A DNA stretch of 64,000 nt. Source: Devosia sp. Root635 (GTDB lineage Bacteria > Pseudomonadota > Alphaproteobacteria > Rhizobiales > Devosiaceae). A program made the position numbers and the translations under genes. The notes beneath the pieces are model-generated. The model was not told the DNA's origin. It saw only the letters and a program-made list of their open reading frames with translations, and made no database searches. Shown piece by piece: positions 1 to 64,000 of the stretch. Position 1 is the stretch's first letter. Every line of letters begins with the position of its first letter. The stretch spans positions 249,071 to 313,070 of the forward strand of contig NZ_LMGZ01000012.1 of NCBI RefSeq assembly GCF_001427605.1, given 5' to 3'.

Positions 1-530
1 TCATGGGTCAGCTCCAGCACATTCTTCACCTGGCCGGCGGCATAGGCGAAGACTTCCGGATCGGGATTGGTGGCGGCGCCGGACATGTAGCGGCGGTTGG
101 AGAACAGGTTTGCCGTGCCCCAGAGCAGGCGAGTCCGGCTCTTCTCCATCTTGCGGGCAAAAATTTCGCCGATCTCGCGCACATTGCGATTGCTCTCGGC
201 CAGGGTCGCGCCTTCGGGGGCGATATCGGCGTCGTGGAAGCAGAAGAAGGGGATGTCGAGCAGGTCGAACAGCTCGAAGGCCACATCGGCCTTGAGGCGG
301 GCGCCCTCCATACCCTTGTCATACCAGGGGCGATCGAAAGTACGGCCGCCGAACGGGTCGCCGCCCTCCCAGGCAAAGGTGTGCCAATAGGCGACGCCGG
401 GGCGGATATGGTCCTCCATGCGCTTGCCGAGGACGATTTCGTCCTTGTTGTAGTGGCGATAGGCCAGCGGGTTGGTGCTGTTGGCACCTTCATACTTCAC
501 CGGCGAAATGCCCTTGAAAAAATCGGTCAA
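1..530 (-). CDS. xylA: Xylose isomerase, N-terminal part (runs off the window)
   Basis: Interconverts D-xylose and D-xylulose, the first step of the isomerase route of xylose catabolism. The 176 visible residues match the xylose isomerase N-terminus: [16 protein letters not shown] near residue 13, the active-site block [12 protein letters not shown] (His99) and [20 protein letters not shown] further on. The start is a TTG at 528-530 that overlaps the xylB stop codon (TGA at 527-529), so the gene is probably translationally coupled to xylB. No in-frame ATG lies near the N-terminus. The C-terminal half, with the remaining metal ligands, is outside the window. Confidence 0.93.
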
Positions 531-1990
531 TTACGTGCCTCCTCGATGGCAGGATAGAGTGCGCGATAGCGCGCATATTGGTCGGAATAGGCGGCCGACA
601 GATTTTTGTCGGGCGCGATGACTGTTCGCATGGGCGGCATGGTCATGACCGTCTGCGGGCTGGCCCCTTCGGCAGCGCAGAGGCCGAGCCGTGCGGCGCC
701 GAGCGCGCCGCCGAAATCGCCATCCTCGGGAAGGGCGATTTCCATGTCGAGATTGGTAGCGATCATGCGGAGCCACAGGGCCGATCTGGAGCCACCGCCG
801 ACGGCCAGCAGCCGGTCGATTTTCGTGCCTGCATCGGCGAGCACGCGCTGGCTGTCGCGGAAGGCAAAGGTCACGCCCTCCATCACCGCCTGCGCCAGCC
901 TTGCAGTGTCAGTCGAATGCGACAGACCGACGAAGGAACCACGCGCGCCGGCATTGTTATGCGGTGTGCGTTCACCCGACAGATAGGGGAGGAAGATTTC
1001 CTCGCCGGGGCCGGTGAATTGCGCCTCGGCGGCGGCGGACAGCTCGGCCTGTTTCTGGCCGGTAATCTTGCTCAGCCAGTTGAGACTGTCGGTGGCCGAG
1101 AGGATGACGCCCATCTGGTGCCAGGTATCGGGGATGGCGTGGCAGAAGGCGTGCACGGCGCCCTCGGTATTGGGGCTGAAGCGTTCATTGGAGACGAACA
1201 GCACGCCCGACGTGCCGAGCGAGACGAAGCCTTCGCCCGGCCTGATGGCGCCGATGCCGCAGGCGGAGGCGGCATTGTCGCCGGCGCCGCCGGCCACCAC
1301 GACGAGACCGTCCATGCCCCAGCGCTGCGCCAGTTCACGCTTGAGCGTGCCCGAGCTTTCCGAGCCTTCCACCAGGCGGGGCATATGCGAGCGGGTGAGA
1401 CCGCTCACCGCCAACAGCTTATCGGACCAGTCGCGCTTGCCGACATCGAGCCACAAGGTGCCGGCGGCGTCCGACATGTCTTCGACATGTTCGCCGGTGA
1501 GCAGCAGGCGGATATAGGCCTTGGGCAGCAGAACTTTGGCGATCTTCTCGTAGATTTGCGGCTCATGCTTGCGAACCCAGGCGATCTTGGGCGCGGTGAA
1601 GCCGGGCATGGCGATATTGCCGGCGATCTGGCGCAGCGACGGTAGCGCCGCTTCCATTTCCTTGCATTCGGCGGCCGAGCGGCCATCGTTCCAAAGAATG
1701 CAGGGGCGGAGGATTTCGTCATCCTTGCCCAAGAGGGTCGCGCCATGCATGTGGCCGGACAGGCCAATGCCGCGCACCGAGGCCAGTTCGGACGGATGGC
1801 TCGCCTTGAGCTTGTCCACTGCGGCCAGGGTGGCGGTCCACCAATCGGCCGGATTCTGTTCGGACCAGCCGGGATGGGGCCGCACCGGCTCGACCGAGGC
1901 GGCCGAGGCATCGCCCAGCGCCCGGCCATGCTCGTCGATCAGCAGCGCCTTGACGCCCGATGTTCCGATATCGATGCCGAGATAGGTCAT
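527..1990 (-). CDS. xylB: Xylulokinase
   Basis: Phosphorylates D-xylulose to D-xylulose 5-phosphate with ATP, feeding the pentose phosphate pathway. This 487-aa FGGY-family kinase has the phosphate-1 motif [14 protein letters not shown] at the N-terminus, the sugar-binding SGHMHG around residues 78-83, and [12 protein letters not shown] with the presumed catalytic Asp238. Length is normal for XylB. It lies between the LacI-type gene and xylA on the same strand and its stop overlaps the xylA start, indicating one xyl operon in the order regulator, xylB, xylA. Confidence 0.95.
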
Positions 1991-2081
1991 GAGGCACGTA
2001 CCTCATCTATGGCGGTGACTAACATCCTAACGTCCTCCCGGCCCGTTTCGGGCCACGCCGGCTTGATGATTGGCGCGCTTC

Positions 2082-3125
2082 TTAGCGCAGATTGTCGCGC
2101 AGGAAAATCCCGATTTCAATGGGGTCGGTCAGTGCCTGCCCATTGCCGCCCAAAGCCAGGCTGCGTGCCGCGGCAATGGCCTCGCGGATTTCGCCATCGG
2201 GGTTCTGGTCCAGCACCACGTCGATGGCGCCAGACCGCAGCCCGCGGCGGGTCGGATCGGTCAGTTCATGGGCGATGACGCGGATGGCCCCGGCGCGGTT
2301 CGAGGCTTCCAGCGCCGCGACCAGACCGCCATTGCCGGCACCGAGATTATAGAGGCCGGCAAGATCGCCATGCCGTTCCAGCAGGTCGGTGACGATGGCT
2401 TGCGTTTCGCTGCGTTCGTCGTGGCCCTCGATGGGGCCGATGAGCTCTATGGCGGGGAACTCGGCAGCCAGTGCAGCGCGGAAACCGGCCAGCCGGTCGG
2501 CATGATCGCGCAAATGCAACGAGCCGGCAATGACGGCCACCTTGCCGCCAGCAGGCAGGAAGCGGCCCATCAGCGATGCCGCAGTGCGGCCGGCGGCTTC
2601 ATTGTCGATACCGATGAAATGCCGGCGCTGGGTGCCCGGTAGGTCGGAAACCAAAGTCATCACGGCGATGCCGCGCCTTGTGGCGCTATCGACCGCCGCC
2701 TGCACCGAGGGCTCCTCGCCGGCGACGATAACGGCGCAATCGCATTGGCGGGCATCGAGCGCGTCGAGGCTATGGGCCAGGGCGTCGGCGTCCAGCGCCC
2801 GGATGCGGTGGGTTTCGATATGCATGCGATCGGCCAATGCCGGACCAATCCGGCGGGCCACCGCATCGGCGAGGCTGGCCATGAACTCGTTCGAGCTGTC
2901 GGGAATGACGAAGGTGAGCTTGAGATCACGCGCCCGCGCCAGCAGGGACGCGCTGAGGTCGCGCTGGAAGCCGATCTCGGCAATGGCGGCCTCGACCTTT
3001 TCGGCGGTGGCGGTACGCACGCCGGGGCGGCCATTGAGCACGCGATCGACGGTGGCCAGCGAAACGCCGGCCGCCCGCGCCACATCATGCACCGTCGCCC
3101 GGCGCCGCAACCCGATCTCGTTCAC
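2082..3125 (-). CDS. LacI-family transcriptional regulator, probable xylose operon repressor
   Basis: A 347-aa LacI/GalR protein: N-terminal helix-turn-helix RRRATVHDVARAAGVSLATV with hinge DRVLNGRPGV (residues 6-35), then a periplasmic-binding-protein-like effector domain. The GTG at 3123-3125 is chosen because a strong ribosome-binding site (AAGGGGAG) precedes it and it puts the helix-turn-helix at the normal distance from the N-terminus; the open frame extends further upstream but that part is not LacI-like. It sits upstream of xylB-xylA and divergent from the aldose epimerase gene, so control of pentose genes is likely. The effector is not determined by sequence. Confidence 0.85.
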   Translation of the reverse strand: MNEIGLRRRATVHDVARAAGVSLATVDRVLNGRPGVRTATAEKVEAAIAEIGFQRDLSASLLARARDLKLTFVIPDSSNEFMASLADAVARRIGPALADRMHIETHRIRALDADALAHSLDALDARQCDCAVIVAGEEPSVQAAVDSATRRGIAVMTLVSDLPGTQRRHFIGIDNEAAGRTAASLMGRFLPAGGKVAVIAGSLHLRDHADRLAGFRAALAAEFPAIELIGPIEGHDERSETQAIVTDLLERHGDLAGLYNLGAGNGGLVAALEASNRAGAIRVIAHELTDPTRRGLRSGAIDVVLDQNPDGEIREAIAAARSLALGGNGQALTDPIEIGIFLRDNLR

Positions 3126-3243
3126 GCAAGCTCCCCTTGTCCTCGGGCGGAGGATCGTCAGGCAGCGCGGAAAGGTCAAGTGCATCGTTGCAGGCAGGCG
3201 AGAAAGCAGGCTACACGTTCCGCGCAATTTACGGGGGCGGGTC

Positions 3244-4254
3244 ATGGCCATAGCAGTATCGACGTTCGGGACTTTCGGGGACAAGCGGGTCGACCAGTTC
3301 CGCCTCGTCAGCGACACCGGCGTCACGATCGACCTCATTTCCTATGGCGTGGCGGTGCGCGACTGGCGCGTGCCGGTGGCGGGCGGCGAGCGCGGCGTGG
3401 TCCTCGGCTTCGATACCTTCGATGCCTATGCCCAGCACAGCCCGCATTTCGGCGCGCTGGCCGGGCGGGTGGCCAACCGCATCAAGGGCGCTTCGTTCGA
3501 CCTCAACGGCAAGACCTACAAGCTGGCCGCCAATGCCGGCGATTTGCAATTGCATGGCGGCCAGGAAGGCCTGGGCCGGCAGGTGTGGGATGGGCAGGTG
3601 GATGACGCCAATAATGCCGTGCGCTTCACCCACTTCTCGCCCGATGGCGCCATGGGCTATCCCGGCAATGTCAATTTCTCGGCGACCTATACTTTGCGCG
3701 GCAATCGCCTGCGGCTGGAGCTGAGCGCCACGACCGACCAGCCGACGCCGATCAGCCTGGTGCAGCATCAGTATTTCAACCTGGGCACAGCGGCCGATGT
3801 GCTGGATCACACGATCCAGGTCAATTCCTCAGCCTATACCGAACTGGGCAGCGACCTGGCGCCGACTGGGGCTATCCTGCCGTCGCGAGGCACCGCCTAC
3901 GATCTGCGCCAGCCACGCAGCATGCGCGACGCGGCGGGAAAGCCGGTCGACTACGATATCGGCATGGCGCTCGATACCGGTCGCAGCAATGCCGACCCGA
4001 TCGCCACCGTGGTCTCACCGGACAAGGATCTGACGCTGAAGCTGTGGAGCGACCGGCCGGGGGTGCAGGTCTATAATGGCGTCTGGACCGATATCCCGGT
4101 GCCGGGGCTCGACGGCAAGAGCTATGGCAAGCATGCCGGCTTCTGCCTCGAAGACCAGGCTTTTGCCGATGCGGTGCATAATCCGCATTTCCCCAATGTG
4201 ATCCATTCGCCCGAACGCCCCTATCGCCACTGGTGCGAGTTCGAGATCGCCTGA
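3244..4254 (+). CDS. Aldose 1-epimerase (mutarotase)
   Basis: A 336-aa GalM-type epimerase that interconverts alpha and beta anomers of free aldoses. Family motifs are present: GRVANRIKGASFDLNGKTY with the substrate-contacting Asn-Arg, LQLHGG, the catalytic-region HQYFNLG near residue 178, and CLEDQAFADAVHNPHFP near the C-terminus holding the general-base Glu. The ATG at 3244 is the first start giving a normal N-terminus. It is divergent from the LacI-type repressor across about 118 bp, which suggests a role in supplying the right xylose anomer. Which sugar it prefers cannot be read from the sequence. Confidence 0.88.
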   Translation: MAIAVSTFGTFGDKRVDQFRLVSDTGVTIDLISYGVAVRDWRVPVAGGERGVVLGFDTFDAYAQHSPHFGALAGRVANRIKGASFDLNGKTYKLAANAGDLQLHGGQEGLGRQVWDGQVDDANNAVRFTHFSPDGAMGYPGNVNFSATYTLRGNRLRLELSATTDQPTPISLVQHQYFNLGTAADVLDHTIQVNSSAYTELGSDLAPTGAILPSRGTAYDLRQPRSMRDAAGKPVDYDIGMALDTGRSNADPIATVVSPDKDLTLKLWSDRPGVQVYNGVWTDIPVPGLDGKSYGKHAGFCLEDQAFADAVHNPHFPNVIHSPERPYRHWCEFEIA

Positions 4255-4332
4255 GGCTACTGACATTTTCTCCTGACTCCGGCTGTCAGGGCCACCACGC
4301 ATTGTCTCTCCAGCGACCTTCTGGAGAGACTC

Positions 4333-5448
4333 ATGATCCCGTTCAGCATTTCCGTCCCCGACGCCGACATTGCCGACCTCAAGGCAAGGCTTGCCGCCAC
4401 GCGCTTCCCGCGCACGCTTGAGGGTGTTGGCTGGAACTACGGCACCGATCACGGATTCCTGCGCCACTTCGTCGACTACTGGGCCAGCCAGTATGACTGG
4501 CGCGCCGCCGAGGCCCGGCTCAACAGCTTTCCGCAATTCATCGAGGAGATTGATGGTGAAGCGGTGCATTTCGTCCATGTGCGCGGTCGCGGCAAAACCA
4601 ACGTGCCGATCCTGCTGACCAATGGCTGGCCGTCCAATTTCGTCGAATTGCTGCCGCTGGTGCCATTGCTGACTCAACCGGTCGATGGCATGGCCTTCGA
4701 TGTCGTCATCCCCTCGCTGCCCGGCTACGGCTTTTCGGGCCAGCCGACCGGGCCCGGCATGCACCTGACGCGCGTGGCTGCACTCTGGGCCGAGCTCATG
4801 ACACGGCTCGACTACGGCAAATTCCTGGTGTCGGGCTCCGACATGGGCACCGGCGCGGAGATGGGCCTGGTGCGCGACTTTCCCGAGCGCCTCATCGGTG
4901 CGCACTACGTCAACGTCTATTTCGGCTATCCGCGTCCAGATGATCCGACGCCGGAGGAGCGGGCCTATTTCGGCAAGATCGACTATTGGGGGTTTGCCGA
5001 GGGCGCCTATGCCATGGTCCAGATGACCAAGCCGGCAACGCTGGCCGTGGGACTCAACGATTCCCCCGCCGGACTCGCCAGCTGGATGCTCGAACATTTC
5101 CAGAAAGCGGGCGATACCGGCGGCGACGTGCTCAATGCCTTCGAGCTCGAAGACCTGGCGACGATCATCTCCGTCTATTGGTTTACCCAGACCATCGGCT
5201 CCTCTGTGCGGCTCTACAAGGAAGCAGCTGCCGATACGGAATTGCCGAAAAAGGCGAAGAAACACGATGTGCCGCATGCCATAATGCTGCCGCCGGCCGA
5301 CAATCCGGCGCCGCGCGCCTGGGGTGAGCGGCACCTGTGGAACATTGTGCGCTGGACGGAACTCAGCTCTGGCGGGCATTTCCCGGCTCTCGAAGTCCCT
5401 GAGGTCATGGCCCACGACATCCGCGCTTTCCATAGCCAGATCGCGTAG
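4333..5448 (+). CDS. Epoxide hydrolase-like alpha/beta hydrolase (EHN family)
   Basis: A 371-aa protein starting with the N-terminal epoxide hydrolase domain (PF06441 type: IADLKARLAATRFP) followed by an alpha/beta hydrolase fold. The nucleophile elbow reads SGSDMGTG, placing Asp170 as the nucleophile expected of epoxide hydrolases, and the C-terminal SSGGHFPALEVPE supplies His349. The usual oxyanion motif HGWPGS is altered to NGWPSN (Asn97 in place of His), so activity may be modified. A WYL-type regulator follows after 63 bp on the same strand and may be co-transcribed. Substrate unknown. Confidence 0.82.
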   Translation: MIPFSISVPDADIADLKARLAATRFPRTLEGVGWNYGTDHGFLRHFVDYWASQYDWRAAEARLNSFPQFIEEIDGEAVHFVHVRGRGKTNVPILLTNGWPSNFVELLPLVPLLTQPVDGMAFDVVIPSLPGYGFSGQPTGPGMHLTRVAALWAELMTRLDYGKFLVSGSDMGTGAEMGLVRDFPERLIGAHYVNVYFGYPRPDDPTPEERAYFGKIDYWGFAEGAYAMVQMTKPATLAVGLNDSPAGLASWMLEHFQKAGDTGGDVLNAFELEDLATIISVYWFTQTIGSSVRLYKEAAADTELPKKAKKHDVPHAIMLPPADNPAPRAWGERHLWNIVRWTELSSGGHFPALEVPEVMAHDIRAFHSQIA

Positions 5449-5511
5449 CGACGCCGCACTTGGCCCCAGGCCGGGAATCTGGCATCCAGACCGGACAGGG
5501 GAGAACGAACC

Positions 5512-6231
5512 ATGGACAAAACCGAGCGCCTGTTTGCCGTCATGGATGCGCTGCGGCGGCATCGCCGTCCCGTCACGGCGGCGGCCCTGGCAGAAGAACA
5601 GGGCGTTTCCGTGCGCACGCTTTATCGCGACGTGCAGACGCTTATCGGGCTGGGCGCGCCCATCGATGGCGAAGCTGGGGTCGGTTACATGCTGAAACCC
5701 GGCTTCTTCCTGCCGCCGCTGATGTTCACGCCCGAGGAGCTGGAGGCTCTGGTGCTCGGCGCGCGCTGGGTCGGGGCGCAGCCCGATGACGGATTGGGCG
5801 CGGCCGCGAGAAATGCGCTGGGAAAGATCGCCACGGCTTCCCCTGAAGACCTGCGCGATCGCATCAACGATACCGGGCTGTGGCCCGTCGCTGTCTGGGG
5901 CGCCAATTCGCGGCAGCCCATGCCGATCCTGGGCCAGGTGCGGCAGGCCATGCGGACGGAAAGGACGCTGCAGATTTCCTACGAGGACGAGCACGGCAAT
6001 CCGAGCGAGCGCGCCATCTGGCCGGTGCAACTGGCCTATTACGAGGGCAAGCAGGTGATTGCCGCCTGGTGCTGCCTGCGCAAGGCCTTCCGCAATTTCC
6101 GCACCGACCGCATTGTCAGCCTGACTGTGACCGACGAGCGCTATGGCAAGCGCCGCGCTGTGCTCGAGCGCGACTGGCGGGACAGCTGGGAATGGGACCG
6201 GCGCAATGGCGGGGCCGACCTCAACCGCTAG
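5512..6231 (+). CDS. HTH and WYL-domain transcriptional regulator (YafY family)
   Basis: A 239-aa regulator with an N-terminal winged helix (HTH_11 type: RPVTAAALAEEQGVSVRTLYRDVQ split across residues 19-42) and a C-terminal WYL ligand-sensing domain (LQISYEDEHGNPSERAIWP, then QLAYYEGKQVIAAWC). WYL domains are known to bind nucleic acid or small ligands. It directly follows the epoxide hydrolase-like gene, and its last 4 bp overlap the 3' end of the convergent ScfR-like gene. Its target is unknown; local control of the upstream hydrolase gene is the simplest inference. Confidence 0.85.
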   Translation: MDKTERLFAVMDALRRHRRPVTAAALAEEQGVSVRTLYRDVQTLIGLGAPIDGEAGVGYMLKPGFFLPPLMFTPEELEALVLGARWVGAQPDDGLGAAARNALGKIATASPEDLRDRINDTGLWPVAVWGANSRQPMPILGQVRQAMRTERTLQISYEDEHGNPSERAIWPVQLAYYEGKQVIAAWCCLRKAFRNFRTDRIVSLTVTDERYGKRRAVLERDWRDSWEWDRRNGGADLNR

Positions 6232-7637
6232 CTCATCCGCGCGTAGAGGCTTTCCGGCCTGATGTCGTCATCCAGTCTGAAGCGATGATCGGCCGGGGGA
6301 TGGGCACGCTGGCCGCATTCGAGCCGCGGGCAGATGCGGCAGCCGACGCCAACCGGCACGAGCTGGCTGTCGCCCGTCAGGTCCATGCCGTCGGAATAGA
6401 TCATGTCGCGTGCATGGTGGATCGAGCAGCCCAGCCCGATGGACATGTAGCGGCGGGGCGCATTGTAGCGATGATCGCCCTTGGCGATGGTGCGGGCGAT
6501 GCAGAAATAGCGCTGCCCGTCCGGCATCTGGGAAAGCTGGATATTGATCCGCTCGGGGCTGAGGAAGGCCGAATAGACGTTCCAGCGCGGGCAGGCGCCC
6601 GAATGGCGCGGGATGTGGATGCCGGACAGCGAGAAGCGCTTGCTGATATTGCCGGCAATATCAGTACGCACCAGATGCAGCGGAATGCCGGAGGCGCCCT
6701 TGCGCTGCAAAGTGGTCATGCGGTGGCAGACCTGCTCGAAACTGGCCCCGAAACGGCGGGCGATGCGCTCAATATCGTAGCGATAATCGCGGCAGGCCCG
6801 CAGGAATGGCTCATAGGGCATGATGAGCGCGGCGGCGAAATAGGCCGAGAGCACATTGCGCGCCAAAGCCGGTGCATCGCCTTCGGGCAGGGTGGACTCG
6901 GCGATGATGGCGGCGATTTCGCTGCCGGCGGCCAATTGGCCGAGCTGGTGGGCGACGAGGAACAGGGCGGACTCACCCGGCAGGATGTCTGAGACCAGCA
7001 GGTGGCTGCGCCGCTGGTCGAGCTGGCGGGCAATGCCATGGGGCAGGGAGGCCAGCCGCACCTCCATGCCGAAGACATTGAACAGATAGGTCCGCAACCC
7101 GAAGTCGAAATTGTCGCCGGAATGGTCGATATCGGCGCGTATACGCTCGGCCGCTTCCTCCAGCGCCGGGAAGTGGTTGGCGTTTTCCTGCAGGAAATCG
7201 GAAATCGCGTCGGTGGCGAGGTGGAAGGGCTCGGCTTCCCCCGCGGCAACCGGTGCTGGACCGGATTTGGCAACGAGCCGATAGCGATCGTAGAGCCTGA
7301 GAATGGCGCGGGCCGCCGCTGGATTGGCATGGGCCAGGTCGCGGATTTCGAGATTGGTCACGTCGCTATCGGCAAACAGATCGTCGCCGAAGGCTTCCAT
7401 CAGGTCACCGACCAGCCTCCCCTCGTCACCATCGACCAGTTCGCCCGGCTCGACACCGAAATGGCCGGCAATGGAGAAGAGCAAAGGCACGGTGACCTTG
7501 CGCCTGTTATGCTCGATGAGATTGAGGTAGCTGGCCGAAATGCCCAAAGCCTGGGCCAGGTCGGCCTGGGCGATTTTCTTCTGCCGCCGCAGCCGCTTGA
7601 TGCGGCCGCCGATCTGCATGTCCCTTACATCACTCAT
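6228..7637 (-). CDS. RamB/ScfR-type XRE transcriptional regulator next to isocitrate lyase
   Basis: A 469-aa regulator: N-terminal Cro/C1 helix-turn-helix (IKRLRRQKKIAQADLAQALG, then SASYLNLIEHNRRKVT), a central IrrE/M78-like region (LLVSDILPGESALFLVAHQL), and a C-terminal DUF2083-type domain with Cys residues. Family members (RamB, PrpR, ScfR) sense acetyl-CoA or short-chain acyl-CoA and control acetate and propionate genes. It is divergent from the small gene at 7791 and from aceA, fitting control of the glyoxylate shunt. The canonical HExxH metallopeptidase motif is not evident (LVAHQL), so the M78 region is probably only a sensor. Confidence 0.85.
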   Translation of the reverse strand: MSDVRDMQIGGRIKRLRRQKKIAQADLAQALGISASYLNLIEHNRRKVTVPLLFSIAGHFGVEPGELVDGDEGRLVGDLMEAFGDDLFADSDVTNLEIRDLAHANPAAARAILRLYDRYRLVAKSGPAPVAAGEAEPFHLATDAISDFLQENANHFPALEEAAERIRADIDHSGDNFDFGLRTYLFNVFGMEVRLASLPHGIARQLDQRRSHLLVSDILPGESALFLVAHQLGQLAAGSEIAAIIAESTLPEGDAPALARNVLSAYFAAALIMPYEPFLRACRDYRYDIERIARRFGASFEQVCHRMTTLQRKGASGIPLHLVRTDIAGNISKRFSLSGIHIPRHSGACPRWNVYSAFLSPERINIQLSQMPDGQRYFCIARTIAKGDHRYNAPRRYMSIGLGCSIHHARDMIYSDGMDLTGDSQLVPVGVGCRICPRLECGQRAHPPADHRFRLDDDIRPESLYARMS

Positions 7638-7657
7638 GCCTTCCCCTCCGGCATTTC

Positions 7658-7766
7658 TTGACAGACTTTACAACCCGGCCGCGGAAACTTGACCACGCCT
7701 TTACAGCTTTACTGGCCGTCATGCGCTTATTTCTTGCTTCTTTGCTCCGCTTGTCAAATCTTTACA
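7658..7766. promoter_or_regulatory. Divergent promoter with three repeated candidate operator sites
   Basis: The 153-bp gap between the divergent ScfR-like gene and the small gene at 7791 contains three copies of a two-part motif TTGnC...CTTTACA: 7658-7673 (TTGACAGACTTTACAA), 7689-7705 and 7751-7766 (TTGTCAAATCTTTACA). The spacing inside the motif varies by 1-2 bp. A further partial GCTTTAC lies at 7706-7712. The repetition suggests operators for the adjacent regulator, but parts of the motif also resemble sigma-70 -35 elements. Confidence 0.45.
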
Positions 7767-7790
7767 TCAACGAATTGAGGAGACTTTCGG

Positions 7791-8018
7791 ATGAGCCCAT
7801 CCAGCAGCGAACGCGAGGAATACCTGACCATCATCGCCCCCACCGCCGGCGAGGCCATGGCGCAGTTCAAGGCAAGGCATCTCGACGAGCAGGGCTATGT
7901 CATTGCCGGCAAGATCGGCCGGCACCAGTTTTCCCTGGTCGGCGGCGAGGGCAGTACGGAACTGTTCGCCGGCAATGGCATGATCGCCGCGACCTTCAGC
8001 CGGAAGGTGGTGGGGTAG
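7791..8018 (+). CDS. Small conserved-looking protein upstream of isocitrate lyase
   Basis: A 75-aa cytosolic protein (SEREEYLTIIAPTAGEAMAQ... ending TFSRKVVG) with no signal peptide or membrane segment and no Cys. A good ribosome-binding site (GAGGAG, 7778-7783) precedes the ATG. The region Thr-Ile-Ile-Ala-Pro...Gly-Tyr-Val-Ile-Ala-Gly-Lys-Ile-Gly looks like a compact alpha/beta domain, but I do not recognise the family. It lies between the ScfR-like regulator and aceA in the aceA direction, with a repeat element between it and aceA; a role tied to acetate metabolism is inferred only from position. Confidence 0.75.
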   Translation: MSPSSSEREEYLTIIAPTAGEAMAQFKARHLDEQGYVIAGKIGRHQFSLVGGEGSTELFAGNGMIAATFSRKVVG

Positions 8019-8035
8019 GCGCCTTGGCGCGCGTT

Positions 8036-8190
8036 ACCCCTCTCCCCTTGAGGGAGAGGGCGGTTCTTCCGCGTTCAGCAGAAGAACCGGGTGAGGGGTG
8101 CTGCGCCATCCCATGCTTCTGAGCGTGGGGAAATTTCCACACCCCTCATCCGCCCTTCGGGCACCTTCTCCCTCAAGGGGAGAAGGGAAG
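8036..8190. repeat. Palindromic intergenic repeat (CTCCCCTTGAGGGAGAGG type)
   Basis: The left arm CTCTCCCCTTGAGGGAGAGG and right arm CTTCTCCCTCAAGGGGAGAA are each near-palindromes and together can fold into a long stem. The segment with CCCCTCATCCGCCCTTCGGG resembles the element between rdgB and rph. Together with the flanks it fills most of the space between the small gene and aceA (8019-8269). No gene seen here. Confidence 0.75.
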
Positions 8191-8269
8191 ACTGCCCTTT
8201 GTCCACGTGAATCACCAAATCCGCCGCTCCACCGGACCGGCGAAGCCATGTCCATGAGGAGGAGACACC

Positions 8270-9553
8270 ATGCTCGACAAACCGATTTTCCCGACGCCCG
8301 ACTATGCGCCCGACCGCTGGCGCAATATTGCCCGCACCTACAGCCAGGCCGATGTGGCGCGGCTTTCCGGCTCGCTGCCGGTCCGCCATACGCTGGCCGA
8401 AAATGGCGCCAAACGCCTGTGGGAATTGCTGCAGAGCGAGGATTTCGTGCCGACTTTGGGCACGTTCACCGGCAACCAGGCCGTGCAGCAGGTCAAGGCC
8501 GGGCTCAAGGCGATCTATCTCAGCGGCTGGCAGGTGGCGGCCGACGCCAATACCAGCGGCAACATGTATCCCGACCAGAGCCTTTATCCGGTCGACAGCG
8601 TCCCATCGGTGGTCAAGCGCATCAACAAGGCGCTGCAGCGGGCCGACCAGATCCAGACCATGGAACAGGCTGACGGCGTCGCCACGAGCGACCTCGATTT
8701 CTTCGTGCCCATCATCGCCGATGCCGAGGCGGGATTTGGCGGGGCGCTCAACGTGTTCGAGCTGATGAAGGCGATGATCGAGGCCGGCGCTGCCGCAGTG
8801 CATTTCGAGGACCAGCTCGCCAGCGAGAAGAAATGCGGCCATCTCGGCGGCAAGGTGCTGGTGCCCACCAGCCAGTTCATCCGTACGCTCAACGCGGCGC
8901 GGCTGGCCGCCGACGTCATGGGTGTGCCGACGCTGATCATGGCGCGCACCGATGCGGAAGCGGCGCGACTCATCACCTCCGATATCGACCCCTATGATGC
9001 GCCTTTCGTCACCGGCGAGCGCACCGCCGAAGGCTTCTACCAGCTCAAGGGCGGCATCGACGCCGCCATTGCCCGCGGCATCGCCTATGCACCCTATGCC
9101 GACCTGATCTGGTGCGAGACTTCGAAGCCCGACCTGGCCGAGGCAAAAAAGTTCGCCGAGGCGGTGCGCAAGGTGCATCCCGAACAGATGCTGGCCTATA
9201 ATTGCTCGCCCAGCTTCAACTGGGCCCGGCATATGGACGAGGCGGCGATGGCGGCGTTCCAGCGCGAAATCGCGGCCATGGGCTACAAATACCAGTTCAT
9301 CACGCTGGCGGGGTTCCACAATCTCAGCCTCACCACGTTCGAACTGGCTCGGGCCTACAGGCAGGACGGCATGGCCGGCTACAGCCGCCTGCAGCAGGCC
9401 GAATTCGCCGCCGAAGCGCATGGCTTCTCGGCGGTGCGGCATCAGCGCGAAGTGGGCACCAGCTATTTCGACGCCGTGTCGCTGGCGGTAAGCGAAGGCA
9501 GGAGCGCGACGACGGCGATGGGCGAATCGACCGAGGCGGCCCAGTTCCACTAA
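8270..9553 (+). CDS. aceA: Isocitrate lyase
   Basis: Cleaves isocitrate to glyoxylate and succinate, the first step of the glyoxylate shunt. The 427-aa protein has the catalytic signature KKCGHLGGK (Cys189), the metal and substrate block [12 protein letters not shown] (residues 137-148), and [20 protein letters not shown] (residues 85-104) typical of proteobacterial AceA. A clear ribosome-binding site (GAGGAGAC) precedes the ATG. Malate synthase is not in the window. The upstream ScfR-like regulator is the probable controller. Confidence 0.97.
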
Positions 9554-9578
9554 GGCGATGGCGCAGCCGGCTGCCCGC

Positions 9579-10211
9579 TCAGGCGGGCAGCAACGCGCCC
9601 AGCCAGCCGAAGGCCAGGCCGGCGAGGAACAGGGTGTGGACCAGCGCGATGGTCCAGGTCGTGGCGACGAAGCGCGGCTTGACCGTCTTGTGGCGATAGA
9701 CTTCCTGCGCCGCCAGCCCGCCGATAATGCCGAAGGACAGGTCCACGACATGCAGGTTGGTCTCGCTGACCCGGTATTTGCCGGTCAGGGCATAGAGCTT
9801 GTCGAAACGATAGAGCAGGGCCGAGCCGGCGCCCATCGCCGCATAGAGCAGGCCGATCCATTCCGGCGTCCTGTCGGTGCCGATGGCCCACAGAATCAGC
9901 AGCGTCATCAGCGTGGCAGCGGCGGTGCGCAGGCCGAGCCGGTAGCGCGACATGCCGGCGGGCGACTGCTTGATGTCGCGCAAAGTGGCCGGCTGCGGCG
10001 CCGGAATGGCGGTGGTGATGATCACATCAACCGCCGATGGGCGTCCCTTGCGGCCGGTGGCGGTTTCGAACGAGACGCGGTCGCCGATCCGCGGTCGCCC
10101 GTCGCCGGCGACCTTGGAAATATGGACGTAATAGTCGCGCCCCGTGTCATCGCGCACGAAGCCGTAGCCGCCCTTGTTATTCCACTGGACCAGTTCGCCC
10201 GATCTTCGCAT
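9579..10211 (-). CDS. Cold-shock domain fused to DUF1294 membrane domain
   Basis: A 210-aa protein: residues 1-65 form a cold-shock (OB-fold) domain with RNP-like motifs (NNKGGYGFVRDD and DYYVHISK), followed by three or four hydrophobic segments of the DUF1294 type, including the motif YRFDKLYALTGKYRVSE. The fusion places a potential nucleic-acid-binding domain at the cytoplasmic face of the membrane. The family is widespread but its role is unknown. A GC-rich hairpin (GCTGCCCGC at 9570-9578 paired with 9583-9591) spans its stop codon and could end transcription from both this gene and convergent aceA. Confidence 0.82.
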   Translation of the reverse strand: MRRSGELVQWNNKGGYGFVRDDTGRDYYVHISKVAGDGRPRIGDRVSFETATGRKGRPSAVDVIITTAIPAPQPATLRDIKQSPAGMSRYRLGLRTAAATLMTLLILWAIGTDRTPEWIGLLYAAMGAGSALLYRFDKLYALTGKYRVSETNLHVVDLSFGIIGGLAAQEVYRHKTVKPRFVATTWTIALVHTLFLAGLAFGWLGALLPA

Positions 10212-10347
10212 CTTTATCCTGCTGGCACGTCACCATGACCAATATGCGGCGCGGGTTAAGGACGTCTATCCGCCAAATAGCTATTGATCGCCAAACGACG
10301 ATGGCAGTAACCTCTGGGGCATTGCCGACCAGACATTTGCCGCTGCC

Positions 10348-11466
10348 ATGTCAGAATCCGCCAAACGCTTCGTTACCGGCCAGTTGGACAAGATTGGCGT
10401 TGCCGTCAACGGCCCCGATCCGGGAGATCCGCAGGTCCATGATGACCGCCTGTGGGGGCGTTTGCTGCGCGACGGCACGCTGGGGCTGGGCGAAAGCTAC
10501 ATGGAGGGCTGGTGGGATGCGATCGAACTCGACCGGTTCCTGTTTCGCCTGATCAGCGCCAATATCCAGAATGCCTTCCCCAGGGATCTTGCCGTCATGT
10601 GGAGCGTGGCCCGCGGGCGGCTGCTCAACCTGCAGCGGCTGCGCGTAACCGAGGTGGGCGAGAAGCACTACGATATCGGCAACGACCTTTATGCCGCCAT
10701 GCTCGATCCCCGGATGATCTATTCCTGCGGCTACTGGAAAGACGCGACCGACCTCGATGCGGCGCAGGAGGCCAAGCTCGACCTCATCTGCCGCAAGGTG
10801 GGGCTCGCGCCGGGCATGCGTATTCTCGATATCGGTTCGGGCTGGGGTGGCTTCCTCAAATTTGCCGCCGAGCGCTATGGCGTTTCGGGGGTGGGTGTCA
10901 CCGTCAGCAAGGAACAGGCGGCCCTGGCCAATGCGCGGACCGCCGGGTTGCCGGTGGAAACACGGCTGCTCGACTATCAGGCGCTCGACGGCCAGTTCGA
11001 CCGCATCATCTCCATCGGCATGTTCGAGCATGTCGGCTACAAGAATTACCGGGCCTACTTCGAGAAAGCGGCAAGCCTGCTCGCGCCGGACGGCCTTTTC
11101 CTGCTGCACAGCATTGGCGGCCATTCCTCGACCACCCATGGCGACCCCTGGAGCGAAAAGTACATCTTCCCCAATGGCATGCTGCCGTCCATCGCCCAGA
11201 TCGGCAAGGCCGTGGAGGGCCTGTTCGTGATGGAGGACTGGCACAATTTCGGCGCTGATTATGATCGGACGCTGATGGCCTGGCGGGACAGGTTCGACGC
11301 CGCCTGGCCCGGCCTGCATAGCGAGAAATACGACGAGCGGTTCCAGCGCATGTGGCGCTACTATCTCAGTTCCTTCGCCGCCATGTTCCGCGCCCGCAGC
11401 ATCAGCCTGTGGCAGGTGGTGCTATCGCCCCGCGGCGTCGCTGGCGGCTACCAGAGCATCCGCTGA
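10348..11466 (+). CDS. cfa: Cyclopropane-fatty-acyl-phospholipid synthase family
   Basis: A SAM-dependent enzyme that methylenates unsaturated acyl chains of membrane phospholipids. The 372-aa protein carries the CFA N-terminal region (LGLGESYMEGWWDAIELDRF), the pre-SAM YDIGNDLYAAMLDP segment, the SAM-binding motif ILDIGSGWGGFLKFAAE near residue 160, and the family block ISIGMFEHVGYKNYRAYF. Length is close to the E. coli enzyme (382 aa). It converges on comM, with a parS-like site and two DnaA boxes in the 51-bp gap. An N-terminal alternative start cannot be excluded. Confidence 0.9.
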   Translation: MSESAKRFVTGQLDKIGVAVNGPDPGDPQVHDDRLWGRLLRDGTLGLGESYMEGWWDAIELDRFLFRLISANIQNAFPRDLAVMWSVARGRLLNLQRLRVTEVGEKHYDIGNDLYAAMLDPRMIYSCGYWKDATDLDAAQEAKLDLICRKVGLAPGMRILDIGSGWGGFLKFAAERYGVSGVGVTVSKEQAALANARTAGLPVETRLLDYQALDGQFDRIISIGMFEHVGYKNYRAYFEKAASLLAPDGLFLLHSIGGHSSTTHGDPWSEKYIFPNGMLPSIAQIGKAVEGLFVMEDWHNFGADYDRTLMAWRDRFDAAWPGLHSEKYDERFQRMWRYYLSSFAAMFRARSISLWQVVLSPRGVAGGYQSIR

Positions 11467-11470
11467 TGTG

Positions 11471-11484
11471 GATTCACGTGAAAC
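11471..11484. promoter_or_regulatory. parS-like site (GATTCACGTGAAAC)
   Basis: Matches the ParB-binding parS consensus in 13 of 14 central positions and lies just after the cfa stop codon. It is 3 bp from two DnaA boxes and about 45 kb left of the candidate origin. Confidence 0.6.
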
Positions 11485-11486
11485 AC

Positions 11487-11507
11487 TTATCCACAGGCTT
11501 ATGCACA
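11487..11507 (+). promoter_or_regulatory. Two adjacent DnaA boxes
   Basis: A perfect DnaA box TTATCCACA (11487-11495) is followed three bases later by TTATGCACA (11499-11507, one mismatch), both in the same orientation. They fill the gap between the convergent genes cfa and comM beside a parS-like site. This is the best-matching DnaA box pair in the window. Confidence 0.6.
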
Positions 11508-11517
11508 GGGTGCCGGG

Positions 11518-13041
11518 CTACGTCGCACCAAAATTGAGCCGATAGCTCAGGGCCTCGGCAATGTGCGGCCGACCGACACGCTCCACACCGGCCAGGTCGG
11601 CCAGGGTGCGGGCCACCTTGAGCACGCGGTGATAGGCCCGCGCCGAGAGGTTGAAACGCTCGGCCGCCTGCAGCAGCAGCGCCTGGCTTTCCTTGTCGGG
11701 ATTGACCACAGCCTCGATCAGCGTCGAACCGGCCCCCGCATTGGTGAACACGTCCGGCGCGCCATGCTCGGCAAAGCGTTGCCGTTGCCGCTCTCGGGCC
11801 TGCGCGACACGCCGCGCCACGACGGCCGAACTCTCCGCCGCTGCCGAAGGCGTGATCATGTCCGCGGCGGTCACCGCCGGCACGTCGATGCGGATATCGA
11901 TGCGGTCGAGAAAGGGCCCGGAGACGCGGGATTGATAATCGTCGGCGCAGGCCCTGCCGCGGCGGCAGGTGTGGCCGGGCGTGCCGGCAAGACCGCATTT
12001 GCAGGGATTCATCGCGGCGATCAACTGCACGCGGCTCGGATAGCTGACGCGGGCATTGGCGCGGGCAATAACGGTTTCGCCCGCCTCCAGGGGCTGGCGC
12101 AGGCTGTCGAGCACGCTGGGGGCGAATTCGGGCAGTTCGTCGAGGAACAGCACGCCGTTATGGGCCAGGCTCACCTCGCCGGGCCGCACCCGCAGCCCGC
12201 CACCGACCAGAGCCGCCATCGACGCCGAGTGATGCGGCGCGCGGAAAGGACGACGATCGGACAGCGCGCCGCCGGCAAGTTCGCCGGCGATGGACTGGAT
12301 CATCGAGATATCGAGCAGTTCGCGCGGGTCGAGCGGCGGCAGGATGGAGGGCAGGCGCGCTGCCAGCATGGATTTGCCGGCGCCCGGCGGCCCCACCATC
12401 AGCATATTGTGGCCGCCCGCGGCTGCCACTTCCAGCGCGCGCCGCGCCACCTGCTGCCCGCGCACGTCGCTGAGATCGGGCAGCTCGCCCTGCGGCAGGT
12501 ATTTGCGCGGAACCGGACGCGCTGCCAATTGGTGCCCGGTCAGGTGATTGGCCAGCGCCAGCAGGCTTTCCGCCGCGATGATATCGAGATCCTCGCCGGC
12601 CCAGGCGGCCTCGGCGCCGGAGGGTTCGGCGCAGATGAGGCCCAGATCGCGACCCTGCGCCGCGATGGCGGCCGGCAGGATGCCGCCCACATGGGCCAGC
12701 CGTCCATCGAGCCCCAGTTCGCCCAGCGCCAGATAGCCATCGAGCGCGTCCTGCGGAATGGCGCCGATGGCGGCCATGAGGCCGAGCGCGATAGGCAGGT
12801 CGTAGTGACTGCCTTCCTTGGGCAGGTCGGCCGGCGCCAGATTGATGGTGATGCGTTTGGGCGGCAGGCCCAGACCGGACGCGACAAGAGCGGCGCGAAC
12901 ACGCTCCCCCGATTCCTTGACCGCCTTGTCGGGCAAGCCGACCAGGATGAATTGCGGAAAGCCGGGCGCGATCTGCACCTGCACATCGACCGGCACGGCC
13001 TCGATGCCCTGAAACGCCACTGTCGCTACGCGGGTGACCAT
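11518..13041 (-). CDS. comM: YifB/ComM-family AAA+ ATPase (Mg chelatase-like)
   Basis: A 507-aa protein with an N-terminal Lon-protease-like domain (VDVQVQIAPGFPQFILVGLP), an AAA+ core with Walker A GPPGAGKSMLA near residue 220 and Walker B GVLFLDELPEF, and a C-terminal Mg-chelatase-like domain with a zinc-type cluster CKCGLAGTPGHTCRRGRAC. ComM in gamma-proteobacteria is a hexameric helicase promoting branch migration during natural transformation. Presence here does not by itself prove competence. It is convergent with cfa and stands alone. Confidence 0.92.
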   Translation of the reverse strand: MVTRVATVAFQGIEAVPVDVQVQIAPGFPQFILVGLPDKAVKESGERVRAALVASGLGLPPKRITINLAPADLPKEGSHYDLPIALGLMAAIGAIPQDALDGYLALGELGLDGRLAHVGGILPAAIAAQGRDLGLICAEPSGAEAAWAGEDLDIIAAESLLALANHLTGHQLAARPVPRKYLPQGELPDLSDVRGQQVARRALEVAAAGGHNMLMVGPPGAGKSMLAARLPSILPPLDPRELLDISMIQSIAGELAGGALSDRRPFRAPHHSASMAALVGGGLRVRPGEVSLAHNGVLFLDELPEFAPSVLDSLRQPLEAGETVIARANARVSYPSRVQLIAAMNPCKCGLAGTPGHTCRRGRACADDYQSRVSGPFLDRIDIRIDVPAVTAADMITPSAAAESSAVVARRVAQARERQRQRFAEHGAPDVFTNAGAGSTLIEAVVNPDKESQALLLQAAERFNLSARAYHRVLKVARTLADLAGVERVGRPHIAEALSYRLNFGAT

Positions 13042-13222
13042 CGCCCAATGCCCCTAGCCCCACCGCCAATCTAGCAAAGGTCACCCGCCAGAACAAGAAC
13101 GTAAAGCGAACGAAATATGGCCTGTTAACCACGCTGCTTGCCACATGGGTAAACCTAATCCGGCGTTAACCGGCCCATGTTGAATCAAAGGCTCTGTTTC
13201 GTATTGCGTAGAGTTCTGACCG

Positions 13223-14062
13223 ATGAGCGCCAGAAGGCCTTTCCCCTCGTTTGCCGCGATCGCGAAAGGCGCCCTGTCGGCCCTGCTGGCCGCCGCGTTG
13301 GTGGCCTGTTCGTCGGGTGGCGGGCTCTATGGCCCGATCCAGGGCGACAACCGGCCCCATTCGGGCGTGGACCGGGCGCGGACCATGCCGATCCAGGGGA
13401 TCGACGTGGCGCGCTATCAGGAAAACGTGGATTTCCGCACCGCCTTCCAGAGCGGCATGCATTTCGTGTTCATGAAGGCGACCGAGGGCAAGGATTATCT
13501 CGACCCCAATTTCCGCACCAACTGGGTGCGGGCCCGCGAAGCGGGCATGCCGCGGGGCGCCTATCATTTCATGACCTGGTGTTCGCTGGCTTCCGAGCAG
13601 GCGGCATGGTTCGTGCAGAACGTGCCCAATGACTTCGACGCGCTGCCGCCGGTGCTCGATCTCGAATGGAACAACCATTCGAGCTGCACCAACAAGCCGA
13701 GCCGAGCCGACGCGCTGGAAAAGATCCGCGTCATGCTCGAGGCGATGGAGCGCCATACCGGCAAGCTGCCCATCATCTATACCGACATGACCTTCCACCG
13801 CGATGTTCTGGAGGGCGAGTATTTCCCCAATGCCTTCTGGCTGCGCTCCACCGCCGCCGAGCCGCATGAGCGCTATGGCAACCGTGTCTGGACCTTCTGG
13901 CAATGGACGCAGACCGGCGTGGTCCGCGGCGTGCGCGGCGAGGTCGACCGCAACGCCTTCTTCGGCAACCAGAATGACTGGATCACCTTCCTGCTGACGG
14001 GTTGCGATCCGCGCGCCATCGCCTCGCTGGGGCCGGGTGGGCGGTGCCAATCGGCCAAGTAA
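13223..14062 (+). CDS. GH25-family lysozyme-like lipoprotein
   Basis: A 279-aa exported protein. The N-terminal hydrophobic segment ends in a lipobox (LVAC, Cys29), so it is probably anchored to a membrane facing the periplasm. The rest is a glycoside hydrolase family 25 muramidase domain: GIDVARYQ (Asp61), GMHFVFMKATEG, and the catalytic DLEW (Asp146, Glu148), then FWQWTQTG. This predicts cleavage of peptidoglycan glycan strands. It is monocistronic, with about 180 bp of non-coding DNA before it. Role in cell-wall turnover is inferred from the family. Confidence 0.9.
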   Translation: MSARRPFPSFAAIAKGALSALLAAALVACSSGGGLYGPIQGDNRPHSGVDRARTMPIQGIDVARYQENVDFRTAFQSGMHFVFMKATEGKDYLDPNFRTNWVRAREAGMPRGAYHFMTWCSLASEQAAWFVQNVPNDFDALPPVLDLEWNNHSSCTNKPSRADALEKIRVMLEAMERHTGKLPIIYTDMTFHRDVLEGEYFPNAFWLRSTAAEPHERYGNRVWTFWQWTQTGVVRGVRGEVDRNAFFGNQNDWITFLLTGCDPRAIASLGPGGRCQSAK

Positions 14063-14149
14063 TCCGGGGACTTGCCACCGAATCGGCGCGGGTCTAGCCT
14101 TTGCCCATCATTGATCCGGGCCCGTGGGCCCGCAGCGAGGAGGACTGGC

Positions 14150-14281
14150 ATGGCCAAGGGTCAGATGCGCAGCAACAAGGAAGCCAAGAAGCCTAAAAAG
14201 GACAAGCTGGCCGCCGCCAAGCCGGTGACCGGCCTCGGCGCCGGCAGCACCGGCAACACCGGCAACACCGCCAAGAAATAG
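14150..14281 (+). CDS. Small basic protein, 43 aa
   Basis: A short ORF beginning MAKGQMRSNKEAKKPKKDKL and ending in a Gly/Asn/Thr-rich tail with the repeat GNTGNT. A good ribosome-binding site (GCGAGGAGG, 14136-14144) lies 5 bp before the ATG. The N-terminal half is very Lys-rich, as in nucleic-acid-binding or ribosome-associated small proteins. I recall similar short proteins in other Hyphomicrobiales but know of no function. A hairpin that could be a terminator follows. Confidence 0.75.
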   Translation: MAKGQMRSNKEAKKPKKDKLAAAKPVTGLGAGSTGNTGNTAKK

Positions 14282-14305
14282 GCTCGAATTTCGGAATTGA
14301 ACGGG

Positions 14306-14336
14306 GCGGCCGGCGCGAGCTGGCCGCTTTGCTTTG
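14306..14336 (+). terminator. Possible terminator after the 43-aa gene
   Basis: GCGGCC at 14306-14311 pairs with GGCCGC at 14322-14327 across a 10-base loop, followed by TTTGCTTTG. It sits 25 bp after the stop codon. The T-tract is interrupted, so efficiency is uncertain. Confidence 0.4.
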
Positions 14337-14378
14337 TCTGCGCCGAGCCTGCAGCCAGCATGGCCGGGATGAGAAATT

Positions 14379-15014
14379 TCAGGCGCCGCCCAGCAGACCG
14401 CTGGCCTTGACCCCGTCGAAAACGAACTGCACGGCAAGCGCCGCCAGCAGGATGCCAACGACGCGCGATACCACGGCAAGGCCGGTGACGCCGAGCAGGC
14501 GCTGGATGGGAATGGCGACCAGCAGGGTCAGCCAGGCCAGGAACAGGATGACCACGACGGCCACCAGCACGGCCCAGAATTCGAGATCGGTCTTGGTGCC
14601 GGTCGTGAGCAGGATGACGGCGCTGATGGCGCCGGGACCGGCCAATAGCGGCATGGCCAGCGGAAAGACGGCGATATCGTCGCGCTGGCGGGCCTCGACC
14701 TCTTCCTCGTCGGTGGTGCCGGTGCCGCCCGAATGGCGGGCGAACACCATGTCGATGGCGATCAGGAACAGCAACAGCCCACCGGCGGTGCGCAAAGCCG
14801 GGATGGTGATGCCGAAGACTTCGAGGATCGGATTGCCCAACACCCCGAACAGCAGGAGAATCACCCCGGCAATAATGACGCCGCGGGTGGCGAAGGCGAA
14901 GCGCTCCTTGGCGGTATTGTGCTTGGTCAGCGCCGCGAAGATGAAGGCGATATCGGCCACGCCCACCGTGGCGAACAGGGTCGCGAAAGCGACGAAGAAT
15001 GTGGTGGTGGGCAT
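14379..15014 (-). CDS. MarC-family integral membrane protein
   Basis: A 211-aa protein with about six membrane-spanning segments, matching the MarC/UPF0056 family (ATLFATVGVADIAFIFAALT at the N-terminus; FPLAMPLLAGPGAISAVILL in the middle). Normal length for the family. Despite its name MarC was shown not to determine multiple antibiotic resistance, and its transport role is unresolved. It stands alone upstream of a small membrane protein gene on the same strand. Confidence 0.9.
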   Translation of the reverse strand: MPTTTFFVAFATLFATVGVADIAFIFAALTKHNTAKERFAFATRGVIIAGVILLLFGVLGNPILEVFGITIPALRTAGGLLLFLIAIDMVFARHSGGTGTTDEEEVEARQRDDIAVFPLAMPLLAGPGAISAVILLTTGTKTDLEFWAVLVAVVVILFLAWLTLLVAIPIQRLLGVTGLAVVSRVVGILLAALAVQFVFDGVKASGLLGGA

Positions 15015-15103
15015 GGTGCGAGATCCCCTCTGGCCTTGGCTAGACCTAGCCGGTTCAGGCGCGCTTGCCCAGCCTTGCCGTTATGCGGCTTTGTCGAACG
15101 GGG

Positions 15104-15484
15104 CTAGAGCATCCTGGCGCCGGCGGCCAGGCCGGCCAGCGACAGCATGGCCAGCGCGTCGATCCAGCCGCGAGAACGGATGAGCCAGGCCGGATGCAGC
15201 TTGCTGGTGGGCAGGAAGCGCAACAGCCAGACTGCGCCGTAGAGCACCCAGACGGCAAAGAAGGCGACCATGAGCAGGTCGGCCCAGCCGGAGCGGTTGA
15301 AGCCGACCATGATGCGGGTCACACCGGCGCCGGCCAGGATGGACAGCAGATAGGCGCCCAGCACAATGGCTGATTTCTGCCAATAGGCGGCGGTCAGGCG
15401 CGGATCGACCGGCAGGTTGCGGCGCCAGCGGCGGAACAGGAACCAGCCAACCGCGCCGAGGATCGCCGTGACCAGCAGATACAT
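15104..15484 (-). CDS. Small integral membrane protein of unknown function
   Basis: A 126-aa protein with about four hydrophobic segments: 1-17 (LLVTAILGAVGWFLF), around 40-55, 67-90 and 108-125. The stretch between segments one and two is basic. I recognise no family. Its start codon overlaps the gshB stop by one base, so it is the last gene of the rsmI-yraN-gshB transcription unit and is probably translationally coupled to gshB. Confidence 0.7.
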   Translation of the reverse strand: MYLLVTAILGAVGWFLFRRWRRNLPVDPRLTAAYWQKSAIVLGAYLLSILAGAGVTRIMVGFNRSGWADLLMVAFFAVWVLYGAVWLLRFLPTSKLHPAWLIRSRGWIDALAMLSLAGLAAGARML

Positions 15485-16434
15485 CAGGCGCGGCGCTTTT
15501 CGATGGCGTCCCAGATCATCACGGCAATGTCTGGCCCGCCGAAGCGCTTGATCTCGCGGATACCGGTGGGCGAGGTGACATTGATCTCGGTGAGGTAGTC
15601 GCCGATGACGTCGATGCCGACGAAGATCATGCCGCGCTCTTTCAGCGCGGGGGCAATGGTGGCGCAGATTTCCTTTTCGCGGTCGGTCAGCGGCGAGAGC
15701 TCCGGACGGCCGCCGACATGCATGTTGCTCCGCGCCTCGCCTTCGGCGGGGATGCGGTTGAGGCCGGCCACCGGCTCGCCGTCGATGATGATGATGCGCT
15801 TGTCGCCCTTCCTGACATCCGGCAGGTATTTCTGGATCATGAAGGGTTCGCGGTAGTTGTTCTCGAACAGTTCGAGCAGGCTCACCAGGTTGTGGTCGCC
15901 TTCCTGGATGAAGAACACGCCGGCCCCGCCATTGCCGTAGAGCGGCTTGACGATGATGTTGCCGTGCTCCTTGCGGAAATCGTGGATCATCGCCCGGTCG
16001 CGCGTCACCAGGGTCGGCGGCATCAGCTCGGGGAAGTCGGTGACGAGGATTTTTTCCGGCGCATTGCGCACGGCGGCGGGCGGATTGACCACCAGGGTTT
16101 TCGGATGCAGGCGCTCGAGCAGGTGGGTGAGCGTGATATAGTTCATGTCGAAGGGCGGATCCTGGCGCATATGGACCACGTCCTGGGTCGACAGATCGAC
16201 CCGGCTTTCCTCGCCGAGGATGAAATGCTCGCCCTTGGGCCTGTCAAACACTTCGATGGGTGCGGCCAGTGCCGAGACGACATTGCCGCGCAGAGCCAGC
16301 GTATCGGGCGTGTAATGCAGCAATTCATGGCCGCGCGCCTGGGCTTCCAGCATCATGGCGAAGGTGGAATCGCCGCGCGGATTGATCGATGCGACATGGT
16401 CCATCTGGACCGCGACTTTGAGTTTTTTGGCCAT
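15484..16434 (-). CDS. gshB: Glutathione synthetase
   Basis: Joins gamma-glutamylcysteine and glycine with ATP to make glutathione. The 316-aa ATP-grasp protein starts [20 protein letters not shown] and contains the family blocks [12 protein letters not shown], the glycine-rich loop [14 protein letters not shown] and [13 protein letters not shown], the last supplying Mg-binding residues near the C-terminus. It lies 7 bp after yraN in the unit rsmI-yraN-gshB-small membrane protein. Confidence 0.96.
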
Positions 16435-16441
16435 TTAGGTC

Positions 16442-16834
16442 TCAGGAGGAAGCGTCGAAGGCGTTGATGACATGGCGCGGCCATCGGCCGGGTGCAAGGA
16501 AAATTACGTCGAAGCGGAGGTTCGTGCCCGCCTCGGCGGGGTGGCGGGCCAGCCAGTATTGCGCGGCGCGGGTAATGCGCGAGCGATTGACCGCTTGCAG
16601 CGCCTCGGCTTCGACGGCAGCCTTGCTACGCGCCTTGACCTCGATGAAAACAGTGGTGCCGAAGTGGGTGGCGATGAGATCGATCTCGCCGACCGGCGTT
16701 TTGCAGCGGCGCTGCACGACACGGTAGAGCTTGAGGCGCAGGAACCAGGCGGCCAGCGCCTCGCCGCGATGGCCGCCCAGGTAAGCCTCTATGCGGGCTC
16801 TACTTTTCGGCTTTGATGGCGAGGGCGGCATCAT
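16442..16834 (-). CDS. YraN-family (UPF0102) nuclease-like protein
   Basis: A 130-aa protein of the YraN family, related to restriction-endonuclease-like Holliday junction folds. The core motif GEIDLIATHFGTTVFIEVKA has the Glu-Asp...Glu-x-Lys arrangement of the PD-(D/E)XK nucleases. Its 5' end overlaps the 3' end of rsmI by 35 bp, so the two are translationally linked; a later start would reduce the overlap but remove N-terminal residues. The neighbourhood of rsmI and an LpoA-like gene matches the yraL-yraM-yraN cluster of E. coli. Confidence 0.87.
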   Translation of the reverse strand: MMPPSPSKPKSRARIEAYLGGHRGEALAAWFLRLKLYRVVQRRCKTPVGEIDLIATHFGTTVFIEVKARSKAAVEAEALQAVNRSRITRAAQYWLARHPAEAGTNLRFDVIFLAPGRWPRHVINAFDASS

Positions 16835-17687
16835 AGACTTCCTTGCGCTTGAGCCCGAAATTTTTGGTCACTTCGTCGACGGCCGCCCGCAGTGGTTGGT
16901 CCTCCATCGCTGCAGTTAGCGCGGCCTGCCAATCGGCGGCATCAGGCGCGGCGGGGGCATCGGCACCGGCCACGACGATGACGGCTTCGCCCTTGGTTTC
17001 GGTCCCGGCGAAGGTGGCGGCGAGCTCGGGCAGCGTGCCGCGATGGACGCGTTCGAAGCGTTTGGTGAGTTCCAGCGCCACCGCGGCCTGTCTGCTGCCC
17101 CAGAGTTCGGCCATGGCGGCCAGCGTATCGTCGAGCCGCCGGGGGCTTTCGTAGAAGACCATGGTTTCACGTGAATCGCTCAGCGCCTTCAAGGCATTGG
17201 CGCGGGCGCCCGCCTTGGGCGGCAGGAAGCCGTGAAAAGCGAAGGCGTCGGTGGGCAGGCCCGCGACAACCAAAGCCGAGAGCAGGGCCGAAGCGCCGGG
17301 AATGGGGAAGATTGGCTGGTTCGCCTCGGCCATGGCGCGAATCAAGGGGAAGCCGGGGTCTGATAGCAGCGGGGTGCCGGCATCGGAGATCAGGGCGATA
17401 GCCTGGCCGGCGGCGACGCGGGCGACGATGTCGTCGGCCTTGGCGCGCTCATTGTGTTCATGCAGCGCCACGCGGCGAGCCTTGATGCCGTAATGATCGA
17501 GCAGGCGGGCCGACATTCTTGTGTCTTCGCAAAGGATTACCGAGGCGGCGGCCAGGGTTTCGAGGGCGCGGATGGTGATGTCGCGCAGGTTGCCGATCGG
17601 GGTGGCGACGACATAAAGGCCGGGCGAAAGCGGGGGCGCCGTGAAGGCGGAGCCGGCGATGAAATAGCCTTGCGTGGTGTCGGTCAT
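16800..17687 (-). CDS. rsmI: 16S rRNA (cytidine 1402-2'-O)-methyltransferase
   Basis: Methylates the ribose of C1402 in the decoding centre of 16S rRNA. The 295-aa protein has the tetrapyrrole-methylase-like SAM fold: LYVVATPIGNLRDITIRALE near the N-terminus, CEDTRMSARLL, ALISDAGTPLLSDPG and FPIPGASALLSALVVAGL. The ATG at 17685-17687 gives a normal N-terminus, and upstream codons in the open frame are not family-like. A parS-like site lies inside the gene, encoding Asp-Ser-Arg-Glu-Thr. The gene is divergent from the LpoA-like gene. Confidence 0.93.
   Translation of the reverse strand: MTDTTQGYFIAGSAFTAPPLSPGLYVVATPIGNLRDITIRALETLAAASVILCEDTRMSARLLDHYGIKARRVALHEHNERAKADDIVARVAAGQAIALISDAGTPLLSDPGFPLIRAMAEANQPIFPIPGASALLSALVVAGLPTDAFAFHGFLPPKAGARANALKALSDSRETMVFYESPRRLDDTLAAMAELWGSRQAAVALELTKRFERVHRGTLPELAATFAGTETKGEAVIVVAGADAPAAPDAADWQAALTAAMEDQPLRAAVDEVTKNFGLKRKEVYDAALAIKAEK
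17164..17177. promoter_or_regulatory. parS-like site inside rsmI
   Basis: GTTTCACGTGAATC, the reverse complement of the GATTCACGTGAAAC variant seen elsewhere. It lies in the rsmI coding region and encodes Asp-Ser-Arg-Glu-Thr on the minus strand. Confidence 0.5.
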
Positions 17688-17762
17688 GCTTTCACGGGGT
17701 TGAGAATTGGTTAGCACTTTGCTGCCAATTGTTAACAGACTGCTAGCGTTGAGAGGCCCGAC

Positions 17763-18977
17763 ATGCGGAACCTCGGGAAAGTCATAGCACGGGGGCTGGG
17801 CGCGGTGGGCGTCTTTGCGCTCGCCGCCTGTTCGCCCATCCAGATCGGCTCGCGCGTGCTCGACTTCGGTGGGGATGCGCCCGCCCAAACCATTCCCGGC
17901 CAGCCCGCCATGATGCCATCAGGCCCGGCGCAGAGTTTCGGCCGTGGGCCGGTGCAGGTGGCGCTGCTGCTGCCGCTGACCGGCGATCCGGGACTGGCGC
18001 AGGTGGGGCAGTCATTGGCCAATGCCGGCCGGCTGGCCATGAGCTTCATCGAGGCCAATCCCAATATCGCGGAGAACATCACCATCAGCCTGCGCGATAC
18101 CGGCAGCACGGTGGCCGGGGCCACGGCGGCGGCCAGCGCAGCTTTGGCCGGCGGGGCAAGACTGATCCTGGGGCCGCTCCAGGCCGAAGCGGTGACGGCG
18201 GTGGGCGCGGTGGCGCGCTCGAGCGGCGTGCCGGTGATCGGCTTTTCCAACAATCCGACCGCGGCGGGCCCGGGCGTGTACCTCTTGAGCGTCCTGCCCG
18301 ACATGGAGATGAAGCGCTCGCTCAACTGGGTCAAGCAACAGGGGCGGCGTGGCATTGCCGGGGTGTTCCCCGCCACCGAATTCGGGCAGGCGCAGCAGAC
18401 CGCGTTCCGCCAGCAGGCCGTCATTGCCGGCTTTGCGCCATCGGCGGTCTATACATTCTCCAATGTCAGCGAGGCCCGGCAGATCATCGACCAGGCGCTG
18501 CCACAAATCCAGAAGGGCATGATCGATACGCTCTACCTGCCCGACCGCACGACGGCGCCGAGCTTTGGGGCGCTGCTGGCGCAGGCGGGCATTACCAATG
18601 AAATGGTGCAGATCGTCGGCTCGGCCGACTGGGAGGGTGACCCGGTCCTTGCCGGCGCGACCCAGCTCGGCGGCGCCATCTATCCTGCGGTCGATCCGTC
18701 CGGTATGGCGGCCATCCGGGCCGACTACCAGCGGCAGTTCGGCACCCAGCCGCATGCGCTGGCGACCATTGCCTATACGGCTGTCATCCTGGCCAATGTG
18801 AACACGCTCTCCATGGCGACGCCGCCCTACAATCCGGTGCTGCTGACCAGTGCACAGGGCTTCAATGGCCGCGACGGGGTATTCCGGTTCCTCGGCAATG
18901 GCCGCGCGGAATATGCGCTGGTGATCAAGAAGATCGCGCCGGGCGGGCCGCAAATCGTGGAGAGCGCGGGGCTTTAG
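17763..18977 (+). CDS. LpoA-like lipoprotein (penicillin-binding protein activator family)
   Basis: A 404-aa exported protein with a signal peptide ending in a lipobox (LAAC, near residue 23) followed by a periplasmic-binding-protein fold: VQVALLLPLTGDPGLAQVGQ, LILGPLQAEAVTAV, GVPVIGFSNNPTAAG. It resembles the C-terminal domain of LpoA (YraM), the outer-membrane lipoprotein that activates PBP1A in E. coli, and branched-chain amino acid-binding proteins. Divergence from rsmI-yraN supports the YraM assignment. Whether it activates a penicillin-binding protein here is inference. Confidence 0.83.
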   Translation: MRNLGKVIARGLGAVGVFALAACSPIQIGSRVLDFGGDAPAQTIPGQPAMMPSGPAQSFGRGPVQVALLLPLTGDPGLAQVGQSLANAGRLAMSFIEANPNIAENITISLRDTGSTVAGATAAASAALAGGARLILGPLQAEAVTAVGAVARSSGVPVIGFSNNPTAAGPGVYLLSVLPDMEMKRSLNWVKQQGRRGIAGVFPATEFGQAQQTAFRQQAVIAGFAPSAVYTFSNVSEARQIIDQALPQIQKGMIDTLYLPDRTTAPSFGALLAQAGITNEMVQIVGSADWEGDPVLAGATQLGGAIYPAVDPSGMAAIRADYQRQFGTQPHALATIAYTAVILANVNTLSMATPPYNPVLLTSAQGFNGRDGVFRFLGNGRAEYALVIKKIAPGGPQIVESAGL

Positions 18978-19023
18978 CTCCCTGCATCGAGGCCGTAAGG
19001 TGGGCGCCTAAAGGAGCCCGCTC

Positions 19024-19830
19024 ATGACGAACTGGATCTGCAAGACCTGTGGGGCGCAGCATGCGCCGAGCGCCAATCCGCCTGACCATTGCGCTATCTG
19101 TGACGACGAGCGGCAATATGTCGGCGCTGGTGGACAGGAATGGATCGACCGCGATTCCATCACCACCAGCCATGCCAATGACTGGCGCGAGATCGAGCCA
19201 GGGCTATCAGGTATCGGGCTGACGCCGACGATCGGCATCGGCCAGCGGGCTTTGCTGGTGCAGACGCCTGACGGCAATGTGTTGTGGGACTGCGTGCCCA
19301 TGGTCGATGGCAAGACCGTCGACCGGATCAGGGCGCTGGGCGGGCTCACGGCCATCACCTTCTCGCATCCGCATTTCTATACCGGCATGGTGGAGTGGAG
19401 CGAAGCGCTGGGCGGCGTGCCGATCAAGCTGCCCGAGGCGGACCTGGACCATGTGATGCGGCCGAGTTCGCTGATCGAGCCGTGGAGCGGGGATGTGCTG
19501 GAGGTGCTGCCCGGCGTCACCGTGCATCGGCTGGGCGGGCATTTCACCGGCAGCAGCGTGCTCGAATGGGCCGCGGGTGCCGGCGGCAAGGGGGCGATGC
19601 TGGTCGGCGACACGATCCAGGTAACGCCCGACCCGAACTGGGTCAGCTTCATGCGCTCCTATCCCAACATGATCCCGCTGCCGGCACGCGAGGTGCGGCG
19701 CATTGCCGACAGGGCGGCGGCTTTGCGCTTCGACCGCATCTATGGCGGCTGGTGGGACCGGGTGGTGCAGGCGAACGGCAAGGATGTCGTGGCGCGGTCG
19801 GCCGCGCGGTATGTCAGGGCGTTGGAATAG
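19024..19830 (+). CDS. Metallo-beta-lactamase-fold protein with N-terminal zinc ribbon
   Basis: A 268-aa protein. Residues 5-26 contain a rubredoxin-like two-CxxC pair (WICKTCGAQ and HCAICDDERQYV) that would bind a metal. The rest looks like a metallo-beta-lactamase fold: TFSHPHFYTGMVEW in the place of the HxHxDH motif, RLGGHFTGSSVLEW for the next His, and AMLVGDTIQVTPD for the Asp ligand. The first motif is degenerate (Ser-His-Pro-His-Phe-Tyr), so the second metal site may be incomplete. Starts 46 bp after the LpoA-like gene. Substrate unknown. Confidence 0.8.
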   Translation: MTNWICKTCGAQHAPSANPPDHCAICDDERQYVGAGGQEWIDRDSITTSHANDWREIEPGLSGIGLTPTIGIGQRALLVQTPDGNVLWDCVPMVDGKTVDRIRALGGLTAITFSHPHFYTGMVEWSEALGGVPIKLPEADLDHVMRPSSLIEPWSGDVLEVLPGVTVHRLGGHFTGSSVLEWAAGAGGKGAMLVGDTIQVTPDPNWVSFMRSYPNMIPLPAREVRRIADRAAALRFDRIYGGWWDRVVQANGKDVVARSAARYVRALE

Positions 19831-19840
19831 GGGGCTCTTT

Positions 19841-19982
19841 TCCTTCTCCCCTTGAGGGTGCTCCCCACGCTTCTGTGGCTCCCCTCTCACCCCAGATGAA
19901 GCCTCGACACCCCCTCCCCAGCTCTGCCAAGGCCCTGCGGGCCGGGCGGCGCTACCCTCCCCTCAAGGGGGAGGGTGGGCCA
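19841..19982. repeat. Palindromic intergenic repeat
   Basis: Left arm CCTTCTCCCCTTGAGGGTGC and right arm ACCCTCCCCTCAAGGGGGAG, with a GC-rich centre. It belongs to the CTCCCCTTGAGGGGGAG family and fills the space between the convergent zinc-ribbon MBL gene and hemW. Confidence 0.7.
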
Positions 19983-20022
19983 GAGTCGAGGATATCGCGC
20001 CCGGCTGACATCAGGTTTGAGG

Positions 20023-21177
20023 CTAGGCTGCAAGGTCCGCGACCACGGCGTCGAGCACCGGGAACCCTTTGTCGGTCACCCGCAGATTGCCGTTGGGCAG
20101 GCTTTCGACGAAGCCGTAGCCCTTGAGGGCCTCGATCTGGGTCCTGGAAATCTGGCGCCCGGAAATGGCGGTGAAACGAGCCGGCGAGATGCCTTCCTTG
20201 AGGCGCAGGCCCATGACGAGGAATTCGTCGCCCTGCTCTTCCCAGGTAAGGACATCGTCCACCACCATGCCATGGCCGGAGGCCTTGACCTTTTTCTGCC
20301 AGTCGAAGGGCATTTTCTCGGCGGCAGTGGCATGGCGCTGGTTGTTGATCATCAGGCGGCCATGGGCGCCGGGACCGATGCCAGCATATTCACCATAGCG
20401 CCAGTAGAGCATGTTGTGCCGCGATTCCTGGCCGGGGCGGGCATGATTGGAAATCTCGTAGGCGGGCAGGCCGGCCGCCGAGGTCAGCTCCTGTGTCAGT
20501 TCGTAGAAATCGGCGGCCAGGTCCTCATCAGGCATTTTGAGCTTGCCGGCCTGGTGCAGGTCGAAATAGCGCGTGCCCTGCTCGATGGTGAGCTGGTAGA
20601 GGCTGACATGGCCCTGGGCGAGCCACAGACCCTCCTTGAGCTCGTCTTCCCAATCTTCCAGCGTCTGCTTCGGCCTTGCATAGATCAGGTCGAAGCTGGA
20701 GCGCTCGAACACACTCTGCGCGATACGTACGGCGGCGATGGCTTCGTCCACCGTGTGGCGGCGGCCCAGCTCGGCGAGCGGACCTTCGCGCAGCGACTGG
20801 ACGCCGAGCGAAACGCGGTTGACGCCGGCGGCACGATAGCCCTTGAAGCGGTCGACCTCGACGCTGGTCGGATTGGCTTCCAGCGTGATCTCGGCATTGG
20901 CATCCATCGTCCAGTGTTTGGCGATGGCATCCAGAATCCGGCCGGTCGATTGCGGATTCATCAGCGACGGGGTGCCGCCGCCGAAAAACACCGACTGCAC
21001 GACACGGCCCGGCGCCAGTTCGGCTGCCGTGGCGATTTCGCGCTCATAGGCGGCGACATAGTCGATCTCGTCGAAGGGGCCGCGATGAACGTGGGAATTG
21101 AAGTCGCAATAAGGGCACTTGGACGCGCAGAACGGCCAGTGCACGTAGACGCCGAAGAGGTCGTTGGGATTGCTCAT
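20023..21177 (-). CDS. hemW: Radical SAM heme chaperone HemW (formerly HemN-like)
   Basis: A 384-aa radical SAM protein with the Cys cluster FCASKCPYCDF (Cys17, Cys21, Cys24), the GGGTPS motif (FFGGGTPSLM) and EANPTSVE, followed by the C-terminal HemW domain. HemW-type proteins bind haem and deliver it to respiratory enzymes; the family was once annotated as coproporphyrinogen III oxidase. The ATG at 21175-21177 is used; a GTG three codons upstream is an alternative. It follows rdgB on the same strand, separated by a repeat element. Confidence 0.9.
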   Translation of the reverse strand: MSNPNDLFGVYVHWPFCASKCPYCDFNSHVHRGPFDEIDYVAAYEREIATAAELAPGRVVQSVFFGGGTPSLMNPQSTGRILDAIAKHWTMDANAEITLEANPTSVEVDRFKGYRAAGVNRVSLGVQSLREGPLAELGRRHTVDEAIAAVRIAQSVFERSSFDLIYARPKQTLEDWEDELKEGLWLAQGHVSLYQLTIEQGTRYFDLHQAGKLKMPDEDLAADFYELTQELTSAAGLPAYEISNHARPGQESRHNMLYWRYGEYAGIGPGAHGRLMINNQRHATAAEKMPFDWQKKVKASGHGMVVDDVLTWEEQGDEFLVMGLRLKEGISPARFTAISGRQISRTQIEALKGYGFVESLPNGNLRVTDKGFPVLDAVVADLAA

Positions 21178-21198
21178 TGGTGGCACCCGATCTCTGGC

Positions 21199-21300
21199 TC
21201 CCTCCCCCCTTGAGGGGGAGGGTTGGGGTGGGGGGTAGCGCAGTGATCCACTGACGGACCCCCACCCTCGGTCCCTCCCCTCAAGGGGGAGGGAGGCGCA
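21199..21300. repeat. Palindromic repeat between rdgB and hemW
   Basis: Arms CCTCCCCCCTTGAGGGGGAG and TCCCTCCCCTCAAGGGGGAG, each almost perfectly self-complementary and separated by about 60 bp with GGGGTGGGGGG/CCCCCACCC pairing. It interrupts what is otherwise a co-directional rph-rdgB-hemW arrangement. Confidence 0.75.
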
Positions 21301-21330
21301 GGAACCAAAGCATCCGATGATATGGATACC

Positions 21331-21975
21331 CTACCGCTCAATCTGACCCTCCACGAATTTGGCGAAGGAGCGGGCGCGGTGGCTGAGGCCCGGCTGGCCG
21401 GGGGACCAGGAATGCTTCATTTCCGGCGGCATCTGGCCGAAGGTGATGTCATAGCCGTCGGGCATGAAGACGGGGTCGTAGCCGTGGCCCTGCTCGCCGC
21501 GCGGCGGCCAGACCAGGGTGCCGAAGCATTGGCCATGGTAGATCACATCGCGGCCATCGGGATGGGCGAGGCAGAGCGTGGCGTTGAAATTGGCGCGGCG
21601 CTGGCTGGGTGAGGTGGCATTGGCCGCCTGCAAGGCATCTTCGACGCGCTTCATGGCGTGGTTGAAATCACGCGGCACGCCGGCCCAGTCGGCGGTGTAG
21701 ACGCCGGGATCGCCATTGAGTGCGTCGACGCAAAGACCCGAATCATCGCTCAGCGCCAGCATGCCGGAGGCCTGGGCCGCGGCATGCGCCTTGAGGCGGG
21801 CATTTTCGGCAAAGGTGGTGCCAGTTTCCTCGGGCTCGGGCAGGCCGAGTTCGCCGGCCGACACCAGCTCAAGACCATAAGGCTCGAACAGTTCCTGGAA
21901 TTCCTTGAGCTTGCCGGCGTTATGGGTGGCAAGAACGAGGCGATCGCCTTCGCGGAGACGCGGGATGGCAGTCAT
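21331..21975 (-). CDS. rdgB: dITP/XTP pyrophosphatase
   Basis: Hydrolyses non-canonical purine nucleoside triphosphates (dITP, XTP, ITP) to monophosphates, keeping them out of DNA. The 214-aa HAM1-family protein contains LVLATHNAGKLKEFQELFEP at the N-terminus, TFAENARLKAHAAA, LALSDDSGLCVDALNGDPGV, and GYDPVFMPDGYDITFGQM. Length and motifs are typical. It lies between rph and hemW, separated from each by repeat elements. Confidence 0.96.
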   Translation of the reverse strand: MTAIPRLREGDRLVLATHNAGKLKEFQELFEPYGLELVSAGELGLPEPEETGTTFAENARLKAHAAAQASGMLALSDDSGLCVDALNGDPGVYTADWAGVPRDFNHAMKRVEDALQAANATSPSQRRANFNATLCLAHPDGRDVIYHGQCFGTLVWPPRGEQGHGYDPVFMPDGYDITFGQMPPEMKHSWSPGQPGLSHRARSFAKFVEGQIER

Positions 21976-22034
21976 TTGGCACCACCTTCCAACGCCCGCC
22001 GGATGTCTTGCCAGATGGCGCAGTTGCGCTCGGA

Positions 22035-22190
22035 AAAGGCCCCCTCATCCGTCTCGGCTGCGCCGTGCCACCTTCTCCCACGAGGGGAGAAGGGTGCCTC
22101 CGCGTTTTTGGCACCATCAAGCCCACCCACCGGCTCTCCTTCTCCCCTCGTGGGAGAAGGTGCCCGAAGGGCGGATGAGGGGGCCTTTTT
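22035..22190. repeat. Inverted repeat between rdgB and rph
   Basis: CACCTTCTCCCACGAGGGGA pairs with TCCCCTCGTGGGAGAAGGTG and outer segments CCCCTCATCCG and CGGATGAGGGG pair as well, giving a nearly complete hairpin of about 150 bp with a central unpaired region. Similar to the segment upstream of aceA. Confidence 0.8.
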
Positions 22191-22204
22191 CTTGCCGAAA
22201 AACA

Positions 22205-22921
22205 TCATGCGTCCAGCGCCGCCTGTTGCATCAGGGTCAGGTCGCCAATGCCCTGTTCGGCCAGGGCCATGAGGCTGTTCAATTCTTCGCGCGAAAATGG
22301 CACCTGCTCGGCCGTGCCCTGGATTTCAACGAATTTGCCCGAACCGGTCATGACGAAATTGGCGTCGGTATGGGCTTCGACATCTTCGAGATAGTCGAGA
22401 TCGAGCACCGGGGCGCCGCGATAGATGCCGCAGGAAACCGCAGCGACCGAATCGCGCAAGGCCGCGCCCTTGGTCAGCTTGCGTTCGTCCATCCATTTGA
22501 TGGCGTCGGCCAAGGCCACATAGGCGCCGGTGATCGAGGCGGTGCGGGTGCCGCCATCGGCTTCGAGCACGTCGCAATCCACGGTGACCTGGTTTTCACC
22601 CAAAAGCTGCATGTCGACCACGGCGCGGAGCGAGCGGCCGATGAGGCGCTGGATTTCCTGGGTGCGGCCGGTCTGCTTGCCGGCGGTGGCCTCGCGGCGG
22701 GTGCGCGAGCCGGTGGCGCGGGGCAGCATGCCATATTCGGCGGTGACCCAGCCCTGGCCCTTGCCGCGCAGCCAGCCGGGCAGGCTGGTCTCGACCGAGG
22801 CGGTGACCAGCACCTTGGTATTGCCGAAGCTGACGAGGCAGGAGCCCTCCGCCTTCTGGGCGACATTGCGCTCGATGGTCACATCGCGCATCTGGTTTGG
22901 CGCTCGGCCGGAAGGGCGCAT
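22205..22921 (-). CDS. rph: Ribonuclease PH
   Basis: A phosphorolytic 3'-5' exoribonuclease that trims tRNA precursors. The 238-aa protein starts [18 protein letters not shown] and carries [20 protein letters not shown], the arginine-rich region [20 protein letters not shown]-type motif (seen here as [19 protein letters not shown]), and the catalytic-site stretch [20 protein letters not shown]. Divergent from hrcA across 141 bp that hold a CtrA-type site. Confidence 0.96.
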
Positions 22922-22945
22922 CGGGAATCCGTCAGAAAATTGCAG

Positions 22946-22961
22946 TTAACCGCCTCTTAAC
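22946..22961 (+). promoter_or_regulatory. CtrA-type site in the rph/hrcA divergent promoter
   Basis: TTAACCGCCTCTTAAC matches the full CtrA consensus TTAA-N7-TTAAC. A GANTC methylation site (GAATC, 22925-22929) lies 16 bp away. It is 24 bp upstream of the rph start and about 100 bp upstream of hrcA. Confidence 0.5.
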
Positions 22962-23062
22962 CCTCCGTGGCCCGCCTCACAAGCGGCGGCGGCTTGGCGG
23001 GAGGCTGCAATGCGCTTAAATGAGAGCGCAGGGTTAAAGCGGACGATTTTATCGAACATCCC

Positions 23063-24139
23063 ATGGTCAGACCGCCCGAAGACTTCCTCAGCGTGCTCAA
23101 TGCCCGCAGCCAGGACATTTTCAAGAAGATCGTCGAGCGCTATCTGGACACCGGATCGCCGGTGGGTTCGCGCGACCTGTCCCGCATGCTGCAGATGGGG
23201 CTGTCGCCGGCCTCGGTGCGCAATGTGATGGCCGATCTCGAGGATCTCGGGCTGATCGCGGCGCCCCATACTTCGGCCGGGCGGGCACCGACGCAGGAGG
23301 GCCTGCGGTTTTTCGTCGATGCCATGCTCGAAGTGGGCGCCGTCAACGAAAGCGAGCGCAGCCAGATCGCCAAGTCCATCGAGGGACAGCATCGCGGGCA
23401 GGTGGAGGATGTTCTCACCGAGGCCAGCCAGTTGCTGAGCGGGCTGAGCCAGGGCGCCGGCGTGGTGATTGCCAGCAAGGCCGATATCATTTTGCGGCAT
23501 ATCGAATTCGTGCGGCTGGACGCAACGCGGGCCATGGCCATCCTGGTGGGGCAGGACGGGCAGGTGGAAAACCGCATCATGGACATTCCGCCCGGCCTCA
23601 CCGCCTCGGCGCTGACCCAGGCGGGCAATTACCTGGCACGGCATGTGGTGGGCCGCACCATTGCCGAGGCGCGCAAGGCGCTGGCCGCATTGCGGGCCGA
23701 ACAGCGCGCCGAGCTGGACGAATTGACGCAGAAGCTGGTGGATGCCGGAATTGCCACGCTGGCGCGGACTTCGCCGGCCAGCCAGCCGACGGTGATCGTG
23801 CGGGGACGGGCCAACCTCATCAACGACGCCATGGCGAGCGACGACCTGCTGCGCATGCGGCAATTGTTCGACGAGCTGGAAAGCAAGGATGGACTGCTGG
23901 ACCTGCTCGGCGACGCCGAAAAGGCCGAGGGGGTGCGCATCTTCATCGGCAGCGAAAACAAGCTGTTTTCGCTGTCGGGCTCGTCGGTGATCCTGAGCCC
24001 CTACAAGGATGCCAATGACAAGGTGGTGGGCGTGCTGGGGGTGATCGGACCGACGCGGCTGAACTATGCGCGCATCGTGCCTGTCGTGGACTATACCGCC
24101 AATGTGATCAGCGCCATGATGGCGCGGAAGCGACCCTAG
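23063..24139 (+). CDS. hrcA: Heat-inducible transcription repressor HrcA
   Basis: Represses class I heat-shock genes by binding CIRCE elements. The 358-aa protein has the N-terminal winged helix (IVERYLDTGSPVGSRDLSRM, then SPASVRNVMADLEDLGLI), the phrase APHTSAGRAPTQEGLRFFVD, and the C-terminal dimerisation domain (GSENKLFSLSGSSVILSPYK). It is followed by grpE, as is usual. No CIRCE element is visible in the window, so its targets (often groESL) are presumably elsewhere. Confidence 0.95.
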   Translation: MVRPPEDFLSVLNARSQDIFKKIVERYLDTGSPVGSRDLSRMLQMGLSPASVRNVMADLEDLGLIAAPHTSAGRAPTQEGLRFFVDAMLEVGAVNESERSQIAKSIEGQHRGQVEDVLTEASQLLSGLSQGAGVVIASKADIILRHIEFVRLDATRAMAILVGQDGQVENRIMDIPPGLTASALTQAGNYLARHVVGRTIAEARKALAALRAEQRAELDELTQKLVDAGIATLARTSPASQPTVIVRGRANLINDAMASDDLLRMRQLFDELESKDGLLDLLGDAEKAEGVRIFIGSENKLFSLSGSSVILSPYKDANDKVVGVLGVIGPTRLNYARIVPVVDYTANVISAMMARKRP

Positions 24140-24150
24140 GTCGCGCCAGG

Positions 24151-24179
24151 GTTGAAAAGCCCGGCCATTTGGCCGATAT
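24151..24179 (+). promoter_or_regulatory. Candidate heat-shock (RpoH) promoter of grpE
   Basis: GTTGAA (24151-24156), 16 bases, then CCGATAT (24173-24179). The spacing is identical to that of the candidate dnaK promoter, and both approximate the alphaproteobacterial RpoH pattern CTTG-N18-CyTATnT. Confidence 0.4.
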
Positions 24180-24211
24180 GCGGGACAAATTCAAACTTGC
24201 GGAACCGAACA

Positions 24212-24790
24212 ATGATGAGCGACGAGAACGCCGCCCCGGACGAAAACCCTGAAGTCGAGATTCCCGAGCCGGCCATCGATCCCGTGGAAGCACTGCGCGC
24301 CGAGAATGCCGAGCTCAAGGACCGGGTGCTGCGCAGCCATGCCGAGATGGAGAACCTGCGCAAGCGCACCGAGCGCGATGTCAACGACACGCGCCTCTAT
24401 GCCATTGCCGGCTTTGCCCGCGACATGCTCTCGGCCACCGACGCGCTGAGCCGGGCGCTGATGATGCTGCCCGCCGAGGCGCGGGAAAGCGGCGACGCCA
24501 CCACCAAGAGCCTGATCGAGGGCATCGAGCTGGCCGAGCGCGAAATGCAGCGGCTGCTGGCCAAGCATGGCGTCAAGCCGATCGAGGCCGAGGGGCAGAA
24601 ATTCGATCCGCACAAGCACCAGGCGATGTTCGAAGTGCCGGACCCGAGCCAGCCGGAAGGGACGGTGGTGCAGGTGGTGCAGGCCGGTTTCGCCATCGGC
24701 GAGCGGGTTTTGCGGCCAGCCATGGTCGGCGTCGCCAAGGGCGGCCCGAGCCACGCCCCGGCCGACGAAGCCGTAGACAAGAGCGCCTAG
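24212..24790 (+). CDS. grpE: Nucleotide exchange factor GrpE
   Basis: Releases ADP from DnaK to drive the chaperone cycle. The 192-aa protein has an acidic N-terminal tail, a coiled coil (residues 27-60: [20 protein letters not shown]), and the C-terminal beta domain with the signature [20 protein letters not shown] and GYxI-type [14 protein letters not shown]. ATGs at 24212 and 24215 are both possible starts. It follows hrcA after 72 bp that hold a possible heat-shock promoter. Confidence 0.94.
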
Positions 24791-24832
24791 GGGTGTTGCC
24801 ATTTGGGCATAGCCCTCATGGCCTTCTCACCT

Positions 24833-24857
24833 AAAATCGCTCCACCGGTGCGATTTT
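24833..24857. terminator. Palindromic hairpin after grpE
   Basis: AAAATCGC (24833-24840) pairs with GCGATTTT (24850-24857). A similar hairpin with the same AAAATCGC arms follows dnaJ at 33379-33403. With its flanking A and T tracts it could end transcription in either direction. Confidence 0.5.
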
Positions 24858-24875
24858 GCCTCAGGCCGGTTCGAA

Positions 24876-24889
24876 GTTTCACGTGAATC
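24876..24889. promoter_or_regulatory. parS-like site downstream of grpE
   Basis: GTTTCACGTGAATC in the intergenic region between grpE and pncA, between two terminator-like hairpins. Confidence 0.55.
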
Positions 24890-24912
24890 CCCGCGCGAGC
24901 GGGGATTTTTCA
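24887..24912 (+). terminator. Rho-independent terminator downstream of grpE
   Basis: ATCCCCGC (24887-24894), loop GCGA, GCGGGGAT (24899-24906), followed by a T-rich tract (TTTTCATTTT). The 5' arm overlaps the end of the parS-like site. Confidence 0.7.
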
Positions 24913-24925
24913 TTTTGGGGGTGGG

Positions 24926-25054
24926 GCACGCCCTCGTGGTCCGAGGCTCGTGAAGAACTCGCACCTCACCATGAGGGCTGTTGATACACCGCGTTCAAAA
25001 CAGCCTCATGGTGAGGCGGGAGCGTAGCGACCCTCGAACCACGAGGCCTGGCAC
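24926..25054. repeat. 129-bp palindromic repeat, copy 1
   Basis: Outer arms CACGCCCTCGTGGT and ACCACGAGGCCTGGC, inner arms CACCTCACCATGAGGGCTGT and CAGCCTCATGGTGAGGCG. The second copy at 37994-38123 matches it over the whole length, including the non-palindromic centre (TGTTGATACACCG). Confidence 0.85.
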
Positions 25055-25058
25055 TGAA

Positions 25059-25691
25059 CTACCCCAGAATATCCTTGCTCATCATCCGCTCTACACCCGC
25101 CTCCGCCATGTCGGCCCAGGCCTTGGCGAGGCTCTCGGCATTGTCGATGGCGCGGGTGGCGTCTTCGATGACCGTCACGTCGAAGCCACCGGCGGCGGCG
25201 TCTATGGCGGTCCAGCCGACGCAGAAGTCGGTGGCGAGGCCCACGACATAGAGCCGGTCGACATCGCGCTCGTTGAGATAGCCGGCGAGGCCCGTGAGGG
25301 TTTCGCGGTCGGCCTCCTGGAAGCCGGAATAGGAATCGATGAGGCGGTTATAGCCCTTGCGGATGATGAGCTGGCCGTGGGGGATATCGAGATCGGTCGA
25401 GAGTTCGGCGCCGTGGGTGTTCCACATGCAGTGGTCGGGCCAGAGGACCTGGCGGCCATAGGGCAGGTCCACCGTCTCGAAAGGGGCTTTGCCCGGATGC
25501 TGGCTGGCAAAGGAGATGTGGTCGGCCGGGTGCCAATCCTGGGTGAAGACGACATTGGTGAATTTTCTGGCCAGCGTGTTGATCAGCGACACGATCTCGT
25601 CGCCGCCGGAAACGGCCAGGCTCCCGCCGGGCAGGAAATCATATTGCAGGTCGACGACGACGAGCACGTCGCGCGGGGTGATTTCGATCAT
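25059..25691 (-). CDS. pncA: Nicotinamidase
   Basis: Converts nicotinamide to nicotinate for NAD salvage. The 210-aa isochorismatase-fold enzyme has DVLVVVDLQYDFLPGGSLAV with the catalytic Asp, metal-binding TQDWHPADHISFASQHPG, the catalytic-region Lys in LIIRKGYNRLIDSYSGF, and the nucleophile Cys in VGLATDFCVGWTAIDA. The ATG at 25689-25691 overlaps the pabBC stop codon by 4 bp, indicating translational coupling, so upstream in-frame starts are not used. Confidence 0.95.
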   Translation of the reverse strand: MIEITPRDVLVVVDLQYDFLPGGSLAVSGGDEIVSLINTLARKFTNVVFTQDWHPADHISFASQHPGKAPFETVDLPYGRQVLWPDHCMWNTHGAELSTDLDIPHGQLIIRKGYNRLIDSYSGFQEADRETLTGLAGYLNERDVDRLYVVGLATDFCVGWTAIDAAAGGFDVTVIEDATRAIDNAESLAKAWADMAEAGVERMMSKDILG

Positions 25692-27466
25692 GGCTGCTTC
25701 TCCTCTTTCACCCATTCGGCGCGGATCAGGCCGCGTACGGAATTGCCGAGCCAGATTGCCTCGGCCGATTCCAGATCGTCCAGCGTCAAAACCTGCTCTG
25801 CTGCCTTGCCGGTGGCGAGAAGCTCGGCGCGCAAGGTGCCGGGCAGCAGGCCGGAGGACAAAGGCGGGGTGTGCAATGTGCCATCGCGCTGGATGAAGAG
25901 ATTGGTGATCGAGCCTTCGGTGAGTTCGTCGCGCTCGTTGAGAAAGAGCACTTCATCGACGCCCTGCCTGGCGTGGGCGCGCTGGCGCGGCTCATCGTAG
26001 AAAGCCCTGGTGGTGGTCTTGTGCATGAGCCAGAGACTTTGCGAATCGAGTTTTTCCGGGGCGATGGCGAAGCGGAAGAGCGCTGGATTGGGCGGCAGGG
26101 GAACCGCGGTCAGGGCCGGCCCGGAAGCGTCAAGCGTCAAGCGGACGCGCATGCGGGGCTCGGGGAAGGCCTGAGATTGCAGCAAAGCGAGGATGGCCGG
26201 GCGGTCGAAGGGCAAAGCGAAATAGGCAGCCGAGGCAGCCAGGCGATCGAGGTGCCGGTCGAGCAGGGTGTAGCCCTTCTCGTCCCAGAGCAGGGTTTCG
26301 ATCAGGGTGATCTGCTGGGCCGGGGCGGTGAAGAATGCCATCTTGAGCAGGGCCTCGCGATACTCGTCCGATGCGACGCTGTCGGCGACGATGCCGCCGC
26401 CGATGCCGATCTCGCCATGGCCCGCATTGTCGATGACGGCGGTGCGGATGGCGACATTGAGGGTCAGGTCGCCATTGGGGGCGAAGTGGCCGATGGAGCC
26501 GGTATAGACGCCGCGCGGGCCGGCTTCGACGGCATGGATGATTTCCATGGCACGCAGTTTGGGTGCGCCGGTAATGGAACCGCAGGGGAAAAGATTGGCC
26601 AGGACATCGGCGGTGGTGACGCCGGGGCGACGGCGGGCCGTGATGCCCGAAGTCATGGTATGGAGCGTCGAGTACGTCTCCACCGTGAAGAGGTCGGTGA
26701 CCTTGACCGAGCCGATTTCGGCGATGCGGCCGAGATCGTTGCGCAGCAGATCGACGATCATCAGGTTTTCGGCACGGTTCTTTTCGTCACCCGCCAAAGC
26801 GGCGCGGCCGACCGCGTCTTCGGCAATGGTCCGGCCGCGCTTGAGCGTGCCCTTCATGGGGCGAGCGGCGAGGGTACCTTCGCGGCTGGAGACGAACAGC
26901 TCGGGCGAGCGCGAGAGAATCCACTGGGTTCCGGTATTGATCAGGGCGCCATAGGCGACGGGCTGCTTGGCGACCAGGTCGCGGTAGAGCCCAGCCGGAT
27001 CGCCTTCGAGCCGGAAACCGGACTTGAAGGTGAGATTGACCTGGTAGGTGTCGCCGGCCGCGATCAGCGCCTTGACCGTATCGAAGGCGGCGCCATAGCT
27101 GGTTTCGTCCATGCGGGGGACGATATCGAGGGCGGTGCCGGCGCCGGCCATGGCGGCGAGGCGGGACGCGACCTCGGCGGCACTCAGCCGCTCGGGCGCA
27201 TCGTAGAGCCCGAGCCAGAGCAGCGGCGTGGGGCCGGGCGGCGGCAGGAATTTGGCCAGCCGTTCCTCGAAGACGAAGCCCAGTTCATAGGCGAGGAAAC
27301 CGGCGGCATGGAGGCCCGCTTCGGTCGCGGTTTCGAGCTGATGCAGAGCGGCATGAACCCCTTCCGCATCGTGGGCGACGAGAATGTCGCGCGGGGCGGT
27401 GAACAGCAGGCTGTCCCCGGCGGGGGTAAGCGTATCGTGGAGCAGGACTGTGCCGGGAGCGAACAT
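25688..27466 (-). CDS. pabB: Fused aminodeoxychorismate synthase component I and aminodeoxychorismate lyase
   Basis: A 592-aa bifunctional protein for 4-aminobenzoate (folate) synthesis. Residues 1 to about 365 are a PabB-type chorismate-binding domain (YQVNLTFKSGF, SPELFVSSREG, RPMKGTLKRG with the PIKGT-type Lys, GSITGAPKLRAMEII, GIGGGIVADSVASDEYREAL). Residues from about 380 form a PabC-type PLP lyase domain (LMHKTTTRAFYDEPR with the PLP-binding Lys, DELTEGSITNLFI). Such PabB-PabC fusions are common in alphaproteobacteria. Its stop overlaps pncA. Confidence 0.93.
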   Translation of the reverse strand: MFAPGTVLLHDTLTPAGDSLLFTAPRDILVAHDAEGVHAALHQLETATEAGLHAAGFLAYELGFVFEERLAKFLPPPGPTPLLWLGLYDAPERLSAAEVASRLAAMAGAGTALDIVPRMDETSYGAAFDTVKALIAAGDTYQVNLTFKSGFRLEGDPAGLYRDLVAKQPVAYGALINTGTQWILSRSPELFVSSREGTLAARPMKGTLKRGRTIAEDAVGRAALAGDEKNRAENLMIVDLLRNDLGRIAEIGSVKVTDLFTVETYSTLHTMTSGITARRRPGVTTADVLANLFPCGSITGAPKLRAMEIIHAVEAGPRGVYTGSIGHFAPNGDLTLNVAIRTAVIDNAGHGEIGIGGGIVADSVASDEYREALLKMAFFTAPAQQITLIETLLWDEKGYTLLDRHLDRLAASAAYFALPFDRPAILALLQSQAFPEPRMRVRLTLDASGPALTAVPLPPNPALFRFAIAPEKLDSQSLWLMHKTTTRAFYDEPRQRAHARQGVDEVLFLNERDELTEGSITNLFIQRDGTLHTPPLSSGLLPGTLRAELLATGKAAEQVLTLDDLESAEAIWLGNSVRGLIRAEWVKEEKQP

Positions 27467-27545
27467 GGCCGGTGTTCTAGAGTATTTCAGGTGCAGATTG
27501 AAACGGAGAAGTGCTTGGCCTTGCCGCCTCGAGACTATCCGTCTT

Positions 27546-27602
27546 CGTCATCACCCGGCCTGTCCGCGTGATCCATCTCTCGGAGTACGCCGGGCAATGA
27601 CG
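27546..27602. repeat. Short inverted repeat (CGTCATCACCCGGC type)
   Basis: Starts with CGTCATCACCCGGC and ends with GCCGGGCAATGACG, with a centre containing GTGATCCATCTC. It resembles, in inverted order, the element at 34112-34192. It occupies part of the 279-bp gap between pabBC and the first secreted paralogue; nothing else is seen there. Confidence 0.55.
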
Positions 27603-27745
27603 CGGTGGGGAGAGGAGGGCCGCTGAACACAGCCATCGTAACCTGCGCCTCCGGCCGCCCCCATGAACAGGGGTTGGACGGGCCACCCGGCTTTGCCAGA
27701 TTTCGGCGGTCGGTTCCGGGAGGACCGATCAACTGGGACGCAGTC

Positions 27746-28078
27746 ATGAACACGATCATCAAGGGTGGCGCTGCCGCATTGGTGCTGCTGGGCAGCGCCT
27801 TGCCGGTGGCAGCCGAGGACGTCTATTTCACGCTCTACAACGAGAGCAACCGCTCGCTGCACTATTTTTATGCCAGCCCATCCAACTCGTCGAGCTGGGG
27901 GCCGGACCTGCTGCGCGGCGGCCATACATTGCGCGCCGGCTATAACGGCACGGTGACCATCGCCGACGATTCCACCGAATGCTACTACGACTTCAAGTTC
28001 ATCATGGGCGATGGCAGCGAGACGGTGCGCAACGAGATCAATATCTGCGACCTGGGCAGCTATACGATCTACGACTGA
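27746..28078 (+). CDS. Small secreted protein, tandem paralogue 1
   Basis: A 110-aa protein with a cleavable signal peptide (LVLLGSALPVAA, cleavage expected after about residue 23). The mature part is rich in aromatic and beta-forming residues: YFTLYNESNRSLHYFYASPS, GYNGTVTIADDS, CYYDFKFIMGDGSETV, ending CDLGSYTIYD. Two Cys in the mature chain could form one disulfide. It is about 64% identical, by hand count over 85 aligned residues, to the next gene. I do not recognise a named family. Predicted location is periplasm or outside the cell. Confidence 0.8.
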   Translation: MNTIIKGGAAALVLLGSALPVAAEDVYFTLYNESNRSLHYFYASPSNSSSWGPDLLRGGHTLRAGYNGTVTIADDSTECYYDFKFIMGDGSETVRNEINICDLGSYTIYD

Positions 28079-28164
28079 GCATCGAACAGCCATTCCCAAT
28101 TAAGCCCGGCGTGGTATGTAATCCCTTGCTGGCGGTGCATCGCCGCCGGTTTGGGAGAATTTTC

Positions 28165-28497
28165 ATGAGCTTCAATCTTCGGGGTGGCCTTGCCGCCCTG
28201 GCGCTGCTGGCCAGCGCCATGCCTGCTGCCGCGCAGACCGTCGAGTTCACGCTGATCAACAACAGCGCGCGGGCCTTGCATTACTTCTATACCTCGCCCA
28301 GCAACGACTCCAACTGGGGTTATGACCTGCTCGGCGAGGACGGTACGCTGGAATCGGGCTACCAGGGCACGGTGACCATCGGCGATGGCTCGGACCAGTG
28401 CGAATACGACTTCAAGTTCGTGATGGAAGACGAGAGCGAGACGGTGATCAATGCCGTCGATATCTGCTCGCTCAACGAATATACCATCTACGACTGA
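28165..28497 (+). CDS. Small secreted protein, tandem paralogue 2
   Basis: A 110-aa protein with signal peptide (GLAALALLASAMPAAAQ) and the same architecture as its neighbour: VEFTLINNSARALHYFYTSP, GYQGTVTIGDGSDQCEYDFK, and the identical C-terminus YTIYD. Both Cys are conserved. It is more acidic than copy 1 (Glu and Asp replace Gly and Arg at several sites). Ribosome-binding site GGGAGA precedes the ATG. A terminator follows, so the pair, 86 bp apart, is probably one transcript. Function unknown. Confidence 0.82.
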   Translation: MSFNLRGGLAALALLASAMPAAAQTVEFTLINNSARALHYFYTSPSNDSNWGYDLLGEDGTLESGYQGTVTIGDGSDQCEYDFKFVMEDESETVINAVDICSLNEYTIYD

Positions 28498-28517
28498 GCT
28501 CGACCCTCGGGCACGAT

Positions 28518-28554
28518 CGGCGCCGCTCCGGCCGGAGTGGCGCCGTTTTGTTTT
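28518..28554 (+). terminator. Rho-independent terminator after the secreted-protein pair
   Basis: CGGCGCC (28518-28524) pairs with GGCGCCG (28539-28545), with the inner CTCC/GGAG also pairing, followed by TTTTGTTTT. It separates the pair from dnaK. Confidence 0.8.
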
Positions 28555-28568
28555 GCCGCCCGGAAGCG

Positions 28569-28599
28569 CTTGAAGCCGCCGGGCCACCCCCCTATATAG
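28569..28599 (+). promoter_or_regulatory. Candidate heat-shock (RpoH) promoter of dnaK
   Basis: CTTGAA (28569-28574), 16 bases, then CCTATATAG (28591-28599), a close match to the alphaproteobacterial sigma-32 pattern CTTG-N18-CyTATnT. It lies about 115 bp upstream of the dnaK ATG, just after a terminator. Confidence 0.6.
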
Positions 28600-28713
28600 C
28601 CAGCAAGCCCAGCATTGGGCGCATTCCAGTTGCAAGGAACCCGGCCTGATGGCCACGGGACTGCCTCGCGAGAGGGGTTTCACCATGGGTTTGCTGAAAG
28701 AGAGGCTAGAGTA

Positions 28714-30627
28714 ATGGCTAAAGTCATCGGTATCGATCTGGGCACCACCAATAGCTGCGTCGCGGTTATGGACGGCACCAATCCAAAGGTCATCGAAAAC
28801 GCGGAAGGGGCGCGCACCACCCCATCGATGGTCGCCTTCAGTAAGGATGGCGAACGTCTCGTCGGCCAGCCGGCCAAGCGCCAGGCGGTCACCAACCCCG
28901 AAAATACCCTGTTTGCCGTCAAGCGCCTGATCGGCCGTCGTTTCGACGACCAGGTCGTGGCCAAGGACAAGAACCTGGTGCCGTTCAAGATCGTCAAGGC
29001 CGACAATGGCGATGCGTGGGTCGAGGCATCGGGTGACAAGTATTCGCCGAGCCAGGTCTCGGCCATGATCCTGCAGAAGATGAAGGAAACCGCCGAGAGC
29101 TATCTCGGGGAGACCGTCACGCAGGCCGTCATCACCGTTCCGGCCTATTTCAACGATTCCCAGCGCCAGGCCACCAAGGATGCGGGCAAGATTGCCGGCC
29201 TTGAAGTGCTGCGCATCATCAACGAGCCCACGGCGGCGGCGCTCGCCTATGGCCTCGACAAGAAGAATACCGGCACTATCGCGGTCTATGACCTGGGCGG
29301 CGGCACCTTCGATATCTCCATCCTCGAAATCGGCGATGGCGTGTTCGAGGTGAAGTCGACCAATGGCGACACCTTCCTGGGTGGCGAAGACTTCGACATG
29401 CGCCTGGTCGACTACCTGGCGGACGAGTTCAAGAAGGAACAGGGTATCGACCTGCGCGGCGACAAGCTGGCTTTGCAGCGCCTCAAGGAAGCTGCCGAAA
29501 AGGCCAAGATCGAGCTGTCGAGCGCCACGCAGACCGAAATCAACCTGCCCTTCATCACCGCCGACGCTTCGGGCCCCAAGCACCTGACGCTCAAGCTCAG
29601 CCGTTCCAAGCTGGAATCGCTGGTGGAAGACCTGATCAACCGCACCATCGAGCCCTGCAAGCAGGCGATGAAGGATGCTGGCGTCTCGGCCAGCCAGATC
29701 GACGAAGTCGTGCTGGTGGGCGGCATGAGCCGCATGCCCAAGGTGCAGGAAGCAGTCAAGCAGCTGTTCGGCAAGGAGCCGCATAAGGGCGTGAACCCGG
29801 ACGAAGTCGTGGCGCTCGGCGCGGCCATCCAGGCCGGCGTGCTGCAGGGCGACGTCAAGGACGTGCTGCTGCTCGACGTGACCCCGCTGTCGCTGGGCAT
29901 CGAAACGCTGGGTGGCGTGTTCACCCGCCTGATCGACCGCAACACCACCATTCCGACCAAGAAGAGCCAGACCTTCTCGACCGCCGAGGACAGCCAGAGC
30001 GCGGTGACCATCCGCGTGTTCCAGGGTGAACGCGAAATGGCCGCCAACAACAAGCTCCTGGGCAATTTCGACCTGACCGGCATTCCGCCGGCCCCGCGCG
30101 GCGTGCCGCAGATCGAGGTGACCTTCGACATCGACGCCAACGGCATCGTGCAGGTTTCGGCCAAGGACAAGGGCACCGGCAAGGAGCAGCAGATCCGCAT
30201 CCAGGCTTCGGGCGGCCTGTCGGACGCCGACATCGAGAAGATGGTGCAGGAAGCCGAGCAGAATGCCGAGGCCGACAAGAAGAAGCGCGAGGCCGTCGAA
30301 GCCAGGAACCAGGGCGAGAGCCTGATCCACTCGACCGAAAAGTCGCTGGGTGAATATGGCGACAAGGTTTCGGCCGAGGACAAGACGGCTATCGAGACCG
30401 CGATTGCCGACCTCAAGGGCGTGCTCGACGGTGAAGATGGCGAGGCCATCAAGGAAAAGACCGACGCGCTGGCCCAGGCCTCGATGAAGCTGGGCGAGGC
30501 CATGTACAAGGCCAGCCAGGCGGAAGCCGAAGCCAAGGCCAATGGCACCAGCGACGAAGCCGATGACGACGTCGTCGATGCCGACTTCGAAGAGGTCAAG
30601 GACGACGACGACAAGAAGTCGGCCTAA
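28714..30627 (+). CDS. dnaK: Chaperone DnaK (Hsp70)
   Basis: The 637-aa Hsp70 has the ATPase domain ([18 protein letters not shown] at the N-terminus; [36 protein letters not shown]), the linker and substrate-binding domain ([35 protein letters not shown]), and an acidic C-terminal tail near the end ([15 protein letters not shown]). The start at 28714 gives the canonical [11 protein letters not shown] heat-shock promoter candidate lies upstream and a terminator follows. dnaJ is not directly adjacent: a hydrolase-like gene, a repeat and a parS-like site lie between. Confidence 0.98.
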
Positions 30628-30644
30628 GCGGTTGAAATGAGAAC

Positions 30645-30677
30645 AAAGGGTCCGGCGCAAGCCGGGCCCTTTTTTGT
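30645..30677 (+). terminator. Rho-independent terminator of dnaK
   Basis: AAAGGGTCCGGC, loop GCAA, GCCGGGCCCTTTTTT: a strong GC-rich stem with one internal mismatch followed by a run of six T, 18 bp after the dnaK stop codon. Confidence 0.88.
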
Positions 30678-30694
30678 TTTGGGAGCGCAAGTCT

Positions 30695-30850
30695 CGCAGT
30701 CGTCTCCCTCCCCCTTGCGGGGAGGGATCAAGGGTGGGGGTTCCCACGCACCGGATGCGCGGAAAGATATCCCCACCCTGCTCGATCACGGACTTGGCTG
30801 ACGCTAAGTCCTATCTCGCTTCCCTCCCCTCAAGGGGGAGGGTGGATCCG
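30695..30850. repeat. Palindromic repeat downstream of dnaK, with the 44-bp module at 30695-30738
   Basis: Begins with CGCAGTCGTCTCCCTCCCCC, the reverse complement of a 44-bp module also found at 35772, 42954 and 50284. It ends in TCCCTCCCCTCAAGGGGGAG. The centre contains GCTAAGTCCTATCTCGC, which recurs inverted in the 42838-42997 element. Most of the 360-bp gap before the hydrolase-like gene is this repeat; the remainder holds the dnaK terminator, a parS-like site and a short leader. Confidence 0.8.
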
Positions 30851-30887
30851 GTGGCCGGGCATGATCTTTGCAGGTTCCTCGTCATGC

Positions 30888-30901
30888 GTTTCACGTGAAT
30901 C
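30888..30901. promoter_or_regulatory. parS-like site between dnaK and the hydrolase-like gene
   Basis: GTTTCACGTGAATC, intergenic, about 87 bp before the ATG of the hydrolase-like gene. Confidence 0.55.
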
Positions 30902-30987
30902 CTTGCCCCGAAATGGGCCCAATGGCGCCCAACTCCCTCCCGGTTTTGGCTGTCCAAGGGGCATTCACCCCATTGCGAGGCCGCGCC

Positions 30988-32073
30988 ATGACCGATTCAC
31001 ATCTCCAGCCCGCCAACCAGAACCGGGCGGACGATTCCATCGGCCGGATTGCCGAGCTGATCGGCGGCGATCCGATGAGCCGGATGGATGCCGACATGAA
31101 GCATGTGCTGGATGGCCTTGCCGAGATGGGGGCGCGGCCGCTGGAACTGCTGTCGCCCGAAATGGCGCGGCGCCAGCCACGGTCGACCGAAGCGATCAGC
31201 GCCATTCTGGGCCGGCAGGGGCGCGAGCGGCCCGAGGATGGAGTCGAGGCGGAGGATATCACCATTACCGGGGCCGAGGGCGACCTGCCGGGGCGGGTCT
31301 ATCGGCCGCTGGGCCTGCTGAGCCGGCTCAATCCGGTGGTGCTGTATTTCCATGGCGGCGGGTTCGTCACCGGCGATCTGGACAGCCACGACGCATCGGC
31401 CCGGGCCATTGCCCGGCGCAGCGGGGCTATCGTCGTGTCGGTGGCCTATCGGCTGGCGCCCGAGCACCAGTTCCCGGCGGCGCATGACGACGCCTGGGCG
31501 GCTTGGCGCTGGCTCACCACCGAGATCAAGACGCTAACCGGTGATCCGCAGCGGCTGGCAGTGGCCGGCGAGGATGCCGGCGGGAACCTCGCCGCCAATG
31601 TGGCCTTGCGGGCGCGTGACGAGGGCGGCGCGCAACCGGTGCATCAATTGCTGATCCATCCGATTGCCGGCACCAACATGACCACTGCGTCCTATGGCCA
31701 GATGTTGCGGGCACGGCCGATCGGGTTGCCGGCGATGCGCTGGCGGTTCCGGCAAATCTTCAGCGAGGAAGCCGAGGCGGGCGACGAGCGCATCAATCTC
31801 GTGGCGCGTGGGGATTGGGCCGCTGTGGCGTCGGCCACCCTCATCCTGGCTGAAATCGACCCGCTGCGCTCGGAGGGCGAGGCCTTGGCCGACGCGCTCG
31901 AACAGGCGGGCGTGGCGGTCAATTGCTGGACCTATGCGGGTGTGACACAGGGGTTTTTCGGGCTGGGACTCGTCGTCACCAAGGCGCTGTTCGCGCAATC
32001 GGATGCGGCTGACGCGCTGGGCAAGGCCTTTGCCCCGGCCCGCCCCAGCCCGGCGCCGAATCACCATCATTGA
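30988..32073 (+). CDS. Hormone-sensitive-lipase-like alpha/beta hydrolase lacking catalytic Ser and His
   Basis: A 361-aa alpha/beta hydrolase-3 family protein. The oxyanion motif YFHGGGFVTGD (residues 120-130) and the helix motif VSVAYRLAPEHQFPAA are intact. The nucleophile elbow, normally GDSAGG, reads GEDAGG with Asp196 in place of Ser, and the terminal motif normally HGF reads TQGFF (Gln321 in place of His). The triad acid (Asp291 in EIDPLRSEG) is kept. As a serine esterase it should be inactive; binding or an unusual chemistry is possible. The chosen ATG is the first with a family-like N-terminus. It separates dnaK from dnaJ. Confidence 0.85.
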   Translation: MTDSHLQPANQNRADDSIGRIAELIGGDPMSRMDADMKHVLDGLAEMGARPLELLSPEMARRQPRSTEAISAILGRQGRERPEDGVEAEDITITGAEGDLPGRVYRPLGLLSRLNPVVLYFHGGGFVTGDLDSHDASARAIARRSGAIVVSVAYRLAPEHQFPAAHDDAWAAWRWLTTEIKTLTGDPQRLAVAGEDAGGNLAANVALRARDEGGAQPVHQLLIHPIAGTNMTTASYGQMLRARPIGLPAMRWRFRQIFSEEAEAGDERINLVARGDWAAVASATLILAEIDPLRSEGEALADALEQAGVAVNCWTYAGVTQGFFGLGLVVTKALFAQSDAADALGKAFAPARPSPAPNHHH

Positions 32074-32235
32074 AGCCACGGGCCGCTCTTGCTATGAGCG
32101 GGCCAGTGGTTTTGCCCCGACAAGCAGCTCTCACGACCCCAGACCCCCTTGCGGGGCGTGGGGTCGATTGCCATCTAGGGGCCAGGATATTGGCGGGGCG
32201 CGCTTGTCGCGACCGGCCGCATTGGAGAAGGTTTT

Positions 32236-33369
32236 TTGGCCAAACGGGATTTCTACGAGGTGCTCGGCGTGCAGAAGGGCGCCGACGACGCGGCGCTGAA
32301 GAGCGCCTATCGCAAGCTCGCCATGCAGCACCACCCCGACCGCAATCCGGGCAATCACGAGGCGGAAGCCAAGTTCAAGGAAATCAACGAGGCCTATGAC
32401 ACGCTCAAGGACGGCCAGAAGCGGGCCGCCTATGACCGGTTCGGCCATGCCGCCTTCGAGAATGGCGGGCGCCCCGGCGCCGGCGGGTTCGGGCCGGAAT
32501 TCACCTCGTCCATGTCCGATATCTTCGACGACATCTTCGGCGACTTCATGGGCGGCGGCCAGCGCCGTGGCGGCGGGGGCGCCGCCAAGCTGCGCGGCTC
32601 GGACCTGCGCTACAATCTCGAAATCAGCCTCGAAGAAAGCTTCGAGGGGCGCACCGTCGAGATCGACGTGCCGACTTTGGTCGGCTGCACCACCTGCGAC
32701 GGCTCGGGCGCCAAGCCGGGCACCGGCACCCATACCTGCCGCCAGTGCAACGGCCACGGCAAGGTGCGGGCGGCGCAGGGCTTTTTCACCATCGAGCGCA
32801 CCTGCCCGGTCTGCCAGGGTCGCGGCCAGATGATGGACCAGCCCTGCACCGATTGCGGCGGCCAGGGCCGTCGGCAGGAAAACCGCAAGCTCAGCGTCGA
32901 TATTCCCAAGGGTATCGAGGACGGCACCCGCATCCGCCTCGCCAATGAGGGCGAGGCCGGGCTGCGCGGCGGCCCGCCGGGCGATCTCTATATCTTCATC
33001 TCCATCCGCCCGCATGACCTGTTCCAGCGCGATGGCGCCGACCTTTATGCGCGCATACCCATCGCCATGACCACTGCGGCCCTGGGCGGCGAATTCGAGG
33101 TGCCGACGCTCGATGCGGCGCGGGCCAAGGTCAAGGTCGCGGCCGGCACGCAGCCGGGCCAGCGGGTGCGGCTCAAGGGCAAGGGCATGCCGGTGCTCCG
33201 CTCCAAGGATATCGGCGATCTCTATGTGCAACTCGACATCGAGACGCCGCAGGCCCTGAGCCGGCGTCAGCGCGAATTGCTGGAAGAATTCGCCAAGCTC
33301 GAAACCGAGGAGAACAGCCCCACCTCGGGCGGCTTCTTCACCAAGCTCAAGAAGATGTTTGAGGCTTGA
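32236..33369 (+). CDS. dnaJ: Chaperone DnaJ (Hsp40)
   Basis: Co-chaperone that delivers substrates to DnaK and stimulates its ATPase. The 377-aa protein has the J-domain ([26 protein letters not shown] with the HPD motif), a Gly-rich linker, four CxxCxGxG zinc motifs ([32 protein letters not shown]) and the C-terminal substrate domain. The start is TTG at 32236, supported by GGAGAAGG just upstream and the exact canonical N-terminus. A hairpin follows the stop. Confidence 0.97.
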
Positions 33370-33378
33370 TGGCGTAGA

Positions 33379-33403
33379 AAAATCGCTCCGGCGGAGCGAT
33401 TTT
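33379..33403. terminator. Bidirectional terminator-like hairpin after dnaJ
   Basis: Perfect stem AAAATCGCTCC / GGAGCGATTTT with a three-base loop, 10 bp after the dnaJ stop codon. The arms share AAAATCGC/GCGATTTT with the hairpin after grpE. Confidence 0.75.
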
Positions 33404-33524
33404 AGCCCTCAGGGCCATGAGGGCCATGCCCGAATGGCGCGAACGCTCCGTCTTGGTTCCGGGGCTTGCCCGGGGCGAGGGCGGCGGGCAAGGTTGGCTC
33501 GTTGCCAACAAGGACAATCACCCC

Positions 33525-34070
33525 ATGACCACCGCGCTCACGCTTTCCGGCTCCATTCGCCAGGGTTCCCGCAACCGGATGCTGCAGGAGCATGTGGGGC
33601 GCAAGCTGGACGCGGCCGGGGTGGCGGTCACCGCCATTTCGCTCGGCGATTTCGACATGCCCATCTTCAACGAAGACCTCGAGCCCGACCATGTGCCGGA
33701 AGCCGCCGGGCGGCTGGCCGAGCTGTGGCGGAGCCACGACGCGGTCTTCATCGCCACGCCCGAATATAATGGCGGGCTGCCGCCGCTGCTGGTCAATGCC
33801 CTGGCCTGGCTCAGCCGGCAGAAGCCGAGCCCTTTCCGCCACCCGGTCATCGGCATTGGCGGGGTCAGCTCTGGCAAGTACGGCACCATCTGGGCGCTGA
33901 GCCATCTGCGCGATTCGCTGAGCAAGGTCGGCGGGCTGGTGGTGCCCGGCCTGCTGGGCATTGGGCCGGACGAGCAGGCGTTCGACGAAAACGGCGATTT
34001 CATCGAACCCGCCATCATCCGCAAGGTCGATACGCTGGTGCATGACCTCACCCACATCAAGCGCGGGTAA
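33525..34070 (+). CDS. NAD(P)H-dependent FMN reductase family protein
   Basis: A 181-aa flavodoxin-fold protein of the NADPH-dependent FMN reductase family. It starts ALTLSGSIRQGSRNRMLQEH, the phosphate-binding loop for FMN, and has the hallmark ATPEYNGGLPPLLVNALAWL near residue 77. Such enzymes reduce quinones, FMN, azo compounds or chromate; the substrate cannot be assigned. The ATG at 33525 gives the family N-terminus; the open frame extends upstream into the hairpin region and is not used. It lies between dnaJ and pyrF. Confidence 0.88.
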   Translation: MTTALTLSGSIRQGSRNRMLQEHVGRKLDAAGVAVTAISLGDFDMPIFNEDLEPDHVPEAAGRLAELWRSHDAVFIATPEYNGGLPPLLVNALAWLSRQKPSPFRHPVIGIGGVSSGKYGTIWALSHLRDSLSKVGGLVVPGLLGIGPDEQAFDENGDFIEPAIIRKVDTLVHDLTHIKRG

Positions 34071-34111
34071 GCCGGCGCAGGCCGCGCGTGGACGGCGATG
34101 GACGACTCAAC

Positions 34112-34192
34112 CGTCATTGCCCCGCTTGTTCGGGCAATCCATGCCTCCGCAGCGCCTGCAAATGGATCATCCGGACAGGCCGGGTGATGACG
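34112..34192. repeat. Inverted repeat upstream of pyrF
   Basis: Begins CGTCATTGCCCCGC and ends GGCCGGGTGATGACG, with GCAATCCAT and ATGGATCATC pairing inside. Related to the element at 27546-27602. Confidence 0.6.
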
Positions 34193-34278
34193 CCGGAGGG
34201 CAAGACAGCGCTCCAGCAGTTGCCCGGCGCCCGATTTTGGTCTAGTGCCAGTCCAATAGCGACATCGGAGGAAGACTC

Positions 34279-34977
34279 ATGACGGGCCAATTGATCGTGG
34301 GCCTCGACGTTTCGTCGCGCGCCCGCGCCGAGGACATCGTGGCATTGCTGGGCGACAGCGTCAGCTACTACAAGATCGGTTACCAGTGCTTCTATGGCGC
34401 CGACGGCTATGGTCTGGGCAAGGACCTGCTCAAGGCCGGCAAGCAGGTGTTCTTCGATCTCAAGCTGCTCGACATCGACAACACGGTGGAAAAGGGCGTG
34501 GCGGCCATCGCCGAAAGCGGCGCCACCATGCTGACCGTGCATGCCTATCCCAAGACCATGCGCGCTGCCGCCAGGGCCGCCGAAGGCTCCGCACTGCAGG
34601 TGCTGGGCGTCACGGTGCTCACCTCGATGGACGATGCCGATGTCAAGGAAGCCGGCTATGAGCGGGACGCGGCCGGCCTCGTGGCGCTGCGAGCGCAGCA
34701 GGCGCGCGATGCCGGTATAGGCGGGGTGGTGGCGTCGCCGCATGAGGCCGAAATGGTCCGCACCATTATCGGGCCGAAAATGGCGATCGTGACCCCCGGC
34801 ATCCGCCCGGCGGGCAGCGCCATGGGCGACCAGAAACGCGTGATGGGCCCGGCCGAGGCGCTGGCAGCGGGCGCCAGCCACCTGGTCGTGGCCCGCCCGA
34901 TCATCGCGGCCGCGGACCCCGCAGCAGCGGCGCGGGCGATTCTCGCCGAGATGAACAGCGGAACGCGGCTGGCATGA
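34279..34977 (+). CDS. pyrF: Orotidine 5'-phosphate decarboxylase
   Basis: Decarboxylates OMP to UMP, the last step of pyrimidine synthesis. The 232-aa TIM-barrel protein contains the catalytic Asp-Lys-Asp array [13 protein letters not shown] (Asp60, Lys62, Asp65), the substrate loops [12 protein letters not shown] and VTPGIRP, and the phosphate-binding HLVVARPI. The ribosome-binding site GGAGGAAG precedes the ATG. Its end overlaps the next gene by 4 bp. Placement after dnaJ is usual in the Hyphomicrobiales. Confidence 0.97.
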
Positions 34978-35747
34978 CCCGCTTTTCCGCCTGTATCGAC
35001 ATGCTGTTCGTGCCGGAAAGCCCCGATCCGGCGGAACGCATCCGCCTCGCCGCGGAAGCGGGTTTCGGGCTCGTCGAGTTCTGGCTGTGGTCCAACAAGG
35101 ATCTCGACGCCATCGAGGCCACCCTCCGCGAAACCGGCGTGAAGCTGGCCGGCATCGTCGCCGAGCCGTTTGCCGAACTGACGCGCGAAAGCGACCATGA
35201 ACGGTTTCTCGCCGGCCTGGAAAAAAGTCGCGACGTGGCCTTGCGCCTCGGCGCGCCGGTGCTGATCTGCCAGTCGGGACCGCTGCTTGATGGTATCGAG
35301 CGGGCGCGCCAGCACGATGCGCTGGTCACGGCCATGGCGCGCTCGGCCGAGGTGCTGGCGGGATCGGGTGTGCGGCTGGGGCTCGAACCACTCAATGACC
35401 GGATCGACCATCCCGGCTATTACCTGACCAGCACTGCCGAAGGGCTCGACATCGTCGATGCGGTCGACCGGCCCGAAATCGGCATCACCTACGACATGTA
35501 CCATTCCATGGTGATGGGCGAAGACCCCGAGGTGGTGGCGGCAGGGCATATCGACCGCATCGTGCACCTCCACATCGCCGACCATCCCGGCCGCAACCAG
35601 CCCGGCAGCGGGCAATTGCCGATCAGCCAGAAGCTCGATTGGCTGCTGGGGCAAGGCTATGCGGGTGCCGTGGGGCTGGAATTCCGGCCGGCGGGAACGA
35701 CCGCGGACGCGCTGAAGGAGATGCGGGGGAGCCTGGGGCTCCACTAG
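34974..35747 (+). CDS. Hydroxypyruvate isomerase-like TIM-barrel protein
   Basis: A 257-aa xylose isomerase-like TIM-barrel protein resembling hydroxypyruvate isomerase (Hyi): N-terminal [26 protein letters not shown], the metal-binding Glu in [50 protein letters not shown] and the final Glu in GLEFRPAG. Hyi interconverts hydroxypyruvate and tartronate semialdehyde; related proteins act on other keto sugars. Its start overlaps the pyrF stop (ATGA), so it is co-translated with pyrF. Confidence 0.85.
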
Positions 35748-35771
35748 CCGCTATGGTCGGGGCTAAACATC

Positions 35772-35815
35772 CCCACCCTTGATCCCTCCCCGCAAGGGGG
35801 AGGAAGACGACTGAG
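35772..35815. repeat. 44-bp repeat module, copy at 35.8 kb
   Basis: CCCACCCTTGATCCCTCCCC followed by GCAAGGGGGAGGAAGACGAC and TGAG. It differs by only a few bases from copies at 30695-30738 (inverted), 42954-42997 and 50284-50327. Here only the terminal module is present, not the rest of the element. Confidence 0.85.
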
Positions 35816-35837
35816 ACTGCCTGCCGGCAAGGCGGAA

Positions 35838-36842
35838 CTACCCCACCAGCCCATGCTCGGCAGTCAAATCCTGCAAATCAAGCAGCGGCCGGGCCCCGAT
35901 ATGGGAAATCACTTCGCTCGCCGCCAGGCACCCGGTCTTGAGCGCCGATTCCAGCGTCTGGCCCCGCGCCATGCCGAGCAGGAATCCCGAGGCGAAGAGA
36001 TCGCCGGCACCGGTGGCGTCGACCACCTTGTCGACAGGGAAGGCGGGGACCGAGGTCACTTCGCCGTTGTAGATGGCCATGGCGCCCTCGGCGCCCATGG
36101 TGATGGCGGCCAGTTCAGTATCCTTGGCCACCTGGCGCACCGCCTCGCCCAGGTCGTCGGTTTCGTAGAGCGATTTCAGCTCGTGCACATTGGCGAAGAC
36201 ATAGTCGATGGTCTTGGAGCGCATCAGGTCAAGGAATTCGGCGCGGTAGCGATCGACGCAGAACGGATCGGATAGGGTGAAGGCGGCGGCGCGTTCGTTC
36301 TTGTGGGCATAATGGGCCGCCAGCACGAAGGCCTTCTTGGCTTCCACCGGATCCCAGAGGAAGCCTTCCATATAGGTGATGGCGGCGGCGCCGATCTCGT
36401 CGGGCTTGATATCCTGCTCGGTGAGCTGGTGACAGGCGCCGAGATAGGTGTTCATGGTGCGCTCGCCATCCTCGGAGAGGAAGATCATCGAGCGGGCGGT
36501 GAGAGCGCCGTTCTTGAGGCGGGACGTGTTGTAATGCACGCCGATGGCGTCGAGATCGCTTTCGAACACATCGCCCAGCGGATCATCGGCCACCTTGCCG
36601 ACAAAAGCCGCGCGACCGCCCAAAGAGGCAACGCCCGCCGCGGTATTGGCGGCGCTGCCGCCCGAGATTTGCTGGCGGCCCAGCGGCATCTTGCCATAGA
36701 GATCCTCGGCCCGATCGGTATCGATCAGGTGCATGATGCCCTCTTTCATGCCTTCGGCTTCGATGAAGCCCTTTTCCACCGGTGCGATAATGTCGACAAT
36801 CGCATTGCCGATGGTGAGGACGTCGAAGCGGGTCTGGGTCAT
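35838..36842 (-). CDS. PfkB-family carbohydrate kinase, probable adenosine kinase
   Basis: A 334-aa ribokinase-fold protein. It has DVLTIGNAIVDIIAPVEKGF at the N-terminus, the GG motif ISGGSAANTAAGVASLGG, VGKVADDPLGD, and the second PfkB signature VDATGAGDLFASGFLLGMA with the catalytic Asp and anion hole. The sequence is of the type annotated as adenosine kinase in Hyphomicrobiales, but other nucleosides or sugars are possible. It is convergent with the pyrF-hyi unit and is followed upstream by a TetR gene on the same strand. Confidence 0.85.
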   Translation of the reverse strand: MTQTRFDVLTIGNAIVDIIAPVEKGFIEAEGMKEGIMHLIDTDRAEDLYGKMPLGRQQISGGSAANTAAGVASLGGRAAFVGKVADDPLGDVFESDLDAIGVHYNTSRLKNGALTARSMIFLSEDGERTMNTYLGACHQLTEQDIKPDEIGAAAITYMEGFLWDPVEAKKAFVLAAHYAHKNERAAAFTLSDPFCVDRYRAEFLDLMRSKTIDYVFANVHELKSLYETDDLGEAVRQVAKDTELAAITMGAEGAMAIYNGEVTSVPAFPVDKVVDATGAGDLFASGFLLGMARGQTLESALKTGCLAASEVISHIGARPLLDLQDLTAEHGLVG

Positions 36843-36920
36843 CTAGAGAGTCCGGCGCAAGGAAAAGCCGTCAGCCGGTTTAGAGCAAGAGGGAAAGCTC
36901 GGCAACCTCGAGACCTCTCT

Positions 36921-37484
36921 CTAATGCCGGTCGATGATCTGGCTGATCAGTGCCTCGATATCCTCGCCGGCCTGCAGGGCGATCTGGCCATCGAGCAGCA
37001 GCACGGCCAGGCCATGCACGCGGGCCCAGGCGGCCAGGGCCGCCACCCGCCCCGTCCGGACATCGCCGCCGCTGACATGGCGGAGCGTGGCAAAGGCGGC
37101 ATCGGCGGCCATGCGCAGGCCGGGGCGATTGTCGCGCCTGAGCTGGGGCGAGAACATCAGTCGGAACAGGGCGGCATTGCGGAGGGCGAAGAGCACATAG
37201 GTCTTGCCCATGACCGAGAGCATGTCGGGCGGATTGGCGTCGGCCACATCCTCCATGGCGCGGGTGAAGCGCTGGAAGCCGGTGACGGCAAGCGCTTCGA
37301 GCAAAGCGGCACGATTGTCGAAATGGCGATATGGCGCTGCCGGGGAGACACCCACCGCCCGCGCCAGGTCGCGCAGGCCGAGCCCGGCCTCGCCCTCGCG
37401 TTCGAGAATGACCAAGGCCGCTTCGAGCAGGGCATTGCGCAGGTCGCCATGGTGATAGGGGGCGTTCGGCAGGGATGTTGACAT
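36921..37484 (-). CDS. TetR-family transcriptional regulator
   Basis: A 187-aa TetR-type regulator: helix-turn-helix in residues 9-54 (YHHGDLRNALLEAALVILER, LGLRDLARAVGVSPAAPYRHF) and a C-terminal ligand domain with a TetR_C-type region (MLSVMGKTYVLFALRNAALF). It is divergent from the DUF2214 membrane gene. An imperfect 15-bp inverted repeat covers the intergenic region and its own start codon, suggesting that it controls both itself and the membrane gene. Ligand unknown. Confidence 0.88.
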   Translation of the reverse strand: MSTSLPNAPYHHGDLRNALLEAALVILEREGEAGLGLRDLARAVGVSPAAPYRHFDNRAALLEALAVTGFQRFTRAMEDVADANPPDMLSVMGKTYVLFALRNAALFRLMFSPQLRRDNRPGLRMAADAAFATLRHVSGGDVRTGRVAALAAWARVHGLAVLLLDGQIALQAGEDIEALISQIIDRH

Positions 37485-37522
37485 TGCTTACTTCTGGGCG
37501 GATATATGTGAGCAGTGATAAC
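37477..37522 (+). promoter_or_regulatory. Promoter and candidate TetR operator before the DUF2214 gene
   Basis: TTGACA (37478-37483), 17 bases, then GATATA (37501-37506) is a good sigma-70 promoter towards the DUF2214 gene. Two inverted 15-bp arms flank it: GTTGACATTGCTTAC (37477-37491) and GTGAGCAGTGATAAC (37508-37522), matching at 11 of 15 positions with a 16-bp gap. The left arm overlaps the TetR start codon. Confidence 0.5.
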
Positions 37523-37544
37523 ATGACCCGTCGGGGGCCCGCAA

Positions 37545-37991
37545 ATGGATATCGATCTTGTTCTCGCCAGCGCCCATCACCTCGTGGTGTTCGCCCTGGT
37601 CGGCCTGTTCGCTGCCGAATTCGCCATGCTGCGGCCGGGATTGGCCGGGGCGCGCATAGGGCAATTGGCCAAGCTCGACGCGGCCTATGGCGGTGTGGCG
37701 GCTCTGGTGATCGTGGTCGGCGTGCTGCGGGTGATTTTCGGCGCCATGGGCTGGGAATATTACGTGGGCAATTATGCCTTCTGGGCCAAGATGGCGGCCT
37801 TCCTGGTCATGGGCCTGCTGACCGTGCCGCCGACGCTGGCCATCCGCCGCTGGGCCAAGGCAGGACAGGACCATGTCGTGCCGGCGGACGAGATTGCCGC
37901 GAGCCGGCGGTTCATCCACCTGCAGGCAGGTGTTCTGCTGCTGATTCCGATCTTCGCGGCGGCGATGGCGCGGGGGTATGGAGCGAGCTGA
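37545..37991 (+). CDS. DUF2214-family membrane protein
   Basis: A 148-aa protein with four predicted membrane segments: residues 3-25 (LVLASAHHLVVFALVGLFAA), 50-70 (AALVIVVGVLRVIFGAMGW), 77-97 and 124-142. The conserved His pair in SAHHLV and the Tyr-rich WEYYVGNYAFW recall haem-binding membrane proteins, but no function is established. It is divergent from the TetR gene and probably its target. A palindromic repeat begins 3 bp after its stop. Confidence 0.82.
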   Translation: MDIDLVLASAHHLVVFALVGLFAAEFAMLRPGLAGARIGQLAKLDAAYGGVAALVIVVGVLRVIFGAMGWEYYVGNYAFWAKMAAFLVMGLLTVPPTLAIRRWAKAGQDHVVPADEIAASRRFIHLQAGVLLLIPIFAAAMARGYGAS

Positions 37992-37993
37992 GT

Positions 37994-38123
37994 ACCACGC
38001 CCTCGTGGTTCGAGGCACTGAAGGAGCACACCTCACCATGAGGGCTGTTGATACACCGAGTTCTCAGTAGCCCTCATGGTGAGGCGGGAGCGCAGCGACC
38101 CTCGAACCACGAGGGCGTGGCAC
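37994..38123. repeat. 129-bp palindromic repeat, copy 2
   Basis: Outer arms CCACGCCCTCGTGGTTCGAG and CTCGAACCACGAGGGCGTGG are complementary over their full length; inner arms CACCTCACCATGAGGGCT and AGCCCTCATGGTGAGGCG also pair. It fills the entire gap between the convergent DUF2214 and nth genes and reaches the nth stop codon. Copy 1 is at 24926-25054. Confidence 0.88.
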
Positions 38124-38797
38124 TAAGTTCCCTTCGGCAATGGCGTCTTGGGCTCAAACCGGCACCATTCCCGAATCTCGCAGCGCCAGCATTCGGGCTT
38201 CCTTGCCTTGCAGACATAGCGCCCATGCAGGATCAGCCAGTGATGGGCATGCAGCATATATTGCGGCGGCACCGCCTTGAGCAGCTTCTGTTCCACTTCG
38301 AGCGGCGTCTTGCCGGGGGCGAGGCCGGTGCGGTTGCCGACACGGAACAGGTGGGTATCCACCGCGATGGTGGGCTGCCTGAACCAGATGTTGAGCACCA
38401 CATTGGCGGTCTTGCGGCCGACGCCGGGCAGGGCCTCGAGCGCTTCGCGAGTATCGGGCACCTCGCCGCCATGCCTGTCGAGGAGGAGCCGGCTCAGCGC
38501 GAAGACATTCTTCGCCTTGCCGCGATAGAGCCCGATGGTCTTGACCAGTTCGGTGATCTGCTCCACCCCCAGGGCCACCATTGCCGCAGGGGACGGCGCC
38601 AGTTCGAACAGGCGCCTGGTGGCCTTGTTGACCCCGGCATCGGTGGCCTGGGCCGACAGCACCACCGCGACCAGCAGGGTAAAGGCGTTCACATAATCGA
38701 GCTCGCCCCTGGGCTCGGGCTCGATGTCGTGGAAGCGGGCGAAGATCGCCTCGACATCAGCTTTGGGAAGGGCCTTCACTTTTTTCGCCGCCGCCAT
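38123..38797 (-). CDS. nth: Endonuclease III
   Basis: A DNA N-glycosylase/AP lyase that removes oxidised pyrimidines. The 224-aa protein has the helix-hairpin-helix ALPGVGRKTANVVL with the catalytic Lys, the catalytic Asp in AVDTHLFRVGNRTGLA, and the [4Fe-4S] ligands C-x6-C-x2-C-x5-C (Cys196, Cys203, Cys206, Cys212). It has about ten extra N-terminal residues relative to E. coli (211 aa). Divergent from the DUF2244 gene; a long palindrome abuts its stop. Confidence 0.96.
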   Translation of the reverse strand: MAAAKKVKALPKADVEAIFARFHDIEPEPRGELDYVNAFTLLVAVVLSAQATDAGVNKATRRLFELAPSPAAMVALGVEQITELVKTIGLYRGKAKNVFALSRLLLDRHGGEVPDTREALEALPGVGRKTANVVLNIWFRQPTIAVDTHLFRVGNRTGLAPGKTPLEVEQKLLKAVPPQYMLHAHHWLILHGRYVCKARKPECWRCEIREWCRFEPKTPLPKGT

Positions 38798-38845
38798 TCT
38801 CTCGCCCCTGATTCTGCGCCTATAGTCAGTGGTGAAGAGTCAGCC

Positions 38846-39331
38846 ATGCCAATGCAAGCCACAACAACCACGCCTCTATTCGCCGCCGCGCTGAAGCCGG
38901 ACCGCTCGCCGCGCATTACCGGCGGCTGGGTGGCCTTCGTGATCGCCGCAGTGGCCACGACACCGCTGGCCGTGCTGGTGCCCGAGGTGTTGCTGCCGGC
39001 CGCGGCCGCCTTTGGCATTGGTGGCGCCGGCATGACGGCGCTTTCGGTGCGGCAAGCGCGGCAGCGGCGGCTGGCGCAGCAGGTGACCTTGTGGGCCGAC
39101 CAGCTCGAAGTGGTCATCGTCGATCGCCAGGGCGCGCGCATGCTGCGCCGGTTCGATCCCAAGACGGTGCGGCTGGTGCTGGATCGCGACGAGAACGAAA
39201 AGACCATCGCCATGCGCCTGCGCTCAGGCAAGGACGAGCTGGAGCTGGGCGCCTTCCTCAAGCCGGAAGACCGTTCGAGCTTTGCCCGTGCCTTCGGCAC
39301 CGCCCTGCGCCGGGCGCGGCAGTCGGCCTGA
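38846..39331 (+). CDS. DUF2244-family membrane protein
   Basis: A 161-aa protein with two adjacent membrane helices (residues 27-67: GGWVAFVIAAVATTPLAVLV and LLPAAAAFGIGGAGMTALSV) followed by a cytoplasmic domain (LWADQLEVVIVDRQGARMLR, LRSGKDELELGAFLKPEDRS). This fits the DUF2244 family found near nth or cytochrome oxidase genes in alphaproteobacteria; its function is unknown. It is divergent from nth, and the ATG at 38846 is the first start that gives the family N-terminus. Confidence 0.82.
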   Translation: MPMQATTTTPLFAAALKPDRSPRITGGWVAFVIAAVATTPLAVLVPEVLLPAAAAFGIGGAGMTALSVRQARQRRLAQQVTLWADQLEVVIVDRQGARMLRRFDPKTVRLVLDRDENEKTIAMRLRSGKDELELGAFLKPEDRSSFARAFGTALRRARQSA

Positions 39332-39387
39332 AGGTGTGTCAAAACCGGGTCGCATCCACGGCCTGCCTTTCATAGATAGACACCCAG

Positions 39388-40278
39388 ATGCGAACCATGG
39401 GTGTTCCGATGAACCAGATCACACATATGACAACCGCGACGGACTACGACACCATCCGCGCTGCCATCCAGTATCTCTCGCAGAACGGGCCCGACGTTGC
39501 CGATCTCGGCCGCTTCGCCCGCACGCTGGGGATGACCGAGCGGCAGCTGACCGACCTGTTCCGCCGCTGGTGCGGGCTCAGCCCCAAGAGCTTCGCGCAG
39601 GCAGTGGCGCTCGATCATGCCAAGAGCCTGTTGCGCGCCAGGGAGAGTGTGCTCGACACCACGTATGAGGTGGGCCTCTCCTCCACCTCGCGGCTGCATG
39701 ACCTGTTCGTCGCGTACGAAGCCATGCCCCCCGGTATTTTCCGCGCCGGCGGCGAGGGCATCGACATGGTCTGGGGGGCGGCGCCGTCGCCCTTCGGCAT
39801 GGCGGTGGTGACCGCCACCGAATACGGCATGTCGGGGCTGGGCTTTGCCGATGCGGAGATGAGCGTGGAACAGGCCTTCGCGGACCTGGCCAATCGCTGG
39901 CCCAATGCGCGCTTCACCCGCGACGATGCCCGCGTTGCCCCGATGATTGCCCAGGCCTTCGATCCGGCCCGCTGGTCGCCCGACCATCCGGTGCGCGTGG
40001 TACTCATCGGCACCGATTTCGAGGTCAAGGTGTGGGAGACTTTGCTCAAGATCCCCTGTGGCCAGGCCACCACCTATCAGAATGTCGCCAACCAGATCGG
40101 CCGGCCAACCGCAGCCCGCGCCGTAGGCGCCGCGGTGGGCAAGAACCCGATTTCGTTCGTCGTGCCGTGCCATCGCGTGGTGGGCACGTCAGGCGCACTG
40201 ACCGGCTATCACTGGGGCGTGCCGCGCAAGCGGGCTATCCTGGGCTGGGAAGCCGGGGTGATCTCGGCCGCGCATTAG
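39388..40278 (+). CDS. Ada-like protein: AraC helix-turn-helix fused to O6-methylguanine-DNA methyltransferase
   Basis: A 296-aa protein combining an AraC-type DNA-binding domain (residues 40-115: GRFARTLGMTERQLTDLFRR, STSRLHDLFVAYEAMPPGIF) with a methyltransferase domain (VWETLLKIPCGQATTYQNVA and the active-site motif FVVPCHRVVGTSG with its acceptor Cys). It removes methyl groups from O6-methylguanine by suicide transfer. The N-terminal zinc/methylphosphotriester domain of E. coli Ada is absent. The exact start is uncertain; an ATG at 39409 is also possible. The stop codon overlaps a parS-like site. Confidence 0.9.
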   Translation: MRTMGVPMNQITHMTTATDYDTIRAAIQYLSQNGPDVADLGRFARTLGMTERQLTDLFRRWCGLSPKSFAQAVALDHAKSLLRARESVLDTTYEVGLSSTSRLHDLFVAYEAMPPGIFRAGGEGIDMVWGAAPSPFGMAVVTATEYGMSGLGFADAEMSVEQAFADLANRWPNARFTRDDARVAPMIAQAFDPARWSPDHPVRVVLIGTDFEVKVWETLLKIPCGQATTYQNVANQIGRPTAARAVGAAVGKNPISFVVPCHRVVGTSGALTGYHWGVPRKRAILGWEAGVISAAH

Positions 40279-40291
40279 TTTCACGTGAATC
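40278..40291. promoter_or_regulatory. parS-like site at the end of the Ada-like gene
   Basis: GTTTCACGTGAATC; its first base is the last base of the TAG stop codon. Confidence 0.55.
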
Positions 40292-40331
40292 GCAAGGTCT
40301 CATCTGCCCATCAGCGACACCACCCACCGGC

Positions 40332-40417
40332 CGTCATCCTCGGGCTTGACCCGAGGACACTGCACTTGATGGACTTGCCGCAAGTATAGAGCCCTCGGGT
40401 CAAGCCCGAGGGTGACG
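40332..40417. repeat. Inverted repeat (CGTCATCCTCGGGCTTGACC)
   Basis: CGTCATCCTCGGGCTTGACC pairs with GGTCAAGCCCGAGGGTGACG almost perfectly, with a central segment of about 45 bp. It lies in the 182-bp gap between the convergent Ada-like and gpmA genes. Similar in style to the his-flanking repeats but different in sequence. Confidence 0.8.
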
Positions 40418-40460
40418 ATCGCGGTTGGGGAAGCGCCGGCTTATGTGGCGAGAGTGGACC

Positions 40461-41075
40461 CTAGAGCGCCACCCGCTCCACTAGCTTGCCATCAGCCCCA
40501 ATCTTGTAAACCGTCGGCTCGCCCGTAGCGATTTCGCGCTTCAGAATCTCGTCCGGCGTCAGTCCCTCGATGGCCATGACCAGCGCGCGCAGCGAATTGC
40601 CGTGCGCTGCCACCAGCACGGTCTTGCCCGCTTTCAGCAGCGGCAGGATTTCGGCGTCGTAATAGGGCAGGGTGCGGGCTGCGGTGTCCTTCAGCGACTC
40701 GCCGCCCGGCGGGGGCACGTCGAAGCTGCGGCGCCAGATCAGCACCTGCTCCTCGCCCCACTTTTCGCGCGCATCGTCCTTGTTGAGGCCGGAAAGATCG
40801 CCATAGTCACGCTCGTTGAGCGCGATATTCCTGGTGATGGTGACATTGGCGATTCCCATCTCCTCCAGCATCAGGTCGAGCGTGTGCTGGGCCCGGCGCA
40901 AAGCCGAGGTATAGTAGCAATCGGGCACGATACCTCTGGCCTTGAGCGCCTTGCCGGTGCCGCGGGCCTCGTCGATACCCTTCTCGGTCAGGTCCGGATT
41001 GCGCCAGCCGGTGAAGAGGTTCTTGAGGTTCCACTCGCTCTGCCCGTGGCGCACGAGGATCAGGGTACCGGTCAT
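40461..41075 (-). CDS. gpmA: 2,3-bisphosphoglycerate-dependent phosphoglycerate mutase
   Basis: Interconverts 3- and 2-phosphoglycerate in glycolysis. The 204-aa protein has the phosphohistidine motif [12 protein letters not shown] (His10), [20 protein letters not shown], the catalytic Glu in [15 protein letters not shown], and the second His in [15 protein letters not shown]. It is shorter than the E. coli enzyme (250 aa), as is usual for alphaproteobacterial GpmA. Tight spacing (3 bp) after the EVE gene and dapB indicates one operon dapB-EVE-gpmA. Confidence 0.95.
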
Positions 41076-41078
41076 TGG

Positions 41079-41525
41079 CTAGTCTCCGAAATGAAAGTGG
41101 TGGCCGACGCCCATGGCCTCGGCAATGCGGGAAAAGTCCGCCGCGCCGGTCTTGAACAGCGACTTGCGGAAATACATGCCCCAGTGACTGGGGTCGGTGA
41201 CGAAATCGAGCTGCGGCAGCAGCAGATAGATATCGGCTTCCTGCGCGTCGAGATAATGGGCGCGGCGCATCCAGGCCTCGGTGGCGCCCATGATACTGCT
41301 GGGTTCGGGTTCGCCGGCGGCGATGGTGCCGATGGCGGTAAAGCGGCGCACCGCATCCTTGCCGCCCAGCGTTTCGGTGGGCGAATAATAGGCAAAGGCA
41401 TCGCCGGGCCGCAATTGACGGACGGCGCTGTGCCTGCCATGGGCGAACATGACGAAGCCCTGCTGGCGACCCACGCGGACATGCGCCGCTGCCGCCACCC
41501 CGATCCAGCAGGCCGGCCCGGCCAT
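41079..41525 (-). CDS. EVE-domain protein
   Basis: A 148-aa protein consisting of one EVE (PUA-like) domain: CWIGVAAAAHVRVGRQQGFV at the N-terminus, LRPGDAFAYYSPTETLGG and PSHWGMYFRKSLFKTGAADF. EVE domains are thought to recognise modified bases in DNA or RNA. It lies 2 bp after dapB and 3 bp before gpmA, so it is part of that operon. Its substrate is unknown, and the operon suggests no specific role. Confidence 0.85.
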   Translation of the reverse strand: MAGPACWIGVAAAAHVRVGRQQGFVMFAHGRHSAVRQLRPGDAFAYYSPTETLGGKDAVRRFTAIGTIAAGEPEPSSIMGATEAWMRRAHYLDAQEADIYLLLPQLDFVTDPSHWGMYFRKSLFKTGAADFSRIAEAMGVGHHFHFGD

Positions 41526-41527
41526 GC

Positions 41528-42355
41528 TCAGAGCCCCAGCACGTCGGTCATGGCATAGAGCCCGGCCGGCTTGCCGGCTGCCCAGAGTGCGGCGCGGGCG
41601 GCGCCATTGGCGAAAATGGCCCGGTCCTCGGCACGATGGTTGAGCTCGATGCGCTCGGATGGGCCGGCCAGGATCACCGAGTGATCGCCGACCACCGTGC
41701 CGCCGCGCAAAGTGGCAAAGCCGATGGTGCCGGCTTCGCGCGGGCCGGTATGCCCGTCGCGGACCCGCACCGAATGGTCGCGCAAGGCGATGTTGCGGCC
41801 GGCGGCAGCGGCTTCGCCGAGCAGCAGGGCCGTGCCGGAGGGCGCATCGACCTTGCGCGCGTGGTGCATTTCGAGGATTTCGATGTCGTATTCGGCCAAG
41901 ACCACCGCAGCCTTGCGCACGAGATCGGCCAGCACATTGACGCCCATGGAGAAGTTGCCGGATTTGACCACGCGGGCGCCGCTTGCCGCAGCCTGGGCAA
42001 TGGCAGCGTCATCGGCCTCCGAACAGCCGGTGGTGCCGATGACATGGACGAGGCCGAGCGTTGCCGCCCTGGCGGCGAGGGCAACACTGGCCTGCGGGGC
42101 GGTGAAGTCGATAATGGCATCGGCCCCGGCCAAAGCCGCGTCGATATCGTCGGTAATGGCGACGCCCAGCGGACCGATGCCGGCAAACAGGCCGGCATCC
42201 TGGCCGATGGCCGGCGTGCCGGGGCGGTCGACGGCGGCATGGAGCTTGGCAACGGCGCCATGCAGCACCAGGCCTGAAAGGGCGGCCACGGCGCGGATAT
42301 TGGCCGCGCCCATGCGCCCACCGGCGCCCGCCACCACGACCTTGAGTTCCGCCAT
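41528..42355 (-). CDS. dapB: 4-hydroxy-tetrahydrodipicolinate reductase
   Basis: Reduces the DapA product with NAD(P)H in diaminopimelate and lysine synthesis. The 275-aa protein has the Rossmann motif [45 protein letters not shown], and the substrate-binding [20 protein letters not shown] with catalytic His and Lys. The ATG at 42353-42355, preceded by GGGAGAG, gives the canonical N-terminus; the open frame extends upstream but is not DapB-like. First gene of dapB-EVE-gpmA. Confidence 0.96.
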
Positions 42356-42473
42356 TCGCGCTCTCCCGATTTCGGCTTGCCCTATAGCAGCGCCGTGCCC
42401 AAACGCCAACAGCGCTGCCCCATTGCCGTCAACATGGTAGGGTGGAGCTTGGGCGGAAACCAAGGATGCTGAT

Positions 42474-42824
42474 TTGACCATCACCAACGCGCTGGCCGGT
42501 ATCGCGGTGGAGGACATTGTCGACGCGCTCGATTTCTACGAGCGCCTGTTCGGTCGCCAGGCCGATGCACGACCGATGAAGGATGTTGCCGAGTGGAAGC
42601 TTGCCGGCGGCGGCTGGGTGCAGGTCTTCACCGATGCCGACCGCGCCGGCGCCTCGTCGATGACGCTGGTGGTCGATGACCTCGGGGAGGAGTTGGGCCG
42701 GCTGGAGCTGCAGGGCCTGAAGCCGGTTTCCAAGGCAATCGGGGATTTCTTCAAGACCGCGAAATTCAGGGATGGGGACGGCAACCAGGTGATTTTGAGC
42801 CAGCCACAGCCGGGAACGTATTAG
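42474..42824 (+). CDS. VOC (glyoxalase/bleomycin resistance-like) family protein
   Basis: A 116-aa single vicinal-oxygen-chelate domain: [20 protein letters not shown] at the N-terminus and [15 protein letters not shown] at the C-terminus. Such domains dimerise to form metal-dependent dioxygenases, isomerases or resistance proteins; none can be assigned. The start is a TTG at 42474 with AAGGA upstream. Monocistronic, divergent from dapB. Confidence 0.82.
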
Positions 42825-42837
42825 GCGCTTTTCTTTC

Positions 42838-42997
42838 CCTCCCCCTTGAGGGGAGGGACGCGAGATAGGACTTAGCTTAGCTAAGTCCGTGGAATCGAGC
42901 TGGGTGGGGGTGTCGAGGACCCAACGGGCTCGATCTTTGCGGAGCCCCCGACACCCACCCTTGATCCCTCCCCTCAAGGGGGAGAAAGACGACTGCG
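42838..42997. repeat. Palindromic repeat, with the 44-bp module at 42954-42997
   Basis: Left arm CCTCCCCCTTGAGGGGAGGG, centre GCGAGATAGGACTTAGC (seen inverted in the repeat after dnaK), a GGGTGGGGGTGTCG/CGACACCCACCC pair, and the terminal 44-bp module ending GACGACTGCG. Fills the gap between the convergent VOC and coaA genes. Confidence 0.85.
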
Positions 42998-43008
42998 GGT
43001 TCCGGCTC

Positions 43009-43959
43009 TCACACCCTTCGCAACTGCACCGTCTCGATCAAATGGCTCTTGCCCTTTTTGAGGATCAAATCGGCCCGTCCCCGCGTCGGCAGCACATTCT
43101 CCACCAGGTTGGGCAGGTTGATCGTCCGCCACACCATTCGCCCGAACTCCCCGGCTTCGGCCTGGCTCATTTCGGCGAAGCGGCGGAAGAAGGAGGTCGG
43201 GTCTTTGAACGCCGTCTCGCGCAGGCGGAAGAAGCGCTCCATGAACCAGGTTTCGAGATCGTCATTGTCGGCGTCGATATAGACCGAGAAATCCATGAAA
43301 TCGGACGCGAACAGGATCGGCTTGCCATCGCGCGGCAACTCGCCGGGCTGGAGAATATTGAGGCCCTCGACGATGAGGATGTCCGGCCGGTCGATGGTGA
43401 CTTCGCTACCGGGCACCACATCATAGACCAGGTGCGAATAGACCGGCGCCTGCACATGGGCCTTGCCCGACTTGATATCGCTGAGGAACTGCACGAAGCG
43501 CGGCCGGTCATAGCTTTCGGGAAAGCCCTTGCGCTCCATGATGCCGCGTTCGGCCAGCACCGCATTGGAATGGAGAAACCCGTCGGTGGTGACCAGGTCG
43601 ACCTTGGGGCTCGACGGCCAGCGCTGCAGCAGGGCCTGGAGAATGCGCGCCGTGGTCGACTTGCCGACCGCCACCGAACCGGCCACGCCGATGATGAAGG
43701 GCACTTTCTGGTCGGGCGTATCGAGGAAGCGGGTCGACACGTTATGCAGGCCCTGCACGGCCTCGACATAATAGGACAGCAGCCGCGTCAGCGGCAGGTA
43801 GACCTCTTCGGCCTCTTCGAGCGAGATCGGATCGCTCAGCGTGCGCAGGCGCTCGATATCGGCAGCATCGAGCGTCATCGGCTGGCCGTCGCGCAGGGCG
43901 CTCCACTGCTTCTTGGTGAAGTGATGATAGGGCGCGAGAACCGGGGGACGCCTGGCCAT
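43009..43959 (-). CDS. coaA: Pantothenate kinase (type I)
   Basis: First committed step of coenzyme A synthesis. The 316-aa protein has [19 protein letters not shown], the Walker [20 protein letters not shown] near residue 95, [16 protein letters not shown], and the C-terminal block [20 protein letters not shown]. Length equals E. coli CoaA (316 aa). Its ATG overlaps the hisE stop, making it the last gene of the his operon; this his-coaA linkage is usual in Hyphomicrobiales. Confidence 0.96.
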
Positions 43960-44276
43960 CAGACCTTGTCCTTTCGCGACGCCTTTTCGGCGAGGCCCGA
44001 CTGGGCGGTGCGGCTGTCGAGTTCGGCCATCACTTCGGCCAGCGGCACATCGGCGGCGCGCAGCACCACCAGGAGGTGATAGAGCACATCCGCCGATTCC
44101 TTGACCAGTTCGGCGCGGTTGCCGGTGACGGCGGCAATCACTGCCTCGGTGGCCTCCTCGCCCAGCTTCTGGGCGCATTTCTCCATGCCGCGGGCGATCA
44201 GCTTTGCCGTGTAGCTTTCATCGGGCGAGGCGGCAGCCCGGCTGGCAATGCGGGCTTCGAGGTCGTCGAGGGTCAT
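43959..44276 (-). CDS. hisE: Phosphoribosyl-ATP pyrophosphatase
   Basis: Second step of histidine synthesis. The 105-aa all-alpha protein contains the MazG-like motif [20 protein letters not shown] and [20 protein letters not shown] that bind Mg and PR-ATP. It is not fused to HisI. A 75-bp palindromic repeat lies between it and hisF, and its stop overlaps the coaA start. Confidence 0.95.
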
Positions 44277-44299
44277 GGCAGAGAAGTCTCCTCCTGCAC

Positions 44300-44374
44300 G
44301 ATGTCATCCCGGCCTTGAGCCGGGATCCATCTTGAGATCTCAGGATGGGCCCCGGCTCAAGGCCGGGGTGACAC
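44300..44374. repeat. 75-bp palindromic repeat, copy 1 (between hisE and hisF)
   Basis: Starts GATGTCATCCCGGCCTTGAG and ends CTCAAGGCCGGGGTGACAC, the two ends being complementary. It matches the copy at 46963-47037 in the same orientation with one difference by eye. Confidence 0.9.
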
Positions 44375-44425
44375 GGTGGTTGGGGATGGCTTAGAGCAAA
44401 CTTTCACCATTCCGTCACGTTCGAC

Positions 44426-45229
44426 TTAAGCCGTTGCCGGCGTGTCCATCCGCACCGCCACGCCATGGTCGCGCAGATAGGCCTTGGCCTGGGGGATGGT
44501 GAAGGTGCCGAAATGGAAGATAGATGCCGCCAGCACGGCGCTGGCATGGCCTTCCTTCACGCCATCGACCAGATCCTGCAGGCTCCCGACGCCGCCCGAG
44601 GCGATGACCGGCACTTCCACCGCATCCGCTATGGCGCGGGTCAAAGCGAGGTCGAAGCCAGACTTGGTGCCGTCGCGATCCATCGAGGTGACCAGCAATT
44701 CGCCGGCGCCGCGCTCGACCATTCTCGTGGCGAATTCCACCGCATCGAGCCCGGACGGCTTGCGGCCGCCATGGGTGAAGATTTCCCATTCGGAGCGATT
44801 ATCACCGCCCACACCCTGGTTCAGCCGCTGCTTGGCATCGACCGAGACGACGATGCACTGATTGCCGAATTTGTCGGCCGCGCGCGAGATGAAATCGGGG
44901 TCGTTCACCGCCGCCGAATTGATCGCCACCTTGTCGGCCCCGGCCAGCAGGAGCTTGCGGATATCCTCGATGCTCCGGACGCCACCACCCACCGTTACCG
45001 GCATGAAGCAGTGTTCGGCCGTGCGCGCCACCACGTCGAAAATGGTGTCGCGGCCCTCATGGCTGGCGGTGATGTCGAGGAAGGTCAGCTCGTCCGCCCC
45101 CGCCGCATCATAGGCGATGGCCGCTTCCACCGGATCGCCGGCATCGCGCAGGTCGACGAAGTTCACGCCCTTGACCACACGGCCGCCCATCACATCAAGG
45201 CAGGGGATGAGGCGGGTCTTGAGGGTCAT
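44426..45229 (-). CDS. hisF: Imidazole glycerol phosphate synthase, cyclase subunit
   Basis: Uses ammonia from HisH to form imidazole glycerol phosphate and AICAR. The 267-aa (beta-alpha)8 barrel starts [20 protein letters not shown] with the catalytic Asp, has [32 protein letters not shown], and the second catalytic Asp in [15 protein letters not shown]. The region around residues 141-165 ([20 protein letters not shown]) is normal for HisF. ATGA overlap with the hisA stop. Confidence 0.97.
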
Positions 45230-45957
45230 GCTGCGGCTTTCAGAAGCGCGAGTGCTTCACGTGAATCAATCCGCCCGTCGTAAAGCGCCCGGCCGGAAAT
45301 GGCGCCTTCCAGCACCTGATACTCGGGACGCGTCATGCGCTCGATATCGGCCATGGAGGCCAGGCCCCCCGAGGCGATGACCGGGATGGACGTGGTGCGG
45401 GCCAGCTCCAGCGTCGAGTCCCAGTTGATGCCGGCCAGCACGCCATCGCGGTCGATATCGGTATAGATGATGGCCGCGACGCCAGCGCCTTCGAAGCGCC
45501 TGGCCAGTTCGATGACCGACAGTTCCGACGTCTCGGCCCAGCCTTCCACCGCCACCATCCCTCCACGCGCATCGATGCCGACAGCGACCTGCCCCGGCCA
45601 CCGGCTTGCGGCTTCCTTGACCAGGGCCGGATCGCGCACCGCCACCGTGCCGAGGATGACGCGGCTGAGGCCCTTGCTCAGCCAGCTCTCGATATGGGCC
45701 AGGGTGCGAATGCCGCCGCCGAGCTGCACGGGGAAATTCACCGCCTTGAGGATGGAATCCACTGCCGCGCCATTGACGCTTTCGCCGGCAAAGGCGCCGT
45801 TGAGGTCGACGACGTGGAGATACTGGAACCCCTGGTCCTCGAAGCTCTTTGCCTGCGCCGCCGGATCGTCGTTGAACACGGTGGCCTGATCCATGTCGCC
45901 CAGCTTGAGGCGCACGCATTGGCCGTCCTTGAGGTCGATGGCAGGAAAGAGGATCAC
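45226..45957 (-). CDS. hisA: ProFAR isomerase (phosphoribosylformimino-AICAR-P isomerase)
   Basis: Fourth step of histidine synthesis. The 243-aa barrel begins [20 protein letters not shown] with the catalytic Asp, then [16 protein letters not shown], and the second catalytic Asp in [14 protein letters not shown]. The start is GTG at 45955-45957, overlapping the hisH stop (GTGA); the open frame runs further upstream through hisH and is not meaningful. A parS-like motif near the 3' end encodes Asp-Ser-Arg-Glu-Ala. Confidence 0.96.
45254..45267. promoter_or_regulatory. parS-like motif inside hisA
   Basis: GCTTCACGTGAATC: the 10-bp core is intact but one further base departs from the common variant. 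It lies in the hisA coding region. Confidence 0.4.
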
Positions 45958-46601
45958 GGCGTCCACCTCAGGAAATTCTCGATCAATTGCAGCCCCAGCG
46001 CCTGGCTCTTTTCCGGGTGGAACTGGGTGCCGAACATGTTGTCGCGGCCGACACAGGCGGTGACCGGCGCGCCATAGTCGGTGGTGGCGAGCAGCGTATC
46101 GGGGCTTTCGGTCACCAGGTGGTAGGAATGGACGAAATAGGCATGCAGTCCATCCGGACCATCGGCAATGCCCGCGAACAGCGGATGCGGGCGGGTGATG
46201 GCAATGGTGTTCCAGCCCATATGCGGAATCTTCAGCGCCGGATCGGAGGGCGCAATCTTTTCCACCGCACCGGGAATCCAGCCAAGACCCGGCGTCACCA
46301 CCTTCTCCCGGCCCTCGCTGGCCATGAGCTGCATGCCGACGCAGACGCCGAGGAACGGCATGCCGCCGCGAATGACCCGCTCCTCCAGCGCCTCGCCCAT
46401 GCCTGACACAGCATCGAGCCCGGCCTTGCAATCGGCAAAGGCGCCGACGCCGGGCAGCATGATGCGGTCGGCCTTGCGGACGCGCTCGGGGTCGGCGGTA
46501 ACCTCGATCGTAATGCCGAGCGGTGTCGCCATGCGCTCGAAGGCCTTCTGGGCCGAGTGCAGATTGCCGGCGCCATAATCGACGATAGCGACGAGGCTCA
46601 T
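45954..46601 (-). CDS. hisH: Imidazole glycerol phosphate synthase, glutaminase subunit
   Basis: A class I glutamine amidotransferase that provides ammonia to HisF. The 215-aa protein starts [20 protein letters not shown], has the nucleophile motif [13 protein letters not shown] (Cys), and the His-Glu pair in [10 protein letters not shown]. Its start overlaps the DUF2628 stop and its stop overlaps the hisA start, giving tight translational coupling. Confidence 0.97.
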
Positions 46602-46945
46602 TGCAAAGCCTCCAGCTGCGCCAGGTCGGCGCTGGGGGCAATGCGCGGACCACGAAAAATCCAGCCGCGCCATTGCAGGGCATGGCGGCGGAGACCGGCG
46701 GCAGCGAAGCCGAGCCAGATGGTGGCAAGGAGGTAGAGCAGGCAGGCGGCGTCAGCGCCGATGAAGCGGGACAGCACGACCAGGGCCACGACCTTCAGCA
46801 GCCAGGCGACGAGTTCAAGCCAGAGCCCATGCTTCAGCAGGAAAACCGGCGGCAAGACCGCGGCCAGCCACGAGAAAGTCTCGGGCACGACAGCAGGCAG
46901 ATCGGGCTTGCCGGGCTTGGGATCGAAAATGGCGTAGAGGGTCAC
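46598..46945 (-). CDS. DUF2628-family membrane protein in the his operon
   Basis: A 115-aa protein starting [20 protein letters not shown] and containing [20 protein letters not shown], the hallmark of DUF2628, with two or three membrane segments. It sits between hisB and hisH, as in other Hyphomicrobiales, but has no known enzymatic role. GTG at 46943-46945 is preferred because GGAGAG lies just upstream; an ATG at 46957 would add four residues. It overlaps hisH by 4 bp. Confidence 0.82.
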
Positions 46946-46962
46946 AACTCTCTCCATATCCC

Positions 46963-47037
46963 GATGTCATCCCGGCCTTGAGCCGGGATCCATCTCGAGA
47001 TCTCAGGATGGGCCCCGGCTCAAGGCCGGGGTGACAC
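46963..47037. repeat. 75-bp palindromic repeat, copy 2 (between hisB and DUF2628)
   Basis: Same sequence and orientation as 44300-44374 apart from one base (CATCTCGAG instead of CATCTTGAG). Together the two copies bracket DUF2628-hisH-hisA-hisF. Confidence 0.9.
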
Positions 47038-47081
47038 CGTGGTTGAGGACGATCTAGTGCAAAAGAGGCGAAAACAAAAGC

Positions 47082-47669
47082 CTACAGCGTGCCCTTGGTG
47101 CTTGGCACCCGATCACCCGCCCGCGGATCGATCTCCACCGCCTCGCGCAGGGCGCGGGCCACGGCCTTGAACATAGACTCGGCCAGATGGTGGTTATTGT
47201 CGGTGTAGAAATTCTCGATATGCAGGGTGATCCCGGCATTCATGGCGAAGGCCTGGAAGAATTCGCGGAACAGCTCGGTATCCATCTCGCCGACCTTGTC
47301 GCGGCTGAACTCCGCCCGGAAGACGAGGAACGGCCGGCCGGACACATCCAGCGCGGCGCGGGTCAGCGTACCGTCCATGGGCAGGTCGGCGCTGGCATAG
47401 CGGCGGATGCCCTTCTTGTCCCCTAGCGCCTGGAGCACAGCCTGGCCAAGGGCGATGCCCACGTCTTCGGCCGTGTGGTGGAAGTCGATGTGGAGGTCCC
47501 CCTTGCAGGACACATCCATGTCGATCAGCGAGTGGCGGCTGAGCTGGTCGAGCATGTGATCGAGAAACCCGATGCCGGTCGCCATATTATGCGCGCCAGT
47601 GCCATCGAGATTGATCGAGACGGAAATCTCGGTCTCGTTGGTCTTGCGGGCGATGGTTGCTGTGCGCAT
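47082..47669 (-). CDS. hisB: Imidazoleglycerol-phosphate dehydratase
   Basis: A Mn-dependent dehydratase of histidine synthesis. The 195-aa monofunctional enzyme starts [20 protein letters not shown] and contains [56 protein letters not shown], all carrying metal-binding His/Glu clusters. The ATG at 47667-47669, preceded by CGGAGA, gives the normal N-terminus. First gene of the his unit, divergent from hslV. Confidence 0.97.
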
Positions 47670-47803
47670 GGCGGTCTCCGGGCTACGGCGGCTCAACTAG
47701 CAGATAGGCACGGTTGCGTGAAGATTGGGTTGAGGGCGCCACGCATTGCATTCCTGCCCGAGGCTCCTAAATATCACGCAACAGTTCTGGAGTACCTCCC
47801 CAA

Positions 47804-48364
47804 ATGAGTGACAGTAATTTCCCCGGGTGGCACGGGACGACGATCGTTTCCGTGCGCAAGGGCAACAAGGTCGTGGTGGCTGGCGATGGCCAGGTGTCCA
47901 TGGGCCAGACGGTGATGAAGCACACCGCCAAGAAGGTCCGGCGGCTGGCCGGTGGCAAGGTGATCGGCGGCTTTGCCGGTTCCACCGCCGACGCCTTCAC
48001 GCTGTTCGAGCGCCTCGAAACCAAGCTCGAGCAATATCCCGACCAGTTGATGCGGGCCGCGGTGGAACTGGCCAAGGACTGGCGTACCGACCGCTATCTG
48101 CGCAAGCTGGAAGCCATGATGATCGTGGCCGACAAGACCGATACGCTGGTGCTGACCGGCACCGGCGACGTGTTGACGCCGGACCATGGCGTTATCGCCA
48201 TTGGCTCGGGCGGCAATTATGCCCATTCGGCAGCGCTTGCCCTGCATCAGGCGACCGAGCTCGATGCCGAGGATATCGCCCGTCGTGCCATGAAGATCGC
48301 CGAGGAAATCTGCGTCTATACCAATGGCAATGTGACGGTCGAAACCATCGAGCTCGACAGGTGA
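47804..48364 (+). CDS. hslV: ATP-dependent protease subunit HslV
   Basis: The proteolytic subunit of the HslUV (ClpYQ) protease. The 186-aa protein has a short propeptide (11 residues) before the catalytic Thr ([20 protein letters not shown]), then [15 protein letters not shown] and [16 protein letters not shown]. The longer N-terminus than in E. coli (176 aa) is usual for alphaproteobacteria. Its stop codon overlaps the GNAT start (GTGA). Confidence 0.96.
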
Positions 48365-48873
48365 GCTATTCGATCCGTCGGCTGACCGGGAACGATGTCG
48401 ACGCCTACCGGGCCATCAGGCTCGAAGCGCTGACCGATCACCCCGAATCCTACGGCACCTCGCCCGAAAACTTCGCCATCCGGCCACGGGACGCCCTGGT
48501 GGCGATGCTGGACCGCATGGCATTTTTCGGGGTGGTGACGGATGCGGGCGCGCTTGCCGGCATCGTCGCCTATGACCGCGACGACGGCGAACGCGAGACC
48601 CATCGCGGCTGGCTGCTGCAGGTCTATGTAAAGCCGGACATGCGCGGCACCGGCGCGTCGCTGGCCTTGCTGGAGGCGGCCGTGGCCCATGCGCGCAAAG
48701 AGGTCATCCAGCTCCACCTGATGGTGGGCGCCCACAACGCACCGGCCATCCGGCTCTATGAAAAGGCGGGGTTCACCACCTATGGCACCGACCCCCGCTG
48801 CCTTTACGTGAACGGTCGTTACATCGACGAACACATGATGGTGCGCTTCCTCGACGAGGCACCAGGAAAGTAA
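48361..48873 (+). CDS. GNAT-family N-acetyltransferase between hslV and hslU
   Basis: A 170-aa acetyltransferase with the GNAT acetyl-CoA-binding region: [20 protein letters not shown] (motif A, with RGTGAS in place of the usual R/QxxGxG/A) and [20 protein letters not shown] (motif B). Substrate unknown. It starts with GTG overlapping hslV and ends 4 bp before hslU, so it is translated as part of the hslVU operon. Confidence 0.87.
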
Positions 48874-48877
48874 GCAA

Positions 48878-50188
48878 ATGTCTGAAACCAATTTTTCCCC
48901 GCGCGAGATCGTCAGCGAACTCGACCGCAATATCGTGGGCCAGCATGACGCCAAGCGCGCCGTGGCCGTGGCCCTGCGCAATCGCTGGCGCCGGCAGCAG
49001 CTCAGCCCCGAACTGCGCCGCGAGGTCAGCCCCAAGAACATCCTGATGATCGGGCCGACCGGCGTCGGCAAGACCGAGATTTCTCGGCGGCTGGCCCGTC
49101 TGGCCCAGGCGCCGTTCATCAAGGTGGAAGCCACCAAGTTCACCGAAGTCGGCTATGTCGGCCGCGACGTGGAGCAGATCATCCGTGATCTGGTGGAAGC
49201 CGGCATCGCCGTTTTGCGCGACAAGCGCCGCGCCGATGTGCAGGCCCAGGCCCATGCCAATGCCGAAAACCGCGTGCTCGACGCGCTGGTCGGCAATTCG
49301 GCAGCGCCCTCGACGCGCGACAGCTTCCGCAAGAAGCTGCGCAACAATGAACTCGACGACAGCGAGATCGAAATCGAGATGACGCCATCGACCGGCACGG
49401 GCGGGTTTGAAATCCCCGGCATGCCCAATGGCGGCATCGGCATGATCAACCTTTCCGACATGTTCAAGCAGGCCATGGGCGGGCGCGGGGTGAAGCGCAA
49501 GATCAAGGTCAAGGACGCCTATGAGCCGCTGATCGCCGAAGAGGCCGACAAGCTGCTCGACCAGGAACAGCTCAAGGCCGAAGCGATCGAGCTGGTGGAA
49601 AACCACGGCATCATCTTCATCGACGAGATCGACAAGGTGGCCCATCGCGAAGGCGGGGCGCAGGGTGGCCCGTCGCGCGAAGGCGTGCAACGGGACCTCT
49701 TGCCGCTGATCGAGGGCACCACGGTCTCGACCAAGTATGGTCCGGTCAATACCGACCATATCCTGTTCATCGCCTCGGGCGCCTTCCATGTTTCGAAGCC
49801 GAGCGACCTGCTGCCCGAATTGCAGGGCCGTCTGCCGATCCGGGTCGAGCTCAAGGCGCTGACCCGCGAGGATTTCATCCGCATCCTCAACGACACCGAT
49901 GCCAGCCTCATCAAGCAATATGTGGCGCTGATGGGCACCGAAGGCGTGGTGCTGGACTTCACCCAGGACGCCATCGAGGCCATTGCCGACGCGGCGGTCA
50001 AGGTCAACAATTCGGTCGAGAATATCGGCGCGCGGCGGTTGCAGACGGTGATGGAGCGGCTGGTGGAAGACATCAGCTTCGAAGCGCCGGACAAGCAGGG
50101 CCAGACCATCCAGATCGACGCGGCGTTTGTGGCGGAGAAGGTGGGTGTACTGGCCGGGGATACGGACCTGAGCAAGTTCGTGCTGTGA
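48878..50188 (+). CDS. hslU: ATP-dependent protease ATPase subunit HslU
   Basis: The AAA+ unfoldase that feeds substrates to HslV. The 436-aa protein has Walker [21 protein letters not shown] near residue 58, the HslU I-domain, Walker [16 protein letters not shown], and sensor regions in the C-terminus ([19 protein letters not shown]), ending LSKFVL. Length is normal. The unit hslV-GNAT-hslU is divergent from hisB. Confidence 0.97.
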
Positions 50189-50216
50189 TCCGATCACGCC
50201 ACACCCACCGCGCGGC

Positions 50217-50327
50217 TCCTCCCCCTTGACGGGGGAGGTTGGGAGGGGGTGTCGGTTGGCCCGGATATCGTGGCCAAGCATCCCCCACCCTTGATCCCTC
50301 CCCGCAAGGAGGAGGGAGTCGACTGCG
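50217..50327. repeat. Palindromic repeat, with the 44-bp module at 50284-50327
   Basis: Left arm CCTCCCCCTTGACGGGGGAG, centre GGGAGGGGGTGTCGG and CCCCCACCC pairing, then the 44-bp module ending TCGACTGCG. Fills the gap between the convergent hslU and XRE genes and ends 3 bp from the XRE stop. Confidence 0.85.
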
Positions 50328-50330
50328 CCT

Positions 50331-50699
50331 TCACCGCTTCCTGCTGCTCCGCCGCACCAGCTCATCGCGCAGGAACCGCAGATCATCCGTATCGAGCTTG
50401 CCGATGTCCGATGCCAGCCGGTTGGTCAGCTCGGTGGCTTCTGGCGCAAGGCCGCCGGTATCGATGGTGACCTTGGGGTCGCTCATCTCCGCCAGACGCT
50501 GCAATTCCTCGGCTTCGTCCCAGATCACGTTGAAAAACGCGATCATACGGTGCAGCAGGAAGCCGGTGGGGCGGCCGCGCTTGCCGTGTTCCAGCGCCGA
50601 AAGATAGGCGCTCGATACATTCAGCGCCGCCGCCATTTCCTTGAGGGAAATGCCGCGCGCCTCACGCAGTTCACGGATTTTTGCGCCAAGCGGCGTCAT
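50331..50699 (-). CDS. XRE-family transcriptional regulator
   Basis: A 122-aa protein with an N-terminal Cro/C1-type helix-turn-helix (KIRELREARGISLKEMAAAL, NVSSAYLSALEHGKRGRPTG) and a C-terminal helical part (LHRMIAFFNVIWDEAEELQR). The ATG at 50697-50699, preceded by GAGGGTG, gives the family N-terminus. It follows the Smr gene on the same strand after 10 bp; its target is unknown. Confidence 0.87.
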   Translation of the reverse strand: MTPLGAKIRELREARGISLKEMAAALNVSSAYLSALEHGKRGRPTGFLLHRMIAFFNVIWDEAEELQRLAEMSDPKVTIDTGGLAPEATELTNRLASDIGKLDTDDLRFLRDELVRRSSRKR

Positions 50700-50709
50700 T
50701 GCAGCACCC

Positions 50710-51294
50710 TCATGCGCGGCGCAGGCGCACATACCACGCCCCCTCCCCGCCATGGCCGCGCGCCGCCACGCTCCAGCCCGAGACCAGCGGCGACAGGCTC
50801 GGCTCGCTGAGCCAGATCGGTAGCATGGTGCGCAAGACGCCCCGCTCGGTCATGGCGGCGATATAATCATTGTCGGTCCTGGCGCCCTTGCCGGTGATGA
50901 CCAGCACAGTGCGGTCGCCGCGGGAGAACCGCGCATGGATGAAGCCATGCAGAGCCGCGCGCGCCTCGTTCTGGGTCATGCCATGCAGGTCGATGCGGCC
51001 ATCGATCTCGATACGGCCGCGACCCACCTTGCGGCGGATCGCCGGGTCGACCGCCCGGTCCGGCGCCTTGGCTGCGGGCAGGGGCGCCTGATAGGGCGGC
51101 AGGAAGGGCCTTTTCGCCGGTTGGCGTCGGGGCGGCGCCTTGGTCACCAGCGGCACAGGCTCCTCCGCCGGTATCGGCAGGGGAACGGCGGTAAATTTCA
51201 GCAGGCCCTTGCGCCGCAGCGGATCGACCGTGGAGGCCACGGCCGTCCACAGGTGGAAATCATGCGGCAGGCGCCTGGGATCACGCTTGGACAT
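50710..51294 (-). CDS. Smr-domain protein
   Basis: A 194-aa protein with a Pro-rich N-terminal half (VPLPIPAEEPVPLVTKAPPR) and a C-terminal Smr domain: IDGRIDLHGMTQNEARAALH with the LDxHG-type motif, and VLVITGKGART for the TGxG motif. Stand-alone Smr proteins resemble the MutS2 nuclease domain and can cleave nucleic acids. It precedes the XRE gene in the same direction. Confidence 0.87.
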   Translation of the reverse strand: MSKRDPRRLPHDFHLWTAVASTVDPLRRKGLLKFTAVPLPIPAEEPVPLVTKAPPRRQPAKRPFLPPYQAPLPAAKAPDRAVDPAIRRKVGRGRIEIDGRIDLHGMTQNEARAALHGFIHARFSRGDRTVLVITGKGARTDNDYIAAMTERGVLRTMLPIWLSEPSLSPLVSGWSVAARGHGGEGAWYVRLRRA

Positions 51295-51324
51295 TGCAAT
51301 GGGCCGGGTACCTGCCGAATGCGA

Positions 51325-52038
51325 TCAGTCGAGCTGGCTGGTCGTTACGACCTTCCAGTTGGGGTCGCGCGACTTGGGGTTGCGCGCAAAGGTCCATTCG
51401 TCGGCAATGGTCTGGACCTGGTCGGCATTGCCGTCCACCAGGTTGCCGTCCTTGTCGCGCGTGGCCGAAACCACCTCGGCATGGAAGCGCACGGTGATCA
51501 GGACGTTCTTGCGATCATATTCGGCCTCGGAGATCTCGACCTTGGGCAGGCCGACAAAGGTGAAATCCACGCTCTGGCCGGCGGCCTCGCGCTCGGCAAT
51601 GGCGCGCTGGAAGCCTTCGAAGACATCCTTTTCCAGGAGGTTCTTCAGCATGGCCCGGTCGCCCGAAGCATAGGCGGTCACGATCATTTCATAGGCCTGC
51701 TTGGCGCCGTCGAGGAAGCTCTTGGGGGTAAAGCTCGGATCGGCCTCGACCACGGCTTTGAAGCCGGCGGCCAGTTGCGCGTCGCCATGGGAGAACTGCT
51801 CGATTTCGGCCTCGGTCTTGCGGGCGCGGCGTTCGTCATCGAGATCGGGGGCAGCGGTGCCGCGCGGGCGCAGGGGCACCACGGTCTCCTCGGCGGCTTC
51901 GGCGGTGGCCGGCTTGCGGCGCTCCAGCGGCGGGCGTTCATTGCCGGTCCTGGTGCCCAGCACCGAGCGCAGGCGGAACAGCACGAAGACCGCCACGGCA
52001 ATCACGATGAGGGTCGGCAGATCGAAGAATTCATCCAT
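51325..52038 (-). CDS. Tim44-like domain protein
   Basis: A 237-aa protein with one N-terminal membrane anchor (LPTLIVIAVAVFVLFRL, residues 7-23), a charged linker, and a C-terminal Tim44-like domain (KSFLDGAKQAYEMIVTAYAS; ending DPNWKVVTTSQL). Bacterial Tim44/TimA proteins are related to the mitochondrial import motor but their bacterial role is not firmly known. Located divergently from fxsA and close to secB, a conserved arrangement in alphaproteobacteria. Confidence 0.88.
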   Translation of the reverse strand: MDEFFDLPTLIVIAVAVFVLFRLRSVLGTRTGNERPPLERRKPATAEAAEETVVPLRPRGTAAPDLDDERRARKTEAEIEQFSHGDAQLAAGFKAVVEADPSFTPKSFLDGAKQAYEMIVTAYASGDRAMLKNLLEKDVFEGFQRAIAEREAAGQSVDFTFVGLPKVEISEAEYDRKNVLITVRFHAEVVSATRDKDGNLVDGNADQVQTIADEWTFARNPKSRDPNWKVVTTSQLD

Positions 52039-52202
52039 TGCGCAATGCACCTTACCGAAACGCGCCGGAGAAAATCGACGCTACAGCGCTCGTTGAGCGC
52101 AACATTGAGGCCTATATATAGGCAAAGCCTCACCCCAAAACCAGTTCACACTGGGGCGAGAACGCGTTTTGCCGCAGTGGCGCAAAGAAGGAAACCCAGA
52201 CC

Positions 52203-52652
52203 TTGGCACGATTTTTCGCTCTCGGGCTCATCGCCCTGCCGATCATCGAGATCGCGCTTCTCATCAAGGTGGGGCAGACGATCGGCCTGTTGCCGACACT
52301 GGCGCTGATTATCGGCGCCGCCATACTGGGCGGTTTGCTGCTGCGCCAGCAGGGCCTTTCGGTGTTGACCCAGTTGCGCGACAACGTCAATGCCGGCCGC
52401 ATGCCGGGCCGCACCATCGCCGACGCGATGATGATCGGGGTGGCTTCGCTATTCCTGGTGCTGCCGGGATTTTTGAGCGACGTGGTGGCGCTGGCTTTGC
52501 TGTTGCCGCCGGTGCGCGGCTGGATCTATGGCGCCCTGGCCAGCCGGGTGACGGTGGTGGACACGACCACCACCTATCGCCGCCGCGATCCGTCTTCCGG
52601 GCGCATCGAAGGCGCCATCGATCTCGACGAGGACGATTACCGCCCCCGCTGA
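52203..52652 (+). CDS. FxsA-family membrane protein
   Basis: A 149-aa protein with hydrophobic segments at residues 4-21 (FFALGLIALPIIEIALLI), 26-46 and 77-102 and a hydrophilic C-terminus, matching the FxsA family. E. coli FxsA overproduction suppresses exclusion of phage T7 by F plasmid. The start is TTG at 52203, preceded by AAGAAGGAA. Divergent from the Tim44-like gene and 88 bp before secB. Confidence 0.88.
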   Translation: MARFFALGLIALPIIEIALLIKVGQTIGLLPTLALIIGAAILGGLLLRQQGLSVLTQLRDNVNAGRMPGRTIADAMMIGVASLFLVLPGFLSDVVALALLLPPVRGWIYGALASRVTVVDTTTTYRRRDPSSGRIEGAIDLDEDDYRPR

Positions 52653-52740
52653 AGCGCTAAGCATGGGTGTCAGCCTTGTCGCCCTTCGGCAAAGATGCTA
52701 GCCACGCCGCAACACTTTTGCTCGTTAAGGACACCGGCAC

Positions 52741-53268
52741 ATGGCTGACGAAACCCAGGGCGGCGCGGCCCCCAATCCCGCAAACCTGCCCTCGATGAAC
52801 ATGGTGGGCCAGTATATCCGCGACCTCAGCTTCGAAAATCCGGGCGCGCCCGGCTCGATCATGGCCGGCGGCGGCAACCCGGCCTTCAACGTCTCCATTT
52901 CGGTCGGCGTCAAGAAGCAGGCCGACGACGTCTATGCGGTGGAGCTGACGCTCAATGCCAAGGCCAACCGCGAAGATGTCGTGCTGTTCAATGTGGAACT
53001 GGTCTATGGCGGCGTGTTCCGTCTCAAGAACGTGCCGGAAAACCAGCTCAGCCAGCTTTTGATGATCGAATGCCCGCGGCTGATCTTCCCCTTCGCGCGC
53101 CAGGTGCTGGCCTCGACCACCCAGCAGGGCGGTTTCCCGCCGCTGATGATGGAGCCGGTCGATTTCTCCGCCATCTACCGGCAGAACCTGGCCAAGCTGG
53201 CCGCCGCCCAGCAGCAGGGCACCTCGCCGCTGACGGCCAATGCCGCCGAGACCGACAAGCCGAACTGA
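52741..53268 (+). CDS. secB: Protein-export chaperone SecB
   Basis: Keeps precursor proteins unfolded and hands them to SecA. The 175-aa protein contains NMVGQYIRDLSFENPGAPGS, VELTLNAKANREDVVLFNVE, and the conserved C-terminal region FPFARQVLASTTQQGGFPPL, followed by DFSAIYRQNLA. The extended tail is common in alphaproteobacteria. It is convergent with dnaQ and followed by a repeat and a terminator. Confidence 0.96.
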   Translation: MADETQGGAAPNPANLPSMNMVGQYIRDLSFENPGAPGSIMAGGGNPAFNVSISVGVKKQADDVYAVELTLNAKANREDVVLFNVELVYGGVFRLKNVPENQLSQLLMIECPRLIFPFARQVLASTTQQGGFPPLMMEPVDFSAIYRQNLAKLAAAQQQGTSPLTANAAETDKPN

Positions 53269-53280
53269 GAAATCCTGTAG

Positions 53281-53372
53281 TAGCCTCATGGCGAGCTTGT
53301 CGAACCATGGGGCGTGGCACGATCCCGTCACGACCTCGTCCTTCGACAGGCTCAGGATGAGGTCTACTGTAT
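53281..53372. repeat. Intergenic repeat remnant between secB and dnaQ
   Basis: TAGCCTCATGGCGAG...GTGGCAC resembles a decayed piece of the 129-bp palindrome; the adjacent CGTCCTTCGACAGGCTCAGG, seen in other bacterial genomes as a dispersed repeat, pairs with part of the upstream segment. Low conservation. Confidence 0.45.
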
Positions 53373-53380
53373 AATCCTCA

Positions 53381-53405
53381 AGCCCCGCCACGCGCGGGGC
53401 TTTTT
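53381..53405. terminator. Terminator between convergent secB and dnaQ
   Basis: AGCCCCGC (53381-53388) pairs with GCGGGGCT (53394-53401), followed by TTTT on the secB side and preceded by A-rich sequence on the other side. It ends at the dnaQ stop codon. Confidence 0.75.
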
Positions 53406-54121
53406 CATTCCGCGGCGACGCCGTTTTCCGGCGCGTAGCGGGCCCAGATGGACTCGGCGCCCAATGTGGCTACCAGCTTGTCATGGGCGGCAATCTCGCT
53501 GGGCGAAATACGCGGCGGCAGCGCCACCGGCCGGGGCAGGGCAATGGCCCTTGTGGCGATGGCGTCGGCGCCCGAAATGCTGACCTCGGCGATCAAGGCC
53601 AGGCTCACCTGCTTGCCGCCGATCAGCTCCAGATACACTTCGGCCAGGATTTCGCTGTCGAGCAAGGCGCCATGCAGGGTACGGCGGGAATTGTCGATGC
53701 CGTAATGCTTGCACAGCGCATCGAGGCTGACACGGGCGCCCGGATGCTTGTCGCGCGCCAGCATCACCGTATCGATGACGTCATTGCCCAGCGGGCGCTG
53801 GCCGGCCCGCTCCAGTTCGGCATTGAGAAAGCCCATATCGAAGGGCGCATTGTGGATGACCAACCGCGCATCGCCGAGGAAATCGCGGAAATCCTGCGCC
53901 ACCGCCTCGAACAGCGGCTTGTCGGCCAGGAATTCGTCGCTCAGCCCATGCACGCGGAAGGCTTCTTCCGGCATGGAACGCTGCGGATTGATATAGACGT
54001 GGTAGTGCCGGCCGGAGGGAATGTGGTTGATCAGCTCGACGCAGCCGATTTCGACCAGCCGATCGCCCATGGCGGGCGACAGGCCGGTGGTTTCGGTATC
54101 GAGCACAATCTCGCGATTCAT
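53405..54121 (-). CDS. dnaQ: DNA polymerase III epsilon subunit (proofreading 3'-5' exonuclease)
   Basis: A 238-aa DEDDh exonuclease: Exo I IVLDTETTGLSP (Asp8, Glu10), Exo II RLVIHNAPFDMGFLNAELER, Exo III HGALLDSEILAEVYLELIGG with the catalytic His and Asp. The C-terminal tail links to the polymerase alpha subunit. Its start overlaps the coaE stop by 4 bp (ATGA), continuing the maf-aroE-coaE-dnaQ unit that runs away from the candidate origin. Confidence 0.96.
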   Translation of the reverse strand: MNREIVLDTETTGLSPAMGDRLVEIGCVELINHIPSGRHYHVYINPQRSMPEEAFRVHGLSDEFLADKPLFEAVAQDFRDFLGDARLVIHNAPFDMGFLNAELERAGQRPLGNDVIDTVMLARDKHPGARVSLDALCKHYGIDNSRRTLHGALLDSEILAEVYLELIGGKQVSLALIAEVSISGADAIATRAIALPRPVALPPRISPSEIAAHDKLVATLGAESIWARYAPENGVAAE

Positions 54122-54720
54122 TCTTCTGGCCCTTGGGCTCGGAGCTTTGCCACCAAGGCGGCGACCTGGTCGACCGTCTCTTCGAGCGGCAGTCCGGTGT
54201 CGAACAGATAGTCGGCCCGCGCCTTCTTGTCGGCTTGGGGCGTCTGCCGGGCAAGGATGGTTTCGAGCTTTCCACTAGTCATTCCCGGCCGTGCCAGCGC
54301 CCGCTGCCGCTGGATGGCCTCATCGACCCAGGTGACGCCAATGGCATCGAAGCCGTAATCGAAGCCGCTTTCAAACAGCAGCGGCACTTCCACCACGGCC
54401 AGCGCATGGCCCTGCGCCTCGGCCTCGTCCATGAAGCGGGCAATGCGGGCGCGCACCAGGGGATGGACCACGGCTTCGAGCCGTTTGAACCCCGAGGGAT
54501 CGGCCGCAAGCCGTTGCGACAGCAGGCTTCTATCGATTCTGCCGGCAGTGGAAACTCCGGGGAAAAGTGCTTCCACCGGCGCCACGGCCTCACCCTCATA
54601 GAGTTCGGCCACGGCCTCATCGGCGGAAAAGACCGGCACACCGAGATCGGCAAAGGCCCCCAGCACGGTGGATTTTCCCGTAGCGATGGAGCCGGTCATG
54701 CCGATGCGCCACATGCTCAA
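54118..54720 (-). CDS. coaE: Dephospho-CoA kinase
   Basis: Last step of coenzyme A synthesis. The 200-aa protein begins MSMWRIGMTGSIATGKSTVL with the P-loop, then SADEAVAELYEG, VVEVPLLFESGFDYGFDAIG and the C-terminal DKKARADYLFDTGLPLEET. Length is normal. It overlaps aroE and dnaQ by 4 bp each, so the operon is tightly coupled. Confidence 0.96.
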   Translation of the reverse strand: MSMWRIGMTGSIATGKSTVLGAFADLGVPVFSADEAVAELYEGEAVAPVEALFPGVSTAGRIDRSLLSQRLAADPSGFKRLEAVVHPLVRARIARFMDEAEAQGHALAVVEVPLLFESGFDYGFDAIGVTWVDEAIQRQRALARPGMTSGKLETILARQTPQADKKARADYLFDTGLPLEETVDQVAALVAKLRAQGPEE

Positions 54721-55547
54721 TGCCCCAATGTCGCTTCGATCCGGGCGCGCAATTGCGGCGTTACCGCCGGCCGGACCCCAAACCAGGCCTCGAAGCCCGG
54801 CACGGCCTGATGCAGCAGCATGCCCAGGCCGTCGACGGTCCGGAAGCCATGGGCCGCCGCCTCGGCCAAGAGGGGCGTCTGCAGCGGCACATAGACGATA
54901 TCGGTCACCAGCGTCTGCTTGGGCAGCAGGGAAAAGTCGAGCCAGTCGAAGCGGCTGCCGTGCATGCCGATGGAGGTGGTGTTGATGACAATGCCGGTGC
55001 GCGGCGCCAATTCAGCGAAAGCCTCGAAGCCATGCGCCTCGAAGGGCCCCTCGATCTCCTCGACCAGCGCCTGGGCATTGGCCAGGGTGCGGTTGAGGAT
55101 ATGCACCTTGCCGCCATTGCGCCGTTGCAGCGCCACCAGCACGGCCCGTGCGGCGCCGCCGGCGCCGATGACCATGGCGTCATCGGGCCCGTCGGACCAG
55201 CCGGGCATGGCGGCATCGAGATTGCCGAGAAAGCCGAGATAGTCGGTATTGCTGCCGAAAACCTTGCCGTCCCGGACGACCAGCGTATTCACCGCGCCGA
55301 TCTTTCGCGCCAGCGGATCGACCTCGTCGCAAAGGGCGAAAACCGCTTCCTTGTGCGGAATGGTGACATTGCCGCCGGCGAACTCACCCTGGCGCAGGCG
55401 CTTGAAAAAACCCGGCAGTTCGGCGGGCGCCACATCGATCGCCTCATAGCTGCCATCGATGCCGTGTTCGGCCAGCCAGGTGCCGTGGATGAGCGGGGAG
55501 CGCGAATGGTTGATCGGGTGGCCGATGACGAAGGCTTTGGTGGTCAC
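54717..55547 (-). CDS. aroE: Shikimate dehydrogenase (NADP+)
   Basis: Reduces 3-dehydroshikimate to shikimate in aromatic amino acid synthesis. The 276-aa protein has VIGHPINHSRSPLIHGTWLA, GGNVTIPHKEAVFALCDEVD with the catalytic Lys, the NADP-binding MVIGAGGAARAVLVALQRRN, and LLHQAVPGFEAWFG. The start is GTG at 55545-55547, overlapping the maf stop; the open frame extends upstream through maf and is not meaningful. Confidence 0.95.
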   Translation of the reverse strand: MTTKAFVIGHPINHSRSPLIHGTWLAEHGIDGSYEAIDVAPAELPGFFKRLRQGEFAGGNVTIPHKEAVFALCDEVDPLARKIGAVNTLVVRDGKVFGSNTDYLGFLGNLDAAMPGWSDGPDDAMVIGAGGAARAVLVALQRRNGGKVHILNRTLANAQALVEEIEGPFEAHGFEAFAELAPRTGIVINTTSIGMHGSRFDWLDFSLLPKQTLVTDIVYVPLQTPLLAEAAAHGFRTVDGLGMLLHQAVPGFEAWFGVRPAVTPQLRARIEATLGH

Positions 55548-56137
55548 TTGAGGGTCTCGGGGGCAACGGCGCGCAAAGCGGCGAGGAGGGGCAGCAGCGG
55601 CAGGCCCAGAATAGTGAAATAGTCGCCCGAAACCGTCTCGAACAGGCGGATGGAGGGACCTTCGAGGCGATAGCCGCCTACCGAAGCAAAGGCGGCATCG
55701 CCTTCGCGATCCAGCACGTCGTCGCGTTCTTCGGACGTGAAATCGCGCAGGGTCAGCTCGGCCGTCTCGACGCCGGACCACAGCAGCACATCGTCCCGCA
55801 CCAGCGCCACCGCAGCATGCAGGCGATGGGTCTTGCCGCGCAGATAGTCGAGCTGGGCGGCGGCTTCGGCGCGATTGGCCGGCTTGTGCAAAAGCGTCGG
55901 CCCCAGGCTCAGCGTCTGGTCGGCGCCGATAACAATGGCGCCGGCATTGGTCGCGGCAATGGCGGCAGCCTTCTTCTCGGCCAGCACCAGGGCGACATCC
56001 CTGCCATTGCCACCGCCATCGAGCGCCGCCTCTTCCAGCAGGCGTTCGTCGATATGGGCCGGCTGGCAGGAAAAGGCGAGACCGGCCTGTTCCAGCAGGG
56101 CTTTGCGCGTGGCACTCTGGCTGGCAAGGATCAGCAT
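55544..56137 (-). CDS. maf: Maf-family nucleotide pyrophosphatase
   Basis: Maf proteins hydrolyse non-canonical or UTP/dTTP-type nucleotides to monophosphates. The 197-aa protein begins MLILASQSATRKALLEQAGL with the signature SxSxRR/K-type loop (SQSATRK), and has AIVIGADQTLSLGPTLLHKP and FTSEERDDVLDREGDAAFAS. The ATG at 56135-56137 is the canonical start; a GTG at 56155 would add six residues. First gene of the leftward unit; its upstream region is the candidate origin. Confidence 0.93.
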   Translation of the reverse strand: MLILASQSATRKALLEQAGLAFSCQPAHIDERLLEEAALDGGGNGRDVALVLAEKKAAAIAATNAGAIVIGADQTLSLGPTLLHKPANRAEAAAQLDYLRGKTHRLHAAVALVRDDVLLWSGVETAELTLRDFTSEERDDVLDREGDAAFASVGGYRLEGPSIRLFETVSGDYFTILGLPLLPLLAALRAVAPETLK

Positions 56138-56232
56138 GGGGACGATGTTTTCCACACTGTCATCCCCAGCTCAAGCCCGACCTGTGACTATGACTCATGG
56201 TTTTGGCCGCGCCTCCGACTTGTTCGACCTGG

Positions 56233-56248
56233 TTACCGAAACATTAAC
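56233..56248 (+). promoter_or_regulatory. CtrA-type site 1 in the origin region
   Basis: TTACCGAAACATTAAC: one mismatch from TTAA-N7-TTAAC. A GANTC site (56254-56258) lies 5 bp away. Confidence 0.5.
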
Positions 56249-56376
56249 ATTTGGACTCCGCACCCGTCTGGCGGCGGGCTCTGGATAGGTCTGGGGATAA
56301 CCCGCCGGTGGACAATGCGGGCCACCAACCGGTTTTGCACAGCGGGGTGCGAATCATTGACTCGGGAGTCGCCGCG

Positions 56377-56392
56377 TTAAGGCTTGATTAAC
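56377..56392 (+). promoter_or_regulatory. CtrA-type site 2 in the origin region
   Basis: TTAAGGCTTGATTAAC: full match to TTAA-N7-TTAAC. Three GANTC sites (56351, 56359 and 56366) lie just upstream, two of them forming the palindrome GACTCGGGAGTC. Confidence 0.65.
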
Positions 56393-56433
56393 CATTGAGG
56401 CGGCGGCACGGCCGGAATGGTCCACAGGCGATG

Positions 56434-56449
56434 TTAACACCGGGTTAAC
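56434..56449 (+). promoter_or_regulatory. CtrA-type site 3 in the origin region
   Basis: TTAACACCGGGTTAAC: full match to TTAA-N7-TTAAC and itself palindromic. A DnaA-box-like TGGTCCACA (56418-56426) lies 7 bp upstream. Confidence 0.65.
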
Positions 56450-56578
56450 CATAGGCCTGCGCCTTTGTGCCGCCATGCGGGCGATTGTGGATGGCGTTGA
56501 ATTAGCCCAAAACACCGCCATGATAATACTGATACGAAGTCAGAAAGACTCTTTAGGGATTTTGAAGGGAAGGGTGAC

Positions 56579-57607
56579 GTGACCCACAAGCCCCTGCTCG
56601 CCACCGTGCTTGGCCAGCGCCAGGAACGGCCACCGATCTGGATCATGCGCCAGGCGGGCCGCTATCTGCCCGAATATCGCGCGATCCGGACCAAGGCGAA
56701 GAATTTCCTCGAGCTCTGCTATACGCCGGATCTGGCCACCGAAGTCACGCTGCAGCCCTTGCGGCGCTTCGATCTCGATGCGGCCATTCTGTTTTCCGAC
56801 ATTCTGGTCATTCCCGATGCCCTGGGCCAGTCCGTGCGCTTCGAAGCCGGCGAGGGGCCGGTCCTTGACCCGGTGAGCGTCGAAAGCATCGCCGGGCTGG
56901 GAAAGGAGAGGAATGCGCTGGACCATCTGGCGCCAGTCCTCGAGGCGGTGCGGCGGCTGCGGGCGGCCTTGGCACCCGAAAAGACCCTGATCGGCTTCTG
57001 CGGCTCTCCCTGGACCGTGGCGACCTATATGATCGGCGGTCGCGGTTCGTCCGACCAGGCCGCGGCGCGGCTGTTTGCCTTGCGCCATCCGCAAGCCTTT
57101 GCCGATTTGATGGACCTGCTGGTGCAGACCAGCATTGCTTATCTGGTGGCGCAGTTCGATGCCGGCGCCGATATGGTCCAAGTGTTCGAAAGCTGGGCGC
57201 TCAATCTCGACGATGTGGCTTTCGCCGAGCGGGTGATCGAACCCAATCGCCGGATCGTCGAGGGCGTGCGGGCAAAAGTGCCCAATGCGCCGATCATTGG
57301 CTTTCCGCGCGGCGCTGCCGGCAACCTGGCGCGCTATGCCGCCCAGACAGGGGTCAACGCGCTGGGGCTCGATTATGCTACGCCGCTCGACTTTGCGGCA
57401 AAGCACCTGCCGTTATCGCTGCCCGTGCAGGGCAATCTCGACCCGCTGCGCCTGGTGGCCGGCGGCGCCCAGCTCGATGAACGGGTCGACTCCATCATTG
57501 CCGCTTTTGCCGCACGGCCCCATATCTTCAACCTGGGCCACGGCATCGTGCCGGAAACCCCGATCGAACATGTCGAACGGCTGGTCGAGCGGGTCAAACG
57601 CGGTTAG
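56579..57607 (+). CDS. hemE: Uroporphyrinogen decarboxylase
   Basis: Decarboxylates uroporphyrinogen III to coproporphyrinogen III in haem synthesis. The 342-aa protein has PPIWIMRQAGRYLPEYRAIR with the conserved Arg residues, LFSDILVIPDALGQSVRFEA with the catalytic Asp, GFCGSPWTVATYMIGG, and NLGHGIVPETP. The start is GTG at 56579, with GGGAAGGG just upstream. It heads the rightward run from the candidate origin. Confidence 0.96.
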   Translation: MTHKPLLATVLGQRQERPPIWIMRQAGRYLPEYRAIRTKAKNFLELCYTPDLATEVTLQPLRRFDLDAAILFSDILVIPDALGQSVRFEAGEGPVLDPVSVESIAGLGKERNALDHLAPVLEAVRRLRAALAPEKTLIGFCGSPWTVATYMIGGRGSSDQAAARLFALRHPQAFADLMDLLVQTSIAYLVAQFDAGADMVQVFESWALNLDDVAFAERVIEPNRRIVEGVRAKVPNAPIIGFPRGAAGNLARYAAQTGVNALGLDYATPLDFAAKHLPLSLPVQGNLDPLRLVAGGAQLDERVDSIIAAFAARPHIFNLGHGIVPETPIEHVERLVERVKRG

Positions 57608-57636
57608 CACAACCGAGCTGTTGAGGAGTTCGAAAA

Positions 57637-58065
57637 GTGTATGAATGGGTCAAGGCGCTGCATGTCATCTCCGTCATCGCCTGGATGGCGGGGATGATGT
57701 ATCTGCCGCGCCTCTTCGTCTATCACGCCCAGTCCGCCGTCGGCTCGGAAAAGTCCGAGACCTTCAAGGTCATGGAGCGCAAGCTCTATCGCGGCATCAT
57801 CACCCCGGCCATGATCGCCACCTGGATTTTCGGGCTGTGGCTGGCCTTCGGCTTCGGCATCGTCGATTTTTCCATGGGCTGGATGTGGCTCAAGGCGGCA
57901 ATGGTCCTGATCCTATCAGGCGTGCATGGCTGGTATGGCGGATTGTTGCGCAAGTTCCAGAACGACCAGAATAGTCGGCCGCACACGTTCTACCGCGCCA
58001 TCAACGAAATCCCCTTCGTCATCGCCGTGGTCATCGTCATCGCGGTGATCGTCAAGCCGTTCTGA
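57637..58065 (+). CDS. hemJ: Protoporphyrinogen oxidase HemJ
   Basis: A haem-containing membrane enzyme that oxidises protoporphyrinogen IX. The 142-aa protein has about four membrane segments and the conserved YEWVKALHVISVIAWMAGMM with His9, the proposed haem ligand, KLYRGIITPAMIATWIFGLW, and WMWLKAAMVLILSGVHGWYG. Start is GTG at 57637. It follows hemE by 29 bp, so both probably share a transcript. Confidence 0.93.
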   Translation: MYEWVKALHVISVIAWMAGMMYLPRLFVYHAQSAVGSEKSETFKVMERKLYRGIITPAMIATWIFGLWLAFGFGIVDFSMGWMWLKAAMVLILSGVHGWYGGLLRKFQNDQNSRPHTFYRAINEIPFVIAVVIVIAVIVKPF

Positions 58066-58087
58066 GGAGGTCCTGAACCAACCACAG

Positions 58088-58115
58088 CGTCATTCCCGCC
58101 TGTGCGGGAATGACG
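58088..58115. repeat. Perfect 12-bp hairpin in the rho leader
   Basis: CGTCATTCCCGC, loop CTGT, GCGGGAATGACG. No T-tract follows. It belongs to the CGTCAT...ATGACG group of short palindromes in this genome. The rest of the 293-bp hemJ-rho gap holds a parS-like site and no evident gene. Confidence 0.75.
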
Positions 58116-58177
58116 TTGCAGACGGGGTTGGGATATTTATGCGGGAAGCTACCTTGCCATTCGGGCATAGCCGGGAA

Positions 58178-58191
58178 GTTTCACGTGAATC
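58178..58191. promoter_or_regulatory. parS-like site upstream of rho
   Basis: GTTTCACGTGAATC, intergenic, 168 bp before the rho start and about 1.6 kb right of the candidate origin. Confidence 0.6.
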
Positions 58192-58358
58192 CCATCCCCT
58201 GCGACGGTTTCGTTCTTGAAACTGCCGCAAGATCGCGCTACATGCCTTGCCAACGCATCCCAATCATAGCTGACCGGCCCCGGTCGCTGCGCGGTGCCTA
58301 CCCCTCCCAGATTTATCGCCTTCGACGATTACCGTTTCCCAATAGGGTCTCCCGCTAC

Positions 58359-59624
58359 ATGCAGAATATGAAGCTCAGCGAGCTCAAGGCCAAATCCCCG
58401 GCCGAACTCCTGGTGTTCGCTGAAGAACACGAGGTCGAGAACGCCTCGACCATGCGCAAACAGGAATTGATGTTTGCCATCCTCAAGGAGCTTGCCGCAC
58501 AGGAAGTCGACATTACCGGCGAAGGCGTCGTCGAAGTCCTCCCCGACGGTTTCGGTTTCCTGCGCTCCCCGGACGCCAACTACCTTCCGGGCCCCGACGA
58601 CATTTATGTCAGCCCGTCCCAGATACGCCGCTTCGGTCTGCGGACCGGCGATACGGTTGAAGGCCAGATAAGGTCTCCCAAGGATGGCGAGCGCTATTTC
58701 GCGCTGCTGAAGGTCAATACCATCAATTTCGAAGATCCCGAGGCGGTGCGCCACAAGGTCAACTTCGACAACCTCACCCCGCTTTATCCGGAAGAACGGC
58801 TCCGCATGGAGCTGCCCGATCCGACCATCAAGGATCGCTCCGCCCGCCTGCTCGATCTCGTTGCGCCGCTCGGCAAGGGCCAGCGCGCTTTGATTGTTGC
58901 GCCGCCGCGTACCGGTAAGACTGTACTGTTGCAGAATATTGCACAATCGATCGCTACCAATCACCCCGAATGTTATCTCATCGTGCTGCTGATCGACGAG
59001 CGGCCCGAGGAAGTGACGGACATGCAGCGCTCGGTGCGCGGCGAAGTCATTTCCTCGACCTTCGACGAGCCGGCCAGCCGCCACGTCCAGGTCGCCGAAA
59101 TGGTGATCGAAAAGGCCAAGCGCCTGGTCGAGCACAAGCGCGACGTGGTCATCCTGCTCGATTCCATCACCCGCCTCGGCCGCGCCTACAACACCGTGGT
59201 TCCGAGCTCCGGCAAGGTTCTCACGGGCGGCGTCGACGCCAATGCGCTGCAGCGGCCGAAGCGCTTCTTCGGCGCCGCGCGCAATATCGAGGATGGCGGT
59301 TCGCTGACCATCATTTCCACGGCGCTGATCGATACCGGCTCGCGCATGGACGAAGTGATCTTCGAAGAGTTCAAGGGTACCGGTAACTCGGAAATCATCC
59401 TTGACCGCAAGGTCGCCGACAAGCGCATCTTCCCGGCGCTCGACATCACCAAGTCGGGCACCCGCAAGGAAGAACTGCTGGTCGAAGCCGACATTCTCAA
59501 GAAGATGTATGTGCTGCGCCGCATCCTCAACCCGATGGGGACGATCGACGCCATGGAATTCCTGGTCGACAAGGTTCGCCAGACCAAGACGAATTCCGAC
59601 TTCTTCGATTCGATGAATACCTAA
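58359..59624 (+). CDS. rho: Transcription termination factor Rho
   Basis: The hexameric RNA helicase that ends transcription. The 421-aa protein has the N-terminal RNA-binding domain ([40 protein letters not shown]), the Walker [21 protein letters not shown] near residue 175, the Q-loop and [11 protein letters not shown], and the C-terminal [19 protein letters not shown]. The ATG at 58359 fits the family N-terminus; the frame stays open about 250 bp upstream but is not Rho-like. A long leader with a hairpin could hold autoregulation. Confidence 0.97.
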
Positions 59625-59639
59625 GCGCCGCGCATAATC

Positions 59640-60929
59640 ATGCGGACGGGCGATACAATCGTGGCGCTGTCCTCCGGGGCACCGCCATCCGGTGTGGCGG
59701 TCATCCGCCTCTCCGGGCCCGATGTGTCGGACATTCTCCTCGATATTGCTGGCTCCATCCCCGAGCCGCGGCGCCTGACGTTGCGGCCCATCGGCCGCGA
59801 TTCTCTGCTCGATCGGGGCCTTGTCGCCTGGTTCCCGGCGCCGCACAGTTTTACCGGCGAGGACTGCGCCGAATTGCAGGTGCATGGCTCGCCCGCCGGC
59901 GTTCGTGCCATCATCAAGCTCATCACCTCAAAGGGTGCGCGCCTGGCCGAGGCCGGCGAATTTACCCGCCGCGCCTTTGAAAACGGCAAGCTCGATCTGG
60001 TCGAAATCGAAGGTCTCGGCGACCTGCTGGAGGCCGAAACCGAGAACCAGCGCCGCCAGGCCCTGGCCCGGTTCGAAGGTGGCCTGAGCCAACGCATCGA
60101 TAGCTGGCGCGACCAGTTGCTCGACCTGCGGGCCGAAATCGAAGCCCGGCTCGACTTTTCCGACGAAGGCGACGTGGCCGACGCCCTGCCCGCCAGCTTC
60201 GGCGACAGCATCGCCGCCCTGCGCGCCGATATCGGCACCGCCCTGGCCTCGCTGGAGCATGGCCGCATCATCCGCGAAGGCATCCGTGTCGCCCTGGCCG
60301 GTCCACCCAATGCCGGAAAATCCAGCCTGCTCAATGCCTTGGCCAAATCCGACATTGCCATCGTCACCGACGAAGCCGGCACCACGCGCGATGTGCGCGA
60401 AGTCCCGCTCGATATCGGTGGCCAGCTCTATATCCTGCTGGACCTGGCCGGCCTGCGTGACACCGACAGCAAGGCTGAAGCCGAAGGCGTCCGCCGCGCC
60501 CGCCAGGCCATTGAGCAGGCCGATATCGTCCTGTGGCTGCACGCGCCGGATATTGCCGATGCCATGGCCGGGCAAGGCGACCGGATCATCAGGGTCGGCA
60601 CCAAGCGCGATCTGGGTGCGGTGCCCGGCATGGATGTCGAGGTCTCCGCCCAATCGGGCGCTGGCCTTGCCGACCTCTTGCAGCGCATCGAGGCCATCGG
60701 CGAGACATTGTCCACCGGCGAGCCCGCCGTGCTGAGCCGCGAGCGGGATCGTCTGGCACTGGAAAGCGCCACCGAAGCCCTGAACGCGGCCGCACGGCAA
60801 CTGGCCGTGCCCGAACTGGCTGCCGAAAGCCTGCGCATCGCCTCACAATCGCTTGAGCGACTGTTGGGGCGCCTGGATGCCGAGCGTGTGCTGGACCGAC
60901 TGTTTGCCAGCTTCTGCATCGGCAAATGA
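59640..60929 (+). CDS. mnmE: tRNA modification GTPase MnmE
   Basis: With MnmG it makes the carboxymethylaminomethyl modification of wobble uridine in tRNA. The 429-aa protein has the N-terminal folate-binding domain (GDTIVALSSGAPPSGVAVIR), a helical domain, an inserted G domain (VALAGPPNAGKSSLLNALAK; DEAGTTRDV; DLAGLRDT), and the C-terminal CIGK motif with the catalytic Cys. The stop codon overlaps a parS-like site. Confidence 0.97.
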   Translation: MRTGDTIVALSSGAPPSGVAVIRLSGPDVSDILLDIAGSIPEPRRLTLRPIGRDSLLDRGLVAWFPAPHSFTGEDCAELQVHGSPAGVRAIIKLITSKGARLAEAGEFTRRAFENGKLDLVEIEGLGDLLEAETENQRRQALARFEGGLSQRIDSWRDQLLDLRAEIEARLDFSDEGDVADALPASFGDSIAALRADIGTALASLEHGRIIREGIRVALAGPPNAGKSSLLNALAKSDIAIVTDEAGTTRDVREVPLDIGGQLYILLDLAGLRDTDSKAEAEGVRRARQAIEQADIVLWLHAPDIADAMAGQGDRIIRVGTKRDLGAVPGMDVEVSAQSGAGLADLLQRIEAIGETLSTGEPAVLSRERDRLALESATEALNAAARQLAVPELAAESLRIASQSLERLLGRLDAERVLDRLFASFCIGK

Positions 60930-60941
60930 TTCACGTGAAAC
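60928..60941. promoter_or_regulatory. parS-like site at the mnmE stop
   Basis: GATTCACGTGAAAC; its first two bases are the last two of the mnmE TGA stop. Confidence 0.65.
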
Positions 60942-60964
60942 ACGCCCACCACGTGCCCGGAATT

Positions 60965-60978
60965 GATTCACGTGAAAC
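60965..60978. promoter_or_regulatory. parS-like site between mnmE and mnmG
   Basis: GATTCACGTGAAAC, 37 bp from the previous copy and in the same orientation; about 35 bp before mnmG. Confidence 0.68.
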
Positions 60979-61012
60979 ATTGGCCTATTGAGACGGCCTT
61001 CGGAGACAGGTC

Positions 61013-62875
61013 ATGAGCGACTATGCCGTTATCGTCGTTGGAGGTGGTCACGCCGGCTGTGAAGCCGCGGCCGCTTCGGCACGCCTGGGCGCTCCGACGG
61101 CGCTGGTGACGCACAAATTCGCCACCATCGGCGAGATGAGCTGCAATCCCGCCATTGGCGGCCTGGGCAAGGGCCATCTGGTGCGCGAGATCGATGCGCT
61201 GGATGGTCTGATGGGTCGCGTTGCCGACGCGGCCGGCATCCAGTTCCGCGTGCTCAACCGCCGCAAAGGCCCCGCGGTACGCGGTCCCCGCGCCCAGGCC
61301 GACCGCAAGCTCTATCGCCAGGCCATGCAGGCCGCCATCACCGCGCAGCCCAATCTCGACGTGATCGAGGGCGAGGTCGACGATATCGAAGTGAGCAATG
61401 GTGCAGTCAGCGGTGTCGTGCTGCTCGATGGCCGCCGCATCGGCACCAAGGCCGTGGTACTGACCACCGGCACCTTCCTGCGCGGGTTGATTCATCGCGG
61501 CGAGGAAACCACGCCGGCAGGGCGCTTGGGGGAAAAGCCGGTGCTGGGGCTCTCCACGCGCCTCGAAAATCTCGGGCTGCAACTCGGCCGCCTCAAGACC
61601 GGCACCCCGGCACGGCTCGATGGCACCAGCATCGATTACGCCCGGCTCGAAGCGCAGCCGGGCGACGATGTGCCCGAACCATTCTCCGCCCTGACCGCGG
61701 CCATCACCACGCCGCAGGTTTCCTGCCACATTACGCGCACGACTGCCGAGACGCATCGGATCATCTCGGAAAACCTGCATCGCTCGGCCATGTATGGCGG
61801 CCGCATCCAGAGCCGCGGGCCGCGCTATTGCCCGTCTATCGAGGACAAGGTGGTGCGCTTCGCCGATCGCGACAGCCACCAGATTTTCCTTGAGCCGGAA
61901 GGGCTTGACGACAGGACGGTCTATCCCAACGGCGTTTCCACCTCGCTGCCGGCCGAGGTGCAGGAAGCCTTTCTGCGCACCATGCCGGGGCTGGAAAATG
62001 TACTTATCATCCGGCCGGGCTATGCCATCGAATATGACCATGTCGATCCGCGCGAGCTGCGGCCGACCCTCGAAGTGAAGCGCCAGCCTGGGCTATATCT
62101 GGCCGGGCAGATCAATGGCACGACCGGCTATGAAGAGGCCGGGGCGCAGGGCCTGCTGGCCGGCGCCAATGCTGCCCTCGCCGCTGCCGGCAGCGACCCG
62201 CTGATCCTGTCGCGGACCGAAAGCTATCTTGGCGTCATGGTGGACGACCTGGTGACGCGCGGCGTGTCCGAACCCTACCGCATGTTCACCTCGCGCGCCG
62301 AATTCCGCTTGCATCTGCGCGCCGACAATGCCGATCAGCGCTTGACGCCGCTGGGGGTGGAAAGGGGCCTGGTCGGGGGCGAACGCCGCGAATTGTTTGC
62401 CGGCAAGGCTGCGGCGCTCACCCATGGCCGCATCCTGCTGAACAGCCTTACCGCCTCGCCCAATGCGGCGCGCAAGGCTGGCATTGCCGTCAATGAAGAT
62501 GGCAAGCTGCGCTCGGCCTTCGACCTGTTGTCCTACCCCGACGTGACAGCGGCCGACACCGGCCGACTCTGGCCGGAAGTACTTGAAATCGCTCCGGAAA
62601 TTATCGATCAATTGGTTGTCGATGCGCAATATGCGGTTTATCTCGACCGCCAGCGCAGTGATATCGACGCGGTGCGTCGTGACGAGCAGAAGCCGATCCC
62701 CGATCATCTCGATTATGCGGCGATTCCCGGCCTGTCGATGGAGCTGCGCCAGAAGCTGCAGCAATATCGGCCGCAGACCATCGCCCAGGCACTGGCCATG
62801 GATGGCATGACGCCGGCTGCGGTGACGCTGCTGCTCGCCGTTATCCGGCGCGGCGATCTGCGTCAGGCCGGCTGA
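61013..62875 (+). CDS. mnmG: tRNA uridine modification enzyme MnmG (GidA)
   Basis: FAD-dependent partner of MnmE in wobble-uridine modification. The 620-aa protein has the FAD motif [20 protein letters not shown] at the N-terminus, [57 protein letters not shown], and the C-terminal tRNA-binding helical domain ([20 protein letters not shown]). Its stop codon shares one base with the rsmG ATG. Two parS-like sites precede it. Confidence 0.97.
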
Positions 62876-63522
62876 TGGCGGCCAGCGACGTCATTGCCCC
62901 TTATGCCGCGCAGTTCACCCGGCCACTTGCCGATGTCGTGGCCGATCTGGAATCCTATGCTCAGCTTCTCAGAAAGTGGCAGGCGGTACAGAATCTTGTT
63001 TCACGTGAAACACTGGATGCTGTCTGGTCCCGGCATTTTGCCGACAGTTTGCAGGTGCTGCCCCTGCTGAAGCCGGGCGATCATGCCTTTCTCGATCTGG
63101 GCAGCGGTGGTGGCCTGCCGGCTTTGCCGCTGGCCATTGCGCTCAAGAGCCCGAATCACCATTTCACTCTTATCGAGCCCAATGGGCGGAAGGTCAGTTT
63201 CCTGCGCACGGTGGCGCGGGAATTGGGGCTTGTCGTTGCCGTGGAAGGCCGGCGCAGCGACCAGATTGATTCACGTGAAACACCGCCGCCTGATGTCATA
63301 ACCTCCCGCGCGCTGGCCGGCCTGCCGGTGCTTTGCGGCTGGATGGAACCGTTTTTCGCCCCGAAAACACGCGCCATCCTGCATAAGGGCAGGGAACATG
63401 TTGAAGAACTGGCGGAAGCGGTTCCGCAATGGGACTTTAACGTGGTAGTAACCAGGAGTGACACCGATGCAGAAGGTGTTCTGCTCACGCTTACAGATTT
63501 GTGTGCGAAAACAGTGAGTTAG
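62875..63522 (+). CDS. rsmG: 16S rRNA (guanine 527-N7)-methyltransferase
   Basis: Methylates G527 in the 530 loop of 16S rRNA. The 215-aa protein has YAQLLRKWQAVQNLVSRETL, WSRHFADSLQVLPLL, and the SAM motif FLDLGSGGGLPALPLAIALK. The segment Val-Ser-Arg-Glu-Thr near residue 42 is encoded by a perfect parS, and a second parS-like site encodes Asp-Ser-Arg-Glu-Thr near residue 134. It sits 27 bp before parA, and gidA-gidB-parA is the usual origin-proximal order. Confidence 0.95.
   Translation: MAASDVIAPYAAQFTRPLADVVADLESYAQLLRKWQAVQNLVSRETLDAVWSRHFADSLQVLPLLKPGDHAFLDLGSGGGLPALPLAIALKSPNHHFTLIEPNGRKVSFLRTVARELGLVVAVEGRRSDQIDSRETPPPDVITSRALAGLPVLCGWMEPFFAPKTRAILHKGREHVEELAEAVPQWDFNVVVTRSDTDAEGVLLTLTDLCAKTVS
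62997..63012. promoter_or_regulatory. Perfect parS site inside rsmG
   Basis: TGTTTCACGTGAAACA, a full 16-bp palindrome identical to the classical parS consensus. It lies 540 bp before parA. Confidence 0.9.
63268..63281. promoter_or_regulatory. parS-like site inside rsmG (3' part)
   Basis: GATTCACGTGAAAC, 256 bp downstream of the perfect parS and 270 bp before parA. Confidence 0.7.
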
Positions 63523-63549
63523 TTAGCGGCGAACGAGCTGGAGGCCATT

Positions 63550-64000
63550 GTGGCGCCCCGTATCCTGACATTGGCGAACCAGAAGGGCGGTGTGGGCAAG
63601 ACCACGACCGCCATCAATCTTGCGACTGCCTTGGCCGCCATCGGCGAGCGCGTGCTGATCGTCGATCTCGATCCGCAGGGCAATGCTTCGACCGGGCTGG
63701 GCATTTCGCGTACCGACCGCGACGTCTCGTCCTATGACCTGCTGGTGGGTGAAGCCAGCGTGGCGCAGGCGGCGATCATGACCAGCGTGCCCAATGTGGC
63801 CATCGTGCCCTCGACCATGGACCTGCTGGGCGTGGAACTGACCATTGCCGGTCAGGCCGACCGCGCCTTCAAGCTGCGCAATGCCTTCAGGCAGCTGGGC
63901 GACCTGACCATCAACGAGCGGCCGGTGAGCTATATCCTCATCGACTGCCCACCTTCGCTGAATCTGCTGACCGTCAATTCACTGGTCGCCGCCGATGCGG
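63550..64000 (+). CDS. parA: Chromosome partitioning ATPase ParA, N-terminal part (runs off the window)
   Basis: The ATPase that moves ParB-parS complexes to segregate chromosome origins. The visible 150 residues contain the deviant Walker A LANQKGGVGKTTTAINLATA, LIVDLDPQGNASTGLGI, and the Walker B ILIDCPPSLNLLTVNSLVAA. The start is GTG at 63550, chosen for the ribosome-binding site GGAGG (63540-63544) 5 bp upstream. parB should follow outside the window. It forms a unit with mnmG and rsmG. Confidence 0.96.
   Translation, partial: MAPRILTLANQKGGVGKTTTAINLATALAAIGERVLIVDLDPQGNASTGLGISRTDRDVSSYDLLVGEASVAQAAIMTSVPNVAIVPSTMDLLGVELTIAGQADRAFKLRNAFRQLGDLTINERPVSYILIDCPPSLNLLTVNSLVAADA

Follow-up and report, generated by a model that had tools for sequence, protein, structure and literature searches.

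Why do most parS-like sites in one chromosomal region of Devosia sp. Root635 carry the same asymmetric sequence, and why are they spread so widely? The window analysed here, a stretch of 64,000 nucleotides, contains eleven exact copies of the core TTCACGTGAA, starting at 11473, 17166, 24878, 30890, 40280, 45256, 58180, 60930, 60967, 63000 and 63270. An initial annotation of this DNA gave positions two to three bases below these core starts, as it listed the starts of 14- or 16-mers. Its claim that eleven cores are far above chance is borne out by a mean of 0 in 100 dinucleotide shuffles.

Distribution of the parS sites

The window sites differ from the parS consensus TGTTTCACGTGAAACA at 0–3 of 16 positions. 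A search of the whole genome (3,816,678 bases) found 12 copies of the TTCACGTGAA core, every one within 54 kb (C12:260543–314440), and none elsewhere in those 3,816,678 bases; the reversed-reading pattern, used as a control, gave 0 matches genome-wide. An even genome-wide spread, the outcome that the initial annotation had named as contradicting its reading, is thus excluded. The 12th site lies at window coordinate 65361, 1.4 kb past the end of the window and directly after parB.

Identification of the sites as parS is upheld by the parA-like and parB genes that adjoin them and by the canonical ParB. The latter matches 6t1f (E 1.6e-75), scores above the cut-off of TIGR00180 and has a canonical recognition helix; the ParA-like ATPase encoded upstream of parB scores below curated cut-offs. 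Judged from sequence, the 12 sites over 54 kb are the chromosomal centromere (parS) of a Devosia species, at which ParB is predicted to bind. The system resembles ParABS of Caulobacter crescentus in its 16-bp consensus, in having several sites beside parAB near the origin, and in its canonical ParB. According to PMC5815017, however, Caulobacter has 7 parS in one cluster ~8 kb from ori, whereas Devosia has 12 over 54 kb, 10 of them with a GANTC half.

The width of the array had been called unusual. Wide arrays recur in the Devosia genomes listed and exceed only moderately the usual spread, which PMC8357415 gives as 5–40 kb. The 54 kb seen here are characteristic of Devosia and go a little beyond that range. 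The array was also said to lie around the origin, which is likely from synteny: the probable oriC (56156–56578, no strand assigned) is placed between a Maf-like gene and hemE, where two CtrA-type boxes (TTAA-N7-TTAA) are found at 56377 and 56434. Skew does not pin the origin, being uninformative in the contig analysed here. In one complete Devosia genome the cumulative GC skew (300–840 kb scanned) has its minimum at ~620 kb, ~65 kb from the CtrA-type box of that genome (684860); its KOPS-like motifs change sign broadly.

Palindromic and GANTC-containing sites

As initially described, the window holds one perfect palindrome, GTTTCACGTGAAAC (core at 63000), and nine copies of a single asymmetric variant, GATTCACGTGAAAC, in either orientation; the remaining site (45256) is GCTTCACGTGAATC. 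Only 2 of the 12 sites in the genome are perfect palindromes (63000 and 65361), and both are without GANTC. The other 10 have an altered half. Known parS sets include imperfect sites, so an altered half does not disqualify these 10 as parS. The change is a single one in one ParB half-site, GTTTC to GATTC (GTTTCAC to GATTCAC), and it creates GANTC. The asymmetric variant is, by its sequence, a half-site turned into a predicted CcrM target, an explanation absent from the initial annotation, which did not mention GANTC. GANTC occurs in 10 of 12 sites but in just 1.3% of 14-bp windows across the 214 kb around them, which favours this hybrid model. Only 1 of the 21 possible single changes of the half-site yields GANTC, and the register of the overlap is identical throughout.

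The hybrid sites occupy diverse positions, given here with the strand on which GATTC is read. Three lie between convergent gene ends: 11471–11484 (+; GATTCACGTGAAAC) between cfa and comM (yifB), 24876–24889 (−) between grpE and a nicotinamidase gene, and 40278–40291 (−) between genes for an Ada-like methyltransferase and phosphoglycerate mutase. Two DnaA-like boxes, TTATCCACA (11487) and TTATGCACA (11499), occupy 11487–11507 (+), 2 bp past the first of these, with the same spacing in relatives. The sites at 17164–17177 (−), within the minus-strand gene rsmI, and 63268–63281 (+), within rsmG, both encode D-S-R-E-T. The site at 30888–30901 (−) lies downstream of dnaK and either coincides with the 5′ end of the following ORF or precedes it. 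Upstream of hisF, GCTTCACGTGAATC (45254–45267, −) has an altered canonical half and an intact GANTC half. The site at 58178–58191 (−) is upstream of the rho domain and inside a mechanically called ORF, in which similarity to Rho starts 87 residues in. That at 60928–60941 (+) overlaps the mnmE stop codon TGA, and its GA is coding-constrained; that at 60965–60978 (+) is in free intergenic DNA upstream of mnmG. The palindromic site at 62998–63011 (no strand assigned) is within rsmG.

Two further features were set aside. A GAATC just upstream of the palindromic rsmG site (57 of 59 loci) encodes Gln-Asn-Leu and was dropped as evidence; AAT is often used for Asn here (141 AAT vs 97 AAC in 20 window genes). 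Nothing was concluded from site orientation. Most left-arm hybrids point one way, and the 11471 family and the mnmE–rsmG sites point the other, but few orientation events are independent because homologous sites keep their orientation by descent.

Conservation of the GANTC half in relatives

In the families upstream of rho and at the free site upstream of mnmG, the GANTC half was intact in every copy found with at most two mismatches to the palindrome (109 of 109), and the canonical half was altered in 7; as in all our conservation counts, the copies share ancestry and are not independent events. If ParB binding alone were acting, the canonical half would be expected to be the better kept, and the opposite was seen. 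Conservation is lower outside the motif at both sites, strikingly so at rho. Copies at the mnmE stop (50 of the 113 mnmE–mnmG copies) were left out of the main count because the GA there belongs to the TGA stop; GANTC was present in all 50. The non-hybrid parS after parB provided an internal control, and its second half drifts (n=49: canonical 20, GTTCC 10, GATCC 6, GTTGC 5, GCTCC 4, GCTTC 2 and GATTC 2).

Left-arm and distal sites from 22 genomes, those fetched being the matches listed for 21 genomes, had GANTC in 105 of 106 cases and the palindrome in 1 of 106; 105 of the 106 fit a search pattern fixing just the first 12 bases. This count was kept separate from those of the named 20-kb loci, and some distal sites are probably in both. 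Single-change halves at 62 Devosiaceae loci were GATTC in 217 cases, GCTTC in 2 and GGTTC in 0. The third base of the half-site was altered at 34 sites in 249 genomes, giving 19 GACTC, 1 GAATC, 1 GAGTC, 4 GTCTC and 9 others, with GANTC retained more often than not; 15 of the 19 GACTC sites are away from the mnmE stop.

Some observations weigh against the hybrid model. At the second rsmG site GANTC was lost in 2 of 51 copies, and 9 of the 55 loci covering the rho stretch had no site there within two mismatches. Coding constraint also acts at several sites (mnmE stop, rsmG and rsmI). Taken together, these comparisons give good support to the view that GANTC as such is under selection at the hybrid sites.

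The genome also encodes the putative cognate methyltransferase. One ORF (L101) is the CcrM gene; its best solved relative is 6pbd, CcrM (E 2.1e-160), and its RAMA domain scores over the cut-off. CcrM is present in most Alphaproteobacteria according to PMC3973325. We found a CcrM-type RAMA domain in 240 of 249 Hyphomicrobiales genomes, so that CcrM presence offers no contrast by which to predict the hybrid. The exact hybrid 14-mer occurs in 115 of these 249 genomes. Two findings speak against the hybrid model: the 14-mer is missing from 134 of these genomes, so that possession of CcrM does not always go with the hybrid, and its frequency is near chance in other Alphaproteobacteria (0 of 89 and 5 of 187).

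ParB loading and CcrM methylation

Residue 184 of ParB is Lys or Arg in this genome, at 62 of 62 Devosiaceae loci and at 15 of 16 matched other loci (2 further loci were unmatched). By the account in PMC7383237, Caulobacter ParB is promiscuous when residue 184 is Lys (K184), and in Noc the lysine equivalent by numbering touches the phosphate of base 2. Base 2 of the half-site is the base altered in the Devosia hybrids. ParB might simply tolerate A at this position. In that case the hybrids would be weaker parS sites, serving to tune affinity or SMC flux, and GANTC would be a by-product in which methylation plays no part. Lys or Arg 184 could loosen recognition there, single half-sites bind ParB in Pseudomonas (as described in PMC10419367), and GATCC halves without GANTC (6 of 49, after parB) indicate that ParB accepts A at base 2 by itself. 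However, the drift after parB reveals several other accepted halves, whereas GANTC is retained in all the rho and free mnmG copies counted; few halves have C or G at base 2, and GACTC, which takes two changes, outnumbers one-change GTCTC. We consider tolerance as the whole explanation unlikely.

Information could also run from ParB to DNA methylation, if ParB shielded GANTC and left it persistently unmethylated, much as MucR protects GANTC against CcrM in Caulobacter. Such protection would be short-lived, given that ParB moves off parS as a sliding clamp; we know of no reader at these places, and three of the sites lie between convergent gene ends. Such occlusion is improbable. The rho- and mnmG-upstream sites could sit in promoters, as expected if GANTC were a GcrA/CcrM promoter element merely overlapping parS, but the hybrids between convergent genes and inside rsmI and rsmG are not placed as GcrA-dependent promoters would be, and the constant register also counts against this. 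We regard this explanation as very improbable. So too, for the width of the array, is the already disfavoured view that rearrangement widened an ordinary parS cluster: left-arm sites do shift by kilobases between species, but the rsmI, rho, mnmG and rsmG sites recur at constant locations throughout the genus.

The reading that we prefer, and hold to be probable, is that ParB loading at the ten hybrid sites is modulated by CcrM methylation and, through it, by replication state, the two palindromes being methylation-blind. ParB with Lys or Arg 184 would tolerate the altered GATTC half. Passage of the fork would leave the ten sites hemimethylated, a state lasting until the action of CcrM late in the cycle. 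N6-methyladenine in the major groove may alter ParB nucleation at the hybrids, in either direction. How many ParB/SMC loading sites are active would then track replication state, while the two palindromes would supply a constant baseline. A more far-reaching version is offered tentatively: a methylation-gated centromere, in which replication would hemimethylate ten of twelve parS at once and switch loading of ParB clamps, and so of SMC, until reset by CcrM, might serve Hyphomicrobiales as an epigenetic clock that links segregation with replication.

Related arrangements exist. Devosia shares GANTC sites and a CcrM gene with the CcrM/GANTC control of other Alphaproteobacteria, whose targets are, to our knowledge, promoters and replication genes, whereas in the present case GANTC forms part of the ParB site itself. 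GANTC is also close to partition sites in pAMI4 and at ori2 of A. tumefaciens (repABC), but these are RepB systems of secondary replicons, and in the available text of PMC9040568 and PMC11514494 GANTC is described as nearby (~500 bp off in pAMI4) and is not said to lie inside the partition site. In Pseudomonas, one intact half-site is enough for ParB contact, as is predicted for the Devosia hybrids; the Pseudomonas heptamers are scattered genome-wide, with no methylation link mentioned in the available text of PMC10419367, whereas the Devosia sites are clustered and bear GANTC. No paper with GANTC inside a chromosomal parS was found among the literature matches listed, the literal sequence having been searched in one orientation.

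If methylation were irrelevant, the conserved GANTC would still call for another explanation. The present results suggest that methylation may tune chromosome segregation in this Devosia. If so, the persistence of asymmetric parS variants would be explained, and CcrM would gain a possible role beyond transcription. How bacteria time segregation with respect to replication has yet to be settled, and centromere sites that bear the mark of their own replication would couple the two processes directly.

The parS array and the presumed origin

The window contains 11 exact copies of the core TTCACGTGAA, where none is expected. This agrees with the count in the initial annotation, whose coordinates for existing sites were off by 2-3 bases. 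Site-by-site reading bore out its division into one perfect palindrome and nine copies of one asymmetric variant, GATTCACGTGAAAC; the remaining site is GCTTCACGTGAATC. A whole-genome search for TTCACGTGAA, which the annotation had proposed, found 12 sites, all confined to 54 kb on one contig. There is no even spread, and the 3.8 Mb genome has no copy outside this stretch. The twelfth site, located after parB, is a second palindrome.

At its right end the window has the genes hemE, hemJ, rho, mnmE, mnmG and rsmG, followed beyond its edge by a parA-like gene and then parB. The encoded ParB shares 96% identity with the ParB of Devosia sp. Root436; among solved structures it comes nearest to Caulobacter ParB. 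The interval between a Maf-like gene and hemE contains two of only four TTAA-N7-TTAA pairs in the surrounding 214 kb, which we take to mark oriC, as in Caulobacter. These pairs and the Caulobacter analogy make the annotation's placement of the array around the origin likely, but the precise position of oriC found no confirmation in the skew data. Six sites lie on either side of the presumed origin. The neighbouring genes, the likeness of ParB and the presumed oriC therefore make it almost certain that the 12 sites are parS. Wide arrays also occur in other Devosia genomes, some exceeding 80 kb among the matches listed. A weaker parS-like sequence at 8199-8214, with 4 mismatches in 16 and GAATC at its end, was left out of the count.

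Conservation of GANTC in hybrid sites

In hybrid sites one half-site is changed from GTTTC to GATTC. Of 21 single changes in the half-site, no other creates GANTC, the recognition site of CcrM. A CcrM gene is present in the genome. Base composition predicts 703 GANTC in the 214 kb, where 273 occur; the motif is held by 1.3% of 14-bp windows there but by 10 of the 12 parS sites. In the literature covered, which was incomplete, no description was found of parS sites with a built-in GANTC. One paper mentions 'GANTCs at the parS locus' of Caulobacter as a control; constitutive methylases caused no significant change in their methylation (PMC5172544). GANTC is known near repABC parS, but is not described as internal to it.

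The comparison of homologous sites took in 62 Devosiaceae loci and our own, and counted those within two mismatches of the palindrome; the counts cover related sequences, and some genomes are drafts. The rho stretch has a site in 46 of 55 covering loci (none within two mismatches in the other 9), and all 46 contain GANTC, as do all 63 copies (54 loci) of the free site upstream of mnmG. Among these 109 copies the canonical half is altered in seven (six GTTCC, one GCTTC), whereas the other half never lost GANTC. The canonical half is presumably the stronger ParB contact, so with ParB binding as the sole constraint one would expect it to be conserved better than the other. The post-parB site is non-hybrid in most loci and palindromic in 20 of 49 copies; its altered forms (GTTCC, GATCC, GTTGC, GCTCC, GCTTC, and GATTC in 2 of 49) show what ParB tolerates where GANTC is not kept. 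In rsmG the first site is palindromic in 59/59 copies and the second has GANTC in 49/51. Copies at the mnmE stop (GANTC in 50/50) were excluded from the evidence because they are coding-constrained. GANTC is present in 33 of 44 distal-right sites and absent from 11. A farther set, comprising 100 left-arm or distal sites from 21 genomes (among the matches listed) and six of our own, has GANTC in 105/106 and a palindrome in 1/106. These sites occupy several unrelated genomic places, of which the largest single-linkage group merges several. In G028, a complete relative Devosia genome, the apparent counterpart of the site at 11471 is GATTCACGTGGAAC, with the canonical half altered and GANTC retained. 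The pattern argues that selection probably acts on GANTC.

At 11471-11507 a hybrid parS is followed 1-2 bp on by a DnaA-like box. This near-fixed spacing recurs at 13 of 17 same-orientation sites, namely our own and those in loci L106, L112, L114, L123, L131, L138, L144, L163, L169, L176, L179 and L189; L186 has the second box only, and L140, L151 and L153 neither. The adjoining box is a perfect TTATCCACA in 9 sites, ours being the sole one in the 214 kb, and a second box often lies 12 bp farther. One guess is that the composite is a DnaA titration or timing element. The coding parS sites in rsmI and rsmG (17164-17177, 62998-63011 and 63268-63281) share a reading frame and the peptide D/V-S-R-E-T. 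GGGNAGGG also recurs in the 214 kb paired with its complement at a distance of 13 bp (for example at 21273-21294 and 30706-30843); these pairs are perhaps hairpins or extragenic repeats.

Distribution beyond Devosia

In a phylum sample, exact GTTTCACGTGAATC was found, by our count, in 23 of 46 genomes of the order, ours among them, in none of the 89 that belong to other alphaproteobacterial orders, and, with one site each, in 7 of 263 from other classes. An order sample gave 115/249 genomes and 51/111 genera. A class sample gave 5/187 other-order genomes; in two of these a palindromic parS lies no more than half a kilobase away. By plain arithmetic a 4-Mb genome should contain about 0.03 copies of a given 14-mer, which puts the figures outside the order near chance level, except for these two cases. 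Palindromic parS is common across the class (78/96). C or G at the hybrid's changed base occurs at 11 sites in 7/190 class genomes. The third base of the half-site is changed at 34 sites in 26/249 genomes, a genome-wide count that includes some chance matches: 19 GACTC, 1 GAATC and 1 GAGTC hold GANTC, and 4 GTCTC and 9 others do not. Four of the 19 GACTC sites overlap the mnmE stop and 15 lie elsewhere. These counts and flanks indicate that GANTC is in most cases conserved as a whole. In four loci from other Hyphomicrobiales (L084, L088, L089, L091) the mnmE-mnmG gap contains three tandem parS, two bearing GANTC and then a palindrome.

ParB residue 184 and a possible role for methylation

Residue 184 (Caulobacter numbering) is Ala in Caulobacter ParB but Lys or Arg in our protein, in 62/62 Devosiaceae and in 15 of 16 matched other loci, with two more unmatched. 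Lys/Arg here, which the ParB/Noc literature treats as permissive, is nearly fixed among the loci examined (L018:360-1235 and the ParB of L021-L100). A ParB/Noc study saw the A184K variant bind to several DNA sites; by numbering, the residue corresponds to a Noc lysine that contacts the base 2 phosphate (PMC7383237). The base altered in the hybrid half-site is base 2. By this analogy Lys/Arg 184 would let ParB accept the hybrid, but alone would give no preference for A over C or G. K184 also occurs in hybrid-free loci, such as L086 and L094, and is therefore not sufficient.

The array, the hybrid sequence and its conservation are observed, and ParB and CcrM are both encoded. We infer that CcrM would methylate the hybrid sites, that initiation would make them hemimethylated, and that their closeness to the origin would keep them in this state the longest. 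m6A within a ParB half-site could then change nucleation, or else ParB could block CcrM, while the two palindromes would supply a constant level. That methylation modulates ParB is a possibility that we put forward tentatively.
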